Shown here in pieces: positions 1 to 64,000 of a stretch of DNA of 64,000 nt; the stretch's first letter is position 1, and each line of letters begins with the position of its first letter. Below the pieces are notes generated by a model. That model made no database searches and had not been told where the DNA came from. It was given only the letters and a program-made list of their open reading frames with translations. The position numbers were made by a program, and so were the translations under genes. The stretch is from Niastella koreensis GR20-10 (GTDB lineage: Bacteria > Bacteroidota > Bacteroidia > Chitinophagales > Chitinophagaceae). The DNA is taken from the NCBI RefSeq assembly GCF_000246855.1, contig NC_016609.1, forward strand, positions 6,646,744-6,710,743, read 5' to 3'.

Positions 1-794
1 ATAAAACCTATGGTGGCCATCCTGAACTTAAACATGTTGTAGGCCCCGTTCATATGCAGCCGGTTTAACAACAACCGGTTCATGTTCTTCATGGGCATTT
101 TATTTAACCGGTCGCCTACTTTAAAGGCATACCGTACCCCATATTTTTTCAGAATACCGAACATGGCTTTTTGCTTAACAGGATCATCTTTCATATAGGC
201 GGCAAAAGGATAAGCAAAGGCTGGTTGATAAGGGATCCCCAACTCATCGAGCCGTTGTTTGCTCTGACGCATGTCTTCATCAATTTCATCCAGCGTCATA
301 TGGTGGTAGCTCTGGTGATACATGGTATGCAGGCCATATTGAACCCTTTCACGGCAAATTTCTTTTGCTTCTTCTACCAGCATAAACTCTCCCTCGGCCC
401 GCGGGCCAAGGTTATCGGGTGTTTGCACAAAACCGGCAACTATGAAAATATTGGCCTTACAGTTGAATTCTTTTAATAAAGGATACAGATCGGTATAATT
501 ATCCCTGAAACCATCATCGAGCGTAATCATGAGCGGGTTAGGCGGCAGCGGCGTACCTTTCTCAATATAATCGATCATATCGCTGAGGAAAATGGTATTG
601 TAGCCCTTTTTTGTAATGTACTCCAGGTGTTCGCGCATGCGCGAAGTAGCAACAGTTAAAAAATCGGGTTTCTTTGTACTGCTGATCTTATGATAAACCA
701 GTACGGGCAGTCCTTTAAAAAAGGGCCCGGCATATAAGTACATAAGAATAAAGATTATAACCAGGATTGCTACTGGTATTATTAGGTATACCAT
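1..794 (-). CDS. Polysaccharide deacetylase (NodB domain), 3' end cut by window edge
   Basis: Reading leftward from an ATG at 794, 264 codons stay open to the window edge, so the C-terminus is missing. A hydrophobic N-terminal helix (about residues 2-25) is followed by VLVYHKI and the NodB metal-site motif TLDDGF at about residues 90-95. A His-rich segment (HTMYHQSYHHM, about 152-166) probably supplies the other metal ligands, and AFAYPFA fits the later conserved strand. Family members remove N- or O-acetyl groups from glycans; the anchor suggests action at the membrane or in the periplasm. The gene lies past a strong terminator-like hairpin at 877-918, so it may be transcribed separately from the polysaccharide genes to its right. 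Substrate unknown. Confidence 0.85.
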   Translation of the reverse strand, partial: MVYLIIPVAILVIIFILMYLYAGPFFKGLPVLVYHKISSTKKPDFLTVATSRMREHLEYITKKGYNTIFLSDMIDYIEKGTPLPPNPLMITLDDGFRDNYTDLYPLLKEFNCKANIFIVAGFVQTPDNLGPRAEGEFMLVEEAKEICRERVQYGLHTMYHQSYHHMTLDEIDEDMRQSKQRLDELGIPYQPAFAYPFAAYMKDDPVKQKAMFGILKKYGVRYAFKVGDRLNKMPMKNMNRLLLNRLHMNGAYNMFKFRMATIGF

Positions 795-876
795 GGATTG
801 GGTTGTTGTGGTTTATAAAAATTTATAATGAGGTGCAGCACTTTGGTCCTAAAAGAAAGATACCCTTTTTGCTGTT

Positions 877-918
877 TAAAAAAAAGCCCGGCAGCTATAT
901 ATTTATTGCTGTCGGCGC
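877..918 (-). terminator. Intrinsic terminator after the dehydratase gene
   Basis: On the minus strand an 8-bp stem (888-895 with 908-915, one G-U pair) with a 12-nt loop is followed directly by a run of eight T. This is the strongest intrinsic terminator shape at the left end of the polysaccharide locus and fits the end of the minus-strand transcript reaching the PglF-like gene. Confidence 0.7.
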
Positions 919-1023
919 AAAAGGAATATTGTGCAGTAAAAGAAACAGGCAACAACCATCATAATACATTGCTAAGCGGGTCCCATCAATATACTATGGC
1001 TGCTGCCTGTTGAGGTTGGTGTT

Positions 1024-3009
1024 TCAATCGGCGGCCGTTGCTGTGTAGGCCTTATTAAGTTGAAGATCCAATTTTTCGTATTGAGAATTCTTGCTCTTGA
1101 ATTCGGGCACCAGTTCTTTCATCTTTTTCACTATGCCATAATTATCTTCCAGGCGGCCCATGCTGATCAATTCTTCAATATCTCTTACAACTTTATGTGA
1201 GCAGGGTATTACCTTCGCAATTTTGATTTTCTCGTGGTGCGTTGGCAATGTCTTCTCCTTCTCGTTCAGCAACTCTTCATACAATTTTTCGCCAGGACGC
1301 AAACCACTAAATACGATCTTGATATCTTCATCGGGTGTTAAACCAGCCAGGCGGATCATCTTCAATGCCAGGTCAACGATCTTTACCGGTTTACCCATAT
1401 CGAATACAAATATTTCAGTGCCTTTACCCATGATCGCCGCTTCCATTACCAGTTGAACCGCTTCGGGAATGGTCATAAAGTAGCGGGTGATCTCCGGGTG
1501 GGTTACAGTAACCGGCCCGCCATGTTGAATTTGTTGGCGGAACCTGGGGATCACAGAACCATTTGAACCCAGCACGTTTCCAAAACGGGTGGTGATGAAT
1601 TTGGTTTTAGTGCCGCTCACTCCATTTTTGTTATCTCCATTGATAAGGCCCATGATAGTTTGATCTACCAGGTTGTCTGCAACGGAACTCAACGACTGTA
1701 CATACATTTCAGCTATCCGTTTGGAGGTGCCCATTACGTTGGTTGGGTTTACCGCCTTATCGGTTGAGATCATCACAAACTTGTGCACGTTGTACAGTAC
1801 AGACAGGTCGGCAATGATCTTTGTTCCCATAACATTGGTAAGAATAGCTTCCGATGGATGCCTCTCCATCATGGGCACATGCTTATAAGCTGCGGCATGG
1901 AACACAAAGTGCGGACGGTATTCGCGGAAAGGGATCTGCATGCGGTTGCGATCGCGAATATTCCCAATAAAGACCTTAATATCTGAACCCTGGAATTTTT
2001 CTTCCATCTCCAGCTGAATTTCATGTAAGGGAGATTCAGCCTGATCGCACAACACTACCATTTCAGGATTGAATGACAACACCTGGCGAACAATTTCAGA
2101 ACCAATAGAACCTGCCGCACCTGTTATCAGAATTCTTTTACCGCTTAATTCGCTCGAAATTTTTTCGTTATTGATAATAATAGGCTCGCGTTGCAACAGA
2201 TCTTCAATACGCAGCTCCTGAATTTGTTTCAGGCTCAGCTTGCCATAGATCCATTGGTCGGAAGGAGGGACCGTTAATACTTTTATGCCGAACTGCAAAC
2301 ATTTTTCAATTACCATTTTCTTATCTCCGCCATTGAGCTGTTCGTTCATCAGGATCAGCTTATCTATCTTCTTCTTTGTTTTCAGCAAAGGCAGCTCCCT
2401 GATGTGGTATACTTTCTTTTGCTGAATGGTAACGCCTGCTTTATTTATATCGGTTTCTACAAACCCGGCAATTACAAATTTATTGGTGATGCTTGACTCA
2501 ACAGCTTGTTTTACCAGCATGGCTTCGGAATCGCTACCCAGGATCAGCACATTTTCCCTCAACACAATGGCATTATGTTTTACGTAATAATAAAAACCGC
2601 GAACCGCAGAGCGCAACATCATATGCAGGGTGCAACTGATAAAGAAGTTTATCAACAATACGCCCGGAATGTTCAGCGAATTAATGTGGTATTCTCTGTT
2701 TACGAGGAATACAACTGCTATGGGATATAGTACACCGGTGATTAAAACTGCCAGGGATATCCGCATCATATCGTACACGTTCGAAAACCGCAACATGCCC
2801 GTGTGTATGCGCATAGTATAAAACACCGGCAGCGAAAGTGCACAATAAAGGAGTGTATATACAAAAAAGTGCCCGCGCATTATTGCGGAAAACTCAAATT
2901 GTTTTACAATAAAATATGATAATGTAAATGAGAACCCGGTAATAACCAGGTCTATTATCAAAATTACCCATCTGGGTACAGGCCTGGAGAATGACAGAAA
3001 CTTCTTCAT
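1024..3009 (-). CDS. Membrane UDP-GlcNAc 4,6-dehydratase, PglF/WbpM/CapD family
   Basis: About 661 aa from the ATG at 3009 (MKKFLSFSRPVPRW). An upstream in-frame ATG at 3108 would add 33 residues of poor quality, so the inner start is preferred. The N-terminal third has about four membrane helices. The cytosolic half is an extended short-chain dehydrogenase: TGAAGSIGSE at about 292-301 binds NAD(P), and STDKAVNP with MGTSK at about 415-430 is the WbpM/PglF form of the active site, where Met replaces the usual Tyr. The family converts UDP-GlcNAc to UDP-4-keto-6-deoxy-GlcNAc. The aminotransferase and PglD-like acetyltransferase just upstream in transcription order complete a UDP-bacillosamine-type route. 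A CapD-like role in another dideoxy sugar is the alternative. Confidence 0.9.
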   Translation of the reverse strand: MKKFLSFSRPVPRWVILIIDLVITGFSFTLSYFIVKQFEFSAIMRGHFFVYTLLYCALSLPVFYTMRIHTGMLRFSNVYDMMRISLAVLITGVLYPIAVVFLVNREYHINSLNIPGVLLINFFISCTLHMMLRSAVRGFYYYVKHNAIVLRENVLILGSDSEAMLVKQAVESSITNKFVIAGFVETDINKAGVTIQQKKVYHIRELPLLKTKKKIDKLILMNEQLNGGDKKMVIEKCLQFGIKVLTVPPSDQWIYGKLSLKQIQELRIEDLLQREPIIINNEKISSELSGKRILITGAAGSIGSEIVRQVLSFNPEMVVLCDQAESPLHEIQLEMEEKFQGSDIKVFIGNIRDRNRMQIPFREYRPHFVFHAAAYKHVPMMERHPSEAILTNVMGTKIIADLSVLYNVHKFVMISTDKAVNPTNVMGTSKRIAEMYVQSLSSVADNLVDQTIMGLINGDNKNGVSGTKTKFITTRFGNVLGSNGSVIPRFRQQIQHGGPVTVTHPEITRYFMTIPEAVQLVMEAAIMGKGTEIFVFDMGKPVKIVDLALKMIRLAGLTPDEDIKIVFSGLRPGEKLYEELLNEKEKTLPTHHEKIKIAKVIPCSHKVVRDIEELISMGRLEDNYGIVKKMKELVPEFKSKNSQYEKLDLQLNKAYTATAAD

Positions 3010-3394
3010 GCTATTAGCAAATGAGTTTACAATGTTGATTGTTCCTAACACGTGGATTTTCCAGGAAATAAATGGAATGACCATGCGCGTTATGCAGGGG
3101 ATGGCCAAGCGAAATGTGGATATTACGCAGGAAATATGGATCCAGGGTTACATTGAATGCACAGAAAAATGGATTGTAATAGCAGGAAGTTCAAAGGATT
3201 ACCACAGCAACAACAACATATACATGCGGATTTGCACGAGGATATTGATCAACTGAGGCTAAATAGAAGGACAACAGATGGATTTGTTATGGAGACATTT
3301 CAAAGGATCGGATGGATCAAATTCAGAAAATATCCTTGAATCGTAGTTTTTGGCCGGAAATGGACTACTACTATCAGATATTAATTAAGGATAC
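3010..3394. other. 385-bp spacer with no recognised gene
   Basis: This spacer separates the dehydratase from the aminotransferase gene upstream of it. I found no convincing coding frame, consensus promoter or hairpin with a T tract. Its length, against the tight packing elsewhere in the locus, suggests either an internal promoter of non-consensus form or a decayed gene. Confidence 0.4.
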
Positions 3395-4606
3395 TCATAG
3401 AAACATTGCGAGGGCTGTAACTAAGGCGAAAGTTACGCAAGAAATTGGATTATTTGCAATATTTTTAAATGATTTTTTCATATTCACCACTTCCCTGATC
3501 CGCGTCACTACCCGGTTTAATTCGCTTTGGGTCAAATTTGAACCCGATGGTAAACAAAGACCTTTGTCGAACAGGGTTTCGCTTACCCCATTGCCAAAAT
3601 ACAGGCAGTTTTTAAACACCGGCTGTAAATGCATGGGCTTCCATAAAGGCCGGCAGTCGATATTATCTTCATTCAAAGCATCCTGAATATCAATTACTGA
3701 ATAGTCATCACCGTCAACCAGGATGGTAGTTAACCAGTGGTTAGAGTAGAAATCTGGGCCGGGGTCGGTAATAAATTGTACTCCGTTTATGTCACCCAGG
3801 GCTTGTTTGTAAAAGTCAAAATTGAACCGGCGTTGGTTAACCCGTTGCGGCAATACCTCCATCTGGCCACGGCCAATACCCGCACATACATTACTCATGC
3901 GGTAATTGTAGCCAATTTGTGAATGCTGATAATGGGGGGCATGATCGCGGGCCTGGGTAGCTAAAAAGCGGGCCTGATCTATATATTCTTCGTTGGCGGA
4001 AATAAGAGCTCCGCCACCGGATGTGGTGATAATTTTATTCCCGTTAAAAGACAGGATACCCAAATCCCCGAAGGTGCCTACTGCCCTTCCCTTATAGGTT
4101 GAACCCAGGGCTTCCGCAGCATCTTCAATCACCGGTATTTCGTACCGGCGGGCAATCCTCATAATTTCATCCATTTGGGCAGGCATCCCATACAGGTGAA
4201 CTACAATGATAGCCTTGGGCTTTTTGCCGTTTTGTATGCGGTCCCGGATAGCTATTTCCAGGTATTCGGGCGACATATTCCAGGTGGCTTCCTCGCTGTC
4301 AATAAATACAGGCGAAGCGCCCTGGTACACTATAGGGTTAGCGGATGCAGAAAAAGTCAATGACTGACAAATTACTTCATCACCAGCCTTAACACCCAGT
4401 ATTATCAATGCCAGGTGCAGGGCTGCCGTACCTGAACTCAGCGCTGCCACATGTACATTATTTCCTAAATATGCCTCCAGGTCCTCTTCCAGTCCGTTCA
4501 CATGAGGGCCTAACGGTGCAATCCAGTTTGTAGCAAATGCTTCCTGAACATACTTCATTTCCTTTTCTCCCATATGCGGGGACGACAACCAGATTTTCTC
4601 TTTCAT
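3395..4606 (-). CDS. DegT/DnrJ/EryC1 aminotransferase, PglE-like
   Basis: A 403-aa PLP enzyme of the sugar aminotransferase family. The N-terminal IWLSSPHMGEKEM and ATNWIAPLGPHV are typical of PglE-type UDP-4-amino-4,6-dideoxy-GlcNAc transaminases. SSGTAALHLAL binds the cofactor phosphate, EDAAEALGS carries the Asp facing the pyridine nitrogen, and FNGNKIITTSGGG holds the Schiff-base Lys at about 191. It would aminate the 4-keto sugar made by the neighbouring dehydratase. The last ~28 residues, after IREVVNMKKSF, form an unusual mostly hydrophobic tail (ISCVTFALVTALAMFL), which could be a membrane tail or the result of a shifted stop. Functional class is firm; exact sugar is inferred from context. 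Confidence 0.9.
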   Translation of the reverse strand: MKEKIWLSSPHMGEKEMKYVQEAFATNWIAPLGPHVNGLEEDLEAYLGNNVHVAALSSGTAALHLALIILGVKAGDEVICQSLTFSASANPIVYQGASPVFIDSEEATWNMSPEYLEIAIRDRIQNGKKPKAIIVVHLYGMPAQMDEIMRIARRYEIPVIEDAAEALGSTYKGRAVGTFGDLGILSFNGNKIITTSGGGALISANEEYIDQARFLATQARDHAPHYQHSQIGYNYRMSNVCAGIGRGQMEVLPQRVNQRRFNFDFYKQALGDINGVQFITDPGPDFYSNHWLTTILVDGDDYSVIDIQDALNEDNIDCRPLWKPMHLQPVFKNCLYFGNGVSETLFDKGLCLPSGSNLTQSELNRVVTRIREVVNMKKSFKNIANNPISCVTFALVTALAMFL

Positions 4607-4708
4607 TTAATGCAACTTAAAATGGCAAAATAATATGCTTTCGCAAATAAAACAATTTCTACCAACCAGGTTATTTAAGTATTATCCGCAGTATAATTCT
4701 TTATGAAA

Positions 4709-5338
4709 TTATTCCGGCTGATTCATTTTTATTACCCGGCCCGGGTTCCCCACTACCACTGCATAATCCGGCACATCCCTGATGATCACCGCACCGGCGC
4801 CCACCATTGCCCACTTACCTATACGAACACCTTGTTTTACACAAGCGCCAATACCTATTTGCGTTCCTTCCCCTATATGCACATCTCCTGCCAGGGCAAC
4901 ACCAGGTGAAATATGCGCAAAATCGCCCACCACACAATCATGGTCTATAGAACAATTGGTGTTTAATATAACATGTTCCCCGATAGTGCTGTGTACATTA
5001 ACACAAACATTTGCCACTACCACAGTTCCACCACCAATTGAACTGCGTGGTGAAATTACAGCAGCGGGATGAATTGCATTGGTAACCTTTACCCCACTTA
5101 ACTTTTGAGCTACTATTTTCCTTATGCGGTTATTGCCTATTGAAATGATAAATTCATCTTCCGGTTCCACCGCAGCCTGCTGCAAGGTGTTGTACACGGT
5201 ATAATCCAGTAACGATGTTATTTGTGGATTATCATCTATCAATCCATAGAGGTTCCGGCCCTGGGCTTCCAGTATTTCACAGATTACTTTGGCATGGCCA
5301 CTTGCGCCATACAAAAAAATTCGGTTGGTAAGCGACAT
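4709..5338 (-). CDS. Sugar O/N-acetyltransferase, PglD/NeuD family
   Basis: The 209-aa protein has a Rossmann-like N-terminal domain (FLYGASGHAKVICEI, residues 8-22) followed by a left-handed beta-helix of hexapeptide repeats from about residue 85 to 200. DHDCVVG near residue 130 carries the His expected to act as general base, and GNPGRVIK closes the helix as in PglD. PglD-type enzymes acetylate the C4 amino group of UDP-4-amino-4,6-dideoxy-GlcNAc with acetyl-CoA. It sits 102 bp before the PglE-like gene on the same strand, in the order acetyltransferase, aminotransferase, dehydratase. Confidence 0.9.
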   Translation of the reverse strand: MSLTNRIFLYGASGHAKVICEILEAQGRNLYGLIDDNPQITSLLDYTVYNTLQQAAVEPEDEFIISIGNNRIRKIVAQKLSGVKVTNAIHPAAVISPRSSIGGGTVVVANVCVNVHSTIGEHVILNTNCSIDHDCVVGDFAHISPGVALAGDVHIGEGTQIGIGACVKQGVRIGKWAMVGAGAVIIRDVPDYAVVVGNPGRVIKMNQPE

Positions 5339-5504
5339 AAGATTAATAAGGGCGATTCGCAGAAAGGATTTTAAACGGAAATCTTAACAGTACTTAATTA
5401 GGTAAAACGTGGAAAGTGCTTCAAATATGGCGTAAAAATACACACTTATATTTGATGCGCAATATTATAATTGTGCAAACCGGTTAATTTTAATCAAGAT
5501 ACCA

Positions 5505-6866
5505 CTAAGCGGTAAACCGGTAATACCGGCCGGCTTTCCGGTTCACAAATCCATCCGAATAACTGTAGGTACTTTCATCCCCGGGTTCCTGCTCTTCGGG
5601 CATTATGGCCCCCATCATTATCATTACAGGGAATAAAATGCGGAGTAAGGTTTTCACCGGCCGCAATTCTTTTACCGACTCAATAACCGCTTCTGTTACG
5701 GTCTTGCATTCATCATTGGTAAGTTGCGGATAAATGGGAAGTGATATTTCGTTGCTATATAAATTATAGGCAACAGGATATTCTTCAATTTTATAACCTG
5801 CCTGCCTAAAAACCGTAAGCATAGGCAATGGTGTAAAGTGTACATTCACGGCCACAGAACGGCCTGATATGCCTTCGATAATTTTATTACGTTCTTCCTC
5901 TGTGCCATGTTTAATACGTAATGGATAAAGATGGTAAGAAGAAGCGCAACCGTTTTGCTGATACGGCGGGCAGATAGCCCAATCGTATTTTGAAAAAATG
6001 TTGTTGTAAAAATCAAAGACCCGCTTTCTTTCAATCAGCAGCAGGTTCTCATATTTTTTAAACTGCGCCAATGCTACTGCTGCCAGCACATCGGGCATGT
6101 TCATTTTAAACCCGGGATAAATAACATCATATTGCCAGGCGCCGGCCTTTGTTTTTGTAAAGGCATCTTTTGTTTGCCCGTTCAAACTCCAGATGCGAAG
6201 CGTATTGTACACTTCTTCATTATTAAAAGGCGCAGGCAGGTTGATGGCAATAACCCCACCTTCGGCAGAAGTGATATTTTTTACTGCATGCAGAGAGAAA
6301 ACAGTAATATCAGCACAAGACCCAATAGGCTTGTTCTTATAGGTAGCCCCCAGGGCGTGCGCCGCATCGTCCATGATCATAATACGGCCCAGTTGATGCT
6401 GAGCTTCCGATGCAGGCCGGAATTTCTTTCTTATTTCTATATCATTTACAATGCTGTATATCCCATCATAATCGCAGGGCCAACCGGCAAAGTCAACGGC
6501 AATGATCGCTTTTGTTCTTTCAGTAATAGCATCCTTTATCTTTTGACAATCGATATTAAAATCATTTCCCACATCTACCATAACCGGTTTGGCGCCCACA
6601 TGCATTACCGCCAATGCGGTTGCACAATAGGTATAGGCAGGAACAATAACCTCATCCCCTTCTTTAATGCCATACCAATGCAACATCAGTATCATGCCCG
6701 AGGTAGCTGAGTTAACTGCCAGGGTGTGATCAACATTGCAGAATAATGCCATTTCCTGTTCAAGCTTTTTGGTGGCAGGGCCAGTGGTAAGCCAACCACT
6801 TTGCAGAATGGTAGTTACTTCATTTATTATATCGTCATCGATATAAGGTGGTGAAAAACGAATCAT
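5505..6866 (-). CDS. DegT/DnrJ/EryC1 aminotransferase with extra C-terminal tail
   Basis: A second PLP sugar aminotransferase, 453 aa against roughly 370-400 for the family. WLTTGPATKKLE, VNSATSGMILML and MDDAAHALGATYK are family motifs, and SLHAVKNITSAEGG contains the cofactor Lys near residue 193. Catalytic features end near residue 396 (VKELRPV). The remaining ~55 residues comprise a hydrophobic stretch (LLRILFPVMIMMGAIM) followed by a polar tail ending GRYYRFTA. The PglE-like enzyme nearby also has a hydrophobic tail. It probably makes a second amino sugar or a partner of the PglE-like enzyme; substrate unknown. Confidence 0.85.
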   Translation of the reverse strand: MIRFSPPYIDDDIINEVTTILQSGWLTTGPATKKLEQEMALFCNVDHTLAVNSATSGMILMLHWYGIKEGDEVIVPAYTYCATALAVMHVGAKPVMVDVGNDFNIDCQKIKDAITERTKAIIAVDFAGWPCDYDGIYSIVNDIEIRKKFRPASEAQHQLGRIMIMDDAAHALGATYKNKPIGSCADITVFSLHAVKNITSAEGGVIAINLPAPFNNEEVYNTLRIWSLNGQTKDAFTKTKAGAWQYDVIYPGFKMNMPDVLAAVALAQFKKYENLLLIERKRVFDFYNNIFSKYDWAICPPYQQNGCASSYHLYPLRIKHGTEEERNKIIEGISGRSVAVNVHFTPLPMLTVFRQAGYKIEEYPVAYNLYSNEISLPIYPQLTNDECKTVTEAVIESVKELRPVKTLLRILFPVMIMMGAIMPEEQEPGDESTYSYSDGFVNRKAGRYYRFTA

Positions 6867-7004
6867 AATCAGAGCTCCCCAGGGTGTTTTTAAGTGTATT
6901 TAATCGTTCATAAGTTAGTTGACCTATTATAAGTTACGATTATTTTAGCGCAATAACCGGGTATTGCAGAGGAAAATTGGGAGGGTGGGATTCAGGTGAA
7001 ACTT

Positions 7005-7613
7005 TTAGTTTCCCTGGAACTTTGTCATAGTTACATGACCTGTTTGACTAACGCCTTCACTTTTAACAACCTTCATAATAGTAAAAAAGGCAATCTTACA
7101 GTCAAGCGTGAATGATACATGATCAACATACCAAACATCCAGTTCAAACTTCCGCTGCCAGCCTATAGCATTACGACCATTCACCTGCGCCCAGCCAGTG
7201 ATACCGGGGCGCACTTCATGTCGTCTCCTTTGCATGTCATTGTACAAAGGCAGGTATTCCACCAGCAGGGGCCGGGGACCTATCAAACTCATTTCGCCTT
7301 TAATGACGTTGATCAGTTGTGGGATCTCATCAAGCGATGTTTTCCTGATGAACCCGCCAATAGCCGTTAAACGTTCCGCATCCGATAACAGGTTGCCTGC
7401 AGCATCCTTTTTATCGTTCATGGTTTTAAACTTCACCAGTTTAAAGATGCGGCCATTTTTACCGGGCCTGGGTTGTACAAAAAACGGACTGCCCTGGTTG
7501 GCTAAATAAAGTAATGCTGTAACAAGAATAAACAGCGGCAACAGTAAACCGAATGCTATCAGGCTTACTATAAAGTCAAAGACTCTCTTTAAAAAATTAC
7601 GATACAATTGCAT
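7005..7613 (-). CDS. Initiating phosphoglycosyltransferase, PglC-like
   Basis: A 202-aa monotopic phosphoglycosyltransferase of the bacterial sugar transferase family. One N-terminal hydrophobic helix (about 13-37, the re-entrant helix with LLLPLF) is followed by [17 protein letters not shown], the catalytic Asp-Glu dyad in SLDEIPQL (about 90-96), LIGPRPLL, and [18 protein letters not shown]. The length matches PglC rather than the larger WbaP/WcaJ form. It would load a sugar-1-phosphate, perhaps the diamino sugar made nearby, onto undecaprenyl phosphate at the inner membrane. Its start overlaps the upstream GT4 gene by 17 nt, suggesting coupled translation. Confidence 0.92.
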
Positions 7614-8772
7614 GAGCTTTTAAGTGGTCGTGATATTCTTTTAACAACAATTCCCAAAGATATTTCTGTTCATAGCGGTCCACGATCATCTTACGTGCGT
7701 TGGACTGCAATGTAAGATATAAAGCGGTATCGGTCAATAGCCTGTTCATGGCATTTTGCAGCTCCGGCACGCTCTTGGCAGGAATGATCAACCCGTTCTT
7801 TCCATCCTCCACAATTTCATTACAGCCATTGATATCGGTGACTATGGAAGGCAGGTTAAAACAACCGGCCTGCATGGGCACGTTGGGAAAACCCTCGCGG
7901 TACGAAGGAAAGGCCAGTGCCTGGCTGATCATTAAAAACGGCCTGATATCCTGTTGAAATCCGGCATGGATAATTGACTGATCTGTTTCAATGATCTTAT
8001 GCGTAGCCGGCGCCAGCGGATCGAGCTCGGGTTCGTAAGGCCCCACCAGCAACAATTTGATATTCGGGTGTTTTTCCTTTAGCTGGCTAAAAGCTTCAAC
8101 CAGTTCCTCGATGCCTTTATCCTTCACCAGGCGCCCCACAAAAACAAACACAAAGTCTTTATCGGTTAATCCAAACTTCTTTCTTAATTCACAGGCCGCA
8201 TTACTCAATTCTTCCCCGGGTTGAAAAAACCGGGTATTGATGCCGTTGCTGCTTCCGTTGCCGAGCACCTTCATTTTTTGCTCATTACAAAAATGGTTCT
8301 CCAGAATAAAACCTGCCAGGTGTTTCGAGTTCGGATATACATGTGTAGCACAGCTATAGGTTAGCCGTTCTACAAAATTCAGCACCTTTCTTTTCATTCC
8401 GGTGTTTTCCATCAGGGGCATGCCGGCTACCGTATGCATGCGTACCGGCACACCTGCCAACCGGCTTGCCATCATGCCCAGCAACCCTGCTTTAGGCGTA
8501 TGAGTGTGCACAATGGCCGGCTTTTCTTTTTTCAGCAACCTGTATAATTTCCACAAAGCCTTAATGTCTTTCACCGGGGTAATAGCACGCGTCATAGTCA
8601 CCGGCGCTGTTCGCACCCCTTCACGAACGGCCACCTGCTCCAGCATTTTATCAGGTGATGATACCGCCAACACTTCAAAATGATTGGACATATACCTCAG
8701 CTGATCCTTAAGCAACACGCTTAACGACACAGGTACGGTAGTTATCCGGATCAGTTTATTCAATGATTTCAT
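7597..8772 (-). CDS. GT4 glycosyltransferase, PglA-like
   Basis: A 391-aa retaining GT-B enzyme. The N-terminal domain has [12 protein letters not shown] and TVAGMP. The C-terminal nucleotide-sugar domain has [16 protein letters not shown] and [14 protein letters not shown] near residue 290, a Bacteroidota variant in which Gln replaces the second Glu of the usual E-x7-E pair. It probably adds the second sugar to the lipid-linked primer made by the overlapping PglC-like enzyme, as PglA does in Campylobacter. It is the first minus-strand gene after the divergent GNAT gene, with 150 bp between them. Confidence 0.88.
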
Positions 8773-8847
8773 GTTATCTGTTTGTATATGAGGTTCGCCA
8801 ATTTCGTGTACGCTATAAAGATTGCTTACCTTTATACCACTTCAATA

Positions 8848-8879
8848 TTGTAAAGAAGAAAAAATGTTCGTAATTTTTG
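8848..8879 (+). promoter_or_regulatory. Bacteroidota-type promoter for the GNAT gene
   Basis: TTG at 8848-8850, a 20-nt spacer, then TAATTTTTG at 8871-8879. This is the TAnnTTTG -7 element with one extra T. It lies 44 nt before the ATG at 8923. Seen by eye only; no start-site data. Confidence 0.45.
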
Positions 8880-8922
8880 TGTAATTCGTTAACCCGGCTT
8901 CAATCAACATAATCTACTTACC

Positions 8923-9921
8923 ATGCAAATACGACCAGCCACGCCCCAGGACAAACCCGCGATGATAGAACTTTTGAAAAAATCATTGGGTGAAGGGCTC
9001 ATCCCCAAATCAGAATTTCTCTGGAACTGGAAGCATGAACAAAATCCATTCGGTGCTTCTTTTGTATTGCTGGCCGAAGAAAACGGGATGCTCATTGGAT
9101 TAAGAGCATTTATGCAATGGCAGTGGAAATGGAAAGATACCGTTTATAAAGCCATTCGCGCGGTTGATACGGCCACCCACCCCGAACACCAGGGAAAAGG
9201 TATTTTTAAAAAGCTCACCCTGCAACAGCTGGATTTGTGTAAACAACAGGGCATCCATTTCGTTTTCAATACCCCCAATGATCAAAGCCGGCCAGGTTAT
9301 TTAAAAATGGGATGGGTACAACAGGGCAAAATGCCTTTAAAATTCAAAGTTCGTAACCCCATTGCCCTGGCTTATGCGCTAGCATTCAAAAAAGGGAAAG
9401 GCAATTCCACCGCCGAAGATCCTACGCCTACCCAAACCTGGGACCCAAAAGTGTTCAGCTTAATGAATAATTACGTGCAGGATACCCAACATTTAAACAC
9501 TATTCTATCCGGCTCGTATATCCGGTGGCGCTATGCCGATAATCCTTTGTTCAGTTATAATTACTTTACCGACTTCGAGAACTTTCTGCTCATTGGCCGC
9601 ATAAAGCAACATTCATTTACCAGAGAGTTGCGCCTGGTAGACTGTATGTTATTTAATAACGCTTCATCAAACAGGCGCATCAACTCCAGCATCAGCAAGG
9701 TAGTTCTCCCCTACTGCAAAAAACATAAAATACAGGTCATTTCATTTTCAGGACGGCAATATCAGTCACATCAATCTGCTCTTAACTGGATGGGGATAAT
9801 ACCTGTTCAGAACCGTGGTCCCATAGTAACGTTGAGAGATTTGAACATGAATGAAAAATTTCCCGAATTACTGGACATTAAAAACTGGGGCTATTCTCTT
9901 GGCGATATGGAACTTTTTTAA
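8923..9921 (+). CDS. GNAT-family N-acyltransferase
   Basis: A 332-aa protein. The N-terminal ~150 residues are a GNAT fold: IRPATPQDKPAMIELL opens the domain, and RAVDTATHPEHQGKGIFKKL (about 86-105) is the acetyl-CoA motif A with the Q-G-K-G pyrophosphate loop. FVFNTPNDQSRPGYLKMGW follows as motif B. The C-terminal half is less conserved but contains YIRWRYADNP and may be a second, degenerate acyltransferase-like domain. It is the only plus-strand gene inside the polysaccharide locus and has its own candidate promoter. A role in acylating an amino sugar is inferred from location. Confidence 0.8.
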   Translation: MQIRPATPQDKPAMIELLKKSLGEGLIPKSEFLWNWKHEQNPFGASFVLLAEENGMLIGLRAFMQWQWKWKDTVYKAIRAVDTATHPEHQGKGIFKKLTLQQLDLCKQQGIHFVFNTPNDQSRPGYLKMGWVQQGKMPLKFKVRNPIALAYALAFKKGKGNSTAEDPTPTQTWDPKVFSLMNNYVQDTQHLNTILSGSYIRWRYADNPLFSYNYFTDFENFLLIGRIKQHSFTRELRLVDCMLFNNASSNRRINSSISKVVLPYCKKHKIQVISFSGRQYQSHQSALNWMGIIPVQNRGPIVTLRDLNMNEKFPELLDIKNWGYSLGDMELF

Positions 9922-9990
9922 AGTTCATTTGCCATGGTTGGTAAGCCGGGAAACTCCGACTCTCGCTTTATTTTAAGGGCTGAAATCCTA

Positions 9991-10073
9991 AACCAGGTAG
10001 GCACATAGAAACATAACCATCTCGAACCTGTATAATCAAACTGAATTGACTATGCTCCTATGTGGCTATCTGG
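9991..10073. repeat. Inverted octamer repeats between convergent genes
   Basis: Left arm 9991-10016 holds three 8-nt units, CCAGGTAG, GCACATAG and AAACATAA. Right arm 10050-10073, read on the minus strand, holds CCAGATAG, CCACATAG and GAGCATAG. The arms are approximate inverted copies and can fold into one long imperfect hairpin between the ends of the GNAT gene and the deacetylase gene, so it may terminate both transcripts. Confidence 0.7.
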
Positions 10074-10100
10074 CTTAAATAATTTTTATTCTCAGAAGAA

Positions 10101-11126
10101 TTATTGCAATATTTTATCTGCCTTTTTAACGGCTTTGGGGGTAGTCTCTTGAACCAGGTAAGTATCATATTCGCCCATATTCCAGCTGGTCATTCCATAT
10201 TTTTGCTGGCACTTTTTGAATTCCTTCAGCAACACTTCCAGGCTTTGTAAATTCTGTTCAGGGTAATCACCAAAATTTTCGGGGTGCCACCACAGGTGAT
10301 ATACTTGTTTGCGTTGTGCCGCAATGCGGATCTCCTGGCACGATCTGCGTAATCTCATTTTATTGGCCAGTTCCGATTTCGGGCTCCAGGGCCGTAAGAA
10401 CCGGCTTGCAGGCAATTGCAGCGGTTCACCTGGAGTTACTTTAATAGCGCTTAACGGATAAGAAGTTCGTACCCCACCAACCTGAATGTAAGCGTCGGCT
10501 GTACGGAATATCCTGCGCATCAATCCGGCGCCGCCATTGGTAACCGGCGACCAAAACCAGCCACTGGGGTTTGAACGAACCGTTTTAACCCCATTGTCGT
10601 AACAGATCTTCAAATATTCGGGGTTGAACTGGTTACGCGGAAACACCAGCGAACGCATGGGTGCATTAAACTTTTGGGCTGCTTTAACGGCCGCTTTCAA
10701 ATCGGCGTCGAAAGCCATTTTCTCCCGTTGTTCTTCCAGGCAATAGTAATGGCTGAACGTGTGTGTAGCCAGTTCCTGTCCCGGGTACTTCATAATCATG
10801 GCTACTTCTTCAGGAGCAAAATGCGCCCATTGATATTGCTGGTCCATTCCATGTTGGCGAACCCATTTATAGGCTGAATATTTTTCTACTGCATAATCAG
10901 GCTCTACAGAAGGAGTGAAAGTCTCCCATTCCTGGCGGTTAGCGGCAAACAAGCTACCTACTGTTGCCCAGGTTACATGCACATCATATTTGCTGAACAG
11001 TTCCAGCATTTGTGGAACTATGCGTAACGTATTTTTATAGCAGGCTTCCCGCTGCTGACGGTCTCTTTTATCAAATACACCCCAGTGCAATTCAAAATCG
11101 AGCGATATGGTGAATATCCCTTGCAT
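10101..11126 (-). CDS. Polysaccharide deacetylase family protein
   Basis: A 341-aa cytosolic-looking NodB-fold protein with no signal peptide. FTISLDFELHWG (about 5-16) supplies the first acidic metal/catalytic residues and ATHTFSHYYC (about 118-127) the metal-binding His pair; VFPRNQFNPEYL and HLWWHPENFGDYP complete the family pattern. Members of this subgroup occur in Bacteroidota polysaccharide clusters and probably deacetylate a HexNAc of the repeat unit or its precursor. A run of AGTTCTA-like heptamers follows the opposite side of its start codon (11132-11165). Confidence 0.85.
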   Translation of the reverse strand: MQGIFTISLDFELHWGVFDKRDRQQREACYKNTLRIVPQMLELFSKYDVHVTWATVGSLFAANRQEWETFTPSVEPDYAVEKYSAYKWVRQHGMDQQYQWAHFAPEEVAMIMKYPGQELATHTFSHYYCLEEQREKMAFDADLKAAVKAAQKFNAPMRSLVFPRNQFNPEYLKICYDNGVKTVRSNPSGWFWSPVTNGGAGLMRRIFRTADAYIQVGGVRTSYPLSAIKVTPGEPLQLPASRFLRPWSPKSELANKMRLRRSCQEIRIAAQRKQVYHLWWHPENFGDYPEQNLQSLEVLLKEFKKCQQKYGMTSWNMGEYDTYLVQETTPKAVKKADKILQ

Positions 11127-11131
11127 ATGTC

Positions 11132-11201
11132 AGTTTTAAGTTCTTAGTTCTAAGTTTAGAGTTATTTTATTTCAGGGCTTTTCGTGAAACAGCAAACGTG
11201 G
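11132..11201. repeat. AGTTCTA-like heptamers and a TCGTGAAAC motif
   Basis: 11132-11165 reads as successive 7-nt units resembling AGTTCTA. It is followed at 11181-11201 by TTCGTGAAAC-AGCAAACGTGG, closely related to sequences at 47491 and 49801. The segment lies between the polymerase-like gene and the deacetylase gene. No function visible. Confidence 0.55.
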
Positions 11202-11245
11202 CTCGCGATCTTTGAGATTAATAATTACCTTGCGTTGCCCGCATT

Positions 11246-11336
11246 CCCTTTGCCCTTTGCCCTTTGCCCTTTGCCTATTGCCTATTGCCTATTGGCTATT
11301 GGCTATTGGCTATTGGCTATTGGCTATTGGCTATTG
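11246..11336. repeat. 13-copy heptanucleotide tandem array
   Basis: Thirteen perfect 7-nt units run without interruption: CCCTTTG four times (11246-11273), CCTATTG three times (11274-11294), GCTATTG six times (11295-11336). Each block differs from the next by one or two bases, which suggests stepwise mutation and expansion. The right end lies inside the coding sequence of the Wzy-like gene and supplies its last codons and its TAG stop at 11317-11319. Confidence 0.95.
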
Positions 11337-12558
11337 ACAACTTCACAGGTCTCGGCTGCACTTTTGGTTCAGGATTGTTGTCCTTACTTTCTTCCAGGGC
11401 CTTTCTCCGTTTCATAACCTGCAGGCCCTTTTTATAGTCGAGGAATTGTATAATCACAAACATTAAAAAGTACATGATCATACTTTTTTGCCTGATGATA
11501 ATTCCCATATTCGACATGGTGTTCGATAGCGCGAATGAGGTGGCAATAAATGCAACTGCAGTTGTTTTTAGCAAGGCGGAGCCTTTGCGCAGGAATTTAA
11601 AAAATCCTTTCTGGAATAACTTTGCAGTTAACGCCAGATATAATACATTTTCAACCGATACCAATAACCCCATACCGCCAGGTGAGTCAACAAACAAGGG
11701 GCGGAACCAAAAGGTAAACAACTTCAAAGCCAGCGGGTAGTTGGAGATATCGATCCCCGACCCTGCTTTCGATAATTCGTACGAACGTACTGCCGAAAAC
11801 TGGTTAAAACTTTGCAACACGTTGTCGCCATCGATCTTTGAGAAAGCCATGATCTTATCGTACAACAAAACCATCGCCCCTACACTCGCTCCAAACACCA
11901 GCATCTTTTGCCATACCGGCACTTTTTGCCGGCCGGTAAACATGCCCACCACTATTCCAACCGCCATAAACAAAAACACGTGCGGACGTACATGATAAAT
12001 GATGAGTAAACCAAGGATCAAATGTAATTTTCGTGTCTTTAACTTACTGAGGCCATACATCGTCATCCCCAGCCCCCAGAAGATGATAGATCCTTTACCC
12101 AATGAAACTGTCCAGAAGTGCATATTGGGCAGAAAGAACAACAGGGGGATCAGTTCCATGCCCCAGATCTTATGTTTATACTTTGTATTCTCTTTAAAGT
12201 ACACGTAAAAGTAAACAAAGCCCCAGTACCCCATGTAGGCAAACAGCACAAACATCATTTCAAAGCTAAAGCCCAGGTAATTTACGAAGGGGTATGCGGT
12301 AAAGTCGATAAAGGGCGTACCTGTATCATACGCACTGAACCAGGTGGCGTAATTCTGTGCAGCCCGCAGATAATAGTCCTGCGAATCGGAACGGGCAAAT
12401 AACTGAAAGATATAATAGATAAGACAAAACAGCGTATGGAACCAGTACAGGTTTTTCATTAAACCCACCTGGAAGAAAGGCAAACGCCGTTTCAAGCTTT
12501 GTAATAACGGCAGGGTTATTACATAAAACAGGATCACTAAGATTATTCCACCTATCAC
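11317..12558 (-). CDS. Multispanning membrane protein, probable Wzy-type polymerase
   Basis: A 413-aa protein with roughly ten hydrophobic segments and long loops, including a conserved-looking FLPNMHFWTVSLGKGSII and a loop with FTFWFRPLF. EpsG/Wzy-type polymerases share this build: membrane barrel, little sequence conservation, one per polysaccharide locus. It is the only such protein found here, so repeat-unit polymerisation at the periplasmic face is the natural assignment. The charged cytosolic C-terminus ends in SIANSQ, where the last codons and stop lie inside the heptamer array, so copy-number change would only alter the final few residues. No sequence motif proves the function. Confidence 0.7.
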   Translation of the reverse strand: MIGGIILVILFYVITLPLLQSLKRRLPFFQVGLMKNLYWFHTLFCLIYYIFQLFARSDSQDYYLRAAQNYATWFSAYDTGTPFIDFTAYPFVNYLGFSFEMMFVLFAYMGYWGFVYFYVYFKENTKYKHKIWGMELIPLLFFLPNMHFWTVSLGKGSIIFWGLGMTMYGLSKLKTRKLHLILGLLIIYHVRPHVFLFMAVGIVVGMFTGRQKVPVWQKMLVFGASVGAMVLLYDKIMAFSKIDGDNVLQSFNQFSAVRSYELSKAGSGIDISNYPLALKLFTFWFRPLFVDSPGGMGLLVSVENVLYLALTAKLFQKGFFKFLRKGSALLKTTAVAFIATSFALSNTMSNMGIIIRQKSMIMYFLMFVIIQFLDYKKGLQVMKRRKALEESKDNNPEPKVQPRPVKLSIANSQ

Positions 12559-12569
12559 AGTCCTGAGTT

Positions 12570-13733
12570 TTATTGGGTGATCAAATCATTGTATATGGCT
12601 TCCAGTTCGCCCACCATTTTTTTCATACTGAAAGAATTGATAACTGTTTCGCGGGCAGCCTCTTTCATTTTTGCCAGCTGGCCGGGCTGTTGAATCAGGG
12701 CCAACAGTCGATCTGCCAATTGCATGGGCTCCTGAACGGGCACCAGCAAGCCATTCTCACCATCCGTTATTACTTCGGGTATACCGCCTGCTGCTGTACA
12801 GGTTGGGACACAATTCATGCTCATAGCTTCCAACAGTGCAATGGGCAGTCCCTCAAATTCCGAGCTCATCATGAAGATGTCCATGGCGGTGAAGTACGGA
12901 CGGGTCTCGGTTTGCAGTCCTGCAAAAAACACATATTTATCGGTACCGAGCGCCTTTGCTTTGGCATGGATCTCTTCCCGCAACGGTCCATCGCCTACAA
13001 TAATAAAATAAGTATCCGGATTTTTTGCATGCAATGCCTGGGCAATCTCCAGCCATGCGCCCAACCGCTTTTGTACCCTGAACACACAGGTAATACCAAT
13101 CACCGTGGCGGTTGCCGGAATATTCAGTTCTGTACGAATGTCGTTGCCAATGTGCTGATCGCGGGAATACTTGAGGGTGTCGGTTCCGTTGGCTACTACC
13201 TGTATCAGCGGTTTTGCCTTTCCATAATTGGTTTTAATGGAATTGGCTACTTCTGCCGATACGGCGATTACACGTTGCTGACTGCTAAAGGTGAATTTGT
13301 TTAACAGGTAGGTTAACTTATGATAGCGTTCCCATTTATTGTGTTCGGTATAAACAACCGGCACACCGGTCATTCTGCCTACAATGCGGGCAGCCATACC
13401 AGCCCAGGGAAGATGGCAGTGGATGAGTTGGATCTTATGCTCCCGCACGTACGCGGCTATCTTGCGTACGGCAAGTAAAATGGCGGCGTTATTCTTTGCA
13501 GGAATACAAACTACTTTTCCTCCCTCTTCTTCAATGGCCGATACCATCTGATTTTTCCAGGGAAGAAAATAAATATAATGAAAGTCGAATTTCTGTTTAT
13601 CGTGCTGACGTAATGTTTCGGGCAATAGCATCTCTGCACCACCACGACCCAGTGATTTTATAATGTGTAATACAGGAATGCGTTGCTGCTCCTGGTACGA
13701 ATGACGGATATATGTTTTGTTCAAAGTATCCAT
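12570..13733 (-). CDS. GT4 glycosyltransferase
   Basis: A 387-aa GT-B enzyme. Its N-terminal domain begins IPVLHIIKSLGRGGAEMLLPE, and HCHLPWAGMAARIV and YTEHNKWERYH are acceptor-side motifs. The C-terminal domain has TCVFRVQKRLGAWLEIAQ and SSEFEGLPIALLEAMSM, the complete E-x7-E signature that contacts the nucleotide sugar. It lies 11 bp downstream, in the map sense, of the polymerase gene start and is part of the same transcription unit. Sugar specificity cannot be read. Confidence 0.9.
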   Translation of the reverse strand: MDTLNKTYIRHSYQEQQRIPVLHIIKSLGRGGAEMLLPETLRQHDKQKFDFHYIYFLPWKNQMVSAIEEEGGKVVCIPAKNNAAILLAVRKIAAYVREHKIQLIHCHLPWAGMAARIVGRMTGVPVVYTEHNKWERYHKLTYLLNKFTFSSQQRVIAVSAEVANSIKTNYGKAKPLIQVVANGTDTLKYSRDQHIGNDIRTELNIPATATVIGITCVFRVQKRLGAWLEIAQALHAKNPDTYFIIVGDGPLREEIHAKAKALGTDKYVFFAGLQTETRPYFTAMDIFMMSSEFEGLPIALLEAMSMNCVPTCTAAGGIPEVITDGENGLLVPVQEPMQLADRLLALIQQPGQLAKMKEAARETVINSFSMKKMVGELEAIYNDLITQ

Positions 13734-13778
13734 ATGTTTAGTTGTTACAAGGGTTAAATAAGCACGACAGCTTGTTCC

Positions 13779-14870
13779 TTATTTCTTTACAGATTCGTAT
13801 ACGTCTAAGAATTTTTTGGCAATGTTAGCATTAAGGTATTCACTCATCACCAGCCCCCAGGCATGTTGAACCAATTGCTGATTTTCGGGTGTCTTGTCAA
13901 GAGCGGCCAATACCCTGTCTGCAAATATCTCCTCATTTCCCTTTGGCACCAGGTAGCCTGTTTTATTGTTAATCACTACCTCGCCAATTCCACCCACATC
14001 ATAAGCTACCACCGGGGTTTTACAATAAAACGCTTCCAGTATTACGCCAGGCAGGCCTTCTATAATGCTGGGCAGCAACAACACATCGGCGTTTTTTATA
14101 AACTGCATGGCGTCATTGCGGAACCCGTAAAAATAGATCTGTTGCTGAAGCCCTTTTTGTTTTACCAGTTCTTCTATTTGTGCCTGCAGTGGTCCGCTGC
14201 CTACAAAATGTAAACTGGCGCCGGGTTGTTTTTTCAGAATGTTTTCAAATATCGCTATCAGGCGAACATGGTTCTTTTCAAAGGAGAACCCGCCTACATG
14301 CACCAGTACAGGCTTTGATGCGCCGGGTATTACATTTTCTTTTGCGGGATCATTAAGCAACGCTTCTTCAATTCCTATTGGCACTGTTACAATCCGCTCT
14401 TTGAATTGCGGGAACAATTTTGCAAAATCTGTTGCGGATGTTCTGCTTACAGAAACTATACGGCTGGCATATTTAAAGAAAAAGCCGTTCAACAGTTTGG
14501 CCGGCGTTGTTTTTATATACAGGCTGATGGTGCTGGCATTTCTGAAAACAATGGGTTGTTTCCACTTGAAGAACAACTTCGAAAATACTGCATATTTCAA
14601 AGTATCGCCTGCATTGGCCTGAACAACATCGGGTTTCTCTTCTTTAATTATCCGGGCCAGGTTACGCCAGGCTTTCAGGTCCCACATACGCTTTTTGGGC
14701 GAACCATTCAAATGTCTTGTTTCACCGGCAAATGGCAAAGGCGCTTTGCCTGGGAAAACAAATACCAGGATTGCTTTATCACCTTTTTCGTTTATGTGGG
14801 TACTCAGCTGTGAAGCAAACATCTCCGCCCCGCGTAATTGAGGCTTTTGAACCAGTTGAAGTATTGTCAA
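13779..14870 (-). CDS. GT4 glycosyltransferase
   Basis: A 363-aa GT-B enzyme starting MTILQLVQKPQLRGAEMFASQL. The donor-site signature IIEGLPGVILEAFYCKTPVVA has both glutamates, preceded by LVHVGGFSFEKNH. Its ATG overlaps the stop of the upstream GT4 gene by 4 nt, so the pair is probably translationally coupled. It likely adds one residue of the repeat unit on the cytosolic side. Confidence 0.9.
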   Translation of the reverse strand: MTILQLVQKPQLRGAEMFASQLSTHINEKGDKAILVFVFPGKAPLPFAGETRHLNGSPKKRMWDLKAWRNLARIIKEEKPDVVQANAGDTLKYAVFSKLFFKWKQPIVFRNASTISLYIKTTPAKLLNGFFFKYASRIVSVSRTSATDFAKLFPQFKERIVTVPIGIEEALLNDPAKENVIPGASKPVLVHVGGFSFEKNHVRLIAIFENILKKQPGASLHFVGSGPLQAQIEELVKQKGLQQQIYFYGFRNDAMQFIKNADVLLLPSIIEGLPGVILEAFYCKTPVVAYDVGGIGEVVINNKTGYLVPKGNEEIFADRVLAALDKTPENQQLVQHAWGLVMSEYLNANIAKKFLDVYESVKK

Positions 14871-16066
14871 TTTTTTACAATGATCAGGTTGAGTAAATAA
14901 TTTTCCAGCTTGCCGGCTATTTTATCCAGTTCAAAATGCTGGCGGGCGTGTTCATTTGCTTTTACCGCAAATGTGTTGGCGACTGCTACATTATCTTTAT
15001 ACCACAACAACGCCTGTTTTATACTTTCCACCGATCCCTTTTCAAAAAAGTAACCAGTTTCCAGATGAGTGATCACCTCTTTATTTACCGCAATATCGCT
15101 GGCCAGCACCGGCAACCCGGCAAACATGGCCTCTACAACGGCGCCGCTGAACCCTTCGCTGTGCGATGGGAAAACAAAACAATCATATCCATTGATGATC
15201 CGGGGTATATCCTGACTACCTAACAACTCCACATTATGCTGCAATCCCAACTCATCAATAAGCGCCGTTAACGATTCCCGCGCCGGGCCTTCACCGGCTA
15301 TATGTAACTCTGCATCGGGACAGGCTGGTAAAAACGCTGCAAAGGCCTGGATCAGATCCCGCTGGCCTTTAACCGGCACCAGCCTGCCTACATTTAAAAA
15401 CCGGAGCGGTTTACCAGAAGCTGCCTGGGGAACATGAAACCGGAACAGGTTACTGTCCCGGCCTCTGTTGATGACTTCTATTTTATTAAGTGCAATGCCC
15501 AATGCTTTTGCATTGGACCTTTTTACTTCTTCCGAATTGGCAACAAATCCTTTACAAAACCGGGCCGTTGTTTTATTGGCCCATTTGAAAAACGACACCG
15601 CCATTTTTGCTTTTGCCGACAGTGCGGTATTATAGGTGTCGGAATACAATTCACTTACAAAAGTGCCTATCACCGGAATATGACTGAAACGGCCAACCAG
15701 CCGGGCTATTATTTCCGACCGGGTTAAGTAGGCCACAATTATATCCGGCTGTTCTTTTTGAACAATCGCTTTTAATTGTTTGTAGGCCTCGGTAAACCCA
15801 TATTTCTTTTTCAGTCCTACTGAATATACCGGAACGTTGTACGCTGTAAATTTTTGCTTTAACAAGTCGCCGGCATATAAATGACAAACTACAGGCTGCA
15901 TGGTCTTAAACCGGATGGCATTCGCAAAAAGACTTTGCTCGGCTCCGCCGGTTTGTAAAGTGTCAATAACAAACAATACTTTTTTATGCATGGGGGTTGG
16001 GGCGCCTGTGTTTACAGGAGTAGTCACGTTCTTTAATTCAGTTCCGGGAATAGTACCACTATGCAT
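14867..16066 (-). CDS. GT4 glycosyltransferase
   Basis: A GT-B enzyme of 399 aa from the ATG at 16066, or 374 aa from the inner ATG at 15991 (MHKKVLFVIDTLQTGGAE), where homology to the family begins. The upstream start overlaps the FkbM gene stop by 8 nt, favouring coupling; the inner start looks better by protein content. The donor motif is SHSEGFSGAVVEAMFAGLPVLAS, with LNVGRLVPVKGQRDLI before it. It probably transfers a hexose or deoxyhexose of the repeat unit. Confidence 0.88.
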   Translation of the reverse strand: MHSGTIPGTELKNVTTPVNTGAPTPMHKKVLFVIDTLQTGGAEQSLFANAIRFKTMQPVVCHLYAGDLLKQKFTAYNVPVYSVGLKKKYGFTEAYKQLKAIVQKEQPDIIVAYLTRSEIIARLVGRFSHIPVIGTFVSELYSDTYNTALSAKAKMAVSFFKWANKTTARFCKGFVANSEEVKRSNAKALGIALNKIEVINRGRDSNLFRFHVPQAASGKPLRFLNVGRLVPVKGQRDLIQAFAAFLPACPDAELHIAGEGPARESLTALIDELGLQHNVELLGSQDIPRIINGYDCFVFPSHSEGFSGAVVEAMFAGLPVLASDIAVNKEVITHLETGYFFEKGSVESIKQALLWYKDNVAVANTFAVKANEHARQHFELDKIAGKLENYLLNLIIVKN

Positions 16067-16844
16067 ATTTTACAGCCCCTTGTTTGGTGTCGGTGAATGT
16101 TATTACTATATCTTCTCCCTTACAAAAAATATCAAACTCCCTGCTTGAAATTGCCTTAAAAAAAGCGGTGGCGCAACCGGGCCGGTAGGAGTCGTGTAAT
16201 TCAATAACTATACATCTTACCTTGGGCAACCAGTTTTCGTAGTTGTAGGTAAACAATTCTTTTTCGGCCCCTTCAATATCTATCTTTAGAATATCGATTG
16301 TTTGCAGCTTGTATCTGCTGATTATATCATCCATTGTAATTGCATCCACACTCCCTACCAGTTTTTGGTTTGCATCCACTACCCTGAAGCCGTATTCTCC
16401 CAGGCCGCTATCGAAGATGCCCAGATTCTTTTGTGAGTACCAGATGGCATTTTGAAGGCAATCCACATCTTTATAATCTTTTACATTCTTTACCAGCTGG
16501 TCGTAGTTATTCTTTTCAGGTTCTACAGCAATAACATGCGCATTGGGAAATTTTGATTTAAAGTGCATCACGGAAAACCCAATATTTGCACCCAGGTCAA
16601 CAATAGTTTTAACGTTGTTGCTTGTAATTTTAGAAATATTATACTGCCCAAACACTGAAACGGCTCTAAAAACCTTAAAGTCACTGGAATGTTTTCTGAT
16701 GTGATAATTCCGCCCTTTCCATTTTACTTCCACTTCTTCGCCGGAGGCGCTCATGGCCAGGCCAATCAGTACGGATTTAATGATCCCAACCTTGTAAACA
16801 TAGCGCAGGGTTGTTACTACCTTTTTTTTAAACTGTGAAGTCAT
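16059..16844 (-). CDS. FkbM-family methyltransferase
   Basis: A 261-aa SAM-dependent methyltransferase. VDLGANIGFSVMHF (about 80-93) is the SAM-binding glycine loop and IAVEPEKNNYDQL the acidic ribose-binding strand end. DILKIDIEGAEKELF (about 180-194) is the hallmark of the FkbM family. In polysaccharide loci these enzymes O-methylate a sugar of the repeat unit. It is embedded between GT2 and GT4 genes of the same operon. Confidence 0.9.
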   Translation of the reverse strand: MTSQFKKKVVTTLRYVYKVGIIKSVLIGLAMSASGEEVEVKWKGRNYHIRKHSSDFKVFRAVSVFGQYNISKITSNNVKTIVDLGANIGFSVMHFKSKFPNAHVIAVEPEKNNYDQLVKNVKDYKDVDCLQNAIWYSQKNLGIFDSGLGEYGFRVVDANQKLVGSVDAITMDDIISRYKLQTIDILKIDIEGAEKELFTYNYENWLPKVRCIVIELHDSYRPGCATAFFKAISSREFDIFCKGEDIVITFTDTKQGAVKYA

Positions 16845-16922
16845 ATTGCATTTTTTTCTATCGGTTAAATTTAGGTAGCCGGTTCCTGGGTTCTATTATG
16901 TATCTCTGGGTTTTAACAGGTG

Positions 16923-17783
16923 CTATTTAACAAACTTCATTGTGCCGGGATCCAACGTTCGGCCGCTGTTTCCTATTAAGCCATGCCAGATGCCCAACAG
17001 CCGGAATTTTACCCGTCTGAAACGGTCGGGGGCTAACACAGCGGCAACAATTAAAAATCTTAACTGAATACTGATGTAAGACAGCAGATTTATAAATGAA
17101 AAATACTGCTTTAATATTAACAGATGGTTACGGGCTGAATAATAGCCGCGCCATAAAGTTGATTTGGTGAAGCGGCCGCCTCCACCCAAAAACAAACGCT
17201 CATCTGCTCCATTCTTCAACACGCCTATACTATAACCATGCTTTTTTAACCGCATGCAGTACTCTTCGTCCTCACACATCATAAAGAAAAGCTGGCTTAC
17301 CGGCCCTATTTTTTGAATGGCTTCGGTTTTAATAATAGCGCCATCTATCATCACATAATCGGCCGGCTGAAGTCTTTTGGCAGGATCCACCAGGATCTTC
17401 TTTCCCATCCTGATGTTCGCACCATGCAAACCAAGCATGTCGAATCCACTGCCTTCGATCGTTTCCACCAGTTCACTTAGTGCATTACTTGCATAAAAAG
17501 TATCATCATCCAGGATCCAGAAATAATCAAATTGCTGCAGTTGTAACCCGTATTTCATCCCGGCATGTATTCCTCCGGCAGGGCCTTCATTTTCTTTTAG
17601 AAACAGCGGTTTAACCAATTCGTCTTTTACTGATGCCAGATATTCCTGCGTTCCATCGGTACTGTTATTGTCTACAATAATTACAGCAGCCGGTTTTACA
17701 ACTTGTGCCAGAATATGCGAAAGCGCCGTCTTTAATGTATCCAGCCGGTTATATGTTACCATAACTGCACAAACATTCTTCAT
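16923..17783 (-). CDS. GT2 glycosyltransferase, tandem paralogue 1
   Basis: A 286-aa GT-A enzyme. VCAVMVTYNRLDTLKTAL opens the fold, VDNNSTDGTQEYL is the donor-base strand and WILDDDTFYASNAL carries the DDD metal site (about 95-97). DGAIIKTEAIQKIG and MCEDEEYCMRLKKHGY supply the later acceptor/catalytic region with the ED pair. This layout resembles GlfT-like galactofuranosyl or rhamnosyl transferases. It is the shortest of three adjacent paralogues sharing most motifs and a C-terminal GRTLDPGT. Confidence 0.9.
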   Translation of the reverse strand: MKNVCAVMVTYNRLDTLKTALSHILAQVVKPAAVIIVDNNSTDGTQEYLASVKDELVKPLFLKENEGPAGGIHAGMKYGLQLQQFDYFWILDDDTFYASNALSELVETIEGSGFDMLGLHGANIRMGKKILVDPAKRLQPADYVMIDGAIIKTEAIQKIGPVSQLFFMMCEDEEYCMRLKKHGYSIGVLKNGADERLFLGGGGRFTKSTLWRGYYSARNHLLILKQYFSFINLLSYISIQLRFLIVAAVLAPDRFRRVKFRLLGIWHGLIGNSGRTLDPGTMKFVK

Positions 17784-17806
17784 AATGCTACTTTTAAATT
17801 CTTCTT

Positions 17807-18742
17807 CTATAGTCCAATATTATCTATCAGTTGCTGCGTCATAAAAGCACCTCCAACAACCACATTAACTGTCTTCCTCCTTATAAACCGTAAAGTACCC
17901 GGATCCAACGTTCTGCCGCCAACACCCCTGATGCCATGCCAAATCCCCAATAGCCTGAATTTAACCCGCTTAAAACGGTCTGGCGCCAGGATGGCCGCTG
18001 TGAACAATAGTTTTGACTGGTGATAAACAAAAGCAATGAACTCAGTAAATGAGAAATGCTTTTTTATAATGAACGTGTGATTACGTGCCGAATAATAATT
18101 GCGCCACAAAGTGGCCCGGGTAAACTGTCCGCCGCCGCCTAATAACTGGCGGTTATCAGCTCCATTCTTTAGTACACCGATCCTGTAGCCCGCTCTTCTG
18201 ATGCGGATGGAATATTCCTGGTCGTCGCACATCATAAAGAACTCTTCACACAATGGACCCAGTTGGCGTACAATATCTGCTTTTATAATGGCCCCGTCAA
18301 TCATGGCATAGTCAATTTCCTGTAACCGAACGTTGGGGTTTGCATGCACTTTGGCGCCCATTTTAAAGTTGGCGCCGTGCAAACCCAGCATTACAAATTC
18401 GGATTGTTCTATACTTTCAACCAGGTCTTTCAGCGCATTGGGCGCATAAAAAGTGTCATCATCCAGGATCCAGAAATAATCATATGCATTACGCGTGAGC
18501 CCATACGTCATGGCTTTTGCGATAGCGCCGGCCGAACCGGTATTGCTTTCCATGTAAATGCAATGAATATTATTTTTTCCATTTAATGTTTCCAGGTATT
18601 CTATTGTTCCGTCTGTACTATTGTTATCAACGATTACAATTTCAGTTGGCGGCACCGTTTGGGCCAGTATATGGGTAATAGCTGTTTTCAGCGTTTCCAG
18701 CCGGTTATATGTTACTACAATTGCGCAAACCCTTGTATTCAT
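17807..18742 (-). CDS. GT2 glycosyltransferase, tandem paralogue 2
   Basis: A 311-aa GT-A enzyme closely related to both neighbours: VCAIVVTYNRLETLKTAI, NSTDGTIEYL, WILDDDTFYAPNALKDL, MIDGAIIKADIV, MCDDQEYSIRIRRAGY and GGGGQFTRATLWR. It shares more with paralogue 3 (the segment around GSAGAIA and IHCIYM) than with paralogue 1, so it probably arose by a second, later duplication. A hydrophobic segment near the C-terminus (FIAFVYHQSKLLFTAAIL) may sit on the membrane. Confidence 0.9.
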   Translation of the reverse strand: MNTRVCAIVVTYNRLETLKTAITHILAQTVPPTEIVIVDNNSTDGTIEYLETLNGKNNIHCIYMESNTGSAGAIAKAMTYGLTRNAYDYFWILDDDTFYAPNALKDLVESIEQSEFVMLGLHGANFKMGAKVHANPNVRLQEIDYAMIDGAIIKADIVRQLGPLCEEFFMMCDDQEYSIRIRRAGYRIGVLKNGADNRQLLGGGGQFTRATLWRNYYSARNHTFIIKKHFSFTEFIAFVYHQSKLLFTAAILAPDRFKRVKFRLLGIWHGIRGVGGRTLDPGTLRFIRRKTVNVVVGGAFMTQQLIDNIGL

Positions 18743-18749
18743 AGCATGC

Positions 18750-19736
18750 TTATATTACATTAAAACTAAGTTCCAGGTAATCAAGTACATCAAATACATG
18801 TGTGGTGATCACAGGTAAATGAAGTACCAGCTTCTTTGATTTCGCAAATTTTAAGGCCTTTCGTGCGGTAAACTTAAGTGTGCCGGGATCTAAAGTTCTG
18901 CCTCCTTTGCCTAAAATGCCGTGCAAAATACCCATCAGTCTTAATTGTACACGTTTGAAGCGGTCTGGTGCCAGGAGGGCTGCGGTGATTAACAGTTTTG
19001 ATTGTAGTAGACAATAACCAAATAAATTTACGAAAGAGAAATGTTTCTTTATAATAAATATGTGGTTCCGGGCTGAATAATACCCCCGCCAAAGGGTGGC
19101 CCGGGTAAACTGACCGCCGCCTCCCAGGTATAACCGGTTGTCGGCGCCATTTTTCAACACACCGATCTTATAACCATTTCGTTGCATGCGTACCGAATAC
19201 TCATGATCGTCGCACATCATAAAAAACTCCTCACAGATCGTTCCCAGATTTCTCACTACCTGAGCTTTTATCAGCGCGCCATCGATCATGGCGTAATCCA
19301 CTTCCTGCAACCTTACATCATCCTTTACCTGTATTTTTCTTCCCATTTTTATGTGGGCGCCATGCAACCCGATCATCGAGAACCCGCTGTTTTCGATATT
19401 CACAACCAGGTCCTGCAAGGCGTTGGGCGCATAAAAAGTATCGTCGTCAAGCACCCAGAAATAATCATATTTATTATGAATATTGGTTAAGCCGAAGTTC
19501 ATTCCGGCCGCAATAGCACCAGCCGAACCGGTGTTATTATTCATATAAATGCAATGAATATTGCTTTTACCATCTACAGACCGCAGGTACTCAATTGTAC
19601 CATCGTTACTGTTGTTATCTACAACTACAATCGTTGCAGGTTGTAAGGTTTGGGCCAGTACATGCCCCAGGGCCGTTTTAAGGGTGTCGAGCCTGTTGTA
19701 TGTTACCAGTATTGCGCATACTTTCGAATACGTCAT
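18750..19736 (-). CDS. GT2 glycosyltransferase, tandem paralogue 3
   Basis: A 328-aa GT-A enzyme with VCAILVTYNRLDTLKTAL, NSNDGTIEYL, WVLDDDTFYAPNALQDL, MIDGALIKAQVV and MCDDHEYSVRMQRNGY. It differs from paralogues 1 and 2 by a two-residue insertion before YDYFWVLDDD and a longer C-terminus ending in a short hydrophobic segment. It is separated from paralogue 2 by only 7 bp. Conserved DDD and the Glu/Asp pair suggest all three copies are active. Confidence 0.9.
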   Translation of the reverse strand: MTYSKVCAILVTYNRLDTLKTALGHVLAQTLQPATIVVVDNNSNDGTIEYLRSVDGKSNIHCIYMNNNTGSAGAIAAGMNFGLTNIHNKYDYFWVLDDDTFYAPNALQDLVVNIENSGFSMIGLHGAHIKMGRKIQVKDDVRLQEVDYAMIDGALIKAQVVRNLGTICEEFFMMCDDHEYSVRMQRNGYKIGVLKNGADNRLYLGGGGQFTRATLWRGYYSARNHIFIIKKHFSFVNLFGYCLLQSKLLITAALLAPDRFKRVQLRLMGILHGILGKGGRTLDPGTLKFTARKALKFAKSKKLVLHLPVITTHVFDVLDYLELSFNVI

Positions 19737-19808
19737 CAGGGAAATTTTTGGGTTTAATAAAAGTGGTCGGTCGGTCGGTGGTCTAATGGTGGTATTGATT
19801 GCGCATAA

Positions 19809-20702
19809 CTATATGGCTTGTTTGTAATATCTTTTTAATCCGTAATCCCTTACGGCTTTCCAGGTGTTTCGGGTAACAAGGCTTCCGTATCGCATGCCAT
19901 GTTTAAAACTCAACAGGCTTTTTCCAAACGATACTGCCAGAATGGATAAAAATGCCAGGTAATGGCGATGCTTTTTCATTATGAACAGGGCATTACGGAT
20001 GCTGTAATAATCCCGCCATAATACCTTCTCATCTTTTTTACGGGCAACGGTGCTTTCTACACTCATCCGGTTCCACCGCTCGCGGCAACCTAAAAACAGA
20101 TCACTGTGCACGAGGATTTTGTAGCCGGCTTCTTTTTGCAGAAGATCAAAGTCAAGGTCCTCAAAACCAAAAAACAACTTTGGCTCTGTATTAATGCCAT
20201 CCAATACACTTTTTGCATTTACAATCTTGCATTGCCCGCCGCCTATAGTATCCACTTCAATATAGGAACGGCTGCGCAGTTCTTCATTAGTAGCGCGCGA
20301 TAACAACCCGGTAAATTTATTGAACCGGCTGCCTACCATCCCTACCTGGCCACATTTTTCACCGTAAGACTCCGCCAGGTTAACCAGCTTTTCAAACGTA
20401 TCCGGCGTAGGTGGGGGATCGTTATCATCACCCCAGAAAATCCACTGGTATCCTTCTTTTGCCAGCATCTCCAATCCTACTTTGTCGCCCCCTGCAGGTC
20501 CGGCATTGTAACCCATTTTAATGTAAGCAACTTCGGGATATAATTCCTCCAGCTTTTGCTTTGTTTCATCTGTTGTACCATTGTCTACCACCAGTAATTT
20601 TTCGGGTGGTAAAGTCTGTGACATTATCTTTTGAATGGTATCCATTAATATCTCTGCCCGATTGAACGTAACTACAAATCCAGCAAATTTTTTATTACTC
20701 AT
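19809..20702 (-). CDS. GT2 glycosyltransferase, more distant
   Basis: A 297-aa GT-A enzyme with FVVTFNRAEILMDTIQ, VDNGTTDETKQKL, WGDDNDPPPTPDTF in place of the DDD loop, and FGFEDLDFDLLQKEAGY as the downstream acidic motif. It is in the same broad clade as the three paralogues but clearly diverged: DDN instead of DDD and a different C-terminus. It probably forms a different linkage. The 72-bp gap to the next gene contains a short GGTC repeat run (19769-19781). Confidence 0.88.
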   Translation of the reverse strand: MSNKKFAGFVVTFNRAEILMDTIQKIMSQTLPPEKLLVVDNGTTDETKQKLEELYPEVAYIKMGYNAGPAGGDKVGLEMLAKEGYQWIFWGDDNDPPPTPDTFEKLVNLAESYGEKCGQVGMVGSRFNKFTGLLSRATNEELRSRSYIEVDTIGGGQCKIVNAKSVLDGINTEPKLFFGFEDLDFDLLQKEAGYKILVHSDLFLGCRERWNRMSVESTVARKKDEKVLWRDYYSIRNALFIMKKHRHYLAFLSILAVSFGKSLLSFKHGMRYGSLVTRNTWKAVRDYGLKRYYKQAI

Positions 20703-20759
20703 AACAGTGCGTTTAATGCCTACAATGTAAAAGCCATTTCTATGGGCGATACAATCGGC

Positions 20760-22082
20760 TTATAAAAAAAGTATTTTGATGCTACTGGTTATATTGCCAT
20801 GCCTGAACAGGTTCTTGGCAAACTTTTTCTTTTCGCGCCACATGGCTTTTTCGATCTCCTTCTTCTGGTCTTCATTGAACAGCGCCGAACGCTTCATAAA
20901 CTTTCTTGTTTCAATGGAACCTCTGTACTTGTCAACCATTGTTCTGCCCCCGTATAATCCGCCGGGATGTCTTCTATAGTTACCTCCTATAAATCCCAAT
21001 TCGGCGATCTTACCATATTTCGATAACACGGTAAACAGGAACACATCGCCGTAGGTAACATGAATAAAATCCTTATGGGAGTTTGGAATACAGTTGCGAA
21101 AAACAACCGACATGGTAGGAATATGCTGATAAAGCATACTCTTCCAGTCAAACATCCTGAACTCACCAACCTCCTCCCGCAATACCTCATCGTTTTCACT
21201 TACCGTTCTTACTTCATGAAAACACAAAACAAAATCTTTATTTGCCTCTAAAAAATCAACCTGCTTTTGCAGTTTAAGCGGATCGGTCCAGTAATCGTCG
21301 CCTTCACAAACGGCAATGTATTTACCGGTTAACCGGGGCCAGCAAAATTCATAGGCATTCCGTTGCCCGCCTACATTTTGTTCGTGATAAATGGGTTTTA
21401 TTATCCCCGGATACTTCAGCTCAAACTCCCTTATTATACTGCGCGTATCGTCGGTTGAACAATCTTCGCCAATAATCACTTCTAAAGCAAAACTGGTTTG
21501 TTGCATCATTACGCCTTCCAGGCACTGGCGGATATATTTACCATGGTTATATGTAAGAATGCATACTGACAGTAAGGGTGTTGCGGGTTTAGCAGCCTCT
21601 TCAAACTGCTGCCGGGTGTATTTATATTGAATAAACCCGTTTTCCAGTTCAGCCACCTGCTGCCAGCCCATTCTTATCACATTACCTATTCCCGGATTGT
21701 TCTTATGCATCTCCATGTTCACCTGTTCAAATCCCAATTGGGTGAATCCCTGTTCAAGTGCCAGCCAGGCCGATTCAAAGGCCCGGTTCTTACCCCAGAA
21801 CCTCATTTCGCCAATGAAAATGTGTAACAGGGCCTGGCCGTTATTAATATCTGTGAAAAATACATTTCCTATGTAGGTATCATCTTCACACAGGCAAATG
21901 GCAAATCGTTTTTCATTTTCTCTACGCAGTGCCAATACCAGCCATTCTCTTTCCATTTCAGGCGTAATGTACCGGTCGGGGCGCGAACCGGTAAACCGCC
22001 ATATTTTGGGATCATTTCGCCATTGATAAGAAGTAAGTGCATCTTCTTCGCGCAACGGCCTTATGTATACATTGTAGCTCAT
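20760..22082 (-). CDS. GNAT acetyltransferase fused to GT2 glycosyltransferase
   Basis: A 440-aa two-domain protein. Residues 1-160 are a RimJ/RimL-type GNAT domain: VYIRPLREEDALTSYQWRNDP at the start, RFAICLCEDDTYIGNVFF, and FGKN-like WGKNRAFESAWLAL as motif A. Residues ~170-440 are a GT-A domain: LLSVCILTYNHGKYIRQCLEG, GEDCSTDDTRSII and VCEGDDYWTDPLKL with the DD metal site. The reading frame is continuous, so this is a real fusion. It could acetylate an amino sugar and handle its transfer within one polypeptide. ATG of the gene overlaps the previous stop by 4 nt. Confidence 0.9.
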   Translation of the reverse strand: MSYNVYIRPLREEDALTSYQWRNDPKIWRFTGSRPDRYITPEMEREWLVLALRRENEKRFAICLCEDDTYIGNVFFTDINNGQALLHIFIGEMRFWGKNRAFESAWLALEQGFTQLGFEQVNMEMHKNNPGIGNVIRMGWQQVAELENGFIQYKYTRQQFEEAAKPATPLLSVCILTYNHGKYIRQCLEGVMMQQTSFALEVIIGEDCSTDDTRSIIREFELKYPGIIKPIYHEQNVGGQRNAYEFCWPRLTGKYIAVCEGDDYWTDPLKLQKQVDFLEANKDFVLCFHEVRTVSENDEVLREEVGEFRMFDWKSMLYQHIPTMSVVFRNCIPNSHKDFIHVTYGDVFLFTVLSKYGKIAELGFIGGNYRRHPGGLYGGRTMVDKYRGSIETRKFMKRSALFNEDQKKEIEKAMWREKKKFAKNLFRHGNITSSIKILFL

Positions 22083-23038
22083 TTGGCAAGTTGTATAACA
22101 GCTGCCATGCTTTGCATATCCGCATCCTGGTACCGGTGGTCAATTGGCAGGGGCAACAGGCTTTCAGCCAATTTACTTTCCGTTTCAAACCCTTTTTTGC
22201 TTCCTTCCTTTACTTCCGCCCAAAAGGTGGGCACATAAATTCCATGACTGTACAATATTGACCGGTCTGTTGTGTAAGGGGTTATTAACGGGTATACCAT
22301 AGGCACCGTTTCAGGATCGGTAATAATGGCAAACTGGTTTAGGTTTTTGAAAATGTAGTGCAAACTGTTGAAGTTGGCCTTTCTGGCGGCTATAACTTCC
22401 TGATAATTTATATGCGATAACAAGTACTGGCTTATGGCGCTCATGCCTGTTATTTCGGGGCCGCAAAGTTCTTCGTTCTCTTTAAAAGCAGCGTAGCCTT
22501 CCTCCACCTGTCCGTTGAAACGCTTCATTAAATGCGTTACCGTATAGGTTTCATTGCTGCTTTCTAGGGGTTGAACCGGAACTCCATCGGGCGGATATAA
22601 ATAAGCGCCATCCGGCACCCCGAAGAATTTTCTGCATGAATTAAAGTACCACGACCGGCCATTTCCCTTAGTAAAAAAAGCCTGCGTACAGTCAACGATC
22701 AGCTGGTGGCCATACCTGGTTGAGAGCCTGTTTACCGCGGCATCTTTTAACCCCATGTAATTGGTATATAAAAAATACTCGCCGTTTGCCAGGTCAGGTA
22801 AAGTAACAGGTTCCAGGCTTTCATCGATGGCATAATATTTATAAGCTATACCAGCAACCTCAAACGATTGCAGGATTACCTTACAGGTATAAAAGGGAAT
22901 GTAAACCTGGGTTGGTTTACATTCCTTTAATATAAAGTGCAAAGCCGATCGCCCGCTTTTGAAAGTATATGGTACCGTGTGGTACGAATACCCGCCTTTA
23001 TTTAGTTCCAGGCCAAAATATCCTCCCACAGGTTTCAT
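22079..23038 (-). CDS. Divergent PLP-fold (DegT-like) protein
   Basis: A 319-aa protein shorter than usual for DegT enzymes. FKSGRSALHFILKE resembles the phosphate-binding loop, LIVDCTQAFF replaces the D-A-A-H strand, and SCRKFFGVPDGAYLYPP sits where the cofactor Lys normally lies. The Lys of RK could form the Schiff base. The family is found in sugar-modification operons but I do not know a characterised member. It overlaps both neighbours by 4 nt (22079-22082 and 23035-23038), so it is tightly coupled to the GNAT-GT2 fusion and the WbqC-like gene. Confidence 0.7.
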   Translation of the reverse strand: MKPVGGYFGLELNKGGYSYHTVPYTFKSGRSALHFILKECKPTQVYIPFYTCKVILQSFEVAGIAYKYYAIDESLEPVTLPDLANGEYFLYTNYMGLKDAAVNRLSTRYGHQLIVDCTQAFFTKGNGRSWYFNSCRKFFGVPDGAYLYPPDGVPVQPLESSNETYTVTHLMKRFNGQVEEGYAAFKENEELCGPEITGMSAISQYLLSHINYQEVIAARKANFNSLHYIFKNLNQFAIITDPETVPMVYPLITPYTTDRSILYSHGIYVPTFWAEVKEGSKKGFETESKLAESLLPLPIDHRYQDADMQSMAAVIQLAK

Positions 23039-23742
23039 ACTAGCTGATAATCGTTTAATAGGTCTTTAATAGCTGCCGGTTCATTGAACATCATTACATC
23101 GATGATCGAAAGGCCGGGTTCAAAATGTGCTCTTCGCTGGCTGTACGCTTTTAACCCCGGTTGCAGAAACTGTAACTGAATGTTACTTGCTTCAAATTGG
23201 CTGTTGTTAAACAGCGCTTTACCGCCGGGCGGGTTAATGTACGTGGTAGCCTGCAGTTGCTCACTCATTTTTAACGCCCACCCGCCTGCATCCTGCACCT
23301 GTGAATAGTCGAAATTCATTTGCGACGAAAGCTCTATCTTAAAATCAAGCCCTATATAATCACAGGTGGTTTTCAGGCAATGGCCGTTCATGCCGGCAAT
23401 TGTATCCTGATGGGTTGAAAAACAATCCCCGATCAATGCCCGCACCGCTTTATAACAGGGAGCCGTTTTTTTATAGTGTTCAAGCTGCCGGAGTATTTTG
23501 TCTTTATTTTTCTCCGCATCGGCTGGTCGTATATCCCTTATCAGTGAATCTCTTGTATGCGTCGCCAGCGGCATGATGATGTATTGAAAACCTTCACCGG
23601 GTTTCAATATCCGGTTCCTGTTTATCCATCCATGGCGGATGTACTGTACATCATCGAATAAAATGAACCGGTCGGCGGCATGGATCAACTGAAAATAACC
23701 AATGTATGGATAAAAGTACGGTTGCATGATGGCTGCCTTCAT
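23035..23742 (-). CDS. WbqC-like protein
   Basis: A 235-aa member of the WbqC family, recognisable from the opening MQPYFYPYIGYFQLIHAADRFILFDDVQYIRHGWINRNRI, the NPPGGKALF segment and the C-terminal LSIIDVMMFN. The family is common in O-antigen and capsule clusters next to sugar aminotransferases, but its biochemical role is not settled; association with amino-sugar acylation or transfer has been suggested by context. Here it is sandwiched between a DegT aminotransferase (2 bp away) and the PLP-fold protein. Confidence 0.88.
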   Translation of the reverse strand: MKAAIMQPYFYPYIGYFQLIHAADRFILFDDVQYIRHGWINRNRILKPGEGFQYIIMPLATHTRDSLIRDIRPADAEKNKDKILRQLEHYKKTAPCYKAVRALIGDCFSTHQDTIAGMNGHCLKTTCDYIGLDFKIELSSQMNFDYSQVQDAGGWALKMSEQLQATTYINPPGGKALFNNSQFEASNIQLQFLQPGLKAYSQRRAHFEPGLSIIDVMMFNEPAAIKDLLNDYQLV

Positions 23743-23744
23743 TG

Positions 23745-24824
23745 CTAGTTATTCTGTGTTCTTAATAAAATGCGAACGATCATATGCATTTCTTCCGCCG
23801 TTAATTCATGATGCAGCGGCAAACACATAATACGCTGCGCAATGCTTGAACTGTGGGCGCATTCGTATTTTTCAACGAACCGCAGCGTATGCAATGAAGG
23901 ATAGAAGTACCGGCGTGGATAAATGCCATGACCAATCAAATGCGCTTCCATTTTTTTCAACACCTCTTCCGAAGGAAGAATGATGGGAAAATACGCATGG
24001 TTGTAATCCGCATTTTTGTCAATGGTCTGCATTTGCATGTTCAGGCCCAGCAACGACTTGGCGTAATGCTGGTACTGTTCTTTTCTCCGCCAAAGCAGCT
24101 CGTCGGCATACTTCAGATTTACCAACCCCATGGCTGCATGAAATTCCGAGTTCTTACCATTAATGCCCACGCAGGCAAAATCTTCAGGGCCGTTAAAGCC
24201 AAAGTTGCGCATGTACGCCATTTCCTTTAGCAGAGCGGCATCCTGGGTAAAAACCGCGCCACCTTCTATGGTATGAAATAATTTGGTAGCGTGAAAACTG
24301 GTAATGCTGATATCGCCATATTGAAACACAGATTGTCCTTTATATTTCGTACCAAAGCAATGCGATGCATCGTAAATAACTTTCAGGTGGTGCCTGGCTG
24401 CTATTTCCTGGATGGCATCGATATCGCAGGGGTTGCCAAATACATGCGTTGCAATGATGGCGGAGGTTTGTGGCGTTATGGCTGCTTCAATTAACGCCGG
24501 GTCCATGTTAAGGGTATCGGGGTCGATGTCTACAAACACCGGCTTCCATCCTTCCCACAAAATACTACTGGTGGTGGCGATGAATGAAAATGGCGTTGTA
24601 ATGATCTCTCCTTTTAACCCGAGTGCTTTAATGGCTATTTGCAGGGCCGATGTGCCGTTGCTCACATAGATCATGTGCGGCACATTCAGGTACTGCTTTA
24701 GCTGCAGCTCTAGTTCATTGACAAGCGGACCGTTGTTAGTGAGCCACTGGCGTTGCCAGATGCCCCTCACATAGCTCTCGTATTCTTCGAGCCGGGGCAT
24801 AAAGGGTTTAGTGACTGGTATCAT
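23745..24824 (-). CDS. DegT/DnrJ/EryC1 sugar aminotransferase
   Basis: A 359-aa PLP enzyme. RQWLTNNGPLVNELE, VSNGTSALQIAIKAL, YDASHCFGTKYKG and SFHATKLFHTIEGG, whose Lys near residue 187 binds PLP, are all intact. The SFHATK-FHTIEGG form is typical of enzymes making nucleotide-linked 4-amino-4,6-dideoxy sugars such as VioA-type dTDP-Qui4N synthases. With the adjoining GNAT domain it would give an N-acylated amino sugar, analogous to VioA/VioB; that pairing is inference. No dTDP-glucose synthesis genes are in the window, so the 4-keto substrate would come from elsewhere. Confidence 0.88.
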   Translation of the reverse strand: MIPVTKPFMPRLEEYESYVRGIWQRQWLTNNGPLVNELELQLKQYLNVPHMIYVSNGTSALQIAIKALGLKGEIITTPFSFIATTSSILWEGWKPVFVDIDPDTLNMDPALIEAAITPQTSAIIATHVFGNPCDIDAIQEIAARHHLKVIYDASHCFGTKYKGQSVFQYGDISITSFHATKLFHTIEGGAVFTQDAALLKEMAYMRNFGFNGPEDFACVGINGKNSEFHAAMGLVNLKYADELLWRRKEQYQHYAKSLLGLNMQMQTIDKNADYNHAYFPIILPSEEVLKKMEAHLIGHGIYPRRYFYPSLHTLRFVEKYECAHSSSIAQRIMCLPLHHELTAEEMHMIVRILLRTQNN

Positions 24825-24862
24825 GGGCTTTTTTGATTACTTGATTGAAGGCTCGAACAGGC

Positions 24863-24924
24863 TTCAGGAATCCCCTGGGTATAACGTGAGAGCGTAAAAA
24901 GGCACCGTGACATGCCTTCCTGAA
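24863..24924. other. Possible intra-operon hairpin
   Basis: TTCAGGAA at 24863-24870 pairs perfectly with TTCCTGAA at 24917-24924 across a 46-nt loop in the 133-bp gap between the ABC exporter and the aminotransferase genes. There is no T tract, so it could affect mRNA stability rather than end transcription. Confidence 0.3.
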
Positions 24925-24957
24925 AGATGTTTTAAAGAGCGATCAACTAAGCAATAA

Positions 24958-26763
24958 CTAAATCCCCTGTAGCGAAACCATTTTTTGAAAGCGGGATGAC
25001 TTGTTCACCATTTCTTCAAATGAACCGGATGCGGCAACTTTCCCCTTTTCGAGTAAGTAAATGGTGTCTGCTTCTTTTATGGTAGATAAACGATGTGCGA
25101 TCAATACAATGGTGTAAGTACCACGTAACTGTTCAATATTTTCCTGGATGATCTTTTCTGTTTCGGAGTCAAGCGCCGAAGTGGCTTCGTCAAAGATCAG
25201 TACCTCGGTATTTTTGTATAACTCGCGGGCAATGGAGATACGCTGGCGCTGGCCACCAGAGATCAGGATCCCGTTATCACCCAAACGGGTCAGTTCTTTT
25301 TCAGGCAACCCTTCTACAAAACTGCCCAGTGAAGCCATCCGTAATACTTCTTTAAAGCGTTTTTCATTTTCCGGCGTAGGTTCGGCCCAGAACGTGATGT
25401 TATTAAAGATGGTATCGTTAAATACAACGGGCTCCTGTGAAATATAACCTACCTTATCGCGATAGGTGTTCAGGTTATACTGTTCCATCGGAATGCTATC
25501 GATGTACAGTTCACCACCATCTGGCCGTATCAAGCCGGCAATCATATTGGCCAGGGTTGTTTTACCTGCACCACTTTCACCTACCAGGGCAATGGTTGAT
25601 TTTTTGTCGATTTCCATATTAATGCCGTCCAGTACTTTCAGGCTGTCATACGAAAGCGTTACGTTTTTCAACTCAATTTTATCCTGAATATTCTGGAATG
25701 AAACCGGACCATGTTTTTCCTGCAAGGCAGCCATTTCTTTGGTTAAAGAAGTAACTGAATTGATCCCACCACTGTTCTCGATAAAACCCTGCCAGTAGTT
25801 CTGCGTCATTACCAGGAAGCTGAGCGCGCGATAGAACAGCAACAAACTCAGGATAATGCTGCCCAGGCTGGCGCCCATCCAGTTCAACTGCGCAAATATT
25901 ACCATCATCACAATGATAACAATGATGGGCTCTTTAATACTGGTAGCAATGGCCGTCATGTGGCCGATTTTCTTGTTCAATCCTTCGGCCTGGTTAATAA
26001 CGTTCTTTAACTTCTTGGAGTACTGGTTAAAGGTGTTTGTCGATTTCAGGTATTTGAAATAATGCGTGGTCTGGATGAGGAAGCTGTTGAAATCACTTCC
26101 TTTCTTCGACAATTCGTTGGAAGCACGCTTGGTGGTTTTGTAAATGTTATTGTAGATCAGGTTCGAGAGCACGGCGCCAAAGCAAACCAGTACGGCAAAC
26201 TGATAGTTGGCCAGGAATGCCAGGAACATATACGTCAGCAACATCACCGATGCCTGGGCCGCGGTAAAATAAAAGCTGAACGACATAAACAACCGTTGTA
26301 CTTCGGTGGTAAGCGTGTTCTGGATCTTTCCTGAATCTATTTTCAAAAAGGCGCTGTATGATAGGCCTTCCAGGTTATTCACCAGGCTGTAGCGAACTTT
26401 CTTGATGAACATTTCGCGTAAGCGGGCGTAAAACTTCATCTGGAAGTACTTCATAATACCCTTGAATACAAACAGGATAACCAGCGCCATCAGCACGGTA
26501 GTTACCGTTAACTCAAAACCCATTTTGTGAATGAGATTGATGATGTGCTGCAACTGCCCCATCGACTCTGAATGGTCAGCGGCCGTTTGAGCTGTTTTTC
26601 CATCACCCACTGCTTTTAACAGGGGGATGAACATGGCCAGGCCCATACCATCCAGGAAGCTGATTAAAACACTCAGCCCCAGGAACAACAGCAGCTTGGG
26701 TCCAATGATGCTGTAGTAGTATTTAAAGTAAGTATAGAAATTGTTTTTGAGCGAGAATTTCAT
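24958..26763 (-). CDS. ABC exporter half-transporter, PglK/MsbA type
   Basis: A 601-aa protein with six membrane helices in the first ~330 residues and a C-terminal ATPase: Walker A GESGAGKTT (about 394-402), Q-loop YISQEPVVF, signature LISGGQRQRISIAREL (about 500-515), Walker B VLIFDEATSALD (about 525-536) and the H-loop IAHRLST. All catalytic residues are present. Homodimers of this type flip lipid-linked oligosaccharide (PglK) or lipid A (MsbA). No Wzx flippase was found, so this is the best candidate for moving the undecaprenyl-linked repeat unit across the inner membrane. Confidence 0.92.
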   Translation of the reverse strand: MKFSLKNNFYTYFKYYYSIIGPKLLLFLGLSVLISFLDGMGLAMFIPLLKAVGDGKTAQTAADHSESMGQLQHIINLIHKMGFELTVTTVLMALVILFVFKGIMKYFQMKFYARLREMFIKKVRYSLVNNLEGLSYSAFLKIDSGKIQNTLTTEVQRLFMSFSFYFTAAQASVMLLTYMFLAFLANYQFAVLVCFGAVLSNLIYNNIYKTTKRASNELSKKGSDFNSFLIQTTHYFKYLKSTNTFNQYSKKLKNVINQAEGLNKKIGHMTAIATSIKEPIIVIIVMMVIFAQLNWMGASLGSIILSLLLFYRALSFLVMTQNYWQGFIENSGGINSVTSLTKEMAALQEKHGPVSFQNIQDKIELKNVTLSYDSLKVLDGINMEIDKKSTIALVGESGAGKTTLANMIAGLIRPDGGELYIDSIPMEQYNLNTYRDKVGYISQEPVVFNDTIFNNITFWAEPTPENEKRFKEVLRMASLGSFVEGLPEKELTRLGDNGILISGGQRQRISIARELYKNTEVLIFDEATSALDSETEKIIQENIEQLRGTYTIVLIAHRLSTIKEADTIYLLEKGKVAASGSFEEMVNKSSRFQKMVSLQGI

Positions 26764-26781
26764 CTTTAAAATTTTATGCCG

Positions 26782-26838
26782 AACGCTGAACGCTTAACGC
26801 TGAATACCGGGTATTTTGCGTTGAGCGTTGTGCGTTGT
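26782..26838. repeat. Inverted heptamer repeats between exporter and kinase genes
   Basis: Left arm: AACGCTG, AACGCTT, AACGCTG (26782-26802). Right arm: GCGTTGA, GCGTTGT, GCGTTGT (26818-26838). The arms are inverted copies around ATACCGGGTAT, giving a long imperfect hairpin of about 27 bp with roughly 21 matches. It lies just after the stop of the Wzc-like gene in the transcription direction and could tune expression of the downstream exporter. Confidence 0.75.
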
Positions 26839-26841
26839 GCC

Positions 26842-29202
26842 TTATGCTATTTTCAATTTTCTGTCAGATCCTTTTTTCTTCTTTTTCGACTTTCCCATTT
26901 GTCCGTATTCGTATCCATATCCATATACATGCTGGAACCCGTAACCAGGTTTAATGCCGTTTATGATTAAAGAAATATGCGGCAGTTTCTGGTCCTGGTG
27001 CAAATCGTTGATCAGTTTCAACGATGGGCGCAACGTATACTTATGCCGTAATACGAAGAAGGTCAAATCGGCCAGCTTCCCTAATGATAATGCATCAGAA
27101 ACCGCTTCAACCGGCGGCGTATCCATTACAATGTAATCATAATGCGCCTTCAGGTAATCGAATAACGATTTCATGCGTGAGTTCAGAATGATCTCGCCCG
27201 GGTTCAGCGGCAAAGGCGTTCCGGCGCTGAGGAAGGTCAGGTTCTCCAGTTCAGGCACAGCTTGCAACACATCATCTATCTGAACTTCACCGCGCAAATA
27301 ATTGGTAATACCGATTGATTTTTTAAACCCTAAACGTTCTGACAAACTCGGGTTGCGAAGGTCAAACTCCAACAATATCACTTTTTTACTGCTGATGGCC
27401 AGTGAGCTTGCCAGGTTCAGGCTTACAAAGCTTTTCCCTTCCCCGCTCACACTTGATGTAACCATCAATACTTTTTGTTCGGGACCATAACCCATGTAAG
27501 AGATATTCGTACGCAGGGTCCTGAATTGTTCGGCAATAGGCGACACTGTTTCTTCTGCAATTACCAGGTCGGCCTTGCTGTCGTCGAGGATGATCTCACC
27601 AGCAATTGGCAGCGAAGTAACGCTCAGTACATCTTCGCGGCTTTCGATCTTGTTATTCAGCATAAACTGAACTACTATGATCAGCACCGGCAGCATCAGC
27701 CCCAGTATAAAGCCCATGGCGTACACCATATATGGCTTGGGGTTCACGCTTCTGCTCACGTTCCAGTCAACAATGCGTGTACCGGCAATCCCTGCAGAAG
27801 CATATTCCATTTTCTTGTCTTCGATCTTCTGTTGCAGGAAGGTATACAACTGGTCTTTTACACCTAATACCCGGTTCGTCTGGTTCAGGTCTTTTTCTTT
27901 TTCCGTCATGCCCTGAAAGCGGCCGGTAGTATTTTGTTCCTGTGAAGCAATAAAGGCATTGCTTGTTCTTATTTGCTGACGTATGGCACTCAAATTTGAT
28001 AAGATGCTGTTTTTCGCAGTGGCCAGCCCGGCATTGATATCGGGTAAACGAATATCCTGCGGTGTACCCCTGTCGAGGATTTCCTTTTTTCTTACCACCA
28101 GTTTGTTATACACGTCCACAAAAGCGGCTAAACTGGGATCGGCCAACGCGGTAACGTTGGGGACGATCTGTTCCTGGCCGCTTGCCAGAATGCTGTTCTC
28201 TACCTGGGTCAGCAGATTTTCCCGTAACTCGTTCTCGCCTTTTCTGCTATCGAGGGTTACCAGGTTACCCAGTAACTGGTTGGCCGATGTGCCTACATCA
28301 TTCACCTTACTGGTAACCTTGATGTCCTTTACTTTATTGGCCTGTTGCGCCAGTTCCGATGAAACGGTGTTCAACCGGTTTTCGAGGAAATCAATTTCCG
28401 TACGCAGGGCCTTGCTTTTGAATTCGAAGTTGGCTTCATCATAATTATGCAGCAATACTTCTACTATCTGCTTAGCTCTTTCAGGAATTTCATCTTTTAC
28501 GGTTATCTGCAACATGGCCATACCACCCTTGGGCACTGCAGTAGCTGAAACCCGGGAGGCATATTTATTTACAGCACCTTCCCTGCCAGGGAAATGAAGG
28601 AGGTAAACGCCTTTACTCATATTGAGAAATGGTTTGGGCTCAATGGTGATGGTATCGTGTTTAAATACCAGGGGCACATTGTAATAGCCTTTTACCACTT
28701 CTTTTTCCAACTGCAGTTTATAACTATCCTCACTTACCAGTAATTTATATACGGGTGTTTTTTCGTCAATATCCCACCGTTTTAATTTAATGGCAAATGG
28801 CAGTGAATCCAGGTGAAGGGGTTTATCGAGCACGCGGCCTTTTTGCATTACCTCAATTTCGAGGTGCAGCGAATCTACCACCTTCTCTATCAGGGCGGCA
28901 GCCTCCAGTTTAAATATTTCACTATTTAAATCGGGGGCAGCCTGGGCGGCAGCAGCCTGGCCTGCGCCAAAAGCCGATCCACCTAGTATATTTGATTTTA
29001 CCTCGCTGGGCGACTGTACTTCAATAAAGGTACTTACCTGGTATAACGGCGTTGTATACCGCACATACACGAAGGCAGCAGCTAAACAAACGCCGGCAGA
29101 TAAAATAAGCCAGTAATAGCTTTTCGCCAGTTTCGAGAAAAGTCGTTTTGCATCAAAACCACCTTTACTTTCCTCTGGCTCGTCATGATACTTCTGCTCC
29201 AT
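26842..29202 (-). CDS. Wzc-like polysaccharide co-polymerase / tyrosine autokinase
   Basis: A 786-aa protein. The Wzz domain is bounded by two membrane helices (about 32-52 and 500-520), with a long periplasmic coiled-coil region between. The cytosolic BY-kinase domain has Walker A SSVSGEGKSFVSLNLA (about 583), Walker A' VILLEFDLRNPSL and Walker B IVMDTPPVEAVSDAL. A Tyr-rich cluster (YGFQHVYGYGYEYG) followed by a Lys-rich tail is the autophosphorylation tail. It controls chain length and export with the Wza-like protein encoded 11 bp upstream. Confidence 0.93.
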   Translation of the reverse strand: MEQKYHDEPEESKGGFDAKRLFSKLAKSYYWLILSAGVCLAAAFVYVRYTTPLYQVSTFIEVQSPSEVKSNILGGSAFGAGQAAAAQAAPDLNSEIFKLEAAALIEKVVDSLHLEIEVMQKGRVLDKPLHLDSLPFAIKLKRWDIDEKTPVYKLLVSEDSYKLQLEKEVVKGYYNVPLVFKHDTITIEPKPFLNMSKGVYLLHFPGREGAVNKYASRVSATAVPKGGMAMLQITVKDEIPERAKQIVEVLLHNYDEANFEFKSKALRTEIDFLENRLNTVSSELAQQANKVKDIKVTSKVNDVGTSANQLLGNLVTLDSRKGENELRENLLTQVENSILASGQEQIVPNVTALADPSLAAFVDVYNKLVVRKKEILDRGTPQDIRLPDINAGLATAKNSILSNLSAIRQQIRTSNAFIASQEQNTTGRFQGMTEKEKDLNQTNRVLGVKDQLYTFLQQKIEDKKMEYASAGIAGTRIVDWNVSRSVNPKPYMVYAMGFILGLMLPVLIIVVQFMLNNKIESREDVLSVTSLPIAGEIILDDSKADLVIAEETVSPIAEQFRTLRTNISYMGYGPEQKVLMVTSSVSGEGKSFVSLNLASSLAISSKKVILLEFDLRNPSLSERLGFKKSIGITNYLRGEVQIDDVLQAVPELENLTFLSAGTPLPLNPGEIILNSRMKSLFDYLKAHYDYIVMDTPPVEAVSDALSLGKLADLTFFVLRHKYTLRPSLKLINDLHQDQKLPHISLIINGIKPGYGFQHVYGYGYEYGQMGKSKKKKKGSDRKLKIA

Positions 29203-29213
29203 GGCTGAAAGTT

Positions 29214-30044
29214 TTATTTGGTTGTATTGTGAATGGTAAAGCCAAGGGTAACGATCGAGATCACTACGGTGAACATGGAAGCCACGAGACCGGATTCTTC
29301 CTTGAAGATGGTGGCTGTACGGGCCTGCACATAGATCACGTCATTTGGCCGCATCATAAAAATGTCCGGATCTTCCAGCACACTCGCCTTTCTCAGATCG
29401 AACTTTTTTATGGTTCTTTTACCGTTGTAATCGCGATATAAATGAATGTCGTAGCGTTTAGCGCTATGCGGCAGATCGCCGGCTGCGGCCAGGGCAGTGA
29501 ACAGCGTGGCCTGCTGCGATGGTATTACATAAGAACCCGGGGCCTTTACCTCTCCCAACACAGTTACTTTAAAAGTGGTAAAACTCATCTCTATTAAAGG
29601 CTCTTTCAGGTATGGGCTTACGGCACCAAAGATTTTTTGTTTTGCCTGACTGATGGTTAAGCCTGAAAGCTTAATTCTGCCAACAACCGGAATTTCAATT
29701 TCACCTTCTTCATTCACCACATAATCGGCGCCGGCAGTTGCACCACCTCCCCCGCCACCTACACCAACCACAGCGGCGGCGGCAGTGGCGGCCCCGGTCA
29801 TACTGTGTTTGTTAAAGAATGAGGCGCTTTCCTGGTCTCTTACGATAAAATTGATGTCGAGCCTGTCGCCGCGTTCAATAATACGCTCTGGCACAGGCAT
29901 CGCTTTCAATTCGTATGATTCGGAATCGGGCAGGTCATTGAAGTAATTCAACTTCTTACTGGTACTGCAAGAAGTGGTAAGCATAAGAACAAACGCTACA
30001 AAAAAGCAGGTAAGGGTAGCAGGATGTATGTGGTTTCTATTCAT
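29214..30044 (-). CDS. Wza-like polysaccharide export lipoprotein
   Basis: A 276-aa outer-membrane export protein. The signal peptide ends in the lipobox MLTTSC (Cys at about 26). A Poly_export domain follows (GDRLDINFIV to EIEIPVVGRIKLSGLTISQAK), then a SLBB domain (VTVLGEVKAPGSYVIPSQQATLFTALAAAGD). An Ala/Gly-rich insert with six consecutive Gly (about residues 83-103) interrupts the first domain and is unusual. The C-terminal hydrophobic segment (SMFTVVISIVTLGFTI) could cross the membrane. It forms the exit channel for the polymer. Confidence 0.92.
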   Translation of the reverse strand: MNRNHIHPATLTCFFVAFVLMLTTSCSTSKKLNYFNDLPDSESYELKAMPVPERIIERGDRLDINFIVRDQESASFFNKHSMTGAATAAAAVVGVGGGGGGATAGADYVVNEEGEIEIPVVGRIKLSGLTISQAKQKIFGAVSPYLKEPLIEMSFTTFKVTVLGEVKAPGSYVIPSQQATLFTALAAAGDLPHSAKRYDIHLYRDYNGKRTIKKFDLRKASVLEDPDIFMMRPNDVIYVQARTATIFKEESGLVASMFTVVISIVTLGFTIHNTTK

Positions 30045-30088
30045 TGTACGTTATTTTATTAATGGCGGGTTGCCGGCAAGGCTACGTT

Positions 30089-31090
30089 TCAGGAGGTAAC
30101 TTTCATGTACGACGATTGCTTATACCACTCTACCGTTGTTTGCAATCCTGTTTGAATGGTTACAACCGGCTGGTAACCTATCAGCTGATGGGCTTTACTT
30201 ACATCGGCCAAACTGTGACGAACATCCCCTTTGCGCTCTTCACGATATTTAGGCGCCAGGTCAATGCCGATGAACGCGGTGATGTGTTTCCACAATTCGT
30301 TCAGGGTGGTTTTATCACCTACGGCTATGTTCACCACTTCATGTTTGTTGATATCGGGCGCCAGGGCGGCTTTGATATTTGCCTGTACCGCATTTTCCAC
30401 AAAGGTGAAGTCACGGCTTGTTTCGCCGTCGCCGTTAATGTAAGGCGCTTCGTTCTTCAACGCACTTTGAACAAACAAAGGAATAACGGCTGCGTATGGG
30501 CCACGTGGGTTTTGGCGGGGACCAAATACGTTGAAGTAACGCAACCCAATGGTATGAAAATCGTAGGTGCGGCTGAATACCGATGCATACAGCTCATTTA
30601 CATATTTTGTAACGGCGTAGGGCGACAGCGGGTTTCCTATTTTATCTTCTACTTTTGGCAAACCAGGGTGATCGCCATAGGTGCTCGAGCTGGCTGCATA
30701 TACCATTCTTTTAACACCTGCATCCCTTGCGGCTACCAGCATATTCAAAAAACCACTTACGTTCACTTCGTTACTGGTAATGGGATCGTTGATGGAGCGG
30801 GGTACTGAACCCAACGCTGCCTGGTGCAATACATAATCAACACCATCTACTGCCCGGCGGCAGGTATCCAGGTCGCGGATATCGCCTTCTATCAAACTAA
30901 ATTCCGGACGGGCTAAAAAAGGTTCAATGTTTTCCATTGAACCCGTACTAAAGTTGTCGAGCACCCGCACTTTACCAACGCCATGCGCTAATAAATATTC
31001 CACAATGTTTGAACCTATGAAACCGGCGCCACCTGTTACCAGGAAGGTGGCCTTGTTAATATCGGTGGTATGGTATTTCTGAGTGTACAT
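30089..31090 (-). CDS. UDP-GlcNAc C4-epimerase, WbpP-like
   Basis: A 333-aa short-chain epimerase. [19 protein letters not shown] (about 16-34) binds NAD, SSSTYGD gives the catalytic Ser/Thr and YAVTKY (about 155-160) the Tyr-Lys pair. [13 protein letters not shown] and [21 protein letters not shown] are typical of WbpP-type UDP-GlcNAc/UDP-GalNAc 4-epimerases. It pairs with the dehydrogenase 10 bp upstream: dehydrogenation and epimerisation would give UDP-GalNAcA, as in Pseudomonas O6 and Vi-antigen pathways. Confidence 0.88.
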
Positions 31091-31100
31091 AATTTAATAG

Positions 31101-32399
31101 TTATAAACGTGCATCAACTAAATCTTTTCCTAAATGGGCTTTCACATCAAACAACACGCATTTATCGCTGCATAACTTCTTGATGGTTTCATAACCGAAT
31201 TCTTTATGCGCTACTGCCAGTATTACTGCATTGTATTGTGATTGGGTGGCAGGTAATTCCTGAACCGTTTTCACCCCATACTCATGCAATACTTCTTCAG
31301 GATTTGCCCAGGGATCATACACATCAACACTTACATTATAGCTTTTCAGATGGCTGATAATATCAATTACCTTGGTGTTGCGAACATCGGGACAATTCTC
31401 TTTAAAGGTGATGCCTAACACCAGGGCTTTGCTGCCTGCAACCGGAATGCCTTTCTTCACCATCAGTTTTACCACTTCACCGGCTACATACCCGCCCATG
31501 CCATCGTTCAGTCTGCGTCCGGCCAGGATGATCTCAGGATGGTAACCTACTTCCATCGCTTTTTGCGCCAGATAGTATGGGTCAACACCTATACAGTGAC
31601 CGCCAACCAAACCCGGGCGAAAGGGTAAAAAGTTCCATTTGGTAGAGGCTGCCGCCAGCACTTCCTGGGTATCGATATCGAGCAGGTTAAATATTTTGGC
31701 CAGCTCGTTGATGAAGGCGATGTTGATATCGCGTTGTGCATTCTCAATAACCTTGGCTGCTTCGGCCACTTTTATAGAAGGCGCCAGGTGAGTGCCCGCT
31801 ACAATAATGCTGCTGTAGATATCATTTACAATTTTCGCAGCTTCGGGGGTTGAACCGGAGGTTACTTTTTTAATTTTTGTAACCGTATGTTCTTTATCGC
31901 CGGGGTTAATACGCTCGGGAGAATAACCGGCATAAAAATCTTTATTGAAAGTAAGTCCTGAAACTTTTTCCAGAATAGGCACGCACTCTTCTTCGGTTAC
32001 ACCGGGATATACGGTAGACTCATACACTACGATATCGCCTTTCTTCAATATTTTACCTACCGTTTCACTGGCTTTTACCAGCGGGGTAAGATCGGGGCGG
32101 TTATATTTATCAACCGGTGTAGGCACCGTGATGATAAACACGTTGGCGGTTTTAATGTCTTCCAGTTGATCGCTCACCCACAAACCGTTTGCACCATCCA
32201 CTTGTTTTTTAAGTACTGAGGAGAGATGATCGCTGCTGATCTCCAGCGTGTGATCGTTACCAGACCGCAGTTCGGCTATCCTTGCTTTATTGATATCAAA
32301 ACCTACAACAGGATATTTTTTTGCAAATTCTACTGCCAGGGGTAATCCTACATATCCTAAACCGATTACCGTTAAGTGATACTGCTTTGTCGCTTCCAT
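31101..32399 (-). CDS. UDP-HexNAc 6-dehydrogenase, WbpO/TviB-like
   Basis: A 432-aa UDP-glucose/GDP-mannose dehydrogenase family enzyme. [26 protein letters not shown] (opening about residues 11-36) is the NAD site, TVPTPVD and [12 protein letters not shown] lie in the coenzyme domain, and [16 protein letters not shown] holds the catalytic Cys near 267. [15 protein letters not shown] marks the UDP-binding domain. It oxidises UDP-GlcNAc or UDP-GalNAc to the uronic acid; the WbpP-like neighbour favours UDP-GalNAcA. Second gene of the transcript after the antiterminator. Confidence 0.9.
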
Positions 32400-32425
32400 T
32401 CAATATTTCAGTTTGATGTTTGTTA

Positions 32426-32926
32426 TTATTGTGAACCTTTTGACAGGTTGTTTTTATCTATTGCTACCAGGGCAAACCCCAACGAAGGCAACATCACTTT
32501 CACACTTCTGTTATTCACTTCCATTACCTGGCCGGTTTGTTGTTCCAAGGGGCCGTTAATAATGGTTACTGCATCGTTTATGTTCACATCAATTCTTTCT
32601 ACCTGTATGTGTTCGTAATCTCTCAGGAATTGCTTCACTATATCAATTTCTTCATCGCGAATGACTGCGGGTTTTCCCTGGAAAGTTACGAAGCCAATCA
32701 CCCCATCTGTTTGCAGCACCGGAATGTGTGCTTTGGGCGCCAGGCGTACCAGTACGTACGATTTAAACAAAGGCTCCAATATAATCTTTTTTCTATCGCT
32801 CCAGTTTCTTTCAATCTTCTGCATCGGACAATAATTCTCAATTTGTTTCCCGCCAAGCAGGTCCGACACTTTCTTTTCCCACCGGGGCCGGGTGTATAAA
32901 GCATACCAACGCAAAATTGTATTCAT
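32426..32926 (-). CDS. NusG-like antiterminator, UpxY/RfaH type
   Basis: A 166-aa NusG paralogue. WYALYTRPRWEKKVSDLL (about 7-24) and LFKSYVLVRL form the NGN domain that grips RNA polymerase. The C-terminal ~55 residues, beginning INDAVTIINGPLEQQTGQV, are a KOW domain. Specialised NusG proteins encoded first in a capsule operon (UpxY in Bacteroides, RfaH in enterobacteria, LoaP in Firmicutes) let polymerase read through the long operon. Its position as first gene behind a long leader fits that role. Confidence 0.93.
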   Translation of the reverse strand: MNTILRWYALYTRPRWEKKVSDLLGGKQIENYCPMQKIERNWSDRKKIILEPLFKSYVLVRLAPKAHIPVLQTDGVIGFVTFQGKPAVIRDEEIDIVKQFLRDYEHIQVERIDVNINDAVTIINGPLEQQTGQVMEVNNRSVKVMLPSLGFALVAIDKNNLSKGSQ

Positions 32927-32954
32927 TTTTCCGGTTTATAGCACATTTCAGCGC

Positions 32955-32991
32955 AAAGCTCCCGCTTTCCTCAGTCACATTCGCTACTGAG
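32955..32991 (-). promoter_or_regulatory. Stacked leader hairpins before the antiterminator gene
   Basis: On the minus strand CTCAGT/ACTGAG (32970-32991, 10-nt loop) is followed after one base by AAAGC/GCTTT with a GGGA tetraloop (32955-32968). Neither has a T tract. They sit 30-65 nt before the ATG at 32926. UpxY proteins are known to act through their operon leaders, so these could be a recognition or pausing element; not proven. Confidence 0.35.
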
Positions 32992-33265
32992 AATCAAAAA
33001 ATTTTTATCATTTAAATCCATGCACGTCAATACCTAAATCACCATCTCTTCTTCGTTGTTCACGAGATATCAGATCGTAATAGGCTATTGAGGTCCAAAA
33101 AACAGAAACGGTACACAAGTAAATAGTAAACCAGAGGCTATTCGAAAGGATTGGTTCAGAGGCTTTCGAAGGAAATCGGGCCAATGGGGGTGATTCGAAA
33201 GGAAAATCGGGTAACGACCGGTAATTGCAGAGGATGTTGGACGATCAGAGGTTAATGAAGTCGCT

Positions 33266-33296
33266 CAAAAGTAGAAAGTTTTTTGATATTATGCAA
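33266..33296 (-). promoter_or_regulatory. Main polysaccharide operon promoter
   Basis: On the minus strand TTG (33294-33296), 20 nt, then TACTTTTG (33266-33273). The -7 element matches the Bacteroidota consensus TAnnTTTG fully. A start near 33259 gives a leader of about 330 nt before the antiterminator gene. Confidence 0.65.
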
Positions 33297-33449
33297 TATC
33301 GGCCGCTGATTTTTATATACCATAATGTGGTTATTTCCAAAATACCCAATGGGCTTTAAAGCGAAATAGATCCATGTCAATCAATTAGTAAGATGTACAT
33401 ATTGTGTAGGTTGGGGCGGATGTTATCAATGTGTAATCATTGGTTGAAA

Positions 33450-33732
33450 GATGGTAGACGGCAGAAAGCCGCGACGCGGAGGACAGGAAGGGCAGTACAC
33501 AGTAGGCAACACTGAAGGCTTAAGGCTGAAAGCAGAATGCCCAAAGGCGAAGGTTAAAACAAAAAAGCACAAGACCTCAAATCGGAGTTCTTGTGCTTTG
33601 TATTTTGCTTTAGGCTTTTAGCTTTAACCTTTGGGCTGTATTCGGCTGTTTCATCTCTGCCCTCTGCCTTTTTCCGCTGCCTACTGCCCACTGCCTTTCT
33701 TGTCTGCCATTTGCCGTCTGCCGTTTGCCTAC
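33450..33732. repeat. Large nested inverted array of heptamer-like units
   Basis: The left half (33450-33560) has units such as GACGGCA, AAGGCTT, AAGGCTG, AAAGCAG and AAAGGCG. The right half (33601-33732), on the opposite strand, has CTAAAGC, TAAAAGC, TTAAAGC, CCAAAGG, then GGCAGAG, GGCAGTA, GGCAGTG, GGCAGAC and GGCAAAC. The halves are loose inverted copies around the central stem at 33564-33599. The stretch fills the space between uxuA and the polysaccharide leader; no coding frame is credible here. Confidence 0.65.
33564..33599. terminator. Central hairpin, probable uxuA terminator
   Basis: A perfect 11-bp stem, AAAGCACAAGA (33564-33574) with TCTTGTGCTTT (33589-33599), 14-nt loop, flanked by A-rich and T-rich sequence on the two sides. 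It is suited to stopping transcripts in either direction, most directly the minus-strand uxuA message ending at 33729. Confidence 0.65.
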
Positions 33733-34898
33733 TTCATCGATCGGGAAATTCCCAGCTCCAATCCACGTAATTCCGCCAGTCCGCGTAAACGTCCTATGGC
33801 TGAGTAACCCGGGTTGGTCTTTTTATTCAGGTCGTCGAGCATCTGGTGGCCATGATCGGGACGCATAGCCAGGTTAACCTGCCGTTTTTGCATTACGTGA
33901 ACCAGGTTCTTTACCACGCTGTACATGTCTACGTCGCCTTCCAGGTGGTTGGCTTCATAAAAATTACCATCCGCATCGCGTTGGGTACTGCGTAAGTGAA
34001 TGAAGTTAATGCGGTCGCCAAACTGTAACACCATGGCAGGGAGGTCGTTATCGGCCCGTACACCAAATGAACCGGTGCAAAAGCAAAGACCATTGCTGGC
34101 ATTGGGCACTGCCTCAAATAAGTGCTGAACCTGCTGAGCAGTGCTTACCACGCGGGGCAGGCCGAAGATCGCATAAGGAGGATCATCGGGGTGCACCACC
34201 AGTTTAACCCCTACCTGGTCGGCAACGGGCGCTACCTGTTGCAAAAATTCAATCAGGTGCTGCTGTAATTTGTTGGCGTCAATGCCTTCGTAGGTGTCCA
34301 GGGCGGCCTGAAACTGTTGCAGGCTAAAGCTTTCTTCGCTACCGGGCAAACCGGCAATTACATTACGCTGTAACAGGTTCTTTTCATCGGCTGTCATGTT
34401 AGCCAGGCGCTCTTTTGCTTTGCCCAGTTCAGCGGCTGAATAATCTTTTTCGGCGCCGGGTCGTTGAAGGATGTATACATCAAACGCTACCATGGCAGCT
34501 TTTTCAAACCGGAGCGCTTTACTGCCATCTTCCACCGTATAAGCCAGATCGGTGCGCGTCCAGTCGAGCACGGGCATAAAATTGTAAGTAACCACGTAAA
34601 TACCGCAGGCTGCCAGGTTGCGGATGCTTTCACAATAGTTGGCAATATGTTGTTTGTAATTCCCTTTTTGTGTTTTGATTTCTTCATGAACGGGAACGCT
34701 TTCTACCACCGACCAGGTTAACCCCGCTGCTTCAATGGTTTGTTTGCGTTTCATGATCTCTTCTTTGGTCCAGACGATGCCATTGGGAACATGGTGTAAC
34801 GCAGACACAACTCCTGTACAACCCGCCTGCCTGATATCAGCCAGACTAACCGGGTCGGAGGGGCCGAACCAGCGCATAGTTTGTTCAAATTGATACAT
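33729..34898 (-). CDS. uxuA: Mannonate dehydratase
   Basis: A 389-aa TIM-barrel enzyme of the UxuA family. The opening [55 protein letters not shown], the [20 protein letters not shown] segment and [10 protein letters not shown] carry the conserved His, Asp and Cys residues of the metal site. It removes water from D-mannonate to give 2-keto-3-deoxygluconate in glucuronate breakdown. The gene is divergent from a LacI-type regulator with operator-like sequence between them. The uronic acids released by GH88/105 and lyase genes in the adjoining locus are the likely source of substrate. Confidence 0.95.
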
Positions 34899-34978
34899 AA
34901 AGTAATTGTTTAGAGCACATTTTTCACAAGGTTACAATTTGTTATGGTTACATACTCAAATATCACCAGCAAATTCTT

Positions 34979-34992
34979 TGCAAACGTTTTCG
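34979..34992. promoter_or_regulatory. LacI-family operator, site A
   Basis: TGCAAACGTTTTCG matches the LacI/CcpA-type pattern TGNAANCGNTNNCA at all but one fixed position and has an AAACGTTT palindromic core. It lies in the 150-bp divergent region between uxuA and the lacI-type gene. Related sites occur at 38294 and 55129. Confidence 0.6.
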
Positions 34993-34995
34993 AAA

Positions 34996-35031
34996 AATGT
35001 TGCAAACATTGCCCTTAATTCTCAATCTTTG
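34996..35031 (+). promoter_or_regulatory. Second operator-like palindrome and lacI-type promoter
   Basis: AATGTT-GCA-AACATT (34996-35010) has perfect 6-bp arms. It overlaps TTG at 35000-35002, which with AATCTTTG at 35024-35031 (21-nt spacer) forms a one-mismatch Bacteroidota promoter. A regulator bound here would block its own promoter. Confidence 0.5.
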
Positions 35032-35048
35032 CAAGGGAAGGCTACTAT

Positions 35049-36065
35049 ATGGATCAAGTGAACTTAAAGAAGTTAGCGAAAGAATTGAATTTGGCCGTTT
35101 CAACGGTTAGCCGTGCTTTGCGCGACAGTCATGAAATTAGTCCGCAAACCAAGGAACGGGTGCGCGAATTAGCCTTGAAACTGGGGTTCCAACCCAATCC
35201 ACACGCCAGCAGTTTACGTCAGAATAAAAGCAAAACAATCGCCGTCATCATCCCTGAAATTGAAAACAATTTTTTCTCCCAGGTCATCAATGGCATTGAA
35301 TCGGTAACCCCCAGCAAGGGCTACCACGTACTTATTTACCTATCGCACGAAGATTATAATAAAGAACGCGACATTTTACAACTGCTGCGCAATGGCCGCG
35401 TGGATGGCATCATGATCTCGGTGTCAAATACCACCAATAATTACGATCATATCGATGCCTGGCGGCAGGCCGGCATTCCGGTGGTACTTTTTGACCGGAC
35501 CAGTGAAGAACTGGACGTGCCCAACATTATGACCAATGATGCCGAAATGGCTTTCAAGGCAACGGAGCATTTGTTGAAAAGAGGTTGTAAGAACATTGCT
35601 TTTTTGGGCATGGCGGGCAACCTGTCCATCAGCAACCGGCGCAAAGTAGGTTACCTTACCGCGCTGGAAAAATACAAAGTAGCTGCCCCGCCCCAGGTGG
35701 TTGAGCTCACGTCAAAAGACTATACCAACCGCGACATCTTACGCAACCTGCTTCAGAACCAGCAACACCCCGATGGCATTTTTGCCGCCATTGAAAAATT
35801 TGCGGTAAATACCTACGAAGTATGTAAAGAAATAAACCTGCATATTCCGCAGGATGTGAAGGTGATCAGTTTCTCGAACCTGCAGGCGGCTGCATTATTC
35901 GACCCCGCGCTTTCCACCATTATTCAACCCGCTTATGATATTGGCCGCGAGGCAGCCAGCATTTTATTCAAGCTTATTGAAAAGAAAATGCTGTTGCCAT
36001 ATGAGAAAAAAATGATCCTGCCATCGCAATTGATTGAGCGGGCATCAACGGCCATAACCGGTTAA
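35049..36065 (+). CDS. LacI-family transcriptional regulator
   Basis: A 338-aa regulator. The N-terminal helix-turn-helix LKKLAKELNLAVSTVSRALRD and hinge helix FQPNPHASSLRQ are complete, followed by a periplasmic-binding-protein-like sensor domain (TIAVIIPEIENNFFSQVINGIE). It probably senses a uronate or derived intermediate and represses uxuA; the operators in the divergent region support this, and similar sites before the araC-type gene and GH2 gene suggest a wider regulon. Effector not known. Confidence 0.93.
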   Translation: MDQVNLKKLAKELNLAVSTVSRALRDSHEISPQTKERVRELALKLGFQPNPHASSLRQNKSKTIAVIIPEIENNFFSQVINGIESVTPSKGYHVLIYLSHEDYNKERDILQLLRNGRVDGIMISVSNTTNNYDHIDAWRQAGIPVVLFDRTSEELDVPNIMTNDAEMAFKATEHLLKRGCKNIAFLGMAGNLSISNRRKVGYLTALEKYKVAAPPQVVELTSKDYTNRDILRNLLQNQQHPDGIFAAIEKFAVNTYEVCKEINLHIPQDVKVISFSNLQAAALFDPALSTIIQPAYDIGREAASILFKLIEKKMLLPYEKKMILPSQLIERASTAITG

Positions 36066-36116
36066 TAAATACATTATTACCCTTTTGTAAAGCATACAGC
36101 CCGTAATTAACAATTA

Positions 36117-36148
36117 TTTGTAACCTTCGCTTATCGTTAGTATGTTTA
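36117..36148 (+). promoter_or_regulatory. Promoter of the rhomboid gene
   Basis: TTTG at 36117-36120, 20-nt spacer, TATGTTTA at 36141-36148 (one mismatch to TAnnTTTG). The ATG at 36168 follows 20 nt later, giving a short leader. Confidence 0.5.
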
Positions 36149-36167
36149 TTATAATGAACTTATTCAT

Positions 36168-36995
36168 ATGGCAACGGGACTTTCTGGATTAATTAGTTGG
36201 ATAGTTATTATTGCAACCGGTGTGATCTCCTACCAGGGGTTTAAAAACCATTTCTTTTTTGAGAAATACGAATTTGGTGTTGAAAAGGTTCGCCTTTACA
36301 GGGACTACAAAAGACTGGTAACCTCAGGCTTTTTGCATGTGAACTGGATGCACCTTATTTTCAATATGCTGGGCGTGTATTTTTTTGCAGGTTTACTGAT
36401 TGCCCAGCTGGACTGGTATGGCTTTTTACTGGTTTATTTTGCAAGCATGGTGGGCGGCAACCTGTTGTCGCTGATAATTTATAAAAACCAGGGTGATTAC
36501 ACGTCAGTAGGCGCCTCCGGCGCCGTAAATGGCGGAATTTTCGCCACCATTGCCCTGGATCCCGGTATAAGGATCTTCTTTTTGCCCGGCTGGCTGTTCG
36601 GGCTCCTGTATATTGGTCTTACTATTTACGGGGTACGCTCAAAAAGAGATAATGTGGGGCACGAAGCGCACCTGGGTGGCGCTTTGATCGGGATGGTGGT
36701 GGCTATTGCCCTGCAACCTGTGGCCCTGTTCGAAAATTATATCACCATTTTAATAATTGCGGTGCCAACCCTGGTATTCATTTACCTGATTATAACCAGG
36801 CCGCATCTTTTATTGATCGACAACCTGTTTTATAATCAGCATCAGAACCATTACTCTGTAGATCACAAGTACAACGAAAACAAGTTCAACCAGCAACAGG
36901 AAATTGACCGGATCCTCGACAAAATAAACAAACGGGGCATGAACAGCTTGAGCCAGAAAGAAAAACAAATGCTGCGGGAGTACAGTAAGAAATAA
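36168..36995 (+). CDS. Rhomboid-family intramembrane serine protease
   Basis: A 275-aa membrane protein with six or seven helices. HVNWMHLIFNML carries the His and Asn of the oxyanion region, GASGAVNGG (about 121-129) holds the catalytic Ser, and GHEAHLGGALIG (about 165-176) the catalytic His. The C-terminal ~65 residues are a charged cytosolic tail ending LSQKEKQMLREYSKK. Rhomboids cut transmembrane substrates within the bilayer. It seems unrelated to the sugar genes around it. Confidence 0.92.
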   Translation: MATGLSGLISWIVIIATGVISYQGFKNHFFFEKYEFGVEKVRLYRDYKRLVTSGFLHVNWMHLIFNMLGVYFFAGLLIAQLDWYGFLLVYFASMVGGNLLSLIIYKNQGDYTSVGASGAVNGGIFATIALDPGIRIFFLPGWLFGLLYIGLTIYGVRSKRDNVGHEAHLGGALIGMVVAIALQPVALFENYITILIIAVPTLVFIYLIITRPHLLLIDNLFYNQHQNHYSVDHKYNENKFNQQQEIDRILDKINKRGMNSLSQKEKQMLREYSKK

Positions 36996-37036
36996 CCACT
37001 CCGCTAACGGATTACCTTACCAGAACAAATTGTGTT

Positions 37037-37996
37037 ATGAAGAAATTGAGGCTCATGCCATTCGTTTTTCTTTTGCTGACCCTTCCGTTTATGGCGGCAG
37101 CAGAAAACGATACCACCTATACTGAAACAAATGTTGTGTTACATACAGCCAGCGGTGACATCGCCGGCACCTTAACCATTCCGGCCAACGCACCGGCAAA
37201 ATTACCGGTGGCGCTGATTATCGCCGGTTCGGGCCCAACCGACCGCAATGGCGATAACCCCATGATGAAGAATGAAAGCCTGATGAAACTGGCGTACGGA
37301 CTGGCGGCCAAAAACATTGCCTCATTGCGGTTCGACAAACGAGGTATTGGCGAAAGCAAAGCTGCCATGAAAGCCGAAGCCGATCTGCGGTTTGAAGATT
37401 ACATCAATGATGCCCGCAGCTGGATAGAATGGTTGAAGAAAGATCAACGCTTTTCAAAAGTATTTGTAGCCGGTCACAGTGAGGGTTCGCTTATTGGCAT
37501 GATCGCCGCCCACAACACCGCGCATGGGTTTGTTTCCATTGCCGGGGCCGGCCGTTCGGCCGATAAAATTCTGAAAGAACAACTGGCAGCACAACCAGCC
37601 ATGGTAAAAGACAGCAGCTATCCTATTATCGACAGCCTGGCGCTGGGCAAAACGGTTACCAGTGTGCCCAAAATGCTGTTTGCGTTGTTCCGGCCAAGTG
37701 TTCAGCCATATATGATCTCCTGGTTTCACTACGACCCACAGACTGAAATAAAAAAACTCACCATTCCGGTTTTAATTTGTCAGGGCACCAACGACTTGCA
37801 GGTGAAGGAAGAAGATGCTAACCTGCTGGCCAAATCGAATACAAATGCCCAATTGTTGCTCATTAAAAATATGAATCATATCTTCAGGATAGTGGAAGGC
37901 GATAGAAAAGACAACCTGGCCACTTATATAACACCAACGCTGCCCATCAGCGAAGAACTGGTAAACGCCATCTCCGCGTTTGTTAGTAAACATTAA
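37037..37996 (+). CDS. Secreted alpha/beta hydrolase
   Basis: A 319-aa hydrolase with a signal peptide (MKKLRLMPFVFLLLTLPFMAAA). IAGSGPTDRNGDNP is the oxyanion-side motif of this Bacteroidota family, VAGHSEGSLIG (Ser at about 148) is the nucleophile elbow, CQGTNDLQV holds the likely Asp and NMNHIF the His. Such enzymes are often annotated as acyl aminopeptidase- or esterase-like. Whether it deacetylates glycans is open; its nearness to the sugar-degradation genes makes an esterase role possible. Confidence 0.85.
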   Translation: MKKLRLMPFVFLLLTLPFMAAAENDTTYTETNVVLHTASGDIAGTLTIPANAPAKLPVALIIAGSGPTDRNGDNPMMKNESLMKLAYGLAAKNIASLRFDKRGIGESKAAMKAEADLRFEDYINDARSWIEWLKKDQRFSKVFVAGHSEGSLIGMIAAHNTAHGFVSIAGAGRSADKILKEQLAAQPAMVKDSSYPIIDSLALGKTVTSVPKMLFALFRPSVQPYMISWFHYDPQTEIKKLTIPVLICQGTNDLQVKEEDANLLAKSNTNAQLLLIKNMNHIFRIVEGDRKDNLATYITPTLPISEELVNAISAFVSKH

Positions 37997-38019
37997 GGCC
38001 AAACCGGTCCCTTACCGCG

Positions 38020-38230
38020 ACTTTATAGTGACCTTATAGCGATATAGGTTCACTATGCTACCACTATACCTCCCCGATACCCCCCTTCACTCCTTTGCAA
38101 CTCCTGCGCTCCCCTCTTTGCCTGCACTTTTTACCCCGATGCGCCTTCAGCCGCGGAAGCAGCAACGAGGTAGCAACAAGGTACCAATGAGATATCAATG
38201 AGGTATTATTGAGGTTTCAACTTCAGTAGT
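38020..38230. repeat. Period-11 degenerate repeats upstream of the AraC gene
   Basis: Right part: five consecutive 11-nt units, AGCAACGAGGT, AGCAACAAGGT, ACCAATGAGAT, ATCAATGAGGT, ATTATTGAGGT (38161-38215). Left part: ACTTTATAGTG, ACCTTATAGCG, then ACTATGCTACC, ACTATACCTCC, CCGATACCCCC (38020-38084). The ACCTC of the left units can face the GAGGT of the right ones. These occupy most of the 398-bp gap after the hydrolase gene; no coding frame is seen there. Confidence 0.7.
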
Positions 38231-38293
38231 AAGCGAGGTCTGCATTTCTGCAAAAAAGGTTGCATCACCCCTGATAAAAAATTGCATATGTTA

Positions 38294-38307
38294 CGGAAAC
38301 GTTAGCG
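38294..38307. promoter_or_regulatory. LacI-family operator, site B
   Basis: CGGAAACGTTAGCG, about 90 nt before the AraC-type start. It matches site A (34979, reverse strand) at 11 of 14 positions and site C (55129, reverse strand) at 12 of 14. It is followed by a small TAGCATT/AATGCTA hairpin. Confidence 0.45.
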
Positions 38308-38394
38308 TAGCATTTTTTCTCCAATGCTAAAAGTTAAGCTAATTTACCCCTGATTGCAGTATTATTTGCCATTTGAAGTAAAAAGAGCTTAATT

Positions 38395-39267
38395 ATGAGG
38401 CCCCAGTTATTAAAAGTATCCAAGGAGATCCGCCACTCCTTCAGCGTTCGGCAGGATCTTGTTCCCTACATCAATAACCGCTGGCACTACCACCAGGAGG
38501 TTGAATTGATCCACTTTAGAAAGGGCGAAGGCACCCAGTTTGTAGGCGACAGCATCAGGCATTTTAAAAACGGTGATGTAGTTCTGGTAGGCTCAGGCCT
38601 GCCGCATTACTGGCGTTTTAATGACACCTATTTTAGTGAAGATGAACCCACTTCTGCCGATATAAGGGTATGCCATTTTAACGAAAACTTTTGGGGAGAA
38701 CAATTCTTACAACTGCCGGAAAACATTAAGATTAAAAACATCCTTGAAAAAGCGAAGCGTGGTTTACAAATCACCGGTAAAACCCGCGTGGTTGTGGCAG
38801 AATTCCTGGATGTATTGTTAAATACTGAAGGACCGCACCGCATTTTACTGCTTACCCAGGCTTTAACGGCTATTGCAGAATGCCCTAATTTACAGTCATT
38901 ATCGAGCATTGGGTTTAAACACGAAATGCCTGAAAACGAGAACGACCGTATCAATGCCATTTACGACTTTTCGCTAAAAAATTTTAAACGTCCCATTCAG
39001 TTAGATGAGATCGCTTCCGTAGCCAACATCAGTCCCAACTCATTTTGCCGGTATTTTAAATCAAAAACAAGCAAAACCTTTTCGCAGTTCCTGATTGAGG
39101 TACGGGTAGGCTATGCCTGTAAATTACTGATCGAAAACAAAATGAGCATTAAACAGCTGTGCTTTGAAAGCGGGTTCAACAACTTTACAAGTTTTCATAA
39201 ATATTTCAAACTCATCACTGGCAAAAGCCCGTTGAGTTACCAGAAAGAATTTATCCAAAAACAATAA
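38395..39267 (+). CDS. AraC-family transcriptional regulator
   Basis: A 290-aa regulator. The N-terminal ~150 residues are a cupin-like sensor (HYHQEVELIHFRKGEGTQFVGD, GDVVLVGSGLPHYWR). The C-terminal ~100 residues contain two helix-turn-helix units, LDEIASVANISPNSFCRYFKS and IKQLCFESGFNNFTSFHKYFK, with the GKSPLSYQKE end typical of AraC/XylS. It precedes the PUL by 20 bp and is the likely activator of some of its genes. No HTCS or ECF sigma/anti-sigma pair was found in the window. Confidence 0.92.
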   Translation: MRPQLLKVSKEIRHSFSVRQDLVPYINNRWHYHQEVELIHFRKGEGTQFVGDSIRHFKNGDVVLVGSGLPHYWRFNDTYFSEDEPTSADIRVCHFNENFWGEQFLQLPENIKIKNILEKAKRGLQITGKTRVVVAEFLDVLLNTEGPHRILLLTQALTAIAECPNLQSLSSIGFKHEMPENENDRINAIYDFSLKNFKRPIQLDEIASVANISPNSFCRYFKSKTSKTFSQFLIEVRVGYACKLLIENKMSIKQLCFESGFNNFTSFHKYFKLITGKSPLSYQKEFIQKQ

Positions 39268-39286
39268 TTCACGCTACATTATTGGT

Positions 39287-40807
39287 ATGATTACACACCA
39301 TCGGCAACTCCTTGTTGTTTCGACAGCTATTGTGCTGGCTACCGGTTTTCAACCGCCGGCCGGCAAATGGGAATCGAAATTTGTTACCCTCACCGCCAAC
39401 GAAACTTTACAATATCACCCCGACGAAAAAGGAAACATTTTGCCCGATTTTAGCCGTGTAGGCTATTACCAGGGCGATCAGCCCATTCCTACCGTACCTG
39501 TTGTAAAAACCATTTCAGCGGGTACTGATAACAGCCAGGCCATTATCCAGGATGCCATCGATGAAGTAGCAAAAAGAACACCCGACAACAATGGTTTTCG
39601 CGGCGCCATCCTGCTGAAAAAAGGCGCATACAACATTCCCGGCACCATTCGCATTACCGCCAGCGGCATTATTCTGCGCGGCGAAGGCGATGGGGAGAAC
39701 GATACCAAACTGATCGCTACGGGAAACACCCAACGATCACTGGTTTATATTTCCGGCACGGGCAATTTTGAAGAACAACCCGGCACCCGCGTAGCCATCA
39801 CCGATGCATATGTGCCCACGGGCGCCACTTCTTTCGGGGTGGAGTCGGCGGCCAACTTTAAAGCGGGCGATAAAGTTATTTTATTCCGCCCCGGTACCGA
39901 TGCCTGGATAAAAGACCTGAAGATGGATGCCATCGATAGCCGCGACGGCACCAAACAATGGCAACCTAAGGAATATGACCTGCGTTATGAACGCATTGTT
40001 ACCAAAGTGCAGGGCAATACCATTACGCTCGACAACCCGGTGGTAATGTCGCTGGAAAAACAATACGGCGGCGGTTTTATTTATAAGTACAATTTCAATG
40101 GCCGCTTAACAAAAGTAGGCATCGAGCATTTGCGTTGTGAATCTACCTACGATAAAGACACGTCTGAAGACCATGGCTGGACAGCCATTCAATTCAATAA
40201 AATTGAAAACGGCTGGGTGCGGAATGTAACGTCCCGCTATTTTGGCTATTCCTGTGTTCATTTGGATGATCTGGCCAAATGGATCACCGTCACCGACAGC
40301 CGCTGTCTCGATGCCAAATCACAAATTACAGGTGGCCGCCGCTATTCATTTAATAACGACGGACAACAAAACCTGGTCATGAATTGCCAAACTACCGAGG
40401 GCCGTCATGATTATGTTACCGGCGCACGCGTTTGCGGACCCAACGTTTTTTACAATTGCACGGCCAAACAAACACATGCCGATATTGGCCCGCACCACCG
40501 CTGGGCTTCAGGCACTTTGTATGACAATATTGTAACCGATGGCGAAATAAACATCCAGGACCGTGGTAACTGGGGTAGTGGTCATGGTTGGGCAGGCGTT
40601 ACGCAAATACTCTGGAACTGCACGGCCAAACGCGCTGCCGTTCAAAGCCCCTGGGCTGATGGAAAAAACTATTGCATCGGGCTGAAAGGCGATAAATATG
40701 ATGGCAGATTAAAAGGAAGACCTGATGGGGAGTGGGAAGGGCAAAACAAGGATGGTCTTGAACCGGGATCTCTTTATATGACGCAATTGAATGCTCGAAG
40801 GAAATAG
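39287..40807 (+). CDS. Secreted right-handed beta-helix (pectate-lyase-like) protein
   Basis: A 506-aa protein with an N-terminal signal peptide (LLVVSTAIVLATGF). After an ~80-residue lead, AIIQDAIDEVAKRTPDNNGFRGAILLKKGAYNIPGTIRI and GIILRGEGDGENDTKL are typical first coils of a pectate-lyase-type beta-helix; the middle shows repeated short strands (WVRNVTSRYFGYSCVHL). It probably cuts or rearranges a uronate-containing glycan. I do not recognise the exact family. It is 20 bp past the AraC gene, and its stop runs straight into a heptamer repeat. Confidence 0.65.
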   Translation: MITHHRQLLVVSTAIVLATGFQPPAGKWESKFVTLTANETLQYHPDEKGNILPDFSRVGYYQGDQPIPTVPVVKTISAGTDNSQAIIQDAIDEVAKRTPDNNGFRGAILLKKGAYNIPGTIRITASGIILRGEGDGENDTKLIATGNTQRSLVYISGTGNFEEQPGTRVAITDAYVPTGATSFGVESAANFKAGDKVILFRPGTDAWIKDLKMDAIDSRDGTKQWQPKEYDLRYERIVTKVQGNTITLDNPVVMSLEKQYGGGFIYKYNFNGRLTKVGIEHLRCESTYDKDTSEDHGWTAIQFNKIENGWVRNVTSRYFGYSCVHLDDLAKWITVTDSRCLDAKSQITGGRRYSFNNDGQQNLVMNCQTTEGRHDYVTGARVCGPNVFYNCTAKQTHADIGPHHRWASGTLYDNIVTDGEINIQDRGNWGSGHGWAGVTQILWNCTAKRAAVQSPWADGKNYCIGLKGDKYDGRLKGRPDGEWEGQNKDGLEPGSLYMTQLNARRK

Positions 40808-40877
40808 TTCAGAGTTCCAAGTTCAGAGTTCAGAGTTTGAGGATAACCAGGAACCCGGAACTCTGAACCTGGAACTA
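40806..40877. repeat. Inverted heptamer hairpin between convergent genes
   Basis: Left: AGTTCAG, AGTTCCA, AGTTCAG, AGTTCAG, AGTTTGA (40806-40840). Right: GGAACCC, GGAACTC, TGAACCT, GGAACTA (40850-40877). 40813-40831 pairs with 40858-40876 at 18 of 19 positions. It starts within the stop codon of the beta-helix gene and ends 10 bp before the stop of the convergent YhcH-like gene, so it is well placed to terminate both. Confidence 0.85.
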
Positions 40878-40886
40878 ATAACTTTA

Positions 40887-41501
40887 TTAAGATGCCGCTC
40901 TCACTTTAATAACAAGTTTCTTAACTACTTTATTCCCTCCCGGTGTAATATTCGGTCTGTGTGCTTCGCCGGGGAAAAAGATGATGAAGGTACCTGCGGG
41001 GATGTTGTAGAATTTGCCGGGTGCGGTATAATTGGCAACATCTTTTGTTTCGTCATAAGGTTTGGTAGTGGAAGTTACTTCTGCCACAGGCCATTTACCC
41101 ATTCTTTCTTCGCCAACCAATACGCACTGTACATCGATGTACTTTTTGTGCGATTCCCAATTGGTTTTATCAAAATCTTTGCTGGGATCTTCCGTTACCG
41201 AGGCAAATACATTATCGCCATCGATGGGATATTTTCCCTTGGCTATTGTTTGCAGGTTTTGCTCTTTCAAAAAGGCAAAGGCTTTGTCCCAATATACTTT
41301 ATTGATGCGGTACTGACGGGCAAACTCTTCTTTATTGATAGATTTATGCGGCTTCAGCGGCGCGCCATTCATCCATTCTTTTTTCTTGAACCATTTTTCC
41401 GCACTCTTTTTTGTGATCGTAGTATCGGCTCCGGATTGAGCATTTACAATTACAAAAGAAAAGGCGACTAATAAGAACGATAACAGGAATCCTTTTTTCA
41501 T
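40887..41501 (-). CDS. Secreted YhcH/YjgK/YiaL-family protein
   Basis: A 204-aa protein with a clear signal peptide (MKKGFLLSFLLVAFSFVIVNAQ). The rest is a DUF386-type cupin barrel: WESHKKYIDVQCVLVGEERM, AGTFIIFFPGEAHRPNI and VVKKLVIKV are the conserved segments. YhcH/YiaL proteins are normally cytosolic and tied to sialic acid or uronate/ketose metabolism, and EbgC is a beta-galactosidase accessory. An exported version beside glycosidases suggests a sugar mutarotase-like role in the periplasm; this is inference. Confidence 0.85.
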   Translation of the reverse strand: MKKGFLLSFLLVAFSFVIVNAQSGADTTITKKSAEKWFKKKEWMNGAPLKPHKSINKEEFARQYRINKVYWDKAFAFLKEQNLQTIAKGKYPIDGDNVFASVTEDPSKDFDKTNWESHKKYIDVQCVLVGEERMGKWPVAEVTSTTKPYDETKDVANYTAPGKFYNIPAGTFIIFFPGEAHRPNITPGGNKVVKKLVIKVRAAS

Positions 41502-41534
41502 ACGCGTAAATTAAGTAGGTGTAAATATAAACAA

Positions 41535-41560
41535 ATGTGTCCCGATTTATCGGGACACAT
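41535..41560 (-). terminator. Terminator of the glycosidase operon
   Basis: ATGTGTCCCGA (41535-41545) pairs perfectly with TCGGGACACAT (41550-41560) across a 4-nt loop, with A/T runs on both sides. It follows the GH29 gene ending at 41607 and precedes the YhcH-like gene. Confidence 0.75.
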
Positions 41561-41606
41561 TTTATGTTTCGTTTCATGTTATTACAGACCAGACAAGTGC
41601 GCTTTA

Positions 41607-43043
41607 TCACTCTTTCATAGTACCCAGACCGCTGGCGCCGGCGCCGGAAAACCGCTTGTCGGCCACAGCACCCTTTACCTGCAGTTTTATTACGCTGGCA
41701 ATTTTATCGGGAGCCTGATCGGGCACGGTAATTACCAGTCCGTCATTTGAAGCGGCCGTGGCCAGCTTTTTACCACCGGCTAACAGCGTGGCCGAAAGAA
41801 CCGGTTGGGTCAACCCGGGTACTATCAGTTTTTTATCGGTTGGCCAGTTAAATACGCTCAGGTATAATGTGGTGTTACCGTTCTGTTCTTTTTTGGTGCA
41901 ACGTCCCCAGGCCAATGCGGGTAAGGGACTGGCTTTTGTACCATATATAGCGTCACCGTTTACTTTCATCCACGCGCCTACCTGTTGCAGGCGGCTGATG
42001 CTTTCATCGGGGAAGGTGCCATCTGGTTTGGGCCCCACATTCAACAAATAGTTACCGCCTTTTGAAGCTATATCTAATAAGTTTCTAATAATAACCTCTG
42101 TGCTTTTCCATTCGTGGTCGTCTTTTTTAAAACCCCAGGTACCGTTCATGGTCATACAGGTTTCCCAGTCTTTACCATCCAGTTCGCTTTCTTTGGGAAT
42201 GCGTTGCTCCGGTGTTTTGTAGTCACCTTGAAAGTTGGGACGTTTTAACCGGTCGTTGGTGATGATGTTTGGTTGCAATGCCAGGGCTGCATTTAATTTT
42301 TCGGCAAACTCATCGGTCATACCCGTAGGCGTATCCCACCACAGTACGGCAACATCGCCATAATTGGTGAGCAATTCCTTTACCTGGGGAACCGCTACTT
42401 CATCGATGTATTGCGCCATGGTTTTAGTGGTTTGGGCGGGGTCCCAATGACCTTCATGAGCGGCTGTATACGAATCTATTTTTGCTGAATCGGGATTGGC
42501 CCAGCCTTCGCTGGCAACCTTACGCGCAGCAGCGCCACCCGGGTTGTTCCAGTCCTGCGCCTGTGAATAATAAAAGCCCAGCTTCATGCCGTATTTGCGG
42601 CAGGCTTCGGCCAGCGGCTTCAAAAGGTCTTTGCCATACGGTGTGGCATCTACCATATTCCATTTGCTGGCATTTGATTTAAACAAAGCAAAACCATCGT
42701 GGTGTTTGGCGGTGATCACAATGTATTTCATGCCCGCTTCTTTGGCCAGCTTTACCCAGGCATCGGCATCGTATTTAACGGGATCGAACTGTTTCGCGAA
42801 TTCCTGGTAATCGGCTACGGGGATTTTTCCGCGGTTCATGATCCACTCTCCTATGCGCTTAATGGGCTGACCATTATAATAACCAGCCGGCACGGAATAC
42901 ACGCCCCAGTGAATGAACATCCCAAACCGGGCTTCGCGCCACCACTCCATGTGTTTGTCGTGCGAGTCCTTCACTGCTGTTTGTGCAAATGTGGTATGCA
43001 ACAAACAACAAAACAGCACCAATGCAGCAACTACTTTTTTCAT
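41607..43043 (-). CDS. GH29 alpha-L-fucosidase
   Basis: A 478-aa exported protein (signal peptide MKKVVAALVLFCCLLHTTFAQ). WWREARFGMFIHWGVYSVPAG and GMKYIVITAKHHDGFALF are GH29 substrate-site motifs. VAVLWWDTPTG contains the nucleophile Asp near residue 236. ASKGGNYLLNVGPKPDGTFP closes the catalytic barrel, with a C-terminal beta domain after. It removes terminal alpha-L-fucose. A second, longer GH29 lies two genes upstream in the same operon; different linkage preference is likely. Confidence 0.95.
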   Translation of the reverse strand: MKKVVAALVLFCCLLHTTFAQTAVKDSHDKHMEWWREARFGMFIHWGVYSVPAGYYNGQPIKRIGEWIMNRGKIPVADYQEFAKQFDPVKYDADAWVKLAKEAGMKYIVITAKHHDGFALFKSNASKWNMVDATPYGKDLLKPLAEACRKYGMKLGFYYSQAQDWNNPGGAAARKVASEGWANPDSAKIDSYTAAHEGHWDPAQTTKTMAQYIDEVAVPQVKELLTNYGDVAVLWWDTPTGMTDEFAEKLNAALALQPNIITNDRLKRPNFQGDYKTPEQRIPKESELDGKDWETCMTMNGTWGFKKDDHEWKSTEVIIRNLLDIASKGGNYLLNVGPKPDGTFPDESISRLQQVGAWMKVNGDAIYGTKASPLPALAWGRCTKKEQNGNTTLYLSVFNWPTDKKLIVPGLTQPVLSATLLAGGKKLATAASNDGLVITVPDQAPDKIASVIKLQVKGAVADKRFSGAGASGLGTMKE

Positions 43044-43136
43044 ATAGAATTCCTTTGTTTTATTTGCAACTAACGCAATATTACTTTTTGTGTTGGTACT
43101 CCTTCCGGCAATTTATTCAGCTATTTTACCATTAAT

Positions 43137-44306
43137 TTACTTTGATCTTAATAGCGCTTCTAAATAATAATAATCCCCATAGTTAAGCGGAACATCCACT
43201 TCACTATTAGCAGGTTTTGATCCGGTACTGTGCAACAGGATAAAACCTTTGTTCTCTCCTATGGCCGACCGGTAATTTTTAGTAAGATTTTGAAGGATGG
43301 TATTGGCTACGGTAAGGTACTCCTTTTTGTTCTTACTATATTTGGCTAACTCAAACAAGCCCGAAGCAATTACCCCGGCAGCAGAAGCATCGCGTGGTTC
43401 GTTGGGAATGCCCGGTGCATTAAAATCCCAGTAAGGAATTTTATCAGCAGGCAAATTGGGATGGTGTAAAATGAATTTGGCCACATTTTCTGCCTGACGC
43501 AGGTAGGCCACATTTTTTGTTTCGCGATAGCACATGGTATAACCATACAATGCCCATCCCTGTCCACGTGCCCAGGCGCTTTCATCGGCATAACCCTGGT
43601 GGGTGTTTCTTTTTACTACTTTGCCGGTTGCCGTATCATAATCCACTACGTGATAAGAACTATAATCGGGCCTGAAGTGATTTTTCATGGTTGTGTTAGC
43701 ATGGCTCACGGCTATTTTATAAAAAGAAGAATCACCGGTAAGCCGGGTAGCCGCAAATAACAATTCCAGGTTCATCATGTTATCGATAATAACAGGATAA
43801 CCCCATTGTTCCTTGTGATGATCCCATGAACGAATACAACCTACTTTTGGATTGAACCGGGTTGATAATGTTTTAGCCGACTGGATGATCACATCTTTAT
43901 AAGCCGCATCTTTGGTAAGCTGGTAACCGGTACCATAACTGCAGTATATTTTAAAACCCATGTCGTGGGTTCCGCCATTGAGCTTTTCTTTTTCTTCCCT
44001 TGCAGTATATTCTTCTGCCTTTGCTTTCCACTCCGGTTTATGGGTGTAGGCATACAACATCCATAATTCACCGGCAAAGAACCCGCTGGTCCAGTCTTTG
44101 GCAGGCACCAGTTTCAGGTTTCCGTTTTCAATAGTACGTGGCGATACCAGGTCCGGATGGTTTTCTCTTGCCCTGGCAACACTGTCGAGCATTACCTGGG
44201 TTTGTTTCTCCGCATCTGCAAATACAGGCGCCAGTTTTACCTGCTGCGCCTGCGACAATAATCCTGCAGCCAACAAAGCAACTGTTCCACCAAGTGTTTT
44301 ATACAT
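43137..44306 (-). CDS. GH88/GH105 unsaturated glucuronyl hydrolase
   Basis: A 389-aa (alpha/alpha)6-barrel protein with a short signal peptide. IDNMMNLELLF near residue 173 and DASAAGVIASGLFEL near 307 carry the two catalytic Asp residues; ARGQGWALYGYTMCYRET is the family's other hallmark. It hydrates the 4,5-unsaturated uronic acid left by polysaccharide lyases. GH88 is preferred over GH105 by the DNMMNLE form. It is 15 bp from the upstream GH29 gene. Confidence 0.92.
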   Translation of the reverse strand: MYKTLGGTVALLAAGLLSQAQQVKLAPVFADAEKQTQVMLDSVARARENHPDLVSPRTIENGNLKLVPAKDWTSGFFAGELWMLYAYTHKPEWKAKAEEYTAREEKEKLNGGTHDMGFKIYCSYGTGYQLTKDAAYKDVIIQSAKTLSTRFNPKVGCIRSWDHHKEQWGYPVIIDNMMNLELLFAATRLTGDSSFYKIAVSHANTTMKNHFRPDYSSYHVVDYDTATGKVVKRNTHQGYADESAWARGQGWALYGYTMCYRETKNVAYLRQAENVAKFILHHPNLPADKIPYWDFNAPGIPNEPRDASAAGVIASGLFELAKYSKNKKEYLTVANTILQNLTKNYRSAIGENKGFILLHSTGSKPANSEVDVPLNYGDYYYLEALLRSK

Positions 44307-44321
44307 TCTTTTTTGTTTTCG

Positions 44322-46184
44322 TTATTTCTCCAGTAATTGTAATTCCAACAGTTTCATCAGTTCCCCTTTCACTATGGAAACCGGTTTAATGCTCAGTTCG
44401 TGTGTGCCGGCAGGTAATTCAAGGGTATCCATATTATCAAGGGTCAACACTTTTGTATCGGAGCCGCTGCCGGTTATCTTTATTTCTTTTGAATGAGTGC
44501 CGCTTTGCAACACAAATGTGCCACCATTGCCTTCACCGGCAAGATATTTCATATTTATGGTAAACGTAGCCGGTTTTGTAGTGCGGAAAGTCCAGCTTAA
44601 CCACTGGTTGTTCGATTTCCAGTTCTGCACATAATACTTGCCCGTCTTACCATCGCCATAGCTAAATTTGTCGCCATGTAATTGCGCATCGAATGCCAGC
44701 AATTGCTGCACAGGAACGTTGGCAGAAAATACCCGCACCGAATCTGTTTGTAACTTTCCTTTTAATTCAACAGTAATTACCGTATTTAAGGTATCGGGCA
44801 TTTTTGCCGGCAGGCTGATCACCACATCATTTGCATTTACGCGGTTGGCAGTTAATGCCTTTTTACCATCCAACAGGGATACTTTGGTAAAGCCGCTTTG
44901 CAAGCCGCCTACATAGAGTTTATTATCTGCCGGCCAGTTAAAAACATGCAGGTAAAGTGTATTGCCTTTCAATGTGGACACACCCCAGCTTTGCAAGGGC
45001 AGCGGACTGGCCACAGTACCATAAATGCTTTCGCCGTTCTTATCCATCCAGGCGCCAATGCCTTTTAAGATTGCCAGGTCTTTGCTATCAAAGGCACCAT
45101 CACCTTTAGGCCCGATATTCATCAACAGGTTGCCGCCGCGTGAAGCGGCTTTCGCCAGCAAATGCACAAAGGCAATAACGGGTTTATGGCTGTTATCGAA
45201 TTTATGATAGCCATACGATTCATTGGTGGTAGGGATCGCTTCCCAATCGCCGGTTACGGGGAAAAACTCCAGCGGACGATCAGCCGTATTTTTATAATCG
45301 CCAAAGCTTATTTCCGCACTTCTTGCCAACCGGCCATTTACTACCACATGGTTATCTGCTTCGCGAATGGCTTTCAGAATGCGAATGTTTTCTGATAGTG
45401 GTAATTTACTGGGAGTATCGAACCACAGGATATCGGGATGGTATTTTGCCAGCAGTTCTTTTATTTGCGGGATCGCTTTTTCGTTTACATATTTCTGCGC
45501 CTTGGGTAACAACTCAGGATGCAGGTTGAACCAGTTTACGCCACCATACAATCCTTTATCGCCACCGGGATTACTGTACTCCCAATCATTGCCCGGTGCA
45601 TCGGGATGTTCCCAGTCGAACGCATGTGAATAATAAAACCCAAACTTGATCCCATATTTATGACAGGCTGCAGACAGCTCCACCATGGGATCGCGTTTGA
45701 ACGGGGTTTGTTGCATGATGTTGAAATCGGAAACTTTTGTATCGAACATCGCAAACCCGTCGTGGTGTTTGGAGGTAATGATCATATACTTCATACCGGC
45801 TTCCTTTGCATGCCGCGCCCAGGCATCGGCATCAAACAACACGGGATTGAACTGATGGGCCAATGCCAGGTAATCGGCCCGGGTAATTTTTTCCTTGCGC
45901 ATCAGGTGCTCGGCATAACCATCTACTTTCTGCCCTTTCCATTCCCCACCGGGCAATGAATAAATACCCCAGTGAATGAACATGCCAAAACGCGCCTGCT
46001 GCCACCAGGTTATGCGTTCATCGTGGTTTTTCATGGAGGCAGTCCACCAGCCGCTTACGGCTTCATCTATAGCCTGCTGATCACGTTGCCGGCCACGGTT
46101 GAACATTTCTTTGTCTTCATCTCCTTGCGAAAACGCTCTTAGGGTTATGAAGAAGCTGGATAGTATAATTAGTTTATAATTCAT
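44322..46184 (-). CDS. GH29 alpha-L-fucosidase with C-terminal beta domain
   Basis: A 620-aa exported protein (signal MNYKLIILSSFFITLRAFS). WWQQARFGMFIHWGIYSLPGG and AGMKYMIITSKHHDGFAMF are the fucose-pocket motifs. DILWFDTPSKLPLS holds the nucleophile Asp near 254. ASRGGNLLMNIGPKGDGAF ends the barrel. An added ~120-residue C-terminal region (KTGKYYVQNWKSNNQWLSW onward) looks like a carbohydrate-binding-type beta-sandwich, absent from the shorter GH29 of this operon. Confidence 0.94.
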   Translation of the reverse strand: MNYKLIILSSFFITLRAFSQGDEDKEMFNRGRQRDQQAIDEAVSGWWTASMKNHDERITWWQQARFGMFIHWGIYSLPGGEWKGQKVDGYAEHLMRKEKITRADYLALAHQFNPVLFDADAWARHAKEAGMKYMIITSKHHDGFAMFDTKVSDFNIMQQTPFKRDPMVELSAACHKYGIKFGFYYSHAFDWEHPDAPGNDWEYSNPGGDKGLYGGVNWFNLHPELLPKAQKYVNEKAIPQIKELLAKYHPDILWFDTPSKLPLSENIRILKAIREADNHVVVNGRLARSAEISFGDYKNTADRPLEFFPVTGDWEAIPTTNESYGYHKFDNSHKPVIAFVHLLAKAASRGGNLLMNIGPKGDGAFDSKDLAILKGIGAWMDKNGESIYGTVASPLPLQSWGVSTLKGNTLYLHVFNWPADNKLYVGGLQSGFTKVSLLDGKKALTANRVNANDVVISLPAKMPDTLNTVITVELKGKLQTDSVRVFSANVPVQQLLAFDAQLHGDKFSYGDGKTGKYYVQNWKSNNQWLSWTFRTTKPATFTINMKYLAGEGNGGTFVLQSGTHSKEIKITGSGSDTKVLTLDNMDTLELPAGTHELSIKPVSIVKGELMKLLELQLLEK

Positions 46185-46205
46185 TATAAGTTCGTTCGTT
46201 TTTGA

Positions 46206-46294
46206 GTTATTTAGTTATTAGGTTATTAAGTTCTTAGGTTTTTGTCCTCGGGTAAACTTATGAACTCAAGAACTTAAGAACCTATGAACTTTTA
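46206..46294. repeat. Inverted octamer repeats
   Basis: Left: GTTATTTA, GTTATTAG, GTTATTAA, GTTCTTAG, GTTTTTGT (46206-46245). Right: AACTTATG, AACTCAAG, AACTTAAG, AACCTATG, AACTTTTA (46255-46294). The arms are inverted copies and the last unit contains the stop codon of the lyase-like gene. Position suits a terminator or mRNA-end stabiliser between that gene and the GH29 gene. Confidence 0.8.
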
Positions 46295-47476
46295 GAGCCA
46301 GATTAGCGGATGACGTACCGGTAAATTCCTGATTACTTCTTCTACTTTCGGTTCATGATCCAGCTTTTTCCAGGTAGTGAACCAATCATTATTGCCATAG
46401 GCATTGGCGCCGAACAGTAAGAAAGGCTGGGCTACCGGCCAGTTGTCCCAATACATTACATCGGGTTGTTTAGGCCATTTGCTTTTATCGGCAACAAAAG
46501 TATACAGGTATTCTACTCCTTTGCGAATGTTACGTCCATCGGGTGTGCTGAAGTTCCACAGGTTGTCTTCTTTGGTCGAAAGAATCTGGCAGATGGTGGT
46601 CATGGCATCGAGGTTAAAGATCGAATAGCCATAAGGTTTTGTTCTGCGCAGTTCCTGGGGAAAGCTTCCATCGGGCGCCATCTGGTTGGGCAGTAACACG
46701 GTTTTATACCGGTCGCGGCAAAACTGCATCAGCTTTTCATTATGGGTAAATTTAGCAAAGCAGGCGGTTTGCATCGTCCAGCAGGTGCCATGGTTATTGG
46801 CGGCATTCATTTCGTCTTTACCATACTGATGCGTTGTTAACCATTGCAGGTATTGTTCAAACCAATGCCTGATAGCTTCCAGCAATTGATGGTCCATGCC
46901 TTTGGCATTTTCCATTGTTTCCAGTCCCTGCACTACTTCCATCAGTTGAATGGTATCTATGATGCCAATGCCTCTGCCCGTGAACCGGCCTTTGATGGCC
47001 TGGGCATATTGCAGGTTCGGATTCATCATAGTAGCCTCCTCTACAAACCAGGCTTTGCAATGTTGTAATGCCTGCTTTACATATTTATCGTCGTGCGTAA
47101 GCTCGTATGCAGAAGCCAGTGCGCCAACGATCTGGCTAAACCGGATCATGGCCTGCCGGTGCGCCACAAAATTATCGGGGTTGCTCATGCCATCGCGCTG
47201 CACATAAGGACTGTCAACCGACTGTGGATTGGGCCACCAGTAATCACCTTCTGAAAAGAAATCGTGTTTACCGCCTGCACTTCTTGGCGAACTTTGCGCC
47301 GTTACCGTAACCGGTTGTTGCTGCATAGCCCAACCTGCCTGCTCCAGTATTTGCCTGCGAAGGGTTTTCATTACTTCCGCTTTGTAGCTGGCGGCGGTGT
47401 CAATAGCTGGCCGCCATTGGATGTTGGCTATAGCGGTAAGCAATAGCCAGGAAAGGAGTATTCGTTTAATATGCAT
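46292..47476 (-). CDS. Alginate-lyase-superfamily polysaccharide lyase, PL38-like
   Basis: A 394-aa exported (alpha/alpha)-barrel protein. GGKHDFFSEGDYWWPNP with RDGMSNPD (about 68-103), FSQIVGALASAYELTHDDKY, and NAANNHGTCWTMQTACFAKF near residue 227 match the Alginate_lyase Pfam group, whose Asn-His-Gly and Trp residues lie in the catalytic groove. The NNHG-C-W form and length fit PL38-type lyases acting on glucuronate-containing polymers, but PL family cannot be fixed by eye. Its products would feed GH88. Confidence 0.8.
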   Translation of the reverse strand: MHIKRILLSWLLLTAIANIQWRPAIDTAASYKAEVMKTLRRQILEQAGWAMQQQPVTVTAQSSPRSAGGKHDFFSEGDYWWPNPQSVDSPYVQRDGMSNPDNFVAHRQAMIRFSQIVGALASAYELTHDDKYVKQALQHCKAWFVEEATMMNPNLQYAQAIKGRFTGRGIGIIDTIQLMEVVQGLETMENAKGMDHQLLEAIRHWFEQYLQWLTTHQYGKDEMNAANNHGTCWTMQTACFAKFTHNEKLMQFCRDRYKTVLLPNQMAPDGSFPQELRRTKPYGYSIFNLDAMTTICQILSTKEDNLWNFSTPDGRNIRKGVEYLYTFVADKSKWPKQPDVMYWDNWPVAQPFLLFGANAYGNNDWFTTWKKLDHEPKVEEVIRNLPVRHPLIWL

Positions 47477-47490
47477 ACTAAGTTTTTAAA

Positions 47491-47640
47491 ATCGTGAAAC
47501 GGCAAACGTGAAAAAGTTCCCGTAATTAGAGCCTCGCTATAAAATTCAACCTGTTAACTTGTCAACGTGTTAACCCGTCAACGTCCTACCTCTTACGTCC
47601 TATTTCTTTTCCTTTATCAACTCTATCAACCCTGTCAACT
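47491..47640. repeat. Degenerate 8-9-nt repeats, copy 1
   Basis: ATCGTGAAACGGCAAACGTG (47491-47510) is followed by units such as TTAACTTG, TCAACGTG, TTAACCCG, TCAACGTC and then CAACTCTAT, CAACCCTGT, CAACTCCCT. It shares CCTTTATCAACTCTATCAAC with copy 2 at 49801. It fills the spacer between the lyase-like and GH31 genes. Confidence 0.7.
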
Positions 47641-47643
47641 CCC

Positions 47644-49788
47644 TCACTTCGTCATAAACTCAAACGTCACACTCCCCACCGTATTCGGTTTCCCTTTCAC
47701 AGGAGCACTAATAGCACCTCGCCACTTCCCCGCCTTATCCTTCTCTACTTTTATTTCGCGCCAGCTGTAATCGCCTTTTTCATAATTATAGGTTTCGCCA
47801 TCATCGTCGTACAGCTGGTACGAACCGGGCTTTTCGCCATAAAAGCGAACGGTGAGATCTACTTTTTCTCCGGCGGCTGGTGCATGTAACATAGGTTTCA
47901 TTAAGGGTATAATTGCGCCGTCTTTTACATACACGGGTATTTTATCCAATCCAGGCGTAACAGTTATTACTTCGCCATCACCGGCAAAGGCGCCCGTGTA
48001 GAAATCGTACCACCGGCCTTTAGGCAATACCACCTTACGTGTTTTTTGACCGGTGAACAAGGGCGCTACCAGTAAATAATCACCTGCCATGTATTGATCC
48101 TTGATCTCTTTTGACGCCGCTTCAGCATACGGGTTCTCTTCGAGGTTAGCGCTGCCATTTTCTTTTTTTGATTCAGGTACAAAACCTTCTTCGAGGTTCA
48201 TGGCCCTGAAGGGCGGAATGCCCTGAAAATGATACCGGGCAAATGCCGTGTACCAGTAAGGCATCATTTGCATGCGTAATAACGCCAGTTGTTTTATAGG
48301 TTCGGCCACATCCTCGTACGACCAGGGTTTGGTGCCGCTGGCCCAGGCATTGATCATGGCCATGGGTGAAAACACTACTGTTTGAAACCGGCGTAACCAT
48401 TCTTCCGATGATTTGGAAGCCCTTGCTTCGGGCGTCCACAACACACCGGCAAAACCGCTGTTGATAAGCGCCGTTATAAAATCTTCATGGTTATAATAAT
48501 CGTTGTAAATAACATATGGGAAAGACGCACCGCCGGCATTGGAACCCCGCACCAGGCCAAAGGTCCTTTTATTCTGCTGGTGATATAATTCTGCACTGTA
48601 ACGCTGTAACAATACGCCAAAGGTCTGGCGCATTTGTTCGGCAGTTACGCCTGAGGGAAAGGTAGCCACATCGGGCCACAGGTAATAGTCATAACCATCT
48701 ACTTCATCTATCTTATAGCCACTCACGCCTATATTGACCTGGTTATTTTTTAACTGGTCAAAAAACAACGTCCGGCCCTGTTGGGTAGTAAGGTCCGGCA
48801 CCAGTCCGTTCCATACAGTGTGTGAACCGCTGTAGGGAACAATGGCTTTATAAAACGGCGCCTCGGGCGATACATAGGGATTGGTCCAGAGGTTTACACG
48901 GATATTTTCTTTTAACAGGTCCTGCACAAAACCAGCCGGATTGGGATAACGGGTGCTGTCCCAGGAAAAAGTACAGGGATAACTTTTACTTTGCCAGCCC
49001 GGTTCCAACCCAATAAAATCAAGCGGAAAACCTTTTTCCCGGAATGCTGCCACTTCTTTCTTCACTTCGTCGGCGGTATACAACGTTTTTACGCGTTGCG
49101 TGAAACCCAGGCCCCAGCGGGGCGGTAAACAACCGCCGCCATTAAATAAGTTAAAGCGGCGAACGGCATCCAACGGAGTAGGGCCACCGAATACATATAC
49201 TTCTACCCCGGCTGCCGGCACCAGTATTTCCACTGCATCTGAATAGGGACGTGAGTTCCAGCTTTTATCGGTATTCCGGTCTTTGGCAACCGGCGCGTTC
49301 TTACTGTCTTTACGTACTGCAGTACCTGCATACACATTTAAATACCGGGCGGAGTTGATGAATACGCCATATCCTTTTGAGGAAACATAAAAGGGCGATG
49401 GCGCATGTGTTCTGCCATTGTCTTTTCCGCCATAGTGGTCAACATGTAATTGCAAGATCTTTCCCCGTTGGTGAACGGTTTGAAAGTTCAATCCAAAACC
49501 ATATAGCTGTTCTTCTTTTTGTAAAGGGAACCGCAGATAGGTTTTGCCATCTATTACTTTTATGGAGATCTCTGTTTGATCTAATGGAAATGATGCCTGG
49601 GTAATGGCCGATAGCGCTTCCTTATTAGGCGTAGCGCCTGAAGCTTTTAACAGGTCATAATTTTCGGGCACCCCGGCTACCGCCTTCCATACTCCCGGGG
49701 CGGTTTCGGACCAGCTTACCTGCGCGTAGGTGAGGCTGATTTCGAATACAAATGCAATAATTAATACGAATCGCTTTGCTATATACAT
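47644..49788 (-). CDS. GH31 glycoside hydrolase
   Basis: A 714-aa exported protein (MYIAKRFVLIIAFVFEISLTYA). An N-terminal beta-sandwich leads to the TIM barrel: GLGFTQRVKTLYTADEVKKEV, FPLDFIGLEPGWQSK and VSGYKIDEVDGYDYY, where the Asp of KIDEVDG (about 358) is in nucleophile position. YVIYNDYYNHEDFITALINSGFAGVLWTPEARAS replaces the common RSA-like stretch before the acid/base. This is a less common GH31 subgroup; alpha-xylosidase, alpha-glucosidase or alpha-galactosidase activity is possible. Confidence 0.87.
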   Translation of the reverse strand: MYIAKRFVLIIAFVFEISLTYAQVSWSETAPGVWKAVAGVPENYDLLKASGATPNKEALSAITQASFPLDQTEISIKVIDGKTYLRFPLQKEEQLYGFGLNFQTVHQRGKILQLHVDHYGGKDNGRTHAPSPFYVSSKGYGVFINSARYLNVYAGTAVRKDSKNAPVAKDRNTDKSWNSRPYSDAVEILVPAAGVEVYVFGGPTPLDAVRRFNLFNGGGCLPPRWGLGFTQRVKTLYTADEVKKEVAAFREKGFPLDFIGLEPGWQSKSYPCTFSWDSTRYPNPAGFVQDLLKENIRVNLWTNPYVSPEAPFYKAIVPYSGSHTVWNGLVPDLTTQQGRTLFFDQLKNNQVNIGVSGYKIDEVDGYDYYLWPDVATFPSGVTAEQMRQTFGVLLQRYSAELYHQQNKRTFGLVRGSNAGGASFPYVIYNDYYNHEDFITALINSGFAGVLWTPEARASKSSEEWLRRFQTVVFSPMAMINAWASGTKPWSYEDVAEPIKQLALLRMQMMPYWYTAFARYHFQGIPPFRAMNLEEGFVPESKKENGSANLEENPYAEAASKEIKDQYMAGDYLLVAPLFTGQKTRKVVLPKGRWYDFYTGAFAGDGEVITVTPGLDKIPVYVKDGAIIPLMKPMLHAPAAGEKVDLTVRFYGEKPGSYQLYDDDGETYNYEKGDYSWREIKVEKDKAGKWRGAISAPVKGKPNTVGSVTFEFMTK

Positions 49789-49800
49789 ATGGCTTTTTAA

Positions 49801-49878
49801 ATCGTGAAACGTGAAAGTCTTGTCAACCCGTCAACGTGTTAACTTGTCAGCCTTTATCAACTCTATCAACCTCCTTCC
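49801..49878. repeat. Degenerate 8-9-nt repeats, copy 2
   Basis: ATCGTGAAACGTGAAAG opens the element, followed by GTCAACCC, GTCAACGT, GTTAACTT, GTCAGCCT and CAACTCTATCAACC. Start motif, unit type and end motif match copy 1 at 47491, so the two spacers flanking the GH31 gene are related. The right end abuts the stop of the GH95 gene's reading direction. Confidence 0.7.
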
Positions 49879-49880
49879 TA

Positions 49881-52433
49881 CTACCTCACAGGAACAACCG
49901 TATACACCCTCCCCTTCTCCGTAACAAAATCAACACTATACCGCTCCGGCACTTTCAACTCCACCAACTTCGCATCCTGGTTCTTTTCATATGGTGGTTG
50001 TCCGTAGGAAGTATTCAGGTTATTCGCATTAGCGCCTGTTGCCTTCTTTGAAACTGCTTCTATTACTTTAACCGGGTATGGCGCACTGATGCGGCAGGGA
50101 CCTCCCAGCACGGACGTAATGGTGGCCTTTGATAACTTTCCATCTTTCCAGTCAATGGCTACGGTGAAATTGCCACGGGCTTTAATGCCTTTTATTGAAC
50201 CGCTTTTCCAGGCATCGGGTAAAGCAGGTAACAAGGCGAGCTCGCCATTATGACTTTGCAACAACAGCTCGGTAATGCCAGCGGTAGCGCCAAAGTTGCC
50301 ATCTATCTGAAACGGCGGATGCGCATCGAATAAATTCGGATAGGTACCGCCTCCACTCATGGCATCTCTTGTTACACGCGGGTCGATATACGTAAAGGCA
50401 TCACTCAGGATTTTATACGCATGGTTGCCGTCCTGTAAACGCGCCCACCAGTTTATTTTCCAGGCCATGGACCAGCCGGTACTTACATCGCCTCTAAAGA
50501 TCAACGATTGTTTGGCTGCTGCTGCCAGTTCCGGGGTGGTAGCCGGATTGATCTGACTGCCCGGATATAATCCAAACAAATGTGATAAATGCCGGTGCTT
50601 GTCATTGGGATCGTCCCAGTCTTTAAACCATTCCTGCAACTGTCCGTACTGACCTATATGAAATGGATATAATTTCTCCTTTGCTTTTATTACCTGGTCA
50701 CGAAACACCGCATCTGTTTGTAATAAGACGCTGGTTTTAATCACTGCCGTGAATAATTCGCGAATAATACTCATATCCATGGTGGTGGCCATTCCTACCT
50801 GGTATTCCTTGCCTTTTATCTTCATGGTGTTTTCGGGCGAGGTAGATGGATTGGTAACCAGGAGACCATTGGCAGGATCGGTTATTAACCAGTGAATCAT
50901 AAACTGCGCGGCGCCTTTCATCAACGGCCAGGCATTTTTCAAAAAGGTTTTGTCGCCGGTATATAAATAATGTTCCCAAAGATGTGTACTTAACCAGGCG
51001 CCCGCCATTGGCCAGGCACTCCAGCGGGGCATTCCTTTCGGGTCCCAATCCCAACCACCAGGTGGTGAGGTTTTTGCCCACAGGTCGGAATTATGATGCA
51101 CGACCCAGCCTTCGGAAATATTGTAATTCACTTTGGCCGTTTGTGCGCCATTTACGGCCAGTTCTTTCATGAAATCGAATAACGGCTGATGACATTCTGA
51201 TAAATTGGTATTCTCCGCCAGCCAGTAATTCATCTCCGTATTGATATTGGTAGTATAGTTACTGCCCCAGGGTGGTTGAATATGATCGTTCCAGATGCCC
51301 TGCAAATTGGCAGGCCGGGAACCGGGTCTTGAACTGGCTATTAACAAATACCGGCCAAACTGGTAATACAGCACCTGTAACTGTTGATCTGTTGGGTTGG
51401 AGGCATATTGTTTCAGGCGCTCATCAGTTGGTAATTTGGCGGCGCCATTGCCGGGACCCAGATTCAATTCAACTCTTTTAAACAGATTCTGGTAATCACG
51501 CATATGTGCCGCTTTTAACTGTTCGTAAGTAAGCCTCAATGCCTTTTGCAGATTGGCCTTTGCTTCAGTGGAAGGGTCCTTGCCTTCCAAACCAGGCGAT
51601 TTATTAAAGCCATTGAAGCTGGTAGCTTCTGATAAATAAATGGTGACAGTATTGGCGCCGCTTACTTTTAAGGCATTATTACTTTGTTCTACTTTCCCGC
51701 CCTCCGTTTTTATTTTCACATGCACCTCGAAGTTCATGCCTTCGCCATTTGCAGAATCATATCCCACCTGCTGCGGTTCATAATCCCGGTTGGCAACAAA
51801 TTTCGGAGCCTTGCCGCGCAGTACCAGGTAATCAGCGTCGGTAGTAGTTACTTTAAAATGTAATTTACTCGTAAGGTCCAACACCCCATCGATCACGCCT
51901 TTTTTATCGGCGGTGATGCGCATCACCAGCAATTTGGAGGGATAACTAATAAACGTTTCGCGCTGGTAAGTAACCTCGCCTATTTTATACCGAACCGTTG
52001 ATACCGCCTTGTTCAGATCCAGTTCCCGGTAATAGGTAGCCGGCAAAGTATCCTTCGACTGTACACGCCACCACAGGTCGCCCAATGGTAAATAGCGGGC
52101 GGAATAAGGGCCCTGCATTTTTTTCCATAAGGCGGCTGCCTTTTCATAATCGCCTTCAAATACAGCCTGCCTTACCTGGGGTAATACCGTTGGGCCATTG
52201 GGATTATTGCCCGCTTCGGGATAGCCCGACCACAAGGTATTATCGTTTAACTGCAGCCGTTCGGTGGCTACACCGCCGAAGACCATTGCGCCGGTTTTTC
52301 CATTTCCCAGCGGCAAAGCCTCCTCCCAGGCGTCAGCCGGTTTATTATACCATAGCTTTAAACCTGCATCACTTTGTTGTGCATACAACGAAGCAGTAGC
52401 CAGCAAACAGAAGATCGTTAGTTTATATTTCAT
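49881..52433 (-). CDS. GH95 alpha-L-fucosidase / alpha-L-galactosidase
   Basis: An 850-aa exported protein (signal MKYKLTIFCLLATASLYA). LWYNKPADAWEEALPLGNG and MVFGGVATERLQLNDNTLWSG are the unmistakable GH95 opening. The (alpha/alpha)6 barrel includes NINTEMNYWLAENTNLSECH, HHNSDLWAKTSPPGGWDWDP and WLSTHLWEHYLYTGD, with the catalytic Asn/Asp/Glu set. HPPFQIDGNFGATAGITELLLQSH is the usual late motif. It cleaves alpha-1,2-linked L-fucose or L-galactose, so the locus probably meets both linkages. Confidence 0.96.
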   Translation of the reverse strand: MKYKLTIFCLLATASLYAQQSDAGLKLWYNKPADAWEEALPLGNGKTGAMVFGGVATERLQLNDNTLWSGYPEAGNNPNGPTVLPQVRQAVFEGDYEKAAALWKKMQGPYSARYLPLGDLWWRVQSKDTLPATYYRELDLNKAVSTVRYKIGEVTYQRETFISYPSKLLVMRITADKKGVIDGVLDLTSKLHFKVTTTDADYLVLRGKAPKFVANRDYEPQQVGYDSANGEGMNFEVHVKIKTEGGKVEQSNNALKVSGANTVTIYLSEATSFNGFNKSPGLEGKDPSTEAKANLQKALRLTYEQLKAAHMRDYQNLFKRVELNLGPGNGAAKLPTDERLKQYASNPTDQQLQVLYYQFGRYLLIASSRPGSRPANLQGIWNDHIQPPWGSNYTTNINTEMNYWLAENTNLSECHQPLFDFMKELAVNGAQTAKVNYNISEGWVVHHNSDLWAKTSPPGGWDWDPKGMPRWSAWPMAGAWLSTHLWEHYLYTGDKTFLKNAWPLMKGAAQFMIHWLITDPANGLLVTNPSTSPENTMKIKGKEYQVGMATTMDMSIIRELFTAVIKTSVLLQTDAVFRDQVIKAKEKLYPFHIGQYGQLQEWFKDWDDPNDKHRHLSHLFGLYPGSQINPATTPELAAAAKQSLIFRGDVSTGWSMAWKINWWARLQDGNHAYKILSDAFTYIDPRVTRDAMSGGGTYPNLFDAHPPFQIDGNFGATAGITELLLQSHNGELALLPALPDAWKSGSIKGIKARGNFTVAIDWKDGKLSKATITSVLGGPCRISAPYPVKVIEAVSKKATGANANNLNTSYGQPPYEKNQDAKLVELKVPERYSVDFVTEKGRVYTVVPVR

Positions 52434-52450
52434 ATGTTCGTTTCTAGTAG

Positions 52451-52511
52451 GACCTGTCAGGTGGACTCAACACCCCGACTTATTAAATTTCTGCTGTCCA
52501 CCCTACAGGTC
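52451..52511. repeat. Imperfect inverted repeat overlapping the GH2 gene end
   Basis: GACCTGTCAGGTGGAC (52451-52466) and GTCCACCCTACAGGTC (52496-52511) are inverted copies differing only in the two central bases of each arm. The right arm contains the TAG stop of the GH2 gene. ACCTGTCAGG-type palindromes are common in Bacteroidota spacers. No T tract, so terminator function is uncertain. Confidence 0.65.
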
Positions 52512-54974
52512 TTTGAATGCCGTTTTTAATCCTTCGCTTTTTACGCCAAGTACCGATTTGCCGCCATTGGTTTGCACGCGAATAATAGCTCGGCCATTGT
52601 ACACCTGCACCAGTCTTGATCCCCCGGGGGTGCCCTGGTTATCGATCAGTTTGCCATCGCCGGCCAAACTAAACCGCACCCAATTGGCTGCATCCAAACA
52701 AAGCACGCCTTTATTGTCCAGCAGTTTTACCTGCATGGTTGCAATGCCGTTGGCTTCGCTGAGCTTTTCCAGTAATAAACCTGCTGGTTTGCCCCATTTC
52801 TCGGTTTGATATTGAAATTTGATAGAATCTCTTACTTCGGTTTTACCAGTACGGCCAATCACCTTTACTTCCTGGGCGCCTTCTTTTAAGGGCACATTCC
52901 AACGCAACCCGGCTGCAGGGAAATCCTGGCTGTTACGTTTTTTAACTCCGTAACTCTTCCCATTTACAAACAATTCTGCTTCGGCGCAATTGGAGTATAC
53001 TTTTATCATTTTCTCCTCCTCCTCATTTCCCCAGCGTACCGGCCAGCTATGACCGTAAATATGCGCCATGGGCAGGGTGGTCCAATAAGATTGGAATACG
53101 TAGTAGGCTTCTTTTTTTGTAAGATCGCGTTCCACCACGCCTTTCTGGTTCATATATGGAACCGGGTTATCGGGCCGAACGGGTGTTGAAAAATCCTTGA
53201 AAGGCCATTGGGCCGAACCTGTTAACCAGGGCATGGTTTCCTGTTCTTTCAAATGCCAGTCAACCAGGTTGCAGAGATACGTTTCGCTCCAGTCGCCATC
53301 TTTCGATACACGCGCAGCGCCACCATACAAACTCGCATCACCAGCCCGCTCATCGGCGCCACTGCCGGTTCTTACGGTTTGCAATGCTTTATCGGGATTT
53401 TCTGAGTGCCGGCCGGCATGGCTGTCGCCACCCCATTCCACATGCAGAAAGTGATTTACTTTTTTAAACTCCTCTTCGGTAGCCTGTTTGTATTCGGTAA
53501 ACAAACCACGGTACCAGCCTGCCCAAATGGAGGGAGAGTATACATCAACGATATCTTTACAAAAATCGCAACGGCGAATGGCTGTTTTACGGGACGCATC
53601 CAGGCGATGCGACAGGTCGTTCAACTCTTTCATAAAAGTCCTGATCTGTTCTTTATCAAACTCAGGCTGGTCACCAGGCCAGTCGTTCTCATTGCCCATT
53701 CCCCAGATGATGACGGCCGGATGGTTGTAATGCTGCTCGATCATATGGGTGAGCATGCGGCGCGCCTGATCTTTGTAAACAGGTCCGCCAAGGCCACCGC
53801 GGCACCAGGGAATTTCTTCCCAAACCAGGATGCCTAAACTATCGCACAGGTTTAAAATAATGCGTGATTGCTGATAATGACCCAGGCGAATAAAGTTTAC
53901 GCCCATCTCTTTCATCATAATCATTTCCTGGCGCATCATCTCCTCCGTCATGGCGGCTGCTACGCCGGCATGATCTTCATGCCGGTGTGTACCGCGTAAT
54001 AACAGTCGCTGGCCATTCAGCATAAATGGCCCGTGATCTACGAACTCGAAATTGCGGAAACCTATTTTTTCTTTTTGAACAAAACTGCCTTCGGCTGTGG
54101 TTACGGTTGCTTCTACTGTATACAACACTGGTTTTTGCGGCGACCATAATTGTGGGGTCTTCAGCGCAAAATCTGCCAGGTGGCAATCGCCGGTTAAGGT
54201 AGTAAGCGGGACTTCTTTTTGCTGAACGGGTTTGCCAGTGGGGTCAATCAATTTTACAAGAACAGACGGCCCCCTCCCGGCCTCCTCCGCCAACTGGCGG
54301 AGAGGAGTTGAAAACCTCGCGACAACACTTACACTTCCTGATTTTCCAGTTTTGTCAGTCTCTGCTTTTGCAAATAATTTATCTATGGCTACTGATGGGG
54401 TGTATACGAGGTTCAGATAGCGGTAAATTCCGCCATAAACGTTAAAATCCGACAAATTGGAGGGGATCATTTCCAGGTCCCTTGAATTATCGGTTCTTAT
54501 TGAAATGGGAATTTTTCCCTTGAACTGGCTTTGAAAAACAGCCGTTTTTTTAAAGGCGGCTATGGCATCGGTCAAATCTACCGACCATTCGTCATAGCCA
54601 CCGGTATGCGACCCTACTTTGGTCGTGTATATATATACATCTGTTTTCTGGCCTGCACCTTCAAAAAAAAGCAGGGTACGGCCATTGCCGTATGGATTAT
54701 TAATTTCAAGCTGGGTCCTGTACCAGGCGGGTCCCTGGTAATAATTTACATCCGGGTCAACTGCATCTTCGGCATTTACACAATGCGGCAATTGCACGGG
54801 CTGCCATAAGGGCACGCTTTCAGGATTTCCTTTGCCTACCGGCCGCACGATTTCCCAAATGCCGCCTACATCCTGTTTTAAAAATTCCCAATTACCGGTT
54901 AACCGGGTCGATTGCTGGGCACGGGCTGATAAATTGACGATCAGCAATAAAAACAACCAATTTAGTCTTTGCAT
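52503..54974 (-). CDS. GH2 glycosidase with a REP-derived insert
   Basis: An 823-aa exported enzyme (MQRLNWLFLLLIVNLSARAQ). A sugar-binding beta-sandwich and Ig-like domain precede the barrel: VNFIRLGHYQQSRIILNLCD, WGMGNENDWPGDQ (acid/base Glu about 428), and HVEWGGDSHAGRH (nucleophile Glu about 511). Both catalytic Glu are present; beta-galactosidase is the most likely activity, beta-glucuronidase possible. Residues PLRQLAEEAGRGP (about 224-236) are encoded by a GCCCCCTCCCGGCCT-type palindrome found elsewhere in spacers, inserted in frame within the Ig-like part. Confidence 0.92.
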   Translation of the reverse strand: MQRLNWLFLLLIVNLSARAQQSTRLTGNWEFLKQDVGGIWEIVRPVGKGNPESVPLWQPVQLPHCVNAEDAVDPDVNYYQGPAWYRTQLEINNPYGNGRTLLFFEGAGQKTDVYIYTTKVGSHTGGYDEWSVDLTDAIAAFKKTAVFQSQFKGKIPISIRTDNSRDLEMIPSNLSDFNVYGGIYRYLNLVYTPSVAIDKLFAKAETDKTGKSGSVSVVARFSTPLRQLAEEAGRGPSVLVKLIDPTGKPVQQKEVPLTTLTGDCHLADFALKTPQLWSPQKPVLYTVEATVTTAEGSFVQKEKIGFRNFEFVDHGPFMLNGQRLLLRGTHRHEDHAGVAAAMTEEMMRQEMIMMKEMGVNFIRLGHYQQSRIILNLCDSLGILVWEEIPWCRGGLGGPVYKDQARRMLTHMIEQHYNHPAVIIWGMGNENDWPGDQPEFDKEQIRTFMKELNDLSHRLDASRKTAIRRCDFCKDIVDVYSPSIWAGWYRGLFTEYKQATEEEFKKVNHFLHVEWGGDSHAGRHSENPDKALQTVRTGSGADERAGDASLYGGAARVSKDGDWSETYLCNLVDWHLKEQETMPWLTGSAQWPFKDFSTPVRPDNPVPYMNQKGVVERDLTKKEAYYVFQSYWTTLPMAHIYGHSWPVRWGNEEEEKMIKVYSNCAEAELFVNGKSYGVKKRNSQDFPAAGLRWNVPLKEGAQEVKVIGRTGKTEVRDSIKFQYQTEKWGKPAGLLLEKLSEANGIATMQVKLLDNKGVLCLDAANWVRFSLAGDGKLIDNQGTPGGSRLVQVYNGRAIIRVQTNGGKSVLGVKSEGLKTAFKDL
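54268..54307. repeat. REP-like palindrome inside the GH2 gene
   Basis: Core GCCCCCTCCCGGCCT at 54269-54283 followed by a hairpin CTCCGCC-AACT-GGCGGAG. The same core appears at 55021 and 61420 in non-coding DNA. The coding frame stays open through it. Confidence 0.8.
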
Positions 54975-55020
54975 TATTATTCCTTACAGTTTAAGATCCT
55001 TTTCCGACTCCCCGCTCCCA

Positions 55021-55063
55021 GGCCCCCCTCCCGGCCTTCCCGACTTGTCGGGAGAGGAGGCGA
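55021..55063. repeat. REP-like palindrome, spacer copy
   Basis: GGCCCCCCTCCCGGCCT (55021-55037, one extra C against the shared core) followed by TCCCGAC-TTGTCGGGA hairpin and an AGGAGG end. It lies 47 bp upstream of the GH2 start codon. Confidence 0.75.
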
Positions 55064-55128
55064 GATAAAAGGAGAATAAGTTTACGGCGAAAGTTAAGTA
55101 GGAACATTGCTATTCTTTTCAGATTGTA

Positions 55129-55142
55129 CGCAATCGTTTCCG
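55129..55142. promoter_or_regulatory. LacI-family operator, site C
   Basis: CGCAATCGTTTCCG on the plus strand, CGGAAACGATTGCG on the minus strand, about 155 nt before the GH2 start. It matches site B at 12 of 14 positions. A -7 element near 55094 (TAACTTTC, minus) is weak. Confidence 0.4.
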
Positions 55143-55170
55143 GGTTGCATCTATTTAATTAAAACTTAAA

Positions 55171-55210
55171 AATTCCGGCCCTGAACTCCGGGGAGTCCAG
55201 GGCCAGAATT
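55171..55210 (-). terminator. Terminator of the SusC-SusD-FAS1 operon
   Basis: AATTCCGGCCCTG (55171-55183) pairs with CAGGGCCAGAATT (55198-55210), and ACTCC/GGAGT extends the stem inward. On the minus strand a T-rich stretch follows. It lies 34 nt past the stop of the FAS1 lipoprotein gene. Confidence 0.8.
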
Positions 55211-55243
55211 GCAAATTCTAAAACACACTGATTTATTGTACGC

Positions 55244-55915
55244 TTACTTTACCCCATATTCCACTACCCTGTCCATTACGTGTATTGGGCCGTTATCACT
55301 CAGGATGCCCGACGTACGGCCAACGGTAACCCGAACGCTGTTGATGAAATCATTTAACCGCACTTTTGAATCCCGGTCGTTCGAAAGTTTTATTGTCATA
55401 ATGCTTCTGGGATTAACGGCATCTGCACCTTCCGGCAACAGCGTATTTACCTCCACATTTTCTGAACCCAGGTTATCATAACTGTATTGATCTTTTACAA
55501 TTAAATACAATAACCAGTTTTTTACCTGCTGGGGTGTGTATTGCGACCAGCTTTTGGCTACTGCATTATTTACTTTATACCGGCCCCAATAACAATCTGT
55601 AGCTGTTGCCTGGGCAGATCTGAACACCGCATCGTTGTGCAGGAAAAGAAATGTCCGGCCCGGTTGAATGTATTCATTGGTATCGATGCCCGAATAAATG
55701 ATGGCATCGTACATGCGTTTAAAAATGGTATCGGGCTGGTTGCCGATGCTGCGCTCCTTTAAATACTGCCAGGCAGTTTTGTTGATGTGCGGATCGAGCA
55801 CACTGGTTACGTGATCTGAGTTCTGCTGCAGACCGAGACCAGCAAGTTTTTTACAACTGGTTACTGCCAGCAGGATACCAATAAACAGAATTATATATAT
55901 AGGTTGATATTTCAT
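55244..55915 (-). CDS. FAS1-domain lipoprotein
   Basis: About 223 aa from the ATG at 55915 (MKYQPIYIILFIGILL); an ATG three codons upstream at 55924 is also possible. The lipobox LLAVTSC places it on the membrane surface. A single fasciclin-like domain follows: TIFKRMYDAIIYSGIDTNEY, GRTFLFLHNDAVFRS and the hallmark NGPIHVMDRVVEYG at the C-terminus. It is third in the SusC-SusD transcript, where loci often encode a surface glycan-binding protein, so binding to the same glycan is the likely role. Confidence 0.8.
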   Translation of the reverse strand: MKYQPIYIILFIGILLAVTSCKKLAGLGLQQNSDHVTSVLDPHINKTAWQYLKERSIGNQPDTIFKRMYDAIIYSGIDTNEYIQPGRTFLFLHNDAVFRSAQATATDCYWGRYKVNNAVAKSWSQYTPQQVKNWLLYLIVKDQYSYDNLGSENVEVNTLLPEGADAVNPRSIMTIKLSNDRDSKVRLNDFINSVRVTVGRTSGILSDNGPIHVMDRVVEYGVK

Positions 55916-55944
55916 TGTAATCACTTTTAATAATACAGGAAAGT

Positions 55945-57399
55945 TTATTCAGAATAGGGTTCGTTCTGGCGGATCAGGATATTCCGGGTCAATGCCTGGC
56001 GGGAAATTGGCCAGAGTATTTTCCGCGGATCATTGAACCCGGTTTCACTGATGTTCAGTAATCGCTGACGGTACCGGATCATCGGGTCCATTGTAGAAAG
56101 CACCCGGTCTGTTCTCACCAGGTCGAACCAGCGTTTTCCTTCTGCAAAAAGCTCTAACTGGCGTTCATTCAGCACGGCGGTCTCTACATCCAGGTCGGTT
56201 GGATAATCGGCAGGCAACAAGGGAGTTATTCCCCTGAGCGTACGAATGCGGTTAACAATGGTAAATACTGGTGTTTTATTGGCGCTTGTTTTATTCAGCG
56301 CTTCTGCACGCATTAACAGCACATCCGCCGAACGGTATAAGGTCAACTTCGCATCGTTCTGGGCATTGATAGGATATACTACTTTGTTGGAACTGTTCAC
56401 AGGGTAGAACTTACCGATCTGGATAATCCTTGTACCGGCGCTCACCAGCGCAGTGTCGTATGTAACTGAACGGCGGATATCGCTTTTGTTACTTTCAAAA
56501 CGCAGGAAAACCGAACTGTCGATATAATAGTTGGAGGTATTACCACCTGACCCTATTTTAGAAATGCCATTACCGCCATCGCGGGTATCCCAGTGCAGGC
56601 TCCACACGGCCTCTTTTGTACTGGCCGGATCGATAAAGATCTTTTTCCAGTCGGTAGAATTAGTGGCAGACACATCATATTTGAATGCCAGGTTGATGAA
56701 ATTCTGCGAAGCATCCAGCGCTTTATTATAATCCTTTTTCCACATATACACATCTGTTTGCAGGGCAAGGATAGCACCGGCATTCATTTCCCACACAGTG
56801 CTGCTTGTTTTATCAACCAAACTATACGCTTTCACCATATCAGGGATGATGATATTATTCAGGATAGAGTCTGCAGATGATCTGGGCGCCCGCGGATCTT
56901 CGTTCAGGTTTTCATAAGGTTCCAGGCGAACCGGCACACCCCCCCACAGGCGGATAGCATAAAAATACATGTACGCCCGGATGGCATAGGCCTGCGCCAG
57001 GTAATTGTTTCGCACCAGCTCGGTAAAGGTGGCCGTTAATGGAATATTGGGAATGTACTTTATGGCCAGGTTGGCGCGCCCGATGGTAAAATACAAATTG
57101 CTCCAGTTGGCGGCGCCGGTCAGCGAATTCAATCCATTCAATGTTACGTTGATCTGGTTTTCACCCGTACCTCCATACGTAAAGTTATCTGAGCGGGCAT
57201 CGCCCCAGTCGGTATAATTGCCGTTCAGTGTTTTCTGAATGCCATCATAAATGGCGGCCACGCCGGTTTTTGCATCGTCGGGCGATTTCCAAAAGCTTTC
57301 CGGACCAACATCAGAGATCGGTTCCTGGTTCAGAAATTTTTTACATCCTGCACTGGCAAACAAGCCCAGTACTGCTATATAATAAATGAGTTTTTTCAT
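55945..57399 (-). CDS. SusD/RagB-family surface glycan-binding lipoprotein
   Basis: A 484-aa lipoprotein (MKKLIYYIAVLGLFASAGC; lipid Cys at about 19). KFLNQEPISDVGPESFWKSPDDAKTGVAAIYDGIQ is the SusD opening, with TPR-like helices through the middle (YAIRAYMYFYAIRLWGGVPV) and the C-terminal LNERQLELFAEGKRWFDLVRT typical of RagB/SusD. It binds the target oligosaccharide at the cell surface and lids the SusC channel encoded 13 bp upstream. Confidence 0.95.
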   Translation of the reverse strand: MKKLIYYIAVLGLFASAGCKKFLNQEPISDVGPESFWKSPDDAKTGVAAIYDGIQKTLNGNYTDWGDARSDNFTYGGTGENQINVTLNGLNSLTGAANWSNLYFTIGRANLAIKYIPNIPLTATFTELVRNNYLAQAYAIRAYMYFYAIRLWGGVPVRLEPYENLNEDPRAPRSSADSILNNIIIPDMVKAYSLVDKTSSTVWEMNAGAILALQTDVYMWKKDYNKALDASQNFINLAFKYDVSATNSTDWKKIFIDPASTKEAVWSLHWDTRDGGNGISKIGSGGNTSNYYIDSSVFLRFESNKSDIRRSVTYDTALVSAGTRIIQIGKFYPVNSSNKVVYPINAQNDAKLTLYRSADVLLMRAEALNKTSANKTPVFTIVNRIRTLRGITPLLPADYPTDLDVETAVLNERQLELFAEGKRWFDLVRTDRVLSTMDPMIRYRQRLLNISETGFNDPRKILWPISRQALTRNILIRQNEPYSE

Positions 57400-57411
57400 T
57401 GCTTGTACGTT

Positions 57412-60400
57412 TTAAAAATTCAGGTTAATACCGGCGCCAAATTCTCTTTTCCGCGGATAGCGGCCATTGTCCTGCCCCATTTCGAGCGCTTTGGAGAAAG
57501 CCACTTCCGGATCGTACCAGTAGTAATTGGTCCAGGTAAGCAGGTTATTGCCATACAAATACACCGTAGCTCCCTTCATCTTTGCTTTGGACATGAAATT
57601 CTTTGGCAATGCATACGAAAGGCGCACATTACGCAGGCGAATGAACGAGGCATCTTCCAGGTACAGGCTGCTTAATTCCCGTGCATTACCCATCCCATTG
57701 TTTTTTGCCACCGGCCATTTGGTAAGATCGCCGGGATGCCACCAGGAGTTGTTGATGTATTCCGGATCGGGCGTTACGTTGCTCGTGGCATTTGTATTCA
57801 ACTGCTGACGGCCACGGTCGTACAATAACCCGCCCCAGCTAACATATACGTTGAACGACAGGCTGAAATTTTTATACGTAAACTGGTTTGATAAGCCTGC
57901 TATCCATTTGGGCTGGGCATTGCCAAGAGGAACCCTGTCCGCATCGTCTATCACACTGTCCCTGTTATTGTTCGCCCAGATCATATCGCCGCCTTTCAAC
58001 ACATTGCCCTGTGTTTTTAATTTGTTCACCTGGCCATTGTAAGCTTTGCCATTGAGGGCATAGCCGCTGAACACCCCACCGTCCATTACCGGTATCAATT
58101 GTTCCCAATTTTCGGTATAGGCATTCGATTCATCATATTGATACACTCCCAGCGCCTGCCAGCCAAAGAAATCACCTAAACGCTGGCCTTCCCGGGTAAT
58201 CCAGTTACCACCAACGATAGGCACATTGCCATACAGACTTTTAATAGTGGCGTTATTGAACGACATGTTATAGATCACGTTCCAGGAGAAATTATTATTC
58301 TTTACCGGCGAGCCATTGATAATAAATTCAAAACCTTTGTTCTGGATGGAACCCACATTTACGTTCACTTCTTCAAAACCCGTTTCATACGTCAACGGCG
58401 CCTGGTACAGTAGTTTATCGGTTATCTTATTATAATAATCGGCTGTAAAGGTTAAACGGCCACGCAGGAACGAGAGGTCTACACCTATGTTGAATTGTTT
58501 TGTTTCTTCCCAGCTTAATGCGGGATTACCAAAAGTTGAATTAGGCGCCACACCTGAAATACCATTGTACCAGTTACTACCGAAGGTGTAGGTTCTGATG
58601 GCATCGTATTCGCCGATCCTGTCGTTACCGGTTACACCCCAGCTGGCGCGGATCTTACCATCAGCCAGGTATTTATAAGCCCATTGCATAAATGGCTCTT
58701 CACTAAAACGCCAGCCCGCCGAAATAGAGGGGAAGTAGCCCCAGCGGTTGTCTTTACCAAACTTCGAGGAGGCATCTGCCCTGAAATTACTGTTGAACAG
58801 ATATTTTCCTTTATAGCTATAACCTATACGGCCAAAACCCGAAACCGATGTATATCGTTGTTCACTGTTGGTGGGAATGGTATATACCTGTGGCGAGTTC
58901 TGGGTAGTAACGGCTTCGGTAACATAGGTCGTTCCCCCCACCTCCATATCACGGGTGAAATTACGGTCGGCACTTACCCCTAATACACCGGTTAAAGTAT
59001 GATCGCCACCCAGGGTTTTATTAAAGTTCAGGTACGCCTGCGTCATCCAGTACGTTTGCCATTTCTGTTCGTCACTGCCATCATTGTCGTTACCGGTATT
59101 GCTCAATAATTTCGGGGCAAACTGCAGGTTGTGCGTGTACGTGGCTTTTACATTCGCATCTACGGTCAGTTTTAAAGAAGGCAGAAACTGGTAACTGATA
59201 TAATTATAAAAGTTTCCGTCAGGGATCTGGTATTCGTTTTTCCGTAACAACGCTTCCGCTACCGGGTTTCTTCGGCCACCGATCTGACCGGCCAGGGTTC
59301 CATCGGCAAAATAGATGCGGAAATTAGGCGGGCGCTGTATTGCCTGGTTCAGCGTATTGCCTTCGTTGATCCGGTTCTCGGTTTGGTAACTGAACTGGAT
59401 GCGGTTGCCATACGTTAACTTAGGCGTTGCTTTGTAATCTATATTGAACCGGCCACGCAGCACCTTGGCCCAGCTGTTGATGATAATACCTTCATCTTTC
59501 AAATAGCCAATGCTTCCGTAATAGTTCAGATTTTGCGACGCGCCGCCCAGGCTTATATCTACCTGCTGGCGATTGGCCGTTCTGGTTAGCATGTCCTGGT
59601 GATCGTTATCTGCATTGAACGAGGGGTTCAACGAGTCGGTATTCAAGCCACCGGAGTTGCCACGTTTCAGGTCCAGCAACCGGCGTTCGGCCGCATTGGC
59701 CTGTGGTATTTTATGCGATAACTGGCTTAAGCTGGTCAGATAACGCACATCCAGCGTAGGCTTTCCTTCTTTACCTTTTTTAGTAGTGATGATCACTACT
59801 CCATTGGCCGAGCGGGAACCATAAATGGCTGCCGAGGCTGCATCTTTTAAAATTTCAATGGATTCAATATCGTTGGGGTTGATGCCATCGATATTCACCC
59901 CTTGTGCACCATCTACAATATACAGCGGATCTGCACCACCCTGTAAAGTACCAATACCGCGAATGCGTACCGAGTTACCTGCCCCGGGCCGGCCCGATTC
60001 CTGGGCAATTTGTAAACCAGGCGCCTGCCCTTGCATGGCATCCAGCACATCTACCGCCTGGCGCTCTTCAATTTGTTTGGCGCTTACAGATGAAATGGCG
60101 CCGGTAACGTCTTTCTTTCGCTGGGTGCCGTAGCCAATAACAACCACTTCATCCATGGAGTTATTTCCCGCAGCCAATGAAACGGTAAGATCAGTTTGCG
60201 AACCCACCGTTATTTCTTTGGTGGTGTAGCCAACTGAAGAAAACACCAATACTGATTTTGGTCCGGGCACCATAAGACTGAATTTGCCTTCGTTATTGGT
60301 GCTGGTGCCCACACTGGTTCCTTTTACGGTTACAGTAATCGCACCTAATCCTTTTCCATTGGCATCTTTTACCGTTCCCCGAACGGTAGTGTTTTGTGCA

Positions 60401-60498
60401 AATGTGGATGATAAACAACCAATAAAAGTCAGGAGGAGAATGAATACCCGGCGTGACAGGGCAATAAAACGCCGGAAAGGAAACGCGTTCTTTTCCAT
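57412..60498 (-). CDS. SusC/RagA TonB-dependent outer-membrane transporter
   Basis: A 1028-aa protein. After a signal segment (about 15-35) comes a carboxypeptidase-D-like regulatory domain (TVRGTVKDANGKGLGAITV to SVGYTTKEITV). The plug domain has VVVIGYGTQRKKDVTGAISSV, VRIRGIGTLQGGADPLYIVDG and NDIESIEILKDAASAAIYGSRSANGVVIITTK, followed by the long beta barrel. No STN signalling domain is seen at the N-terminus, in line with the absence of a sigma/anti-sigma pair nearby. It imports oligosaccharides into the periplasm with the SusD partner. Confidence 0.96.
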   Translation of the reverse strand: MEKNAFPFRRFIALSRRVFILLLTFIGCLSSTFAQNTTVRGTVKDANGKGLGAITVTVKGTSVGTSTNNEGKFSLMVPGPKSVLVFSSVGYTTKEITVGSQTDLTVSLAAGNNSMDEVVVIGYGTQRKKDVTGAISSVSAKQIEERQAVDVLDAMQGQAPGLQIAQESGRPGAGNSVRIRGIGTLQGGADPLYIVDGAQGVNIDGINPNDIESIEILKDAASAAIYGSRSANGVVIITTKKGKEGKPTLDVRYLTSLSQLSHKIPQANAAERRLLDLKRGNSGGLNTDSLNPSFNADNDHQDMLTRTANRQQVDISLGGASQNLNYYGSIGYLKDEGIIINSWAKVLRGRFNIDYKATPKLTYGNRIQFSYQTENRINEGNTLNQAIQRPPNFRIYFADGTLAGQIGGRRNPVAEALLRKNEYQIPDGNFYNYISYQFLPSLKLTVDANVKATYTHNLQFAPKLLSNTGNDNDGSDEQKWQTYWMTQAYLNFNKTLGGDHTLTGVLGVSADRNFTRDMEVGGTTYVTEAVTTQNSPQVYTIPTNSEQRYTSVSGFGRIGYSYKGKYLFNSNFRADASSKFGKDNRWGYFPSISAGWRFSEEPFMQWAYKYLADGKIRASWGVTGNDRIGEYDAIRTYTFGSNWYNGISGVAPNSTFGNPALSWEETKQFNIGVDLSFLRGRLTFTADYYNKITDKLLYQAPLTYETGFEEVNVNVGSIQNKGFEFIINGSPVKNNNFSWNVIYNMSFNNATIKSLYGNVPIVGGNWITREGQRLGDFFGWQALGVYQYDESNAYTENWEQLIPVMDGGVFSGYALNGKAYNGQVNKLKTQGNVLKGGDMIWANNNRDSVIDDADRVPLGNAQPKWIAGLSNQFTYKNFSLSFNVYVSWGGLLYDRGRQQLNTNATSNVTPDPEYINNSWWHPGDLTKWPVAKNNGMGNARELSSLYLEDASFIRLRNVRLSYALPKNFMSKAKMKGATVYLYGNNLLTWTNYYWYDPEVAFSKALEMGQDNGRYPRKREFGAGINLNF

Positions 60499-60822
60499 AC
60501 AGCAGTTAGAATTTTTTACATGTCACACCGCTGGTCGAAGGCGGGTGAAATGTAGTCGGTTTATACAATAGAGTTTAAATAGTGAAACTACTCGCAAGTA
60601 CGGAAGTAAAGCCGTTGCTGAATTTTGCTAAATTGACAATATGATAAGCTATATTAACATGATAATCTTTCAGCAGACGCTTTAATCTTATCTTAATCAG
60701 ACAGCTGTACGTAATAAAAAACTGTGATGCGGAGTAATTTCAACACTGATTGCGGTTTCCTGACAGTTATGCGTCCATTTTTCCGGGCATAATTTTTTAT
60801 GCATTTCTATAAAACACCAGTT
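60499..60822. other. Divergent spacer upstream of susC
   Basis: A 324-bp region between the SusC gene and the acidic-protein gene. No LacI-type site like A-C and no good TAnnTTTG element was found for susC; TAGTTTCA near 60586 (minus) is the closest. A GCATAA/TTATGC hairpin (60787-60802) precedes the start at 60823. ATGATAA occurs twice (60641 and 60659 areas). Confidence 0.4.
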
Positions 60823-61419
60823 ATGGCAAAAACAAAAACTCCCAAAACAAAACCCGTTGACGAAGAGCTGAACGATACTTCATCCAGCCAGGAACAAACT
60901 CCGCCAAAGGATGGTTCCGACAGTCAAAGAAGAAAACAACAGCTTACGCAGGATGATTCATATATTGAAATACCTGATGTATCGGATATTCCCGGACAGG
61001 AAGGTATTGTAAACGCCGGCGTACCCGGCGCCATGAAAGATACTACCGCCTCCTCCGATGATGAGGAAGGTGTTAAGGCAGGAAGAGATATCTTTAATGC
61101 AGAGGATGATGAAGATGTAAAGATCGTGATGGGTACCGAAGCCGATGTAACGGAAGAAGACCTGGAAATGCTGGGCGATCCTGACCAGGATCAGGATATG
61201 AACGAAGATGAATTCATTGATAAGCAAGGACTGGACAATACCGATTTTGACGGGGATCCGTTGAATGAAGCCTCGGTTAGTGAAGTGAGCAGTGGCGACG
61301 ACCTGGATGTTCCCGAGGAAAGAGAAGATGATCCTAAGAAAACCGAGGACGATGAAGAAAATGATTATTACAGCCTGGGCGGTCCCGACAACGATGCGTT
61401 GGAAGAAGAAAAAGACTAA
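60823..61419 (+). CDS. Acidic protein of unknown function
   Basis: About 198 aa from MAKTKTPKTKPVDEEL; an ATG at 60799 would add eight residues. The first ~50 residues are basic/polar and the remainder strongly acidic, with repeated D/E runs (DDEEGVKAG, ELGDPDQDQDMNEDEF-like stretches, DDPKKTEDDEENDY). No hydrophobic core, signal peptide or known motif; probably intrinsically disordered. Similar small acidic proteins occur in Bacteroidota genomes without assigned function. It is followed by a REP-like element and an intrinsic terminator, so it is a single-gene unit not obviously tied to sugar use. Confidence 0.7.
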   Translation: MAKTKTPKTKPVDEELNDTSSSQEQTPPKDGSDSQRRKQQLTQDDSYIEIPDVSDIPGQEGIVNAGVPGAMKDTTASSDDEEGVKAGRDIFNAEDDEDVKIVMGTEADVTEEDLEMLGDPDQDQDMNEDEFIDKQGLDNTDFDGDPLNEASVSEVSSGDDLDVPEEREDDPKKTEDDEENDYYSLGGPDNDALEEEKD

Positions 61420-61453
61420 GCCCCCTCCCGGCCTCCCCCAGCAGGGGGAGGAG
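61420..61453. repeat. REP-like palindrome after the acidic-protein gene
   Basis: GCCCCCTCCCGGCCT (61420-61434) then CCCCCAGCAGGGGGAGGAG, whose CCCCC and GGGGG fold back. It is the cleanest copy of the core found in GH2 (54269) and before GH2 (55021). It begins directly at the stop codon. Confidence 0.8.
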
Positions 61454-61485
61454 AAGTGATCCCAAAAGTATTAATTATAACAATT

Positions 61486-61534
61486 AAGGTGAATCAAACA
61501 CCAACCGGTGGGTGATTCACCTTTATGTTTTTTT
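61486..61534 (+). terminator. Intrinsic terminator of the acidic-protein gene
   Basis: AAGGTGAATCA (61486-61496) pairs perfectly with TGATTCACCTT (61513-61523), inner CACC/GGTG, followed by TATGTTTTTTT. It lies 31 bp before the GH36 ATG at 61565, so it also insulates that gene. Confidence 0.85.
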
Positions 61535-61564
61535 GCATCTTTGTTGGTAAATCACCCAGGCATT

Positions 61565-63715
61565 ATGAAGTATACTTTGTTGTGGTTATTCAATCTGCTT
61601 GTAATTACAGCCCTTTCCCAACCCACCTCACCTATCGTTATTCAAACAAAAAATACCAGCCTGGTTTTTACCATTGGCAAAAATCACCGGGTGTATCAAA
61701 GCTACCTGGGAGCACGATTAGCCAATACGGAGTATTCGACATTAACGGGCGGACAGGAAGCATACCTGACCGCCGGGATGGAAAACCTGTTTGAACCTGC
61801 CATCCGTCTGGTGCATGCCGATGGCAATCCCTCGCTTGAATTAACCTATGCTTCGCATACTGCCAACCAACAGGGTAATGTAACCACTACCCGTATTATA
61901 TTAAAAGATTCGGTTTACCCGGTGGAAGTGGTGTTGCAATACACAGCTTATTTTAATGAAGATGTTATTACCGCCAGTGCCACCATTCAACACCATGAAA
62001 AAAAACCGGTGCGGCTTACACATTACGCCTCCACCATGTTGCACTTTAATGCCGACAATTACTGGTTAACCCAGTTTCATGGCGAATGGGCCCGTGAAGC
62101 GCAAATGGTTGATGAACAATTGACCAATGGAGTAAAGAATATCGAAAGCAAACTGGGTGCGCGTGCCGACTTTTATCAAACGCCCACTTTCTTTCTATCG
62201 CTGAATAATCCCTCCACCGAAACCAGCGGCGAGCTGATTGCCGGTACGCTGGGCTGGACGGGCAATTTTCAATTCACCTTTGAAGTAGATCAACGGAATC
62301 AGTTGCGGGTGCGGCCGGGTATTAATCCCTATGCATCTGATTACACGTTGAAACCCGGTGAACTGTTCACGACGCCCGATTTTATTTTCACCTATAGCAA
62401 CCAGGGTAAGGGCCAGGCCAGTCGAAACCTGCATCGCTGGGCGCGCAACTATGGCGTGCTGGATGGCAATGGCCCACGTCTTACTTTATTAAATAACTGG
62501 GAAGCCACTTATTTTAACTTCAATGAAGATAAACTGGTTGAACTGTTCGATGGCGCCAAACAACTGGGCGTTGATATGTTCCTGTTGGATGATGGTTGGT
62601 TTGGCAATGCATTTCCCCGTAACGATGACAAAGCCGGCCTGGGCGACTGGCAGGAAAATAAAACCAAACTGCCGCATGGCATTGGCCACCTGGTGAGCGA
62701 AGCAGATAAGAAGGGAATTAAATTCGGGATCTGGCTGGAACCCGAAATGGTAAATCCTAAAAGTGAACTGTATCAAAAACATCCCGACTGGATCTTAAGA
62801 CTGCCCAACCGCGCAGAGAACCTGTCGCGCAATCAACTGGTGCTCGATTTAACCAACCCTGCCGTACAGAATTTTGTTTTCGGGATTGTAGACAGCATGC
62901 TTACGAAAAACCCGGGTGTTGCATATATCAAGTGGGATTGCAACCGGCCTATGTCAAACACCTACTCACCCTACCTGAAAGAAAACCAGTCACATTTATT
63001 TATTGAATACACCCGCAGCTTTTATAAAGTGCTTGACCGCATCCGCGCCAAATATCCGCACCTGCCCATTATGCTTTGTTCCGGTGGTGGCGGCCGAACC
63101 GATTACGGCGCGCTCAAATATTTCACGGAGTTCTGGCCAAGCGACAATACCGACGGTTTAGAACGTGTGTTTATTCAATGGGGCTACTCTTATTTCTTTC
63201 CGGCCAATACCATTGCGGCGCATATAACCAGCATGGGGAAAGGACAATCACTTAAATTCCGGACTGATGTGGCCATGTCGGCCAAACTTGGTTACGATAT
63301 TCGCGTGAATGAAATGACACCGCAGGAACTACAGTTTAGCCAGGAGGCGGTAAAAAACTATAAGCAACTTAGTGATGTAATCTGGTATGGCGATTTGTAC
63401 CGCCTTATTTCACCTTATGAAGAAAACCGCTCCGTTCTCCTATATGTGAACGATCAAAAAAGTAAAGCCGTTTTGTTCAATTATAACTTAACCACCCGCC
63501 GCAAAGACCTTTTCACCAAAGTGCAATTGCAGGGCCTCGATCCTAAAAAGAACTACCGGTTCCGCGAAACCAACCTGTTTCCCGGCACCAAGGCCACCAA
63601 TCCTGATAATGATAAAGTGTTCACCGGCGAATACCTGATGACGATTGGGTTGAACCTTACACCAGGTAAAGTAGTGCCATTAACAAGTAATATATTTGAA
63701 ATAACCGCTGAATAG
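61565..63715 (+). CDS. GH36 alpha-galactosidase
   Basis: About 716 aa from the ATG at 61565, which starts a proper signal peptide (MKYTLLWLFNLLVITALS); the longer form from 61508 has an unlikely N-terminus. An N-terminal beta-supersandwich precedes the barrel: NNWEATYFNFNEDKLVEL, FLLDDGWFGNAF, GIKFGIWLEPEMVNPKSELY, VAYIKWDCNRPM (nucleophile Asp about 458) and PSDNTDGLERVFIQWG (acid/base Asp about 527). These are diagnostic of GH36. It removes alpha-linked galactose from oligosaccharides. Confidence 0.95.
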   Translation: MKYTLLWLFNLLVITALSQPTSPIVIQTKNTSLVFTIGKNHRVYQSYLGARLANTEYSTLTGGQEAYLTAGMENLFEPAIRLVHADGNPSLELTYASHTANQQGNVTTTRIILKDSVYPVEVVLQYTAYFNEDVITASATIQHHEKKPVRLTHYASTMLHFNADNYWLTQFHGEWAREAQMVDEQLTNGVKNIESKLGARADFYQTPTFFLSLNNPSTETSGELIAGTLGWTGNFQFTFEVDQRNQLRVRPGINPYASDYTLKPGELFTTPDFIFTYSNQGKGQASRNLHRWARNYGVLDGNGPRLTLLNNWEATYFNFNEDKLVELFDGAKQLGVDMFLLDDGWFGNAFPRNDDKAGLGDWQENKTKLPHGIGHLVSEADKKGIKFGIWLEPEMVNPKSELYQKHPDWILRLPNRAENLSRNQLVLDLTNPAVQNFVFGIVDSMLTKNPGVAYIKWDCNRPMSNTYSPYLKENQSHLFIEYTRSFYKVLDRIRAKYPHLPIMLCSGGGGRTDYGALKYFTEFWPSDNTDGLERVFIQWGYSYFFPANTIAAHITSMGKGQSLKFRTDVAMSAKLGYDIRVNEMTPQELQFSQEAVKNYKQLSDVIWYGDLYRLISPYEENRSVLLYVNDQKSKAVLFNYNLTTRRKDLFTKVQLQGLDPKKNYRFRETNLFPGTKATNPDNDKVFTGEYLMTIGLNLTPGKVVPLTSNIFEITAE

Positions 63716-63722
63716 TCACCAT

Positions 63723-64000
63723 ATGAAAAAAATAGTATCAACACTTTGCAGCCTCCTATTCTTTATTGTCATTTCCGCAGCACAAACACCGGAGGTGCTT
63801 TTAATGGATGCCACCAAACTGGTAACAATAAAGAAGAAAACAGAACAGAAAGATGCGCCTACGCTACAACTGGTTACCGCATTGCGGAAACAGGCCGATG
63901 AGCTATTGAAGATGAAACCGGTTTCGGTAATGGATAAAGCTTTTACACCAACCAGTGGCGACAAACACGATTATATGAGCCAGGCGCCTTATTTCTGGTA
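63723..64000 (+). CDS. Second lyase-superfamily gene, truncated by window edge
   Basis: The ATG at 63723, 7 bp past the GH36 stop, opens a frame of 92 codons to the window end. It has a signal peptide (KIVSTLCSLLFFIVISAA). The segment SGDKHDYMSQAPYFW matches the start of Alginate_lyase-superfamily proteins, equivalent to GGKHDFFSEGDYWW of the gene at 46292-47476. It is probably a second lyase in one operon with GH36, with a family different enough that the substrate may differ. Confidence 0.75.
   Translation, partial: MKKIVSTLCSLLFFIVISAAQTPEVLLMDATKLVTIKKKTEQKDAPTLQLVTALRKQADELLKMKPVSVMDKAFTPTSGDKHDYMSQAPYFW

Follow-up and report, generated by a model that had tools for sequence, protein, structure and literature searches.

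Degenerate 7- to 9-nt tandem arrays in the spacers of Niastella koreensis resemble the arms of dispersed palindromic elements

The intergenic spacers of the soil bacterium Niastella koreensis (genome size, 9.03 Mb) carry short tandem arrays that fall into families, each combining a core within the unit with free slots and having a characteristic unit length. On balance, we lean toward reading these arrays as dispersed noncoding palindromes of a REPIN- or MITE-like kind, in which short degenerate arrays of 7-, 8-, or 9-nt units form the arms around a loop. The arrays are abundant in spacers genome-wide, share common families, face each other, and flank loops that recur at unlinked intergenic loci. 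They also lie preferentially just after stop codons and persist at many orthologous spacers in which the units of both arms have been replaced. From these patterns we infer that the array hairpins have been mobilized. The analysis followed up an earlier note on 64,000 nucleotides of the chromosome (the window), whose basic observation of repeat runs in spacers is real and genome-wide, while its claims as worded are partly confirmed.

The 10 places named in that note correspond to nine spacers, and all nine outscored 1,000 dinucleotide shuffles of the same spacer. No shuffle reached the observed score (p=0.001) at 11132/11246, 26782, 33450, 38020, 40806, 46206, and 47491; the value was 0.007 at 49801 and 0.016 at 9991, the weakest case, with one 8-nt arm of score 10. 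Five of six control spacers gave p values of 0.067 to 1.0, and 54975-55243 reached 0.02 through a 13-nt match. The proposed autocorrelation check of spacers against coding DNA also came out as expected, with an excess at lag 7 and a weaker one at lag 8 in the 32 window spacers (z of 8.3 and 4.2) and in 392 spacers from 40 other 20-kb stretches (21 and 9). The latter set also showed signal at lags 3 (z of 11) and 6 (5.4), which probably reflects coding DNA missed by the gene caller. A set of 291 coding sequences had a deficit at lags 7 and 8, and the sole signal there was the 3-nt periodicity.

A total of 251 arrays were found across 630 spacers (184 kb; the window with its own spacers plus 60 stretches, a 14% sample), compared with about 5 in shuffles, which scales to roughly 1,800 arrays per genome. 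By period, 148 arrays had 7-nt units, 73 had 8, 14 had 9, 13 had 11, and 3 had 12. Such counts vary with the score threshold, which was 12, or 8 to 10 where stated, and genes were called with a home-made codon-score caller using ATG starts, so that starts are less certain than stops. Tandem units of 5 to 11 nt above chance, heptamers commonest and mainly intergenic, are what defines long simple-sequence repeats, and ordinary repeats of this type, produced by replication slippage alone and purged from genes and promoters, are a less probable explanation. It would have 7 nt favored by the polymerase footprint (Mrazek et al. 2007, as cited in PMC4679880 and PMC4692102) and family likeness arising from composition and mutation bias; polymerase slippage is also the explanation that passages of both papers cite for heptamer dominance among bacterial tandem repeats. 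The prevalence of period 7 (148/251) agrees with it, as do the long near-perfect runs that occur within arms, the scarcity of arrays in divergent spacers (18/116 versus 141/514 others, p=0.007), and their near absence from genes (698 kb of coding DNA held 19, of which 3 had period 7 or 8). Facing arms of the same family, arms that change together, loops that recur at unlinked loci, and families of fixed 8- or 9-nt length are not expected from slippage alone.

The earlier note had held unit sequence to be unrelated between sites, which proved incorrect: units recur at other loci, clearly so for 8- and 9-nt units and for about half of the 7-nt arrays. In the first sample of 167 arrays, the between-locus match exceeded the 95th percentile of a column-permuted null for 84% of 44 8-nt arrays, 10/10 9-nt arrays, and 47% of 101 7-nt arrays, and the same comparison found no recurrence of 11-nt units at other loci. 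Unit length tracks family (GTTGAYANN, 9 nt; GTTRACNN, 8 nt; many families of 7 nt). The 8- and 9-nt families conserve the unit core and leave the other slots free; for the 9-nt family, this conservation is read from the between-locus unit comparison, the search expression of the slot count having itself fixed the core letters. With shared families of characteristic length and recurrent loops, growth from unrelated seeds is not supported. The 11-nt arrays need not belong with the 7- to 9-nt elements and may simply be local tandem repeats of the ordinary sort; in the window they comprise two weak arrays at 38003..38085 (scores 11 and 12) and GAGGTANYAAY at 38156..38215 (score 27, p=0.001), whose units did not recur elsewhere.

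Inverted arms had been described at five sites, and the description stands at three. At 26778..26840, 7-nt AACGCNN arms form a hairpin (score 22; DNA fold of -19.9 kcal/mol, z of -6.3). A 7-nt GTTCAGA left arm (40808..40837, score 15) begins at the stop codon of the gene at 39287-40807 (+) and faces a GAACTCT right arm (40845..40875, score 12; fold z of -5.3 with the left arm), and at 46198..46243 an 8-nt AGTTATTA array (score 22) faces AACTTAAG at 46255..46289 (score 17; fold z of -3.1). Near 9991 the hairpin is imperfect: a weak 8-nt array, CTATNNNN, assigned to no strand (10050..10075; score 10, p=0.016), forms its right arm and GGTAGGCACATAGAAACATA at 9996-10015 its left side. At 33450, four 7-nt arrays are clustered about a terminator-like hairpin of ordinary type, with 7-nt arrays to its left (33493..33551, score 14) and AAAGCYN, GGCAGNN, and GGCARNN types to its right (33591..33728; scores 15, 14, and 11). 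Predicted folds were strong in six chosen examples, and a search of the window against Rfam RNA families gave no match at gathering score.

Unit length was said to be constant within a site, and this fails at 47477-47643 and 49789-49880, where 7-, 8-, and 9-nt families are adjacent. The first element consists of a 7-nt left arm, CGTGAAACGGCAAACGTGAAA (47493..47513), with a motif repeated in the genome (CGTGAAACGNNAAACG), an 8-nt GTTRACNN array (47548..47582, score 13), and a 9-nt GTTGAYANN array (47612..47639, score 13), the last two with units on the minus strand. The second (49800..49870) runs from a 7-nt GTGAAAC arm through GTTRACNN to 9-nt GTTGATANN arrays (scores 8, 10, and 8; p of the summed scores, 0.002).

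Neighboring arrays tend to face each other across the genome. Among 83 pairs, 47 were ordered purine then pyrimidine, 16 the reverse, and 20 had the same polarity; the inverted alignment was better in 61 and the direct one in 19. Facing pairs of the same period occupied 53/630 spacers, and the inverted doublets are dispersed between genes, as REPINs are. The right arm of a pair ranked in the best 5% among same-period right arms of other loci in 17/83 cases (median rank, 0.20). The mechanism suggested in the earlier note, in which slippage is joined by template switching that makes one arm an inverted copy of the other, would account for arms of one family, for slot letters that correlate between arms (r=0.72, p=0.013, in the 11/16 core-B copies, described below, with enough units), for the co-change of arms between species, and for the strong folds. 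Unit order is not mirrored between the arms, with a z of 1.1 over 60 same-period pairs, whereas simulated inverted copies at 5, 15, and 25% divergence gave 21, 20, and 17 (lowest, 16.7), and mirrored order was likewise lacking in the core-B elements whose units could be counted (14 of the 16). Thus, the arms hold a family in common and not a unit order, and copying by template switching appears improbable, rescued only if later slippage reshuffles the units. The slippage half of that proposal fared better, the near-perfect long runs fitting slippage inside arms if not the building of arms as inverted copies.

Recurrent loops favor dispersed elements further. At 11175..11245, a 7-nt left arm, GTGAAACAGCAAAC, precedes a loop, core A (CTCGCGATCTTTGAGATTAATAATTACCTTGC), that recurs at 3 other loci at 83 to 85% identity over 53 to 60 nt, with 7 weaker or partial matches; a 7-nt array of CCCTTTG/CCTATTG/GCTATTG units follows at 11246..11334 (score 76, p=0.001). 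A second loop, core B, has 14 copies in the N. koreensis genome, 2 in N. yeongjuensis, and no copy in the remaining 8 genus genomes (reversed-pattern control, 0). All 16 copies are intergenic, each flanked by 7-nt arrays scoring at least 8; in 14 of them, the units of both flanks are of GTSAGT type. The left-arm motif of the composite element at 47477-47643 has 39 exact genome copies and none in the reversed-pattern control, and 29 of its loci, when read, had an array downstream in 26 cases and upstream in 4. The counts were 10 versus 0 for 8-nt pairs and 8 versus 0 for 9-nt pairs, the same expressions being applied on both sides. Most array families have no recurrent loop that we could find, no strong inter-arm k-mer is common to most arrays, and the core-B loci may have arisen by conversion over existing, older hairpins instead of by insertion. 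TCGCG was 3.7-fold enriched near arrays and was set aside as not special, other 6-mers of TCGCGA composition being commoner (12 against 5).

Orthologous spacers in sister species, compared at species level, bear out the predicted turnover, differing in both unit number and unit sequence, and the hairpin is often kept while its two arms undergo unit changes in concert. Over eight sites, own-arm scores summed to 502, compared with 410 ± 19 when, within each site, arms were permuted between species, a sum reached by 0 of 5,000 permutations. The first and last arrays of a spacer were taken as its arms; a species needed at least two arrays to be included, and sites with fewer than three eligible species were dropped. 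Three of the eight sites drive the result (40808, YbgC, and epimerase, the last two chosen for their core B in N. koreensis); gains were small at 37997 (+0.8), 46185 (+1.2), and Y1up (+1.1), and co-change was absent at 11127 and 32927. The spacer of 40808-40875 holds arrays in 6/6 species with units replaced, and the YbgC spacer holds them in 10/10 species with five unit types by eye. The epimerase spacer was fetched from nine species (populi was not found by motif, the MAG ends at a contig edge, and the N. vici flank looks nonorthologous by eye). By eye, the AACGCNN core of 26778..26840 is present in five sister species, and the 9991 site has an 8-nt array in N. vici and a shortened hairpin in N. 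yeongjuensis. Array-free short spacers of 17 to 18 bp occupy orthologous places in N. vici and N. yeongjuensis, including the 17-bp N. yeongjuensis spacer at 26778..26840. One control spacer of this comparison, 44307-44321, is just 15 bp long in the window. No target-site duplications were seen in an unsystematic look at these species-level relatives, nor was there a clean pair of empty and filled sites or an excision product.

In codirectional spacers, 55/186 arrays sit no more than 5 nt from the upstream stop codon, compared with 10.3 ± 2.7 under random placement, and the same arrays show no excess at gene starts. Stop-codon retention and depletion between divergent genes are most simply read to mean that insertions are tolerated in 3' flanks, at a distance from promoters; the arrays may also have a generic, hypothetical RNA role at 3' ends. 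The hairpins had been called terminator-like, and a terminator role was rejected, an outward T-run lying within 15 nt in 5/57 opposite-polarity pairs (57 of 63 under strict polarity), compared with 351/2,773 random spacer points (13%). We consider it very improbable that the arrays are selected regulatory sites binding DNA- or RNA-binding proteins, a role suggested for TAACTGA repeats (PMC4679880), in which the fixed core would be the putative site. The conserved core and free slots of the 8- and 9-nt families fit this idea, as does the 7-nt AGTTCTA-type array at 11132..11163 (score 13), which adjoins the start codon of a deacetylase gene (10101-11126, -) and is kept, with similar units by eye, in several sister species. 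Against it, units are replaced at orthologous spacers, and arrays favor stop codons, not starts.

A candidate mobilizing enzyme is the single-copy HUH (Y1) gene of the aro operon, acting on the arrays as RAYTs putatively act on REPs, although we regard this as unlikely. The genome has just two Y1_Tnp matches; the aro-operon gene is single copy in 10/10 genus genomes, and facing arrays lie in the spacer before it in 9/10, all but N. yeongjuensis (one genome, L193, was read by eye). Its motif, YLDKQEEHH, fits subclass 1.2 (Y---Q--HH), which is listed in PMC6006769 without known REPs and mostly from Cyanobacteria and Bacteroidetes; the W motif is WE rather than the listed WQ, and the class is judged from motif alone. 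One such neighbor is weak evidence, because 53/630 spacers hold facing pairs. In other Chitinophagaceae genera, 29 Y1 matches were read as loci: 17 carried the subclass 1.2 signature, 7 were unclear or, from their motifs, belonged to other classes, and 5 (L210, L213, L219, L222, and L225) had no readable HUH frame. No 7- to 9-nt array scoring 10 lay within 300 nt of any of the 17, and G060, with its 7-nt GTTGACA arrays, has one weak Y1 match. The enzyme is thus suggestive within the genus and not upheld in other genera. No class 2 RAYT (Y---NP) with its own repeats alongside was found: the Y1 gene with adjoining arrays is not class 2 by motif, and the weak second match, L170 (YIHENP, class-2-like by motif), has no 7- to 9-nt array of score 9 in its flanking spacers, which hold one 11-nt array of score 10.

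Universal spread in Chitinophagaceae was rejected, occurrence being patchy. Ten other genomes, set by an earlier search, were sampled at 40 kb each: strong arrays built of different units occur in G064, one or two 7-nt arrays in each of G060, G013, G024, and G037, and none of 7 nt in G015, G017, G043, G045, and G054. The pattern GTTGAYAN{0,10}GTTGAYA has 455 matches in the N. koreensis genome versus 4 when reversed, and at least one in 48/60 family genomes, mostly at control level. Genomes above control include G035 (74 versus 36), G038 (22 versus 3), G016 (17 versus 7), and G013 (13 versus 2, with 8-nt spacing); in G060 (142 versus 127), the 7-nt arrays fill the control too.

If the arrays are indeed REPIN- or MITE-like palindromes, element copies would have spread within the genome by transposition or conversion, through a trans-acting enzyme or recombination. 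Slippage would then alter unit number, and arm-to-arm exchange in any register would keep unit content alike and unit order not. A bolder proposal, to which we give little credence, is a separate class of nonautonomous mobile DNA, palindromes armed with tandem arrays, with register-free arm exchange, moved by a subclass 1.2-like HUH-Y1 enzyme; on this view, such elements would have left behind the heptamer arrays seen in Bacteroidetes and Cyanobacteria. Because family-bound 7-, 8-, and 9-nt arrays coexist here as facing arms with recurrent loops, a dispersal model is directly testable beside slippage, and sequenced relatives offer orthologous sites that differ visibly between species.

The earlier note knew of no named element with this behavior, yet heptamer arrays with facing inverted pairs are already known in Xanthomonas (GGGAATC, or (GGGANTN)n; Rehm et al. 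2015, PMC4692102). As described in the relevant sections of that paper, these are also dispersed intergenic 7-nt arrays with unit positions partly conserved and partly variable, most often of four units, with 70 and 75 cases of facing inverted pairs; they lie closer to the upstream gene, are rare between divergent genes, and vary between sister species. Facing pairs, upstream-gene proximity, and divergent-gene depletion are all found in N. koreensis. The Xanthomonas repeats form a single G-rich family, uniform in length and with the potential to form quadruplexes, whereas N. koreensis has many 7-, 8-, and 9-nt families, with no GGGANTN unit in the array and unit lists (read by eye), and is set apart by recurrent loops and co-changing arms. 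The TAACTGA repeats of Beggiatoaceae, Cyanobacteria, and five Bacteroidetes (MacGregor 2015, PMC4679880) are likewise sporadic intergenic heptamer arrays, and two Cyanothece strains differ there by indels that mostly come in steps of 7 nt. They are described as one direct heptamer that, in the main genome, usually immediately precedes start codons, in contrast to the many families here, which often follow stop codons and often face each other. In the P6b stem of the Nostoc tRNA-Leu intron (PMC3488679), degenerate heptamers of varying copy number pair to form a hairpin; this is one intron locus, whereas the arrays here are dispersed. Like REPINs, the N. koreensis elements are dispersed intergenic inverted doublets with predicted hairpins (Bertels and Rainey 2011, PMC3116915; PMC6006769); REPs are described as palindromes of 20 to 40 bp (PMC3733652), whereas each arm here consists of tandem units in variable number, and, unlike in REP-RAYT systems (PMC6006769), the mobilizing enzyme is a candidate only.

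The N. koreensis GR20-10 genome, a single contig of 9,033,684 bases, holds the window at C1:6646744-6710743. Short-period arrays, here meaning runs of short degenerate units in gene spacers, were detected by Tandem Repeats Finder at most of the sites named in the earlier note, with none at 9991 or 49801. All nine spacers scored from that note beat their shuffles (p 0.001 to 0.016), and five of six control spacers showed no excess (p 0.067 to 1.0), with one exception (p 0.02). The note had also proposed comparing short-lag self-match in spacers with that in coding DNA. Spacers display an excess at lag 7 (z 8.3 in the window and 21 in 40 other 20-kb stretches) and lag 8 (z 4.2 and 9.0, respectively), with lags 14 and 21 likewise high, whereas both lags 7 and 8 are in deficit in 291 coding sequences, which follow a 3-nt periodicity. 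A segment scan of the window and 60 stretches (1.26 Mb, or 14% of the genome, with 630 spacers totaling 184 kb) identified 251 arrays, against approximately 5 in shuffles, with periods of 7 nt (148), 8 nt (73), 9 nt (14), 11 nt (13), and 12 nt (3). Scaled by proportion from this 14% sample, the genome would contain approximately 1,800 arrays. In the first sample (the window and 40 stretches), spacers held 167 arrays in 122 kb and coding DNA 19 in 698 kb, only 3 of the latter with a period of 7 or 8.

Each array's unit profile was scored against those found elsewhere in the first sample, allowing every rotation and both strands. The 95th percentile of a column-permuted null was exceeded by 47% of 101 7-nt arrays, 84% of 44 8-nt arrays, and 10 of 10 9-nt arrays, but by none of the 10 11-nt arrays. 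All 9-nt arrays form a single family (GTTGAYANN), the 8-nt arrays fall into three main families (GTTRACNN, AACYTA-type, and GMTAATNW), and the 7-nt arrays comprise many families plus 30 further small clusters. Inside one family, some positions of the unit are constant from locus to locus and others vary. The families are common to several loci, which contradicts the earlier claim that unit sequence is unrelated between sites. Unit length thus goes with family. The proposed constancy of length within a site fails at 47477-47643 and 49789-49880, which mix families of different lengths.

Some loops between arms recur as well. The inter-arm stretch at 11175-11246 (core A) is found at three other loci with 83 to 85% identity, each time between 7-nt arrays, and in weak or partial form at seven more. 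Exact matches to the left-arm motif CGTGAAACGNNAAACG number 39 in the genome, versus none in the reversed control. Of these loci, 29 distinct ones were read: an array lies downstream of the motif in 26 and upstream in 4, 8-nt pairs (10 versus 0) and 9-nt pairs (8 versus 0) occur on the downstream side, and a TCGCG-like stretch within 35 nt was counted 15 versus 1. A second recurrent loop, core B, is present in 14 copies in the N. koreensis genome (no more than 3 mismatches) and 2 in N. yeongjuensis, with none in 8 other genomes of the genus. All 16 copies are intergenic and lie between 7-nt arrays of score at least 8, and 14 carry GTSAGT-type units on both sides (the left arms differ at loci L171 and L172). 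The N. yeongjuensis counterpart of spacer 47477-47643 contains one of that species' two copies, whereas the N. koreensis spacer itself carries another composite.

The window shares extensive synteny with eight sister genomes. Orthologous spacers were compared (array score at least 10, N. koreensis included in the totals, unit cores judged by eye). Arrays occur in 7 of 9 species at 11127-11334, 2/9 at 9922, 6/9 at 26764, 6/6 at 40808, 4/7 at 47477, and 5/7 at both 46185 and 49789. Unit cores are replaced at 40808, 47477, and 49789, the turnover anticipated earlier, and kept at 26764 (core AACGC) and mostly at 46185. Three array-free spacers remain so in 6/6, 7/7, and 5/5 species. The spacer before YbgC has arrays in 10/10 species, of five unit types (by eye), beginning within a few nucleotides of the upstream stop codon, and the one before an epimerase gene has 7- and 8-nt units in 5 of 7 readable species. 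Separately, a different palindromic stretch, GACCTGTCAGGT... at 52434-52502, recurs in several array-free spacers, including orthologous ones of N. soli and N. yeongjuensis; it seems to represent a further REP-like family. By Pfam, 33729-49788 encodes glycan-use genes (mannonate dehydratase, alpha-L-fucosidase, alginate lyase, and GH31).

Neighboring arrays tend to face each other. Among 83 pairs, 47 run from purine-rich to pyrimidine-rich, 16 in the opposite order, and 20 are alike; the inverted alignment of arm 1 to arm 2 scored higher in 61 and the direct one in 19. The pair's own right arm ranked within the best 5% against those of other loci in 17. Six chosen examples folded as single-stranded DNA with z of -3.1 to -7.8. 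The arms had been described as inverted copies, but the unit order of arm 2 does not mirror that of arm 1: unit permutation had no effect in 60 same-period pairs (z 1.1), versus z of 21, 20, and 17 for simulated inverted copies at 5, 15, and 25% divergence. Mirrored order was also absent among 48 pairs whose arms are at least 60% identical (p 0.32) and in 14 core B elements with countable units (19 of 39 slots matched, against an expectation of 19.3). Slot letters are nevertheless correlated between arms in the 11 of 16 core B elements that were comparable (r 0.72, p 0.013). Taken over eight sites as a whole, left and right arms also change together across species, with an own-score sum of 502 versus 410 ± 19 when, within each site, arms were exchanged at random between species (0 of 5,000 permutations reached 502). 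This signal is driven by the YbgC (19.0 versus 13.6), 40808 (13.8 versus 7.2), and epimerase (11.2 versus 5.8) sites; the gain is approximately 1 at three sites and absent at 11127 and 32927. At L044:3491-3850, a 120-bp block containing facing 7-nt arrays is repeated approximately three times head to tail.

Of 186 arrays in codirectional spacers, 55 lie no more than 5 nt from the upstream stop (random, 10.3 ± 2.7), with no enrichment at the next start (9 arrays within 5 nt; random, 10.2). By spacer type, arrays occur in 114 of 423 between codirectional genes, 27 of 91 between convergent genes, and 18 of 116 between divergent genes, the last being poorer than the rest (p 0.007). T-runs adjoin 5 of 57 facing pairs, against 13% at random, which does not bear out a terminator-like character. 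An ordinary terminator-like hairpin, AAAGCACAAGA...TCTTGTGCTTT, is located at 33560-33605 with 7-nt arrays on either side, the whole spacer measuring 802 bp.

Collectively, we adopt, with somewhat more belief than doubt, the reading that these elements are palindromes with array arms that would disperse within the genome, the arms possibly being remodeled by slippage and by exchange between them without fixed register. A candidate mobilizer is suggested, as a lead, by an HUH-Y1 gene within the aro operon (L169:1435-1863, minus strand), whose product has 142 aa. It has one match in each of the 10 genus genomes, is preceded by facing arrays in 9 of them, and its motif, by which it was classed, fits the subclass 1.2 signature (PMC6006769, in the portion available). 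Yet facing same-period pairs are present in 53 of 630 spacers, and none of 17 subclass 1.2-type genes of other genera has 7- to 9-nt arrays within 300 nt, so that mobilization of the arrays by this enzyme appears improbable. The available portion of PMC6006769 gives no REP for subclass 1.2. Short perfect palindromes, e.g., GTTCCTACGGAAC or GCCCTACGGGC, adjoin many of the HUH-Y1 genes that bear this signature (by eye, uncounted; L202-L209, L211, L212, L214-L218, L220, and L224, from other Chitinophagaceae).

Named relatives of one window protein come from Niastella yeongjuensis, N. soli, N. populi, N. caeni, N. vici, and two Longitalea species. Arrays occur in all of seven sister genomes (20 to 60 kb sampled each; lag-7 z 2.6 to 9.5), and the eighth, N. 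populi, had 2 in 20 kb. Across the rest of the family, the distribution of arrays among the sampled genomes is patchy. A relative from another genus (G064; loci L133 and L134) carries long 7- and 8-nt arrays whose units, GTAAGACC and TTAGGTG, were not seen in Niastella.

Among the papers listed, no title or abstract opening on these Niastella elements was found, which is weak evidence of absence as most subscription papers fell outside the search. Heptamer arrays are published for Beggiatoaceae, Cyanobacteria, and some Bacteroidetes (PMC4679880, available part). The earlier view that no named element behaves in this way is countered by the facing heptamer pairs published for Xanthomonas, whose genomic placement, as described in the accessible part of PMC4692102, is very similar to that of the Niastella arrays.
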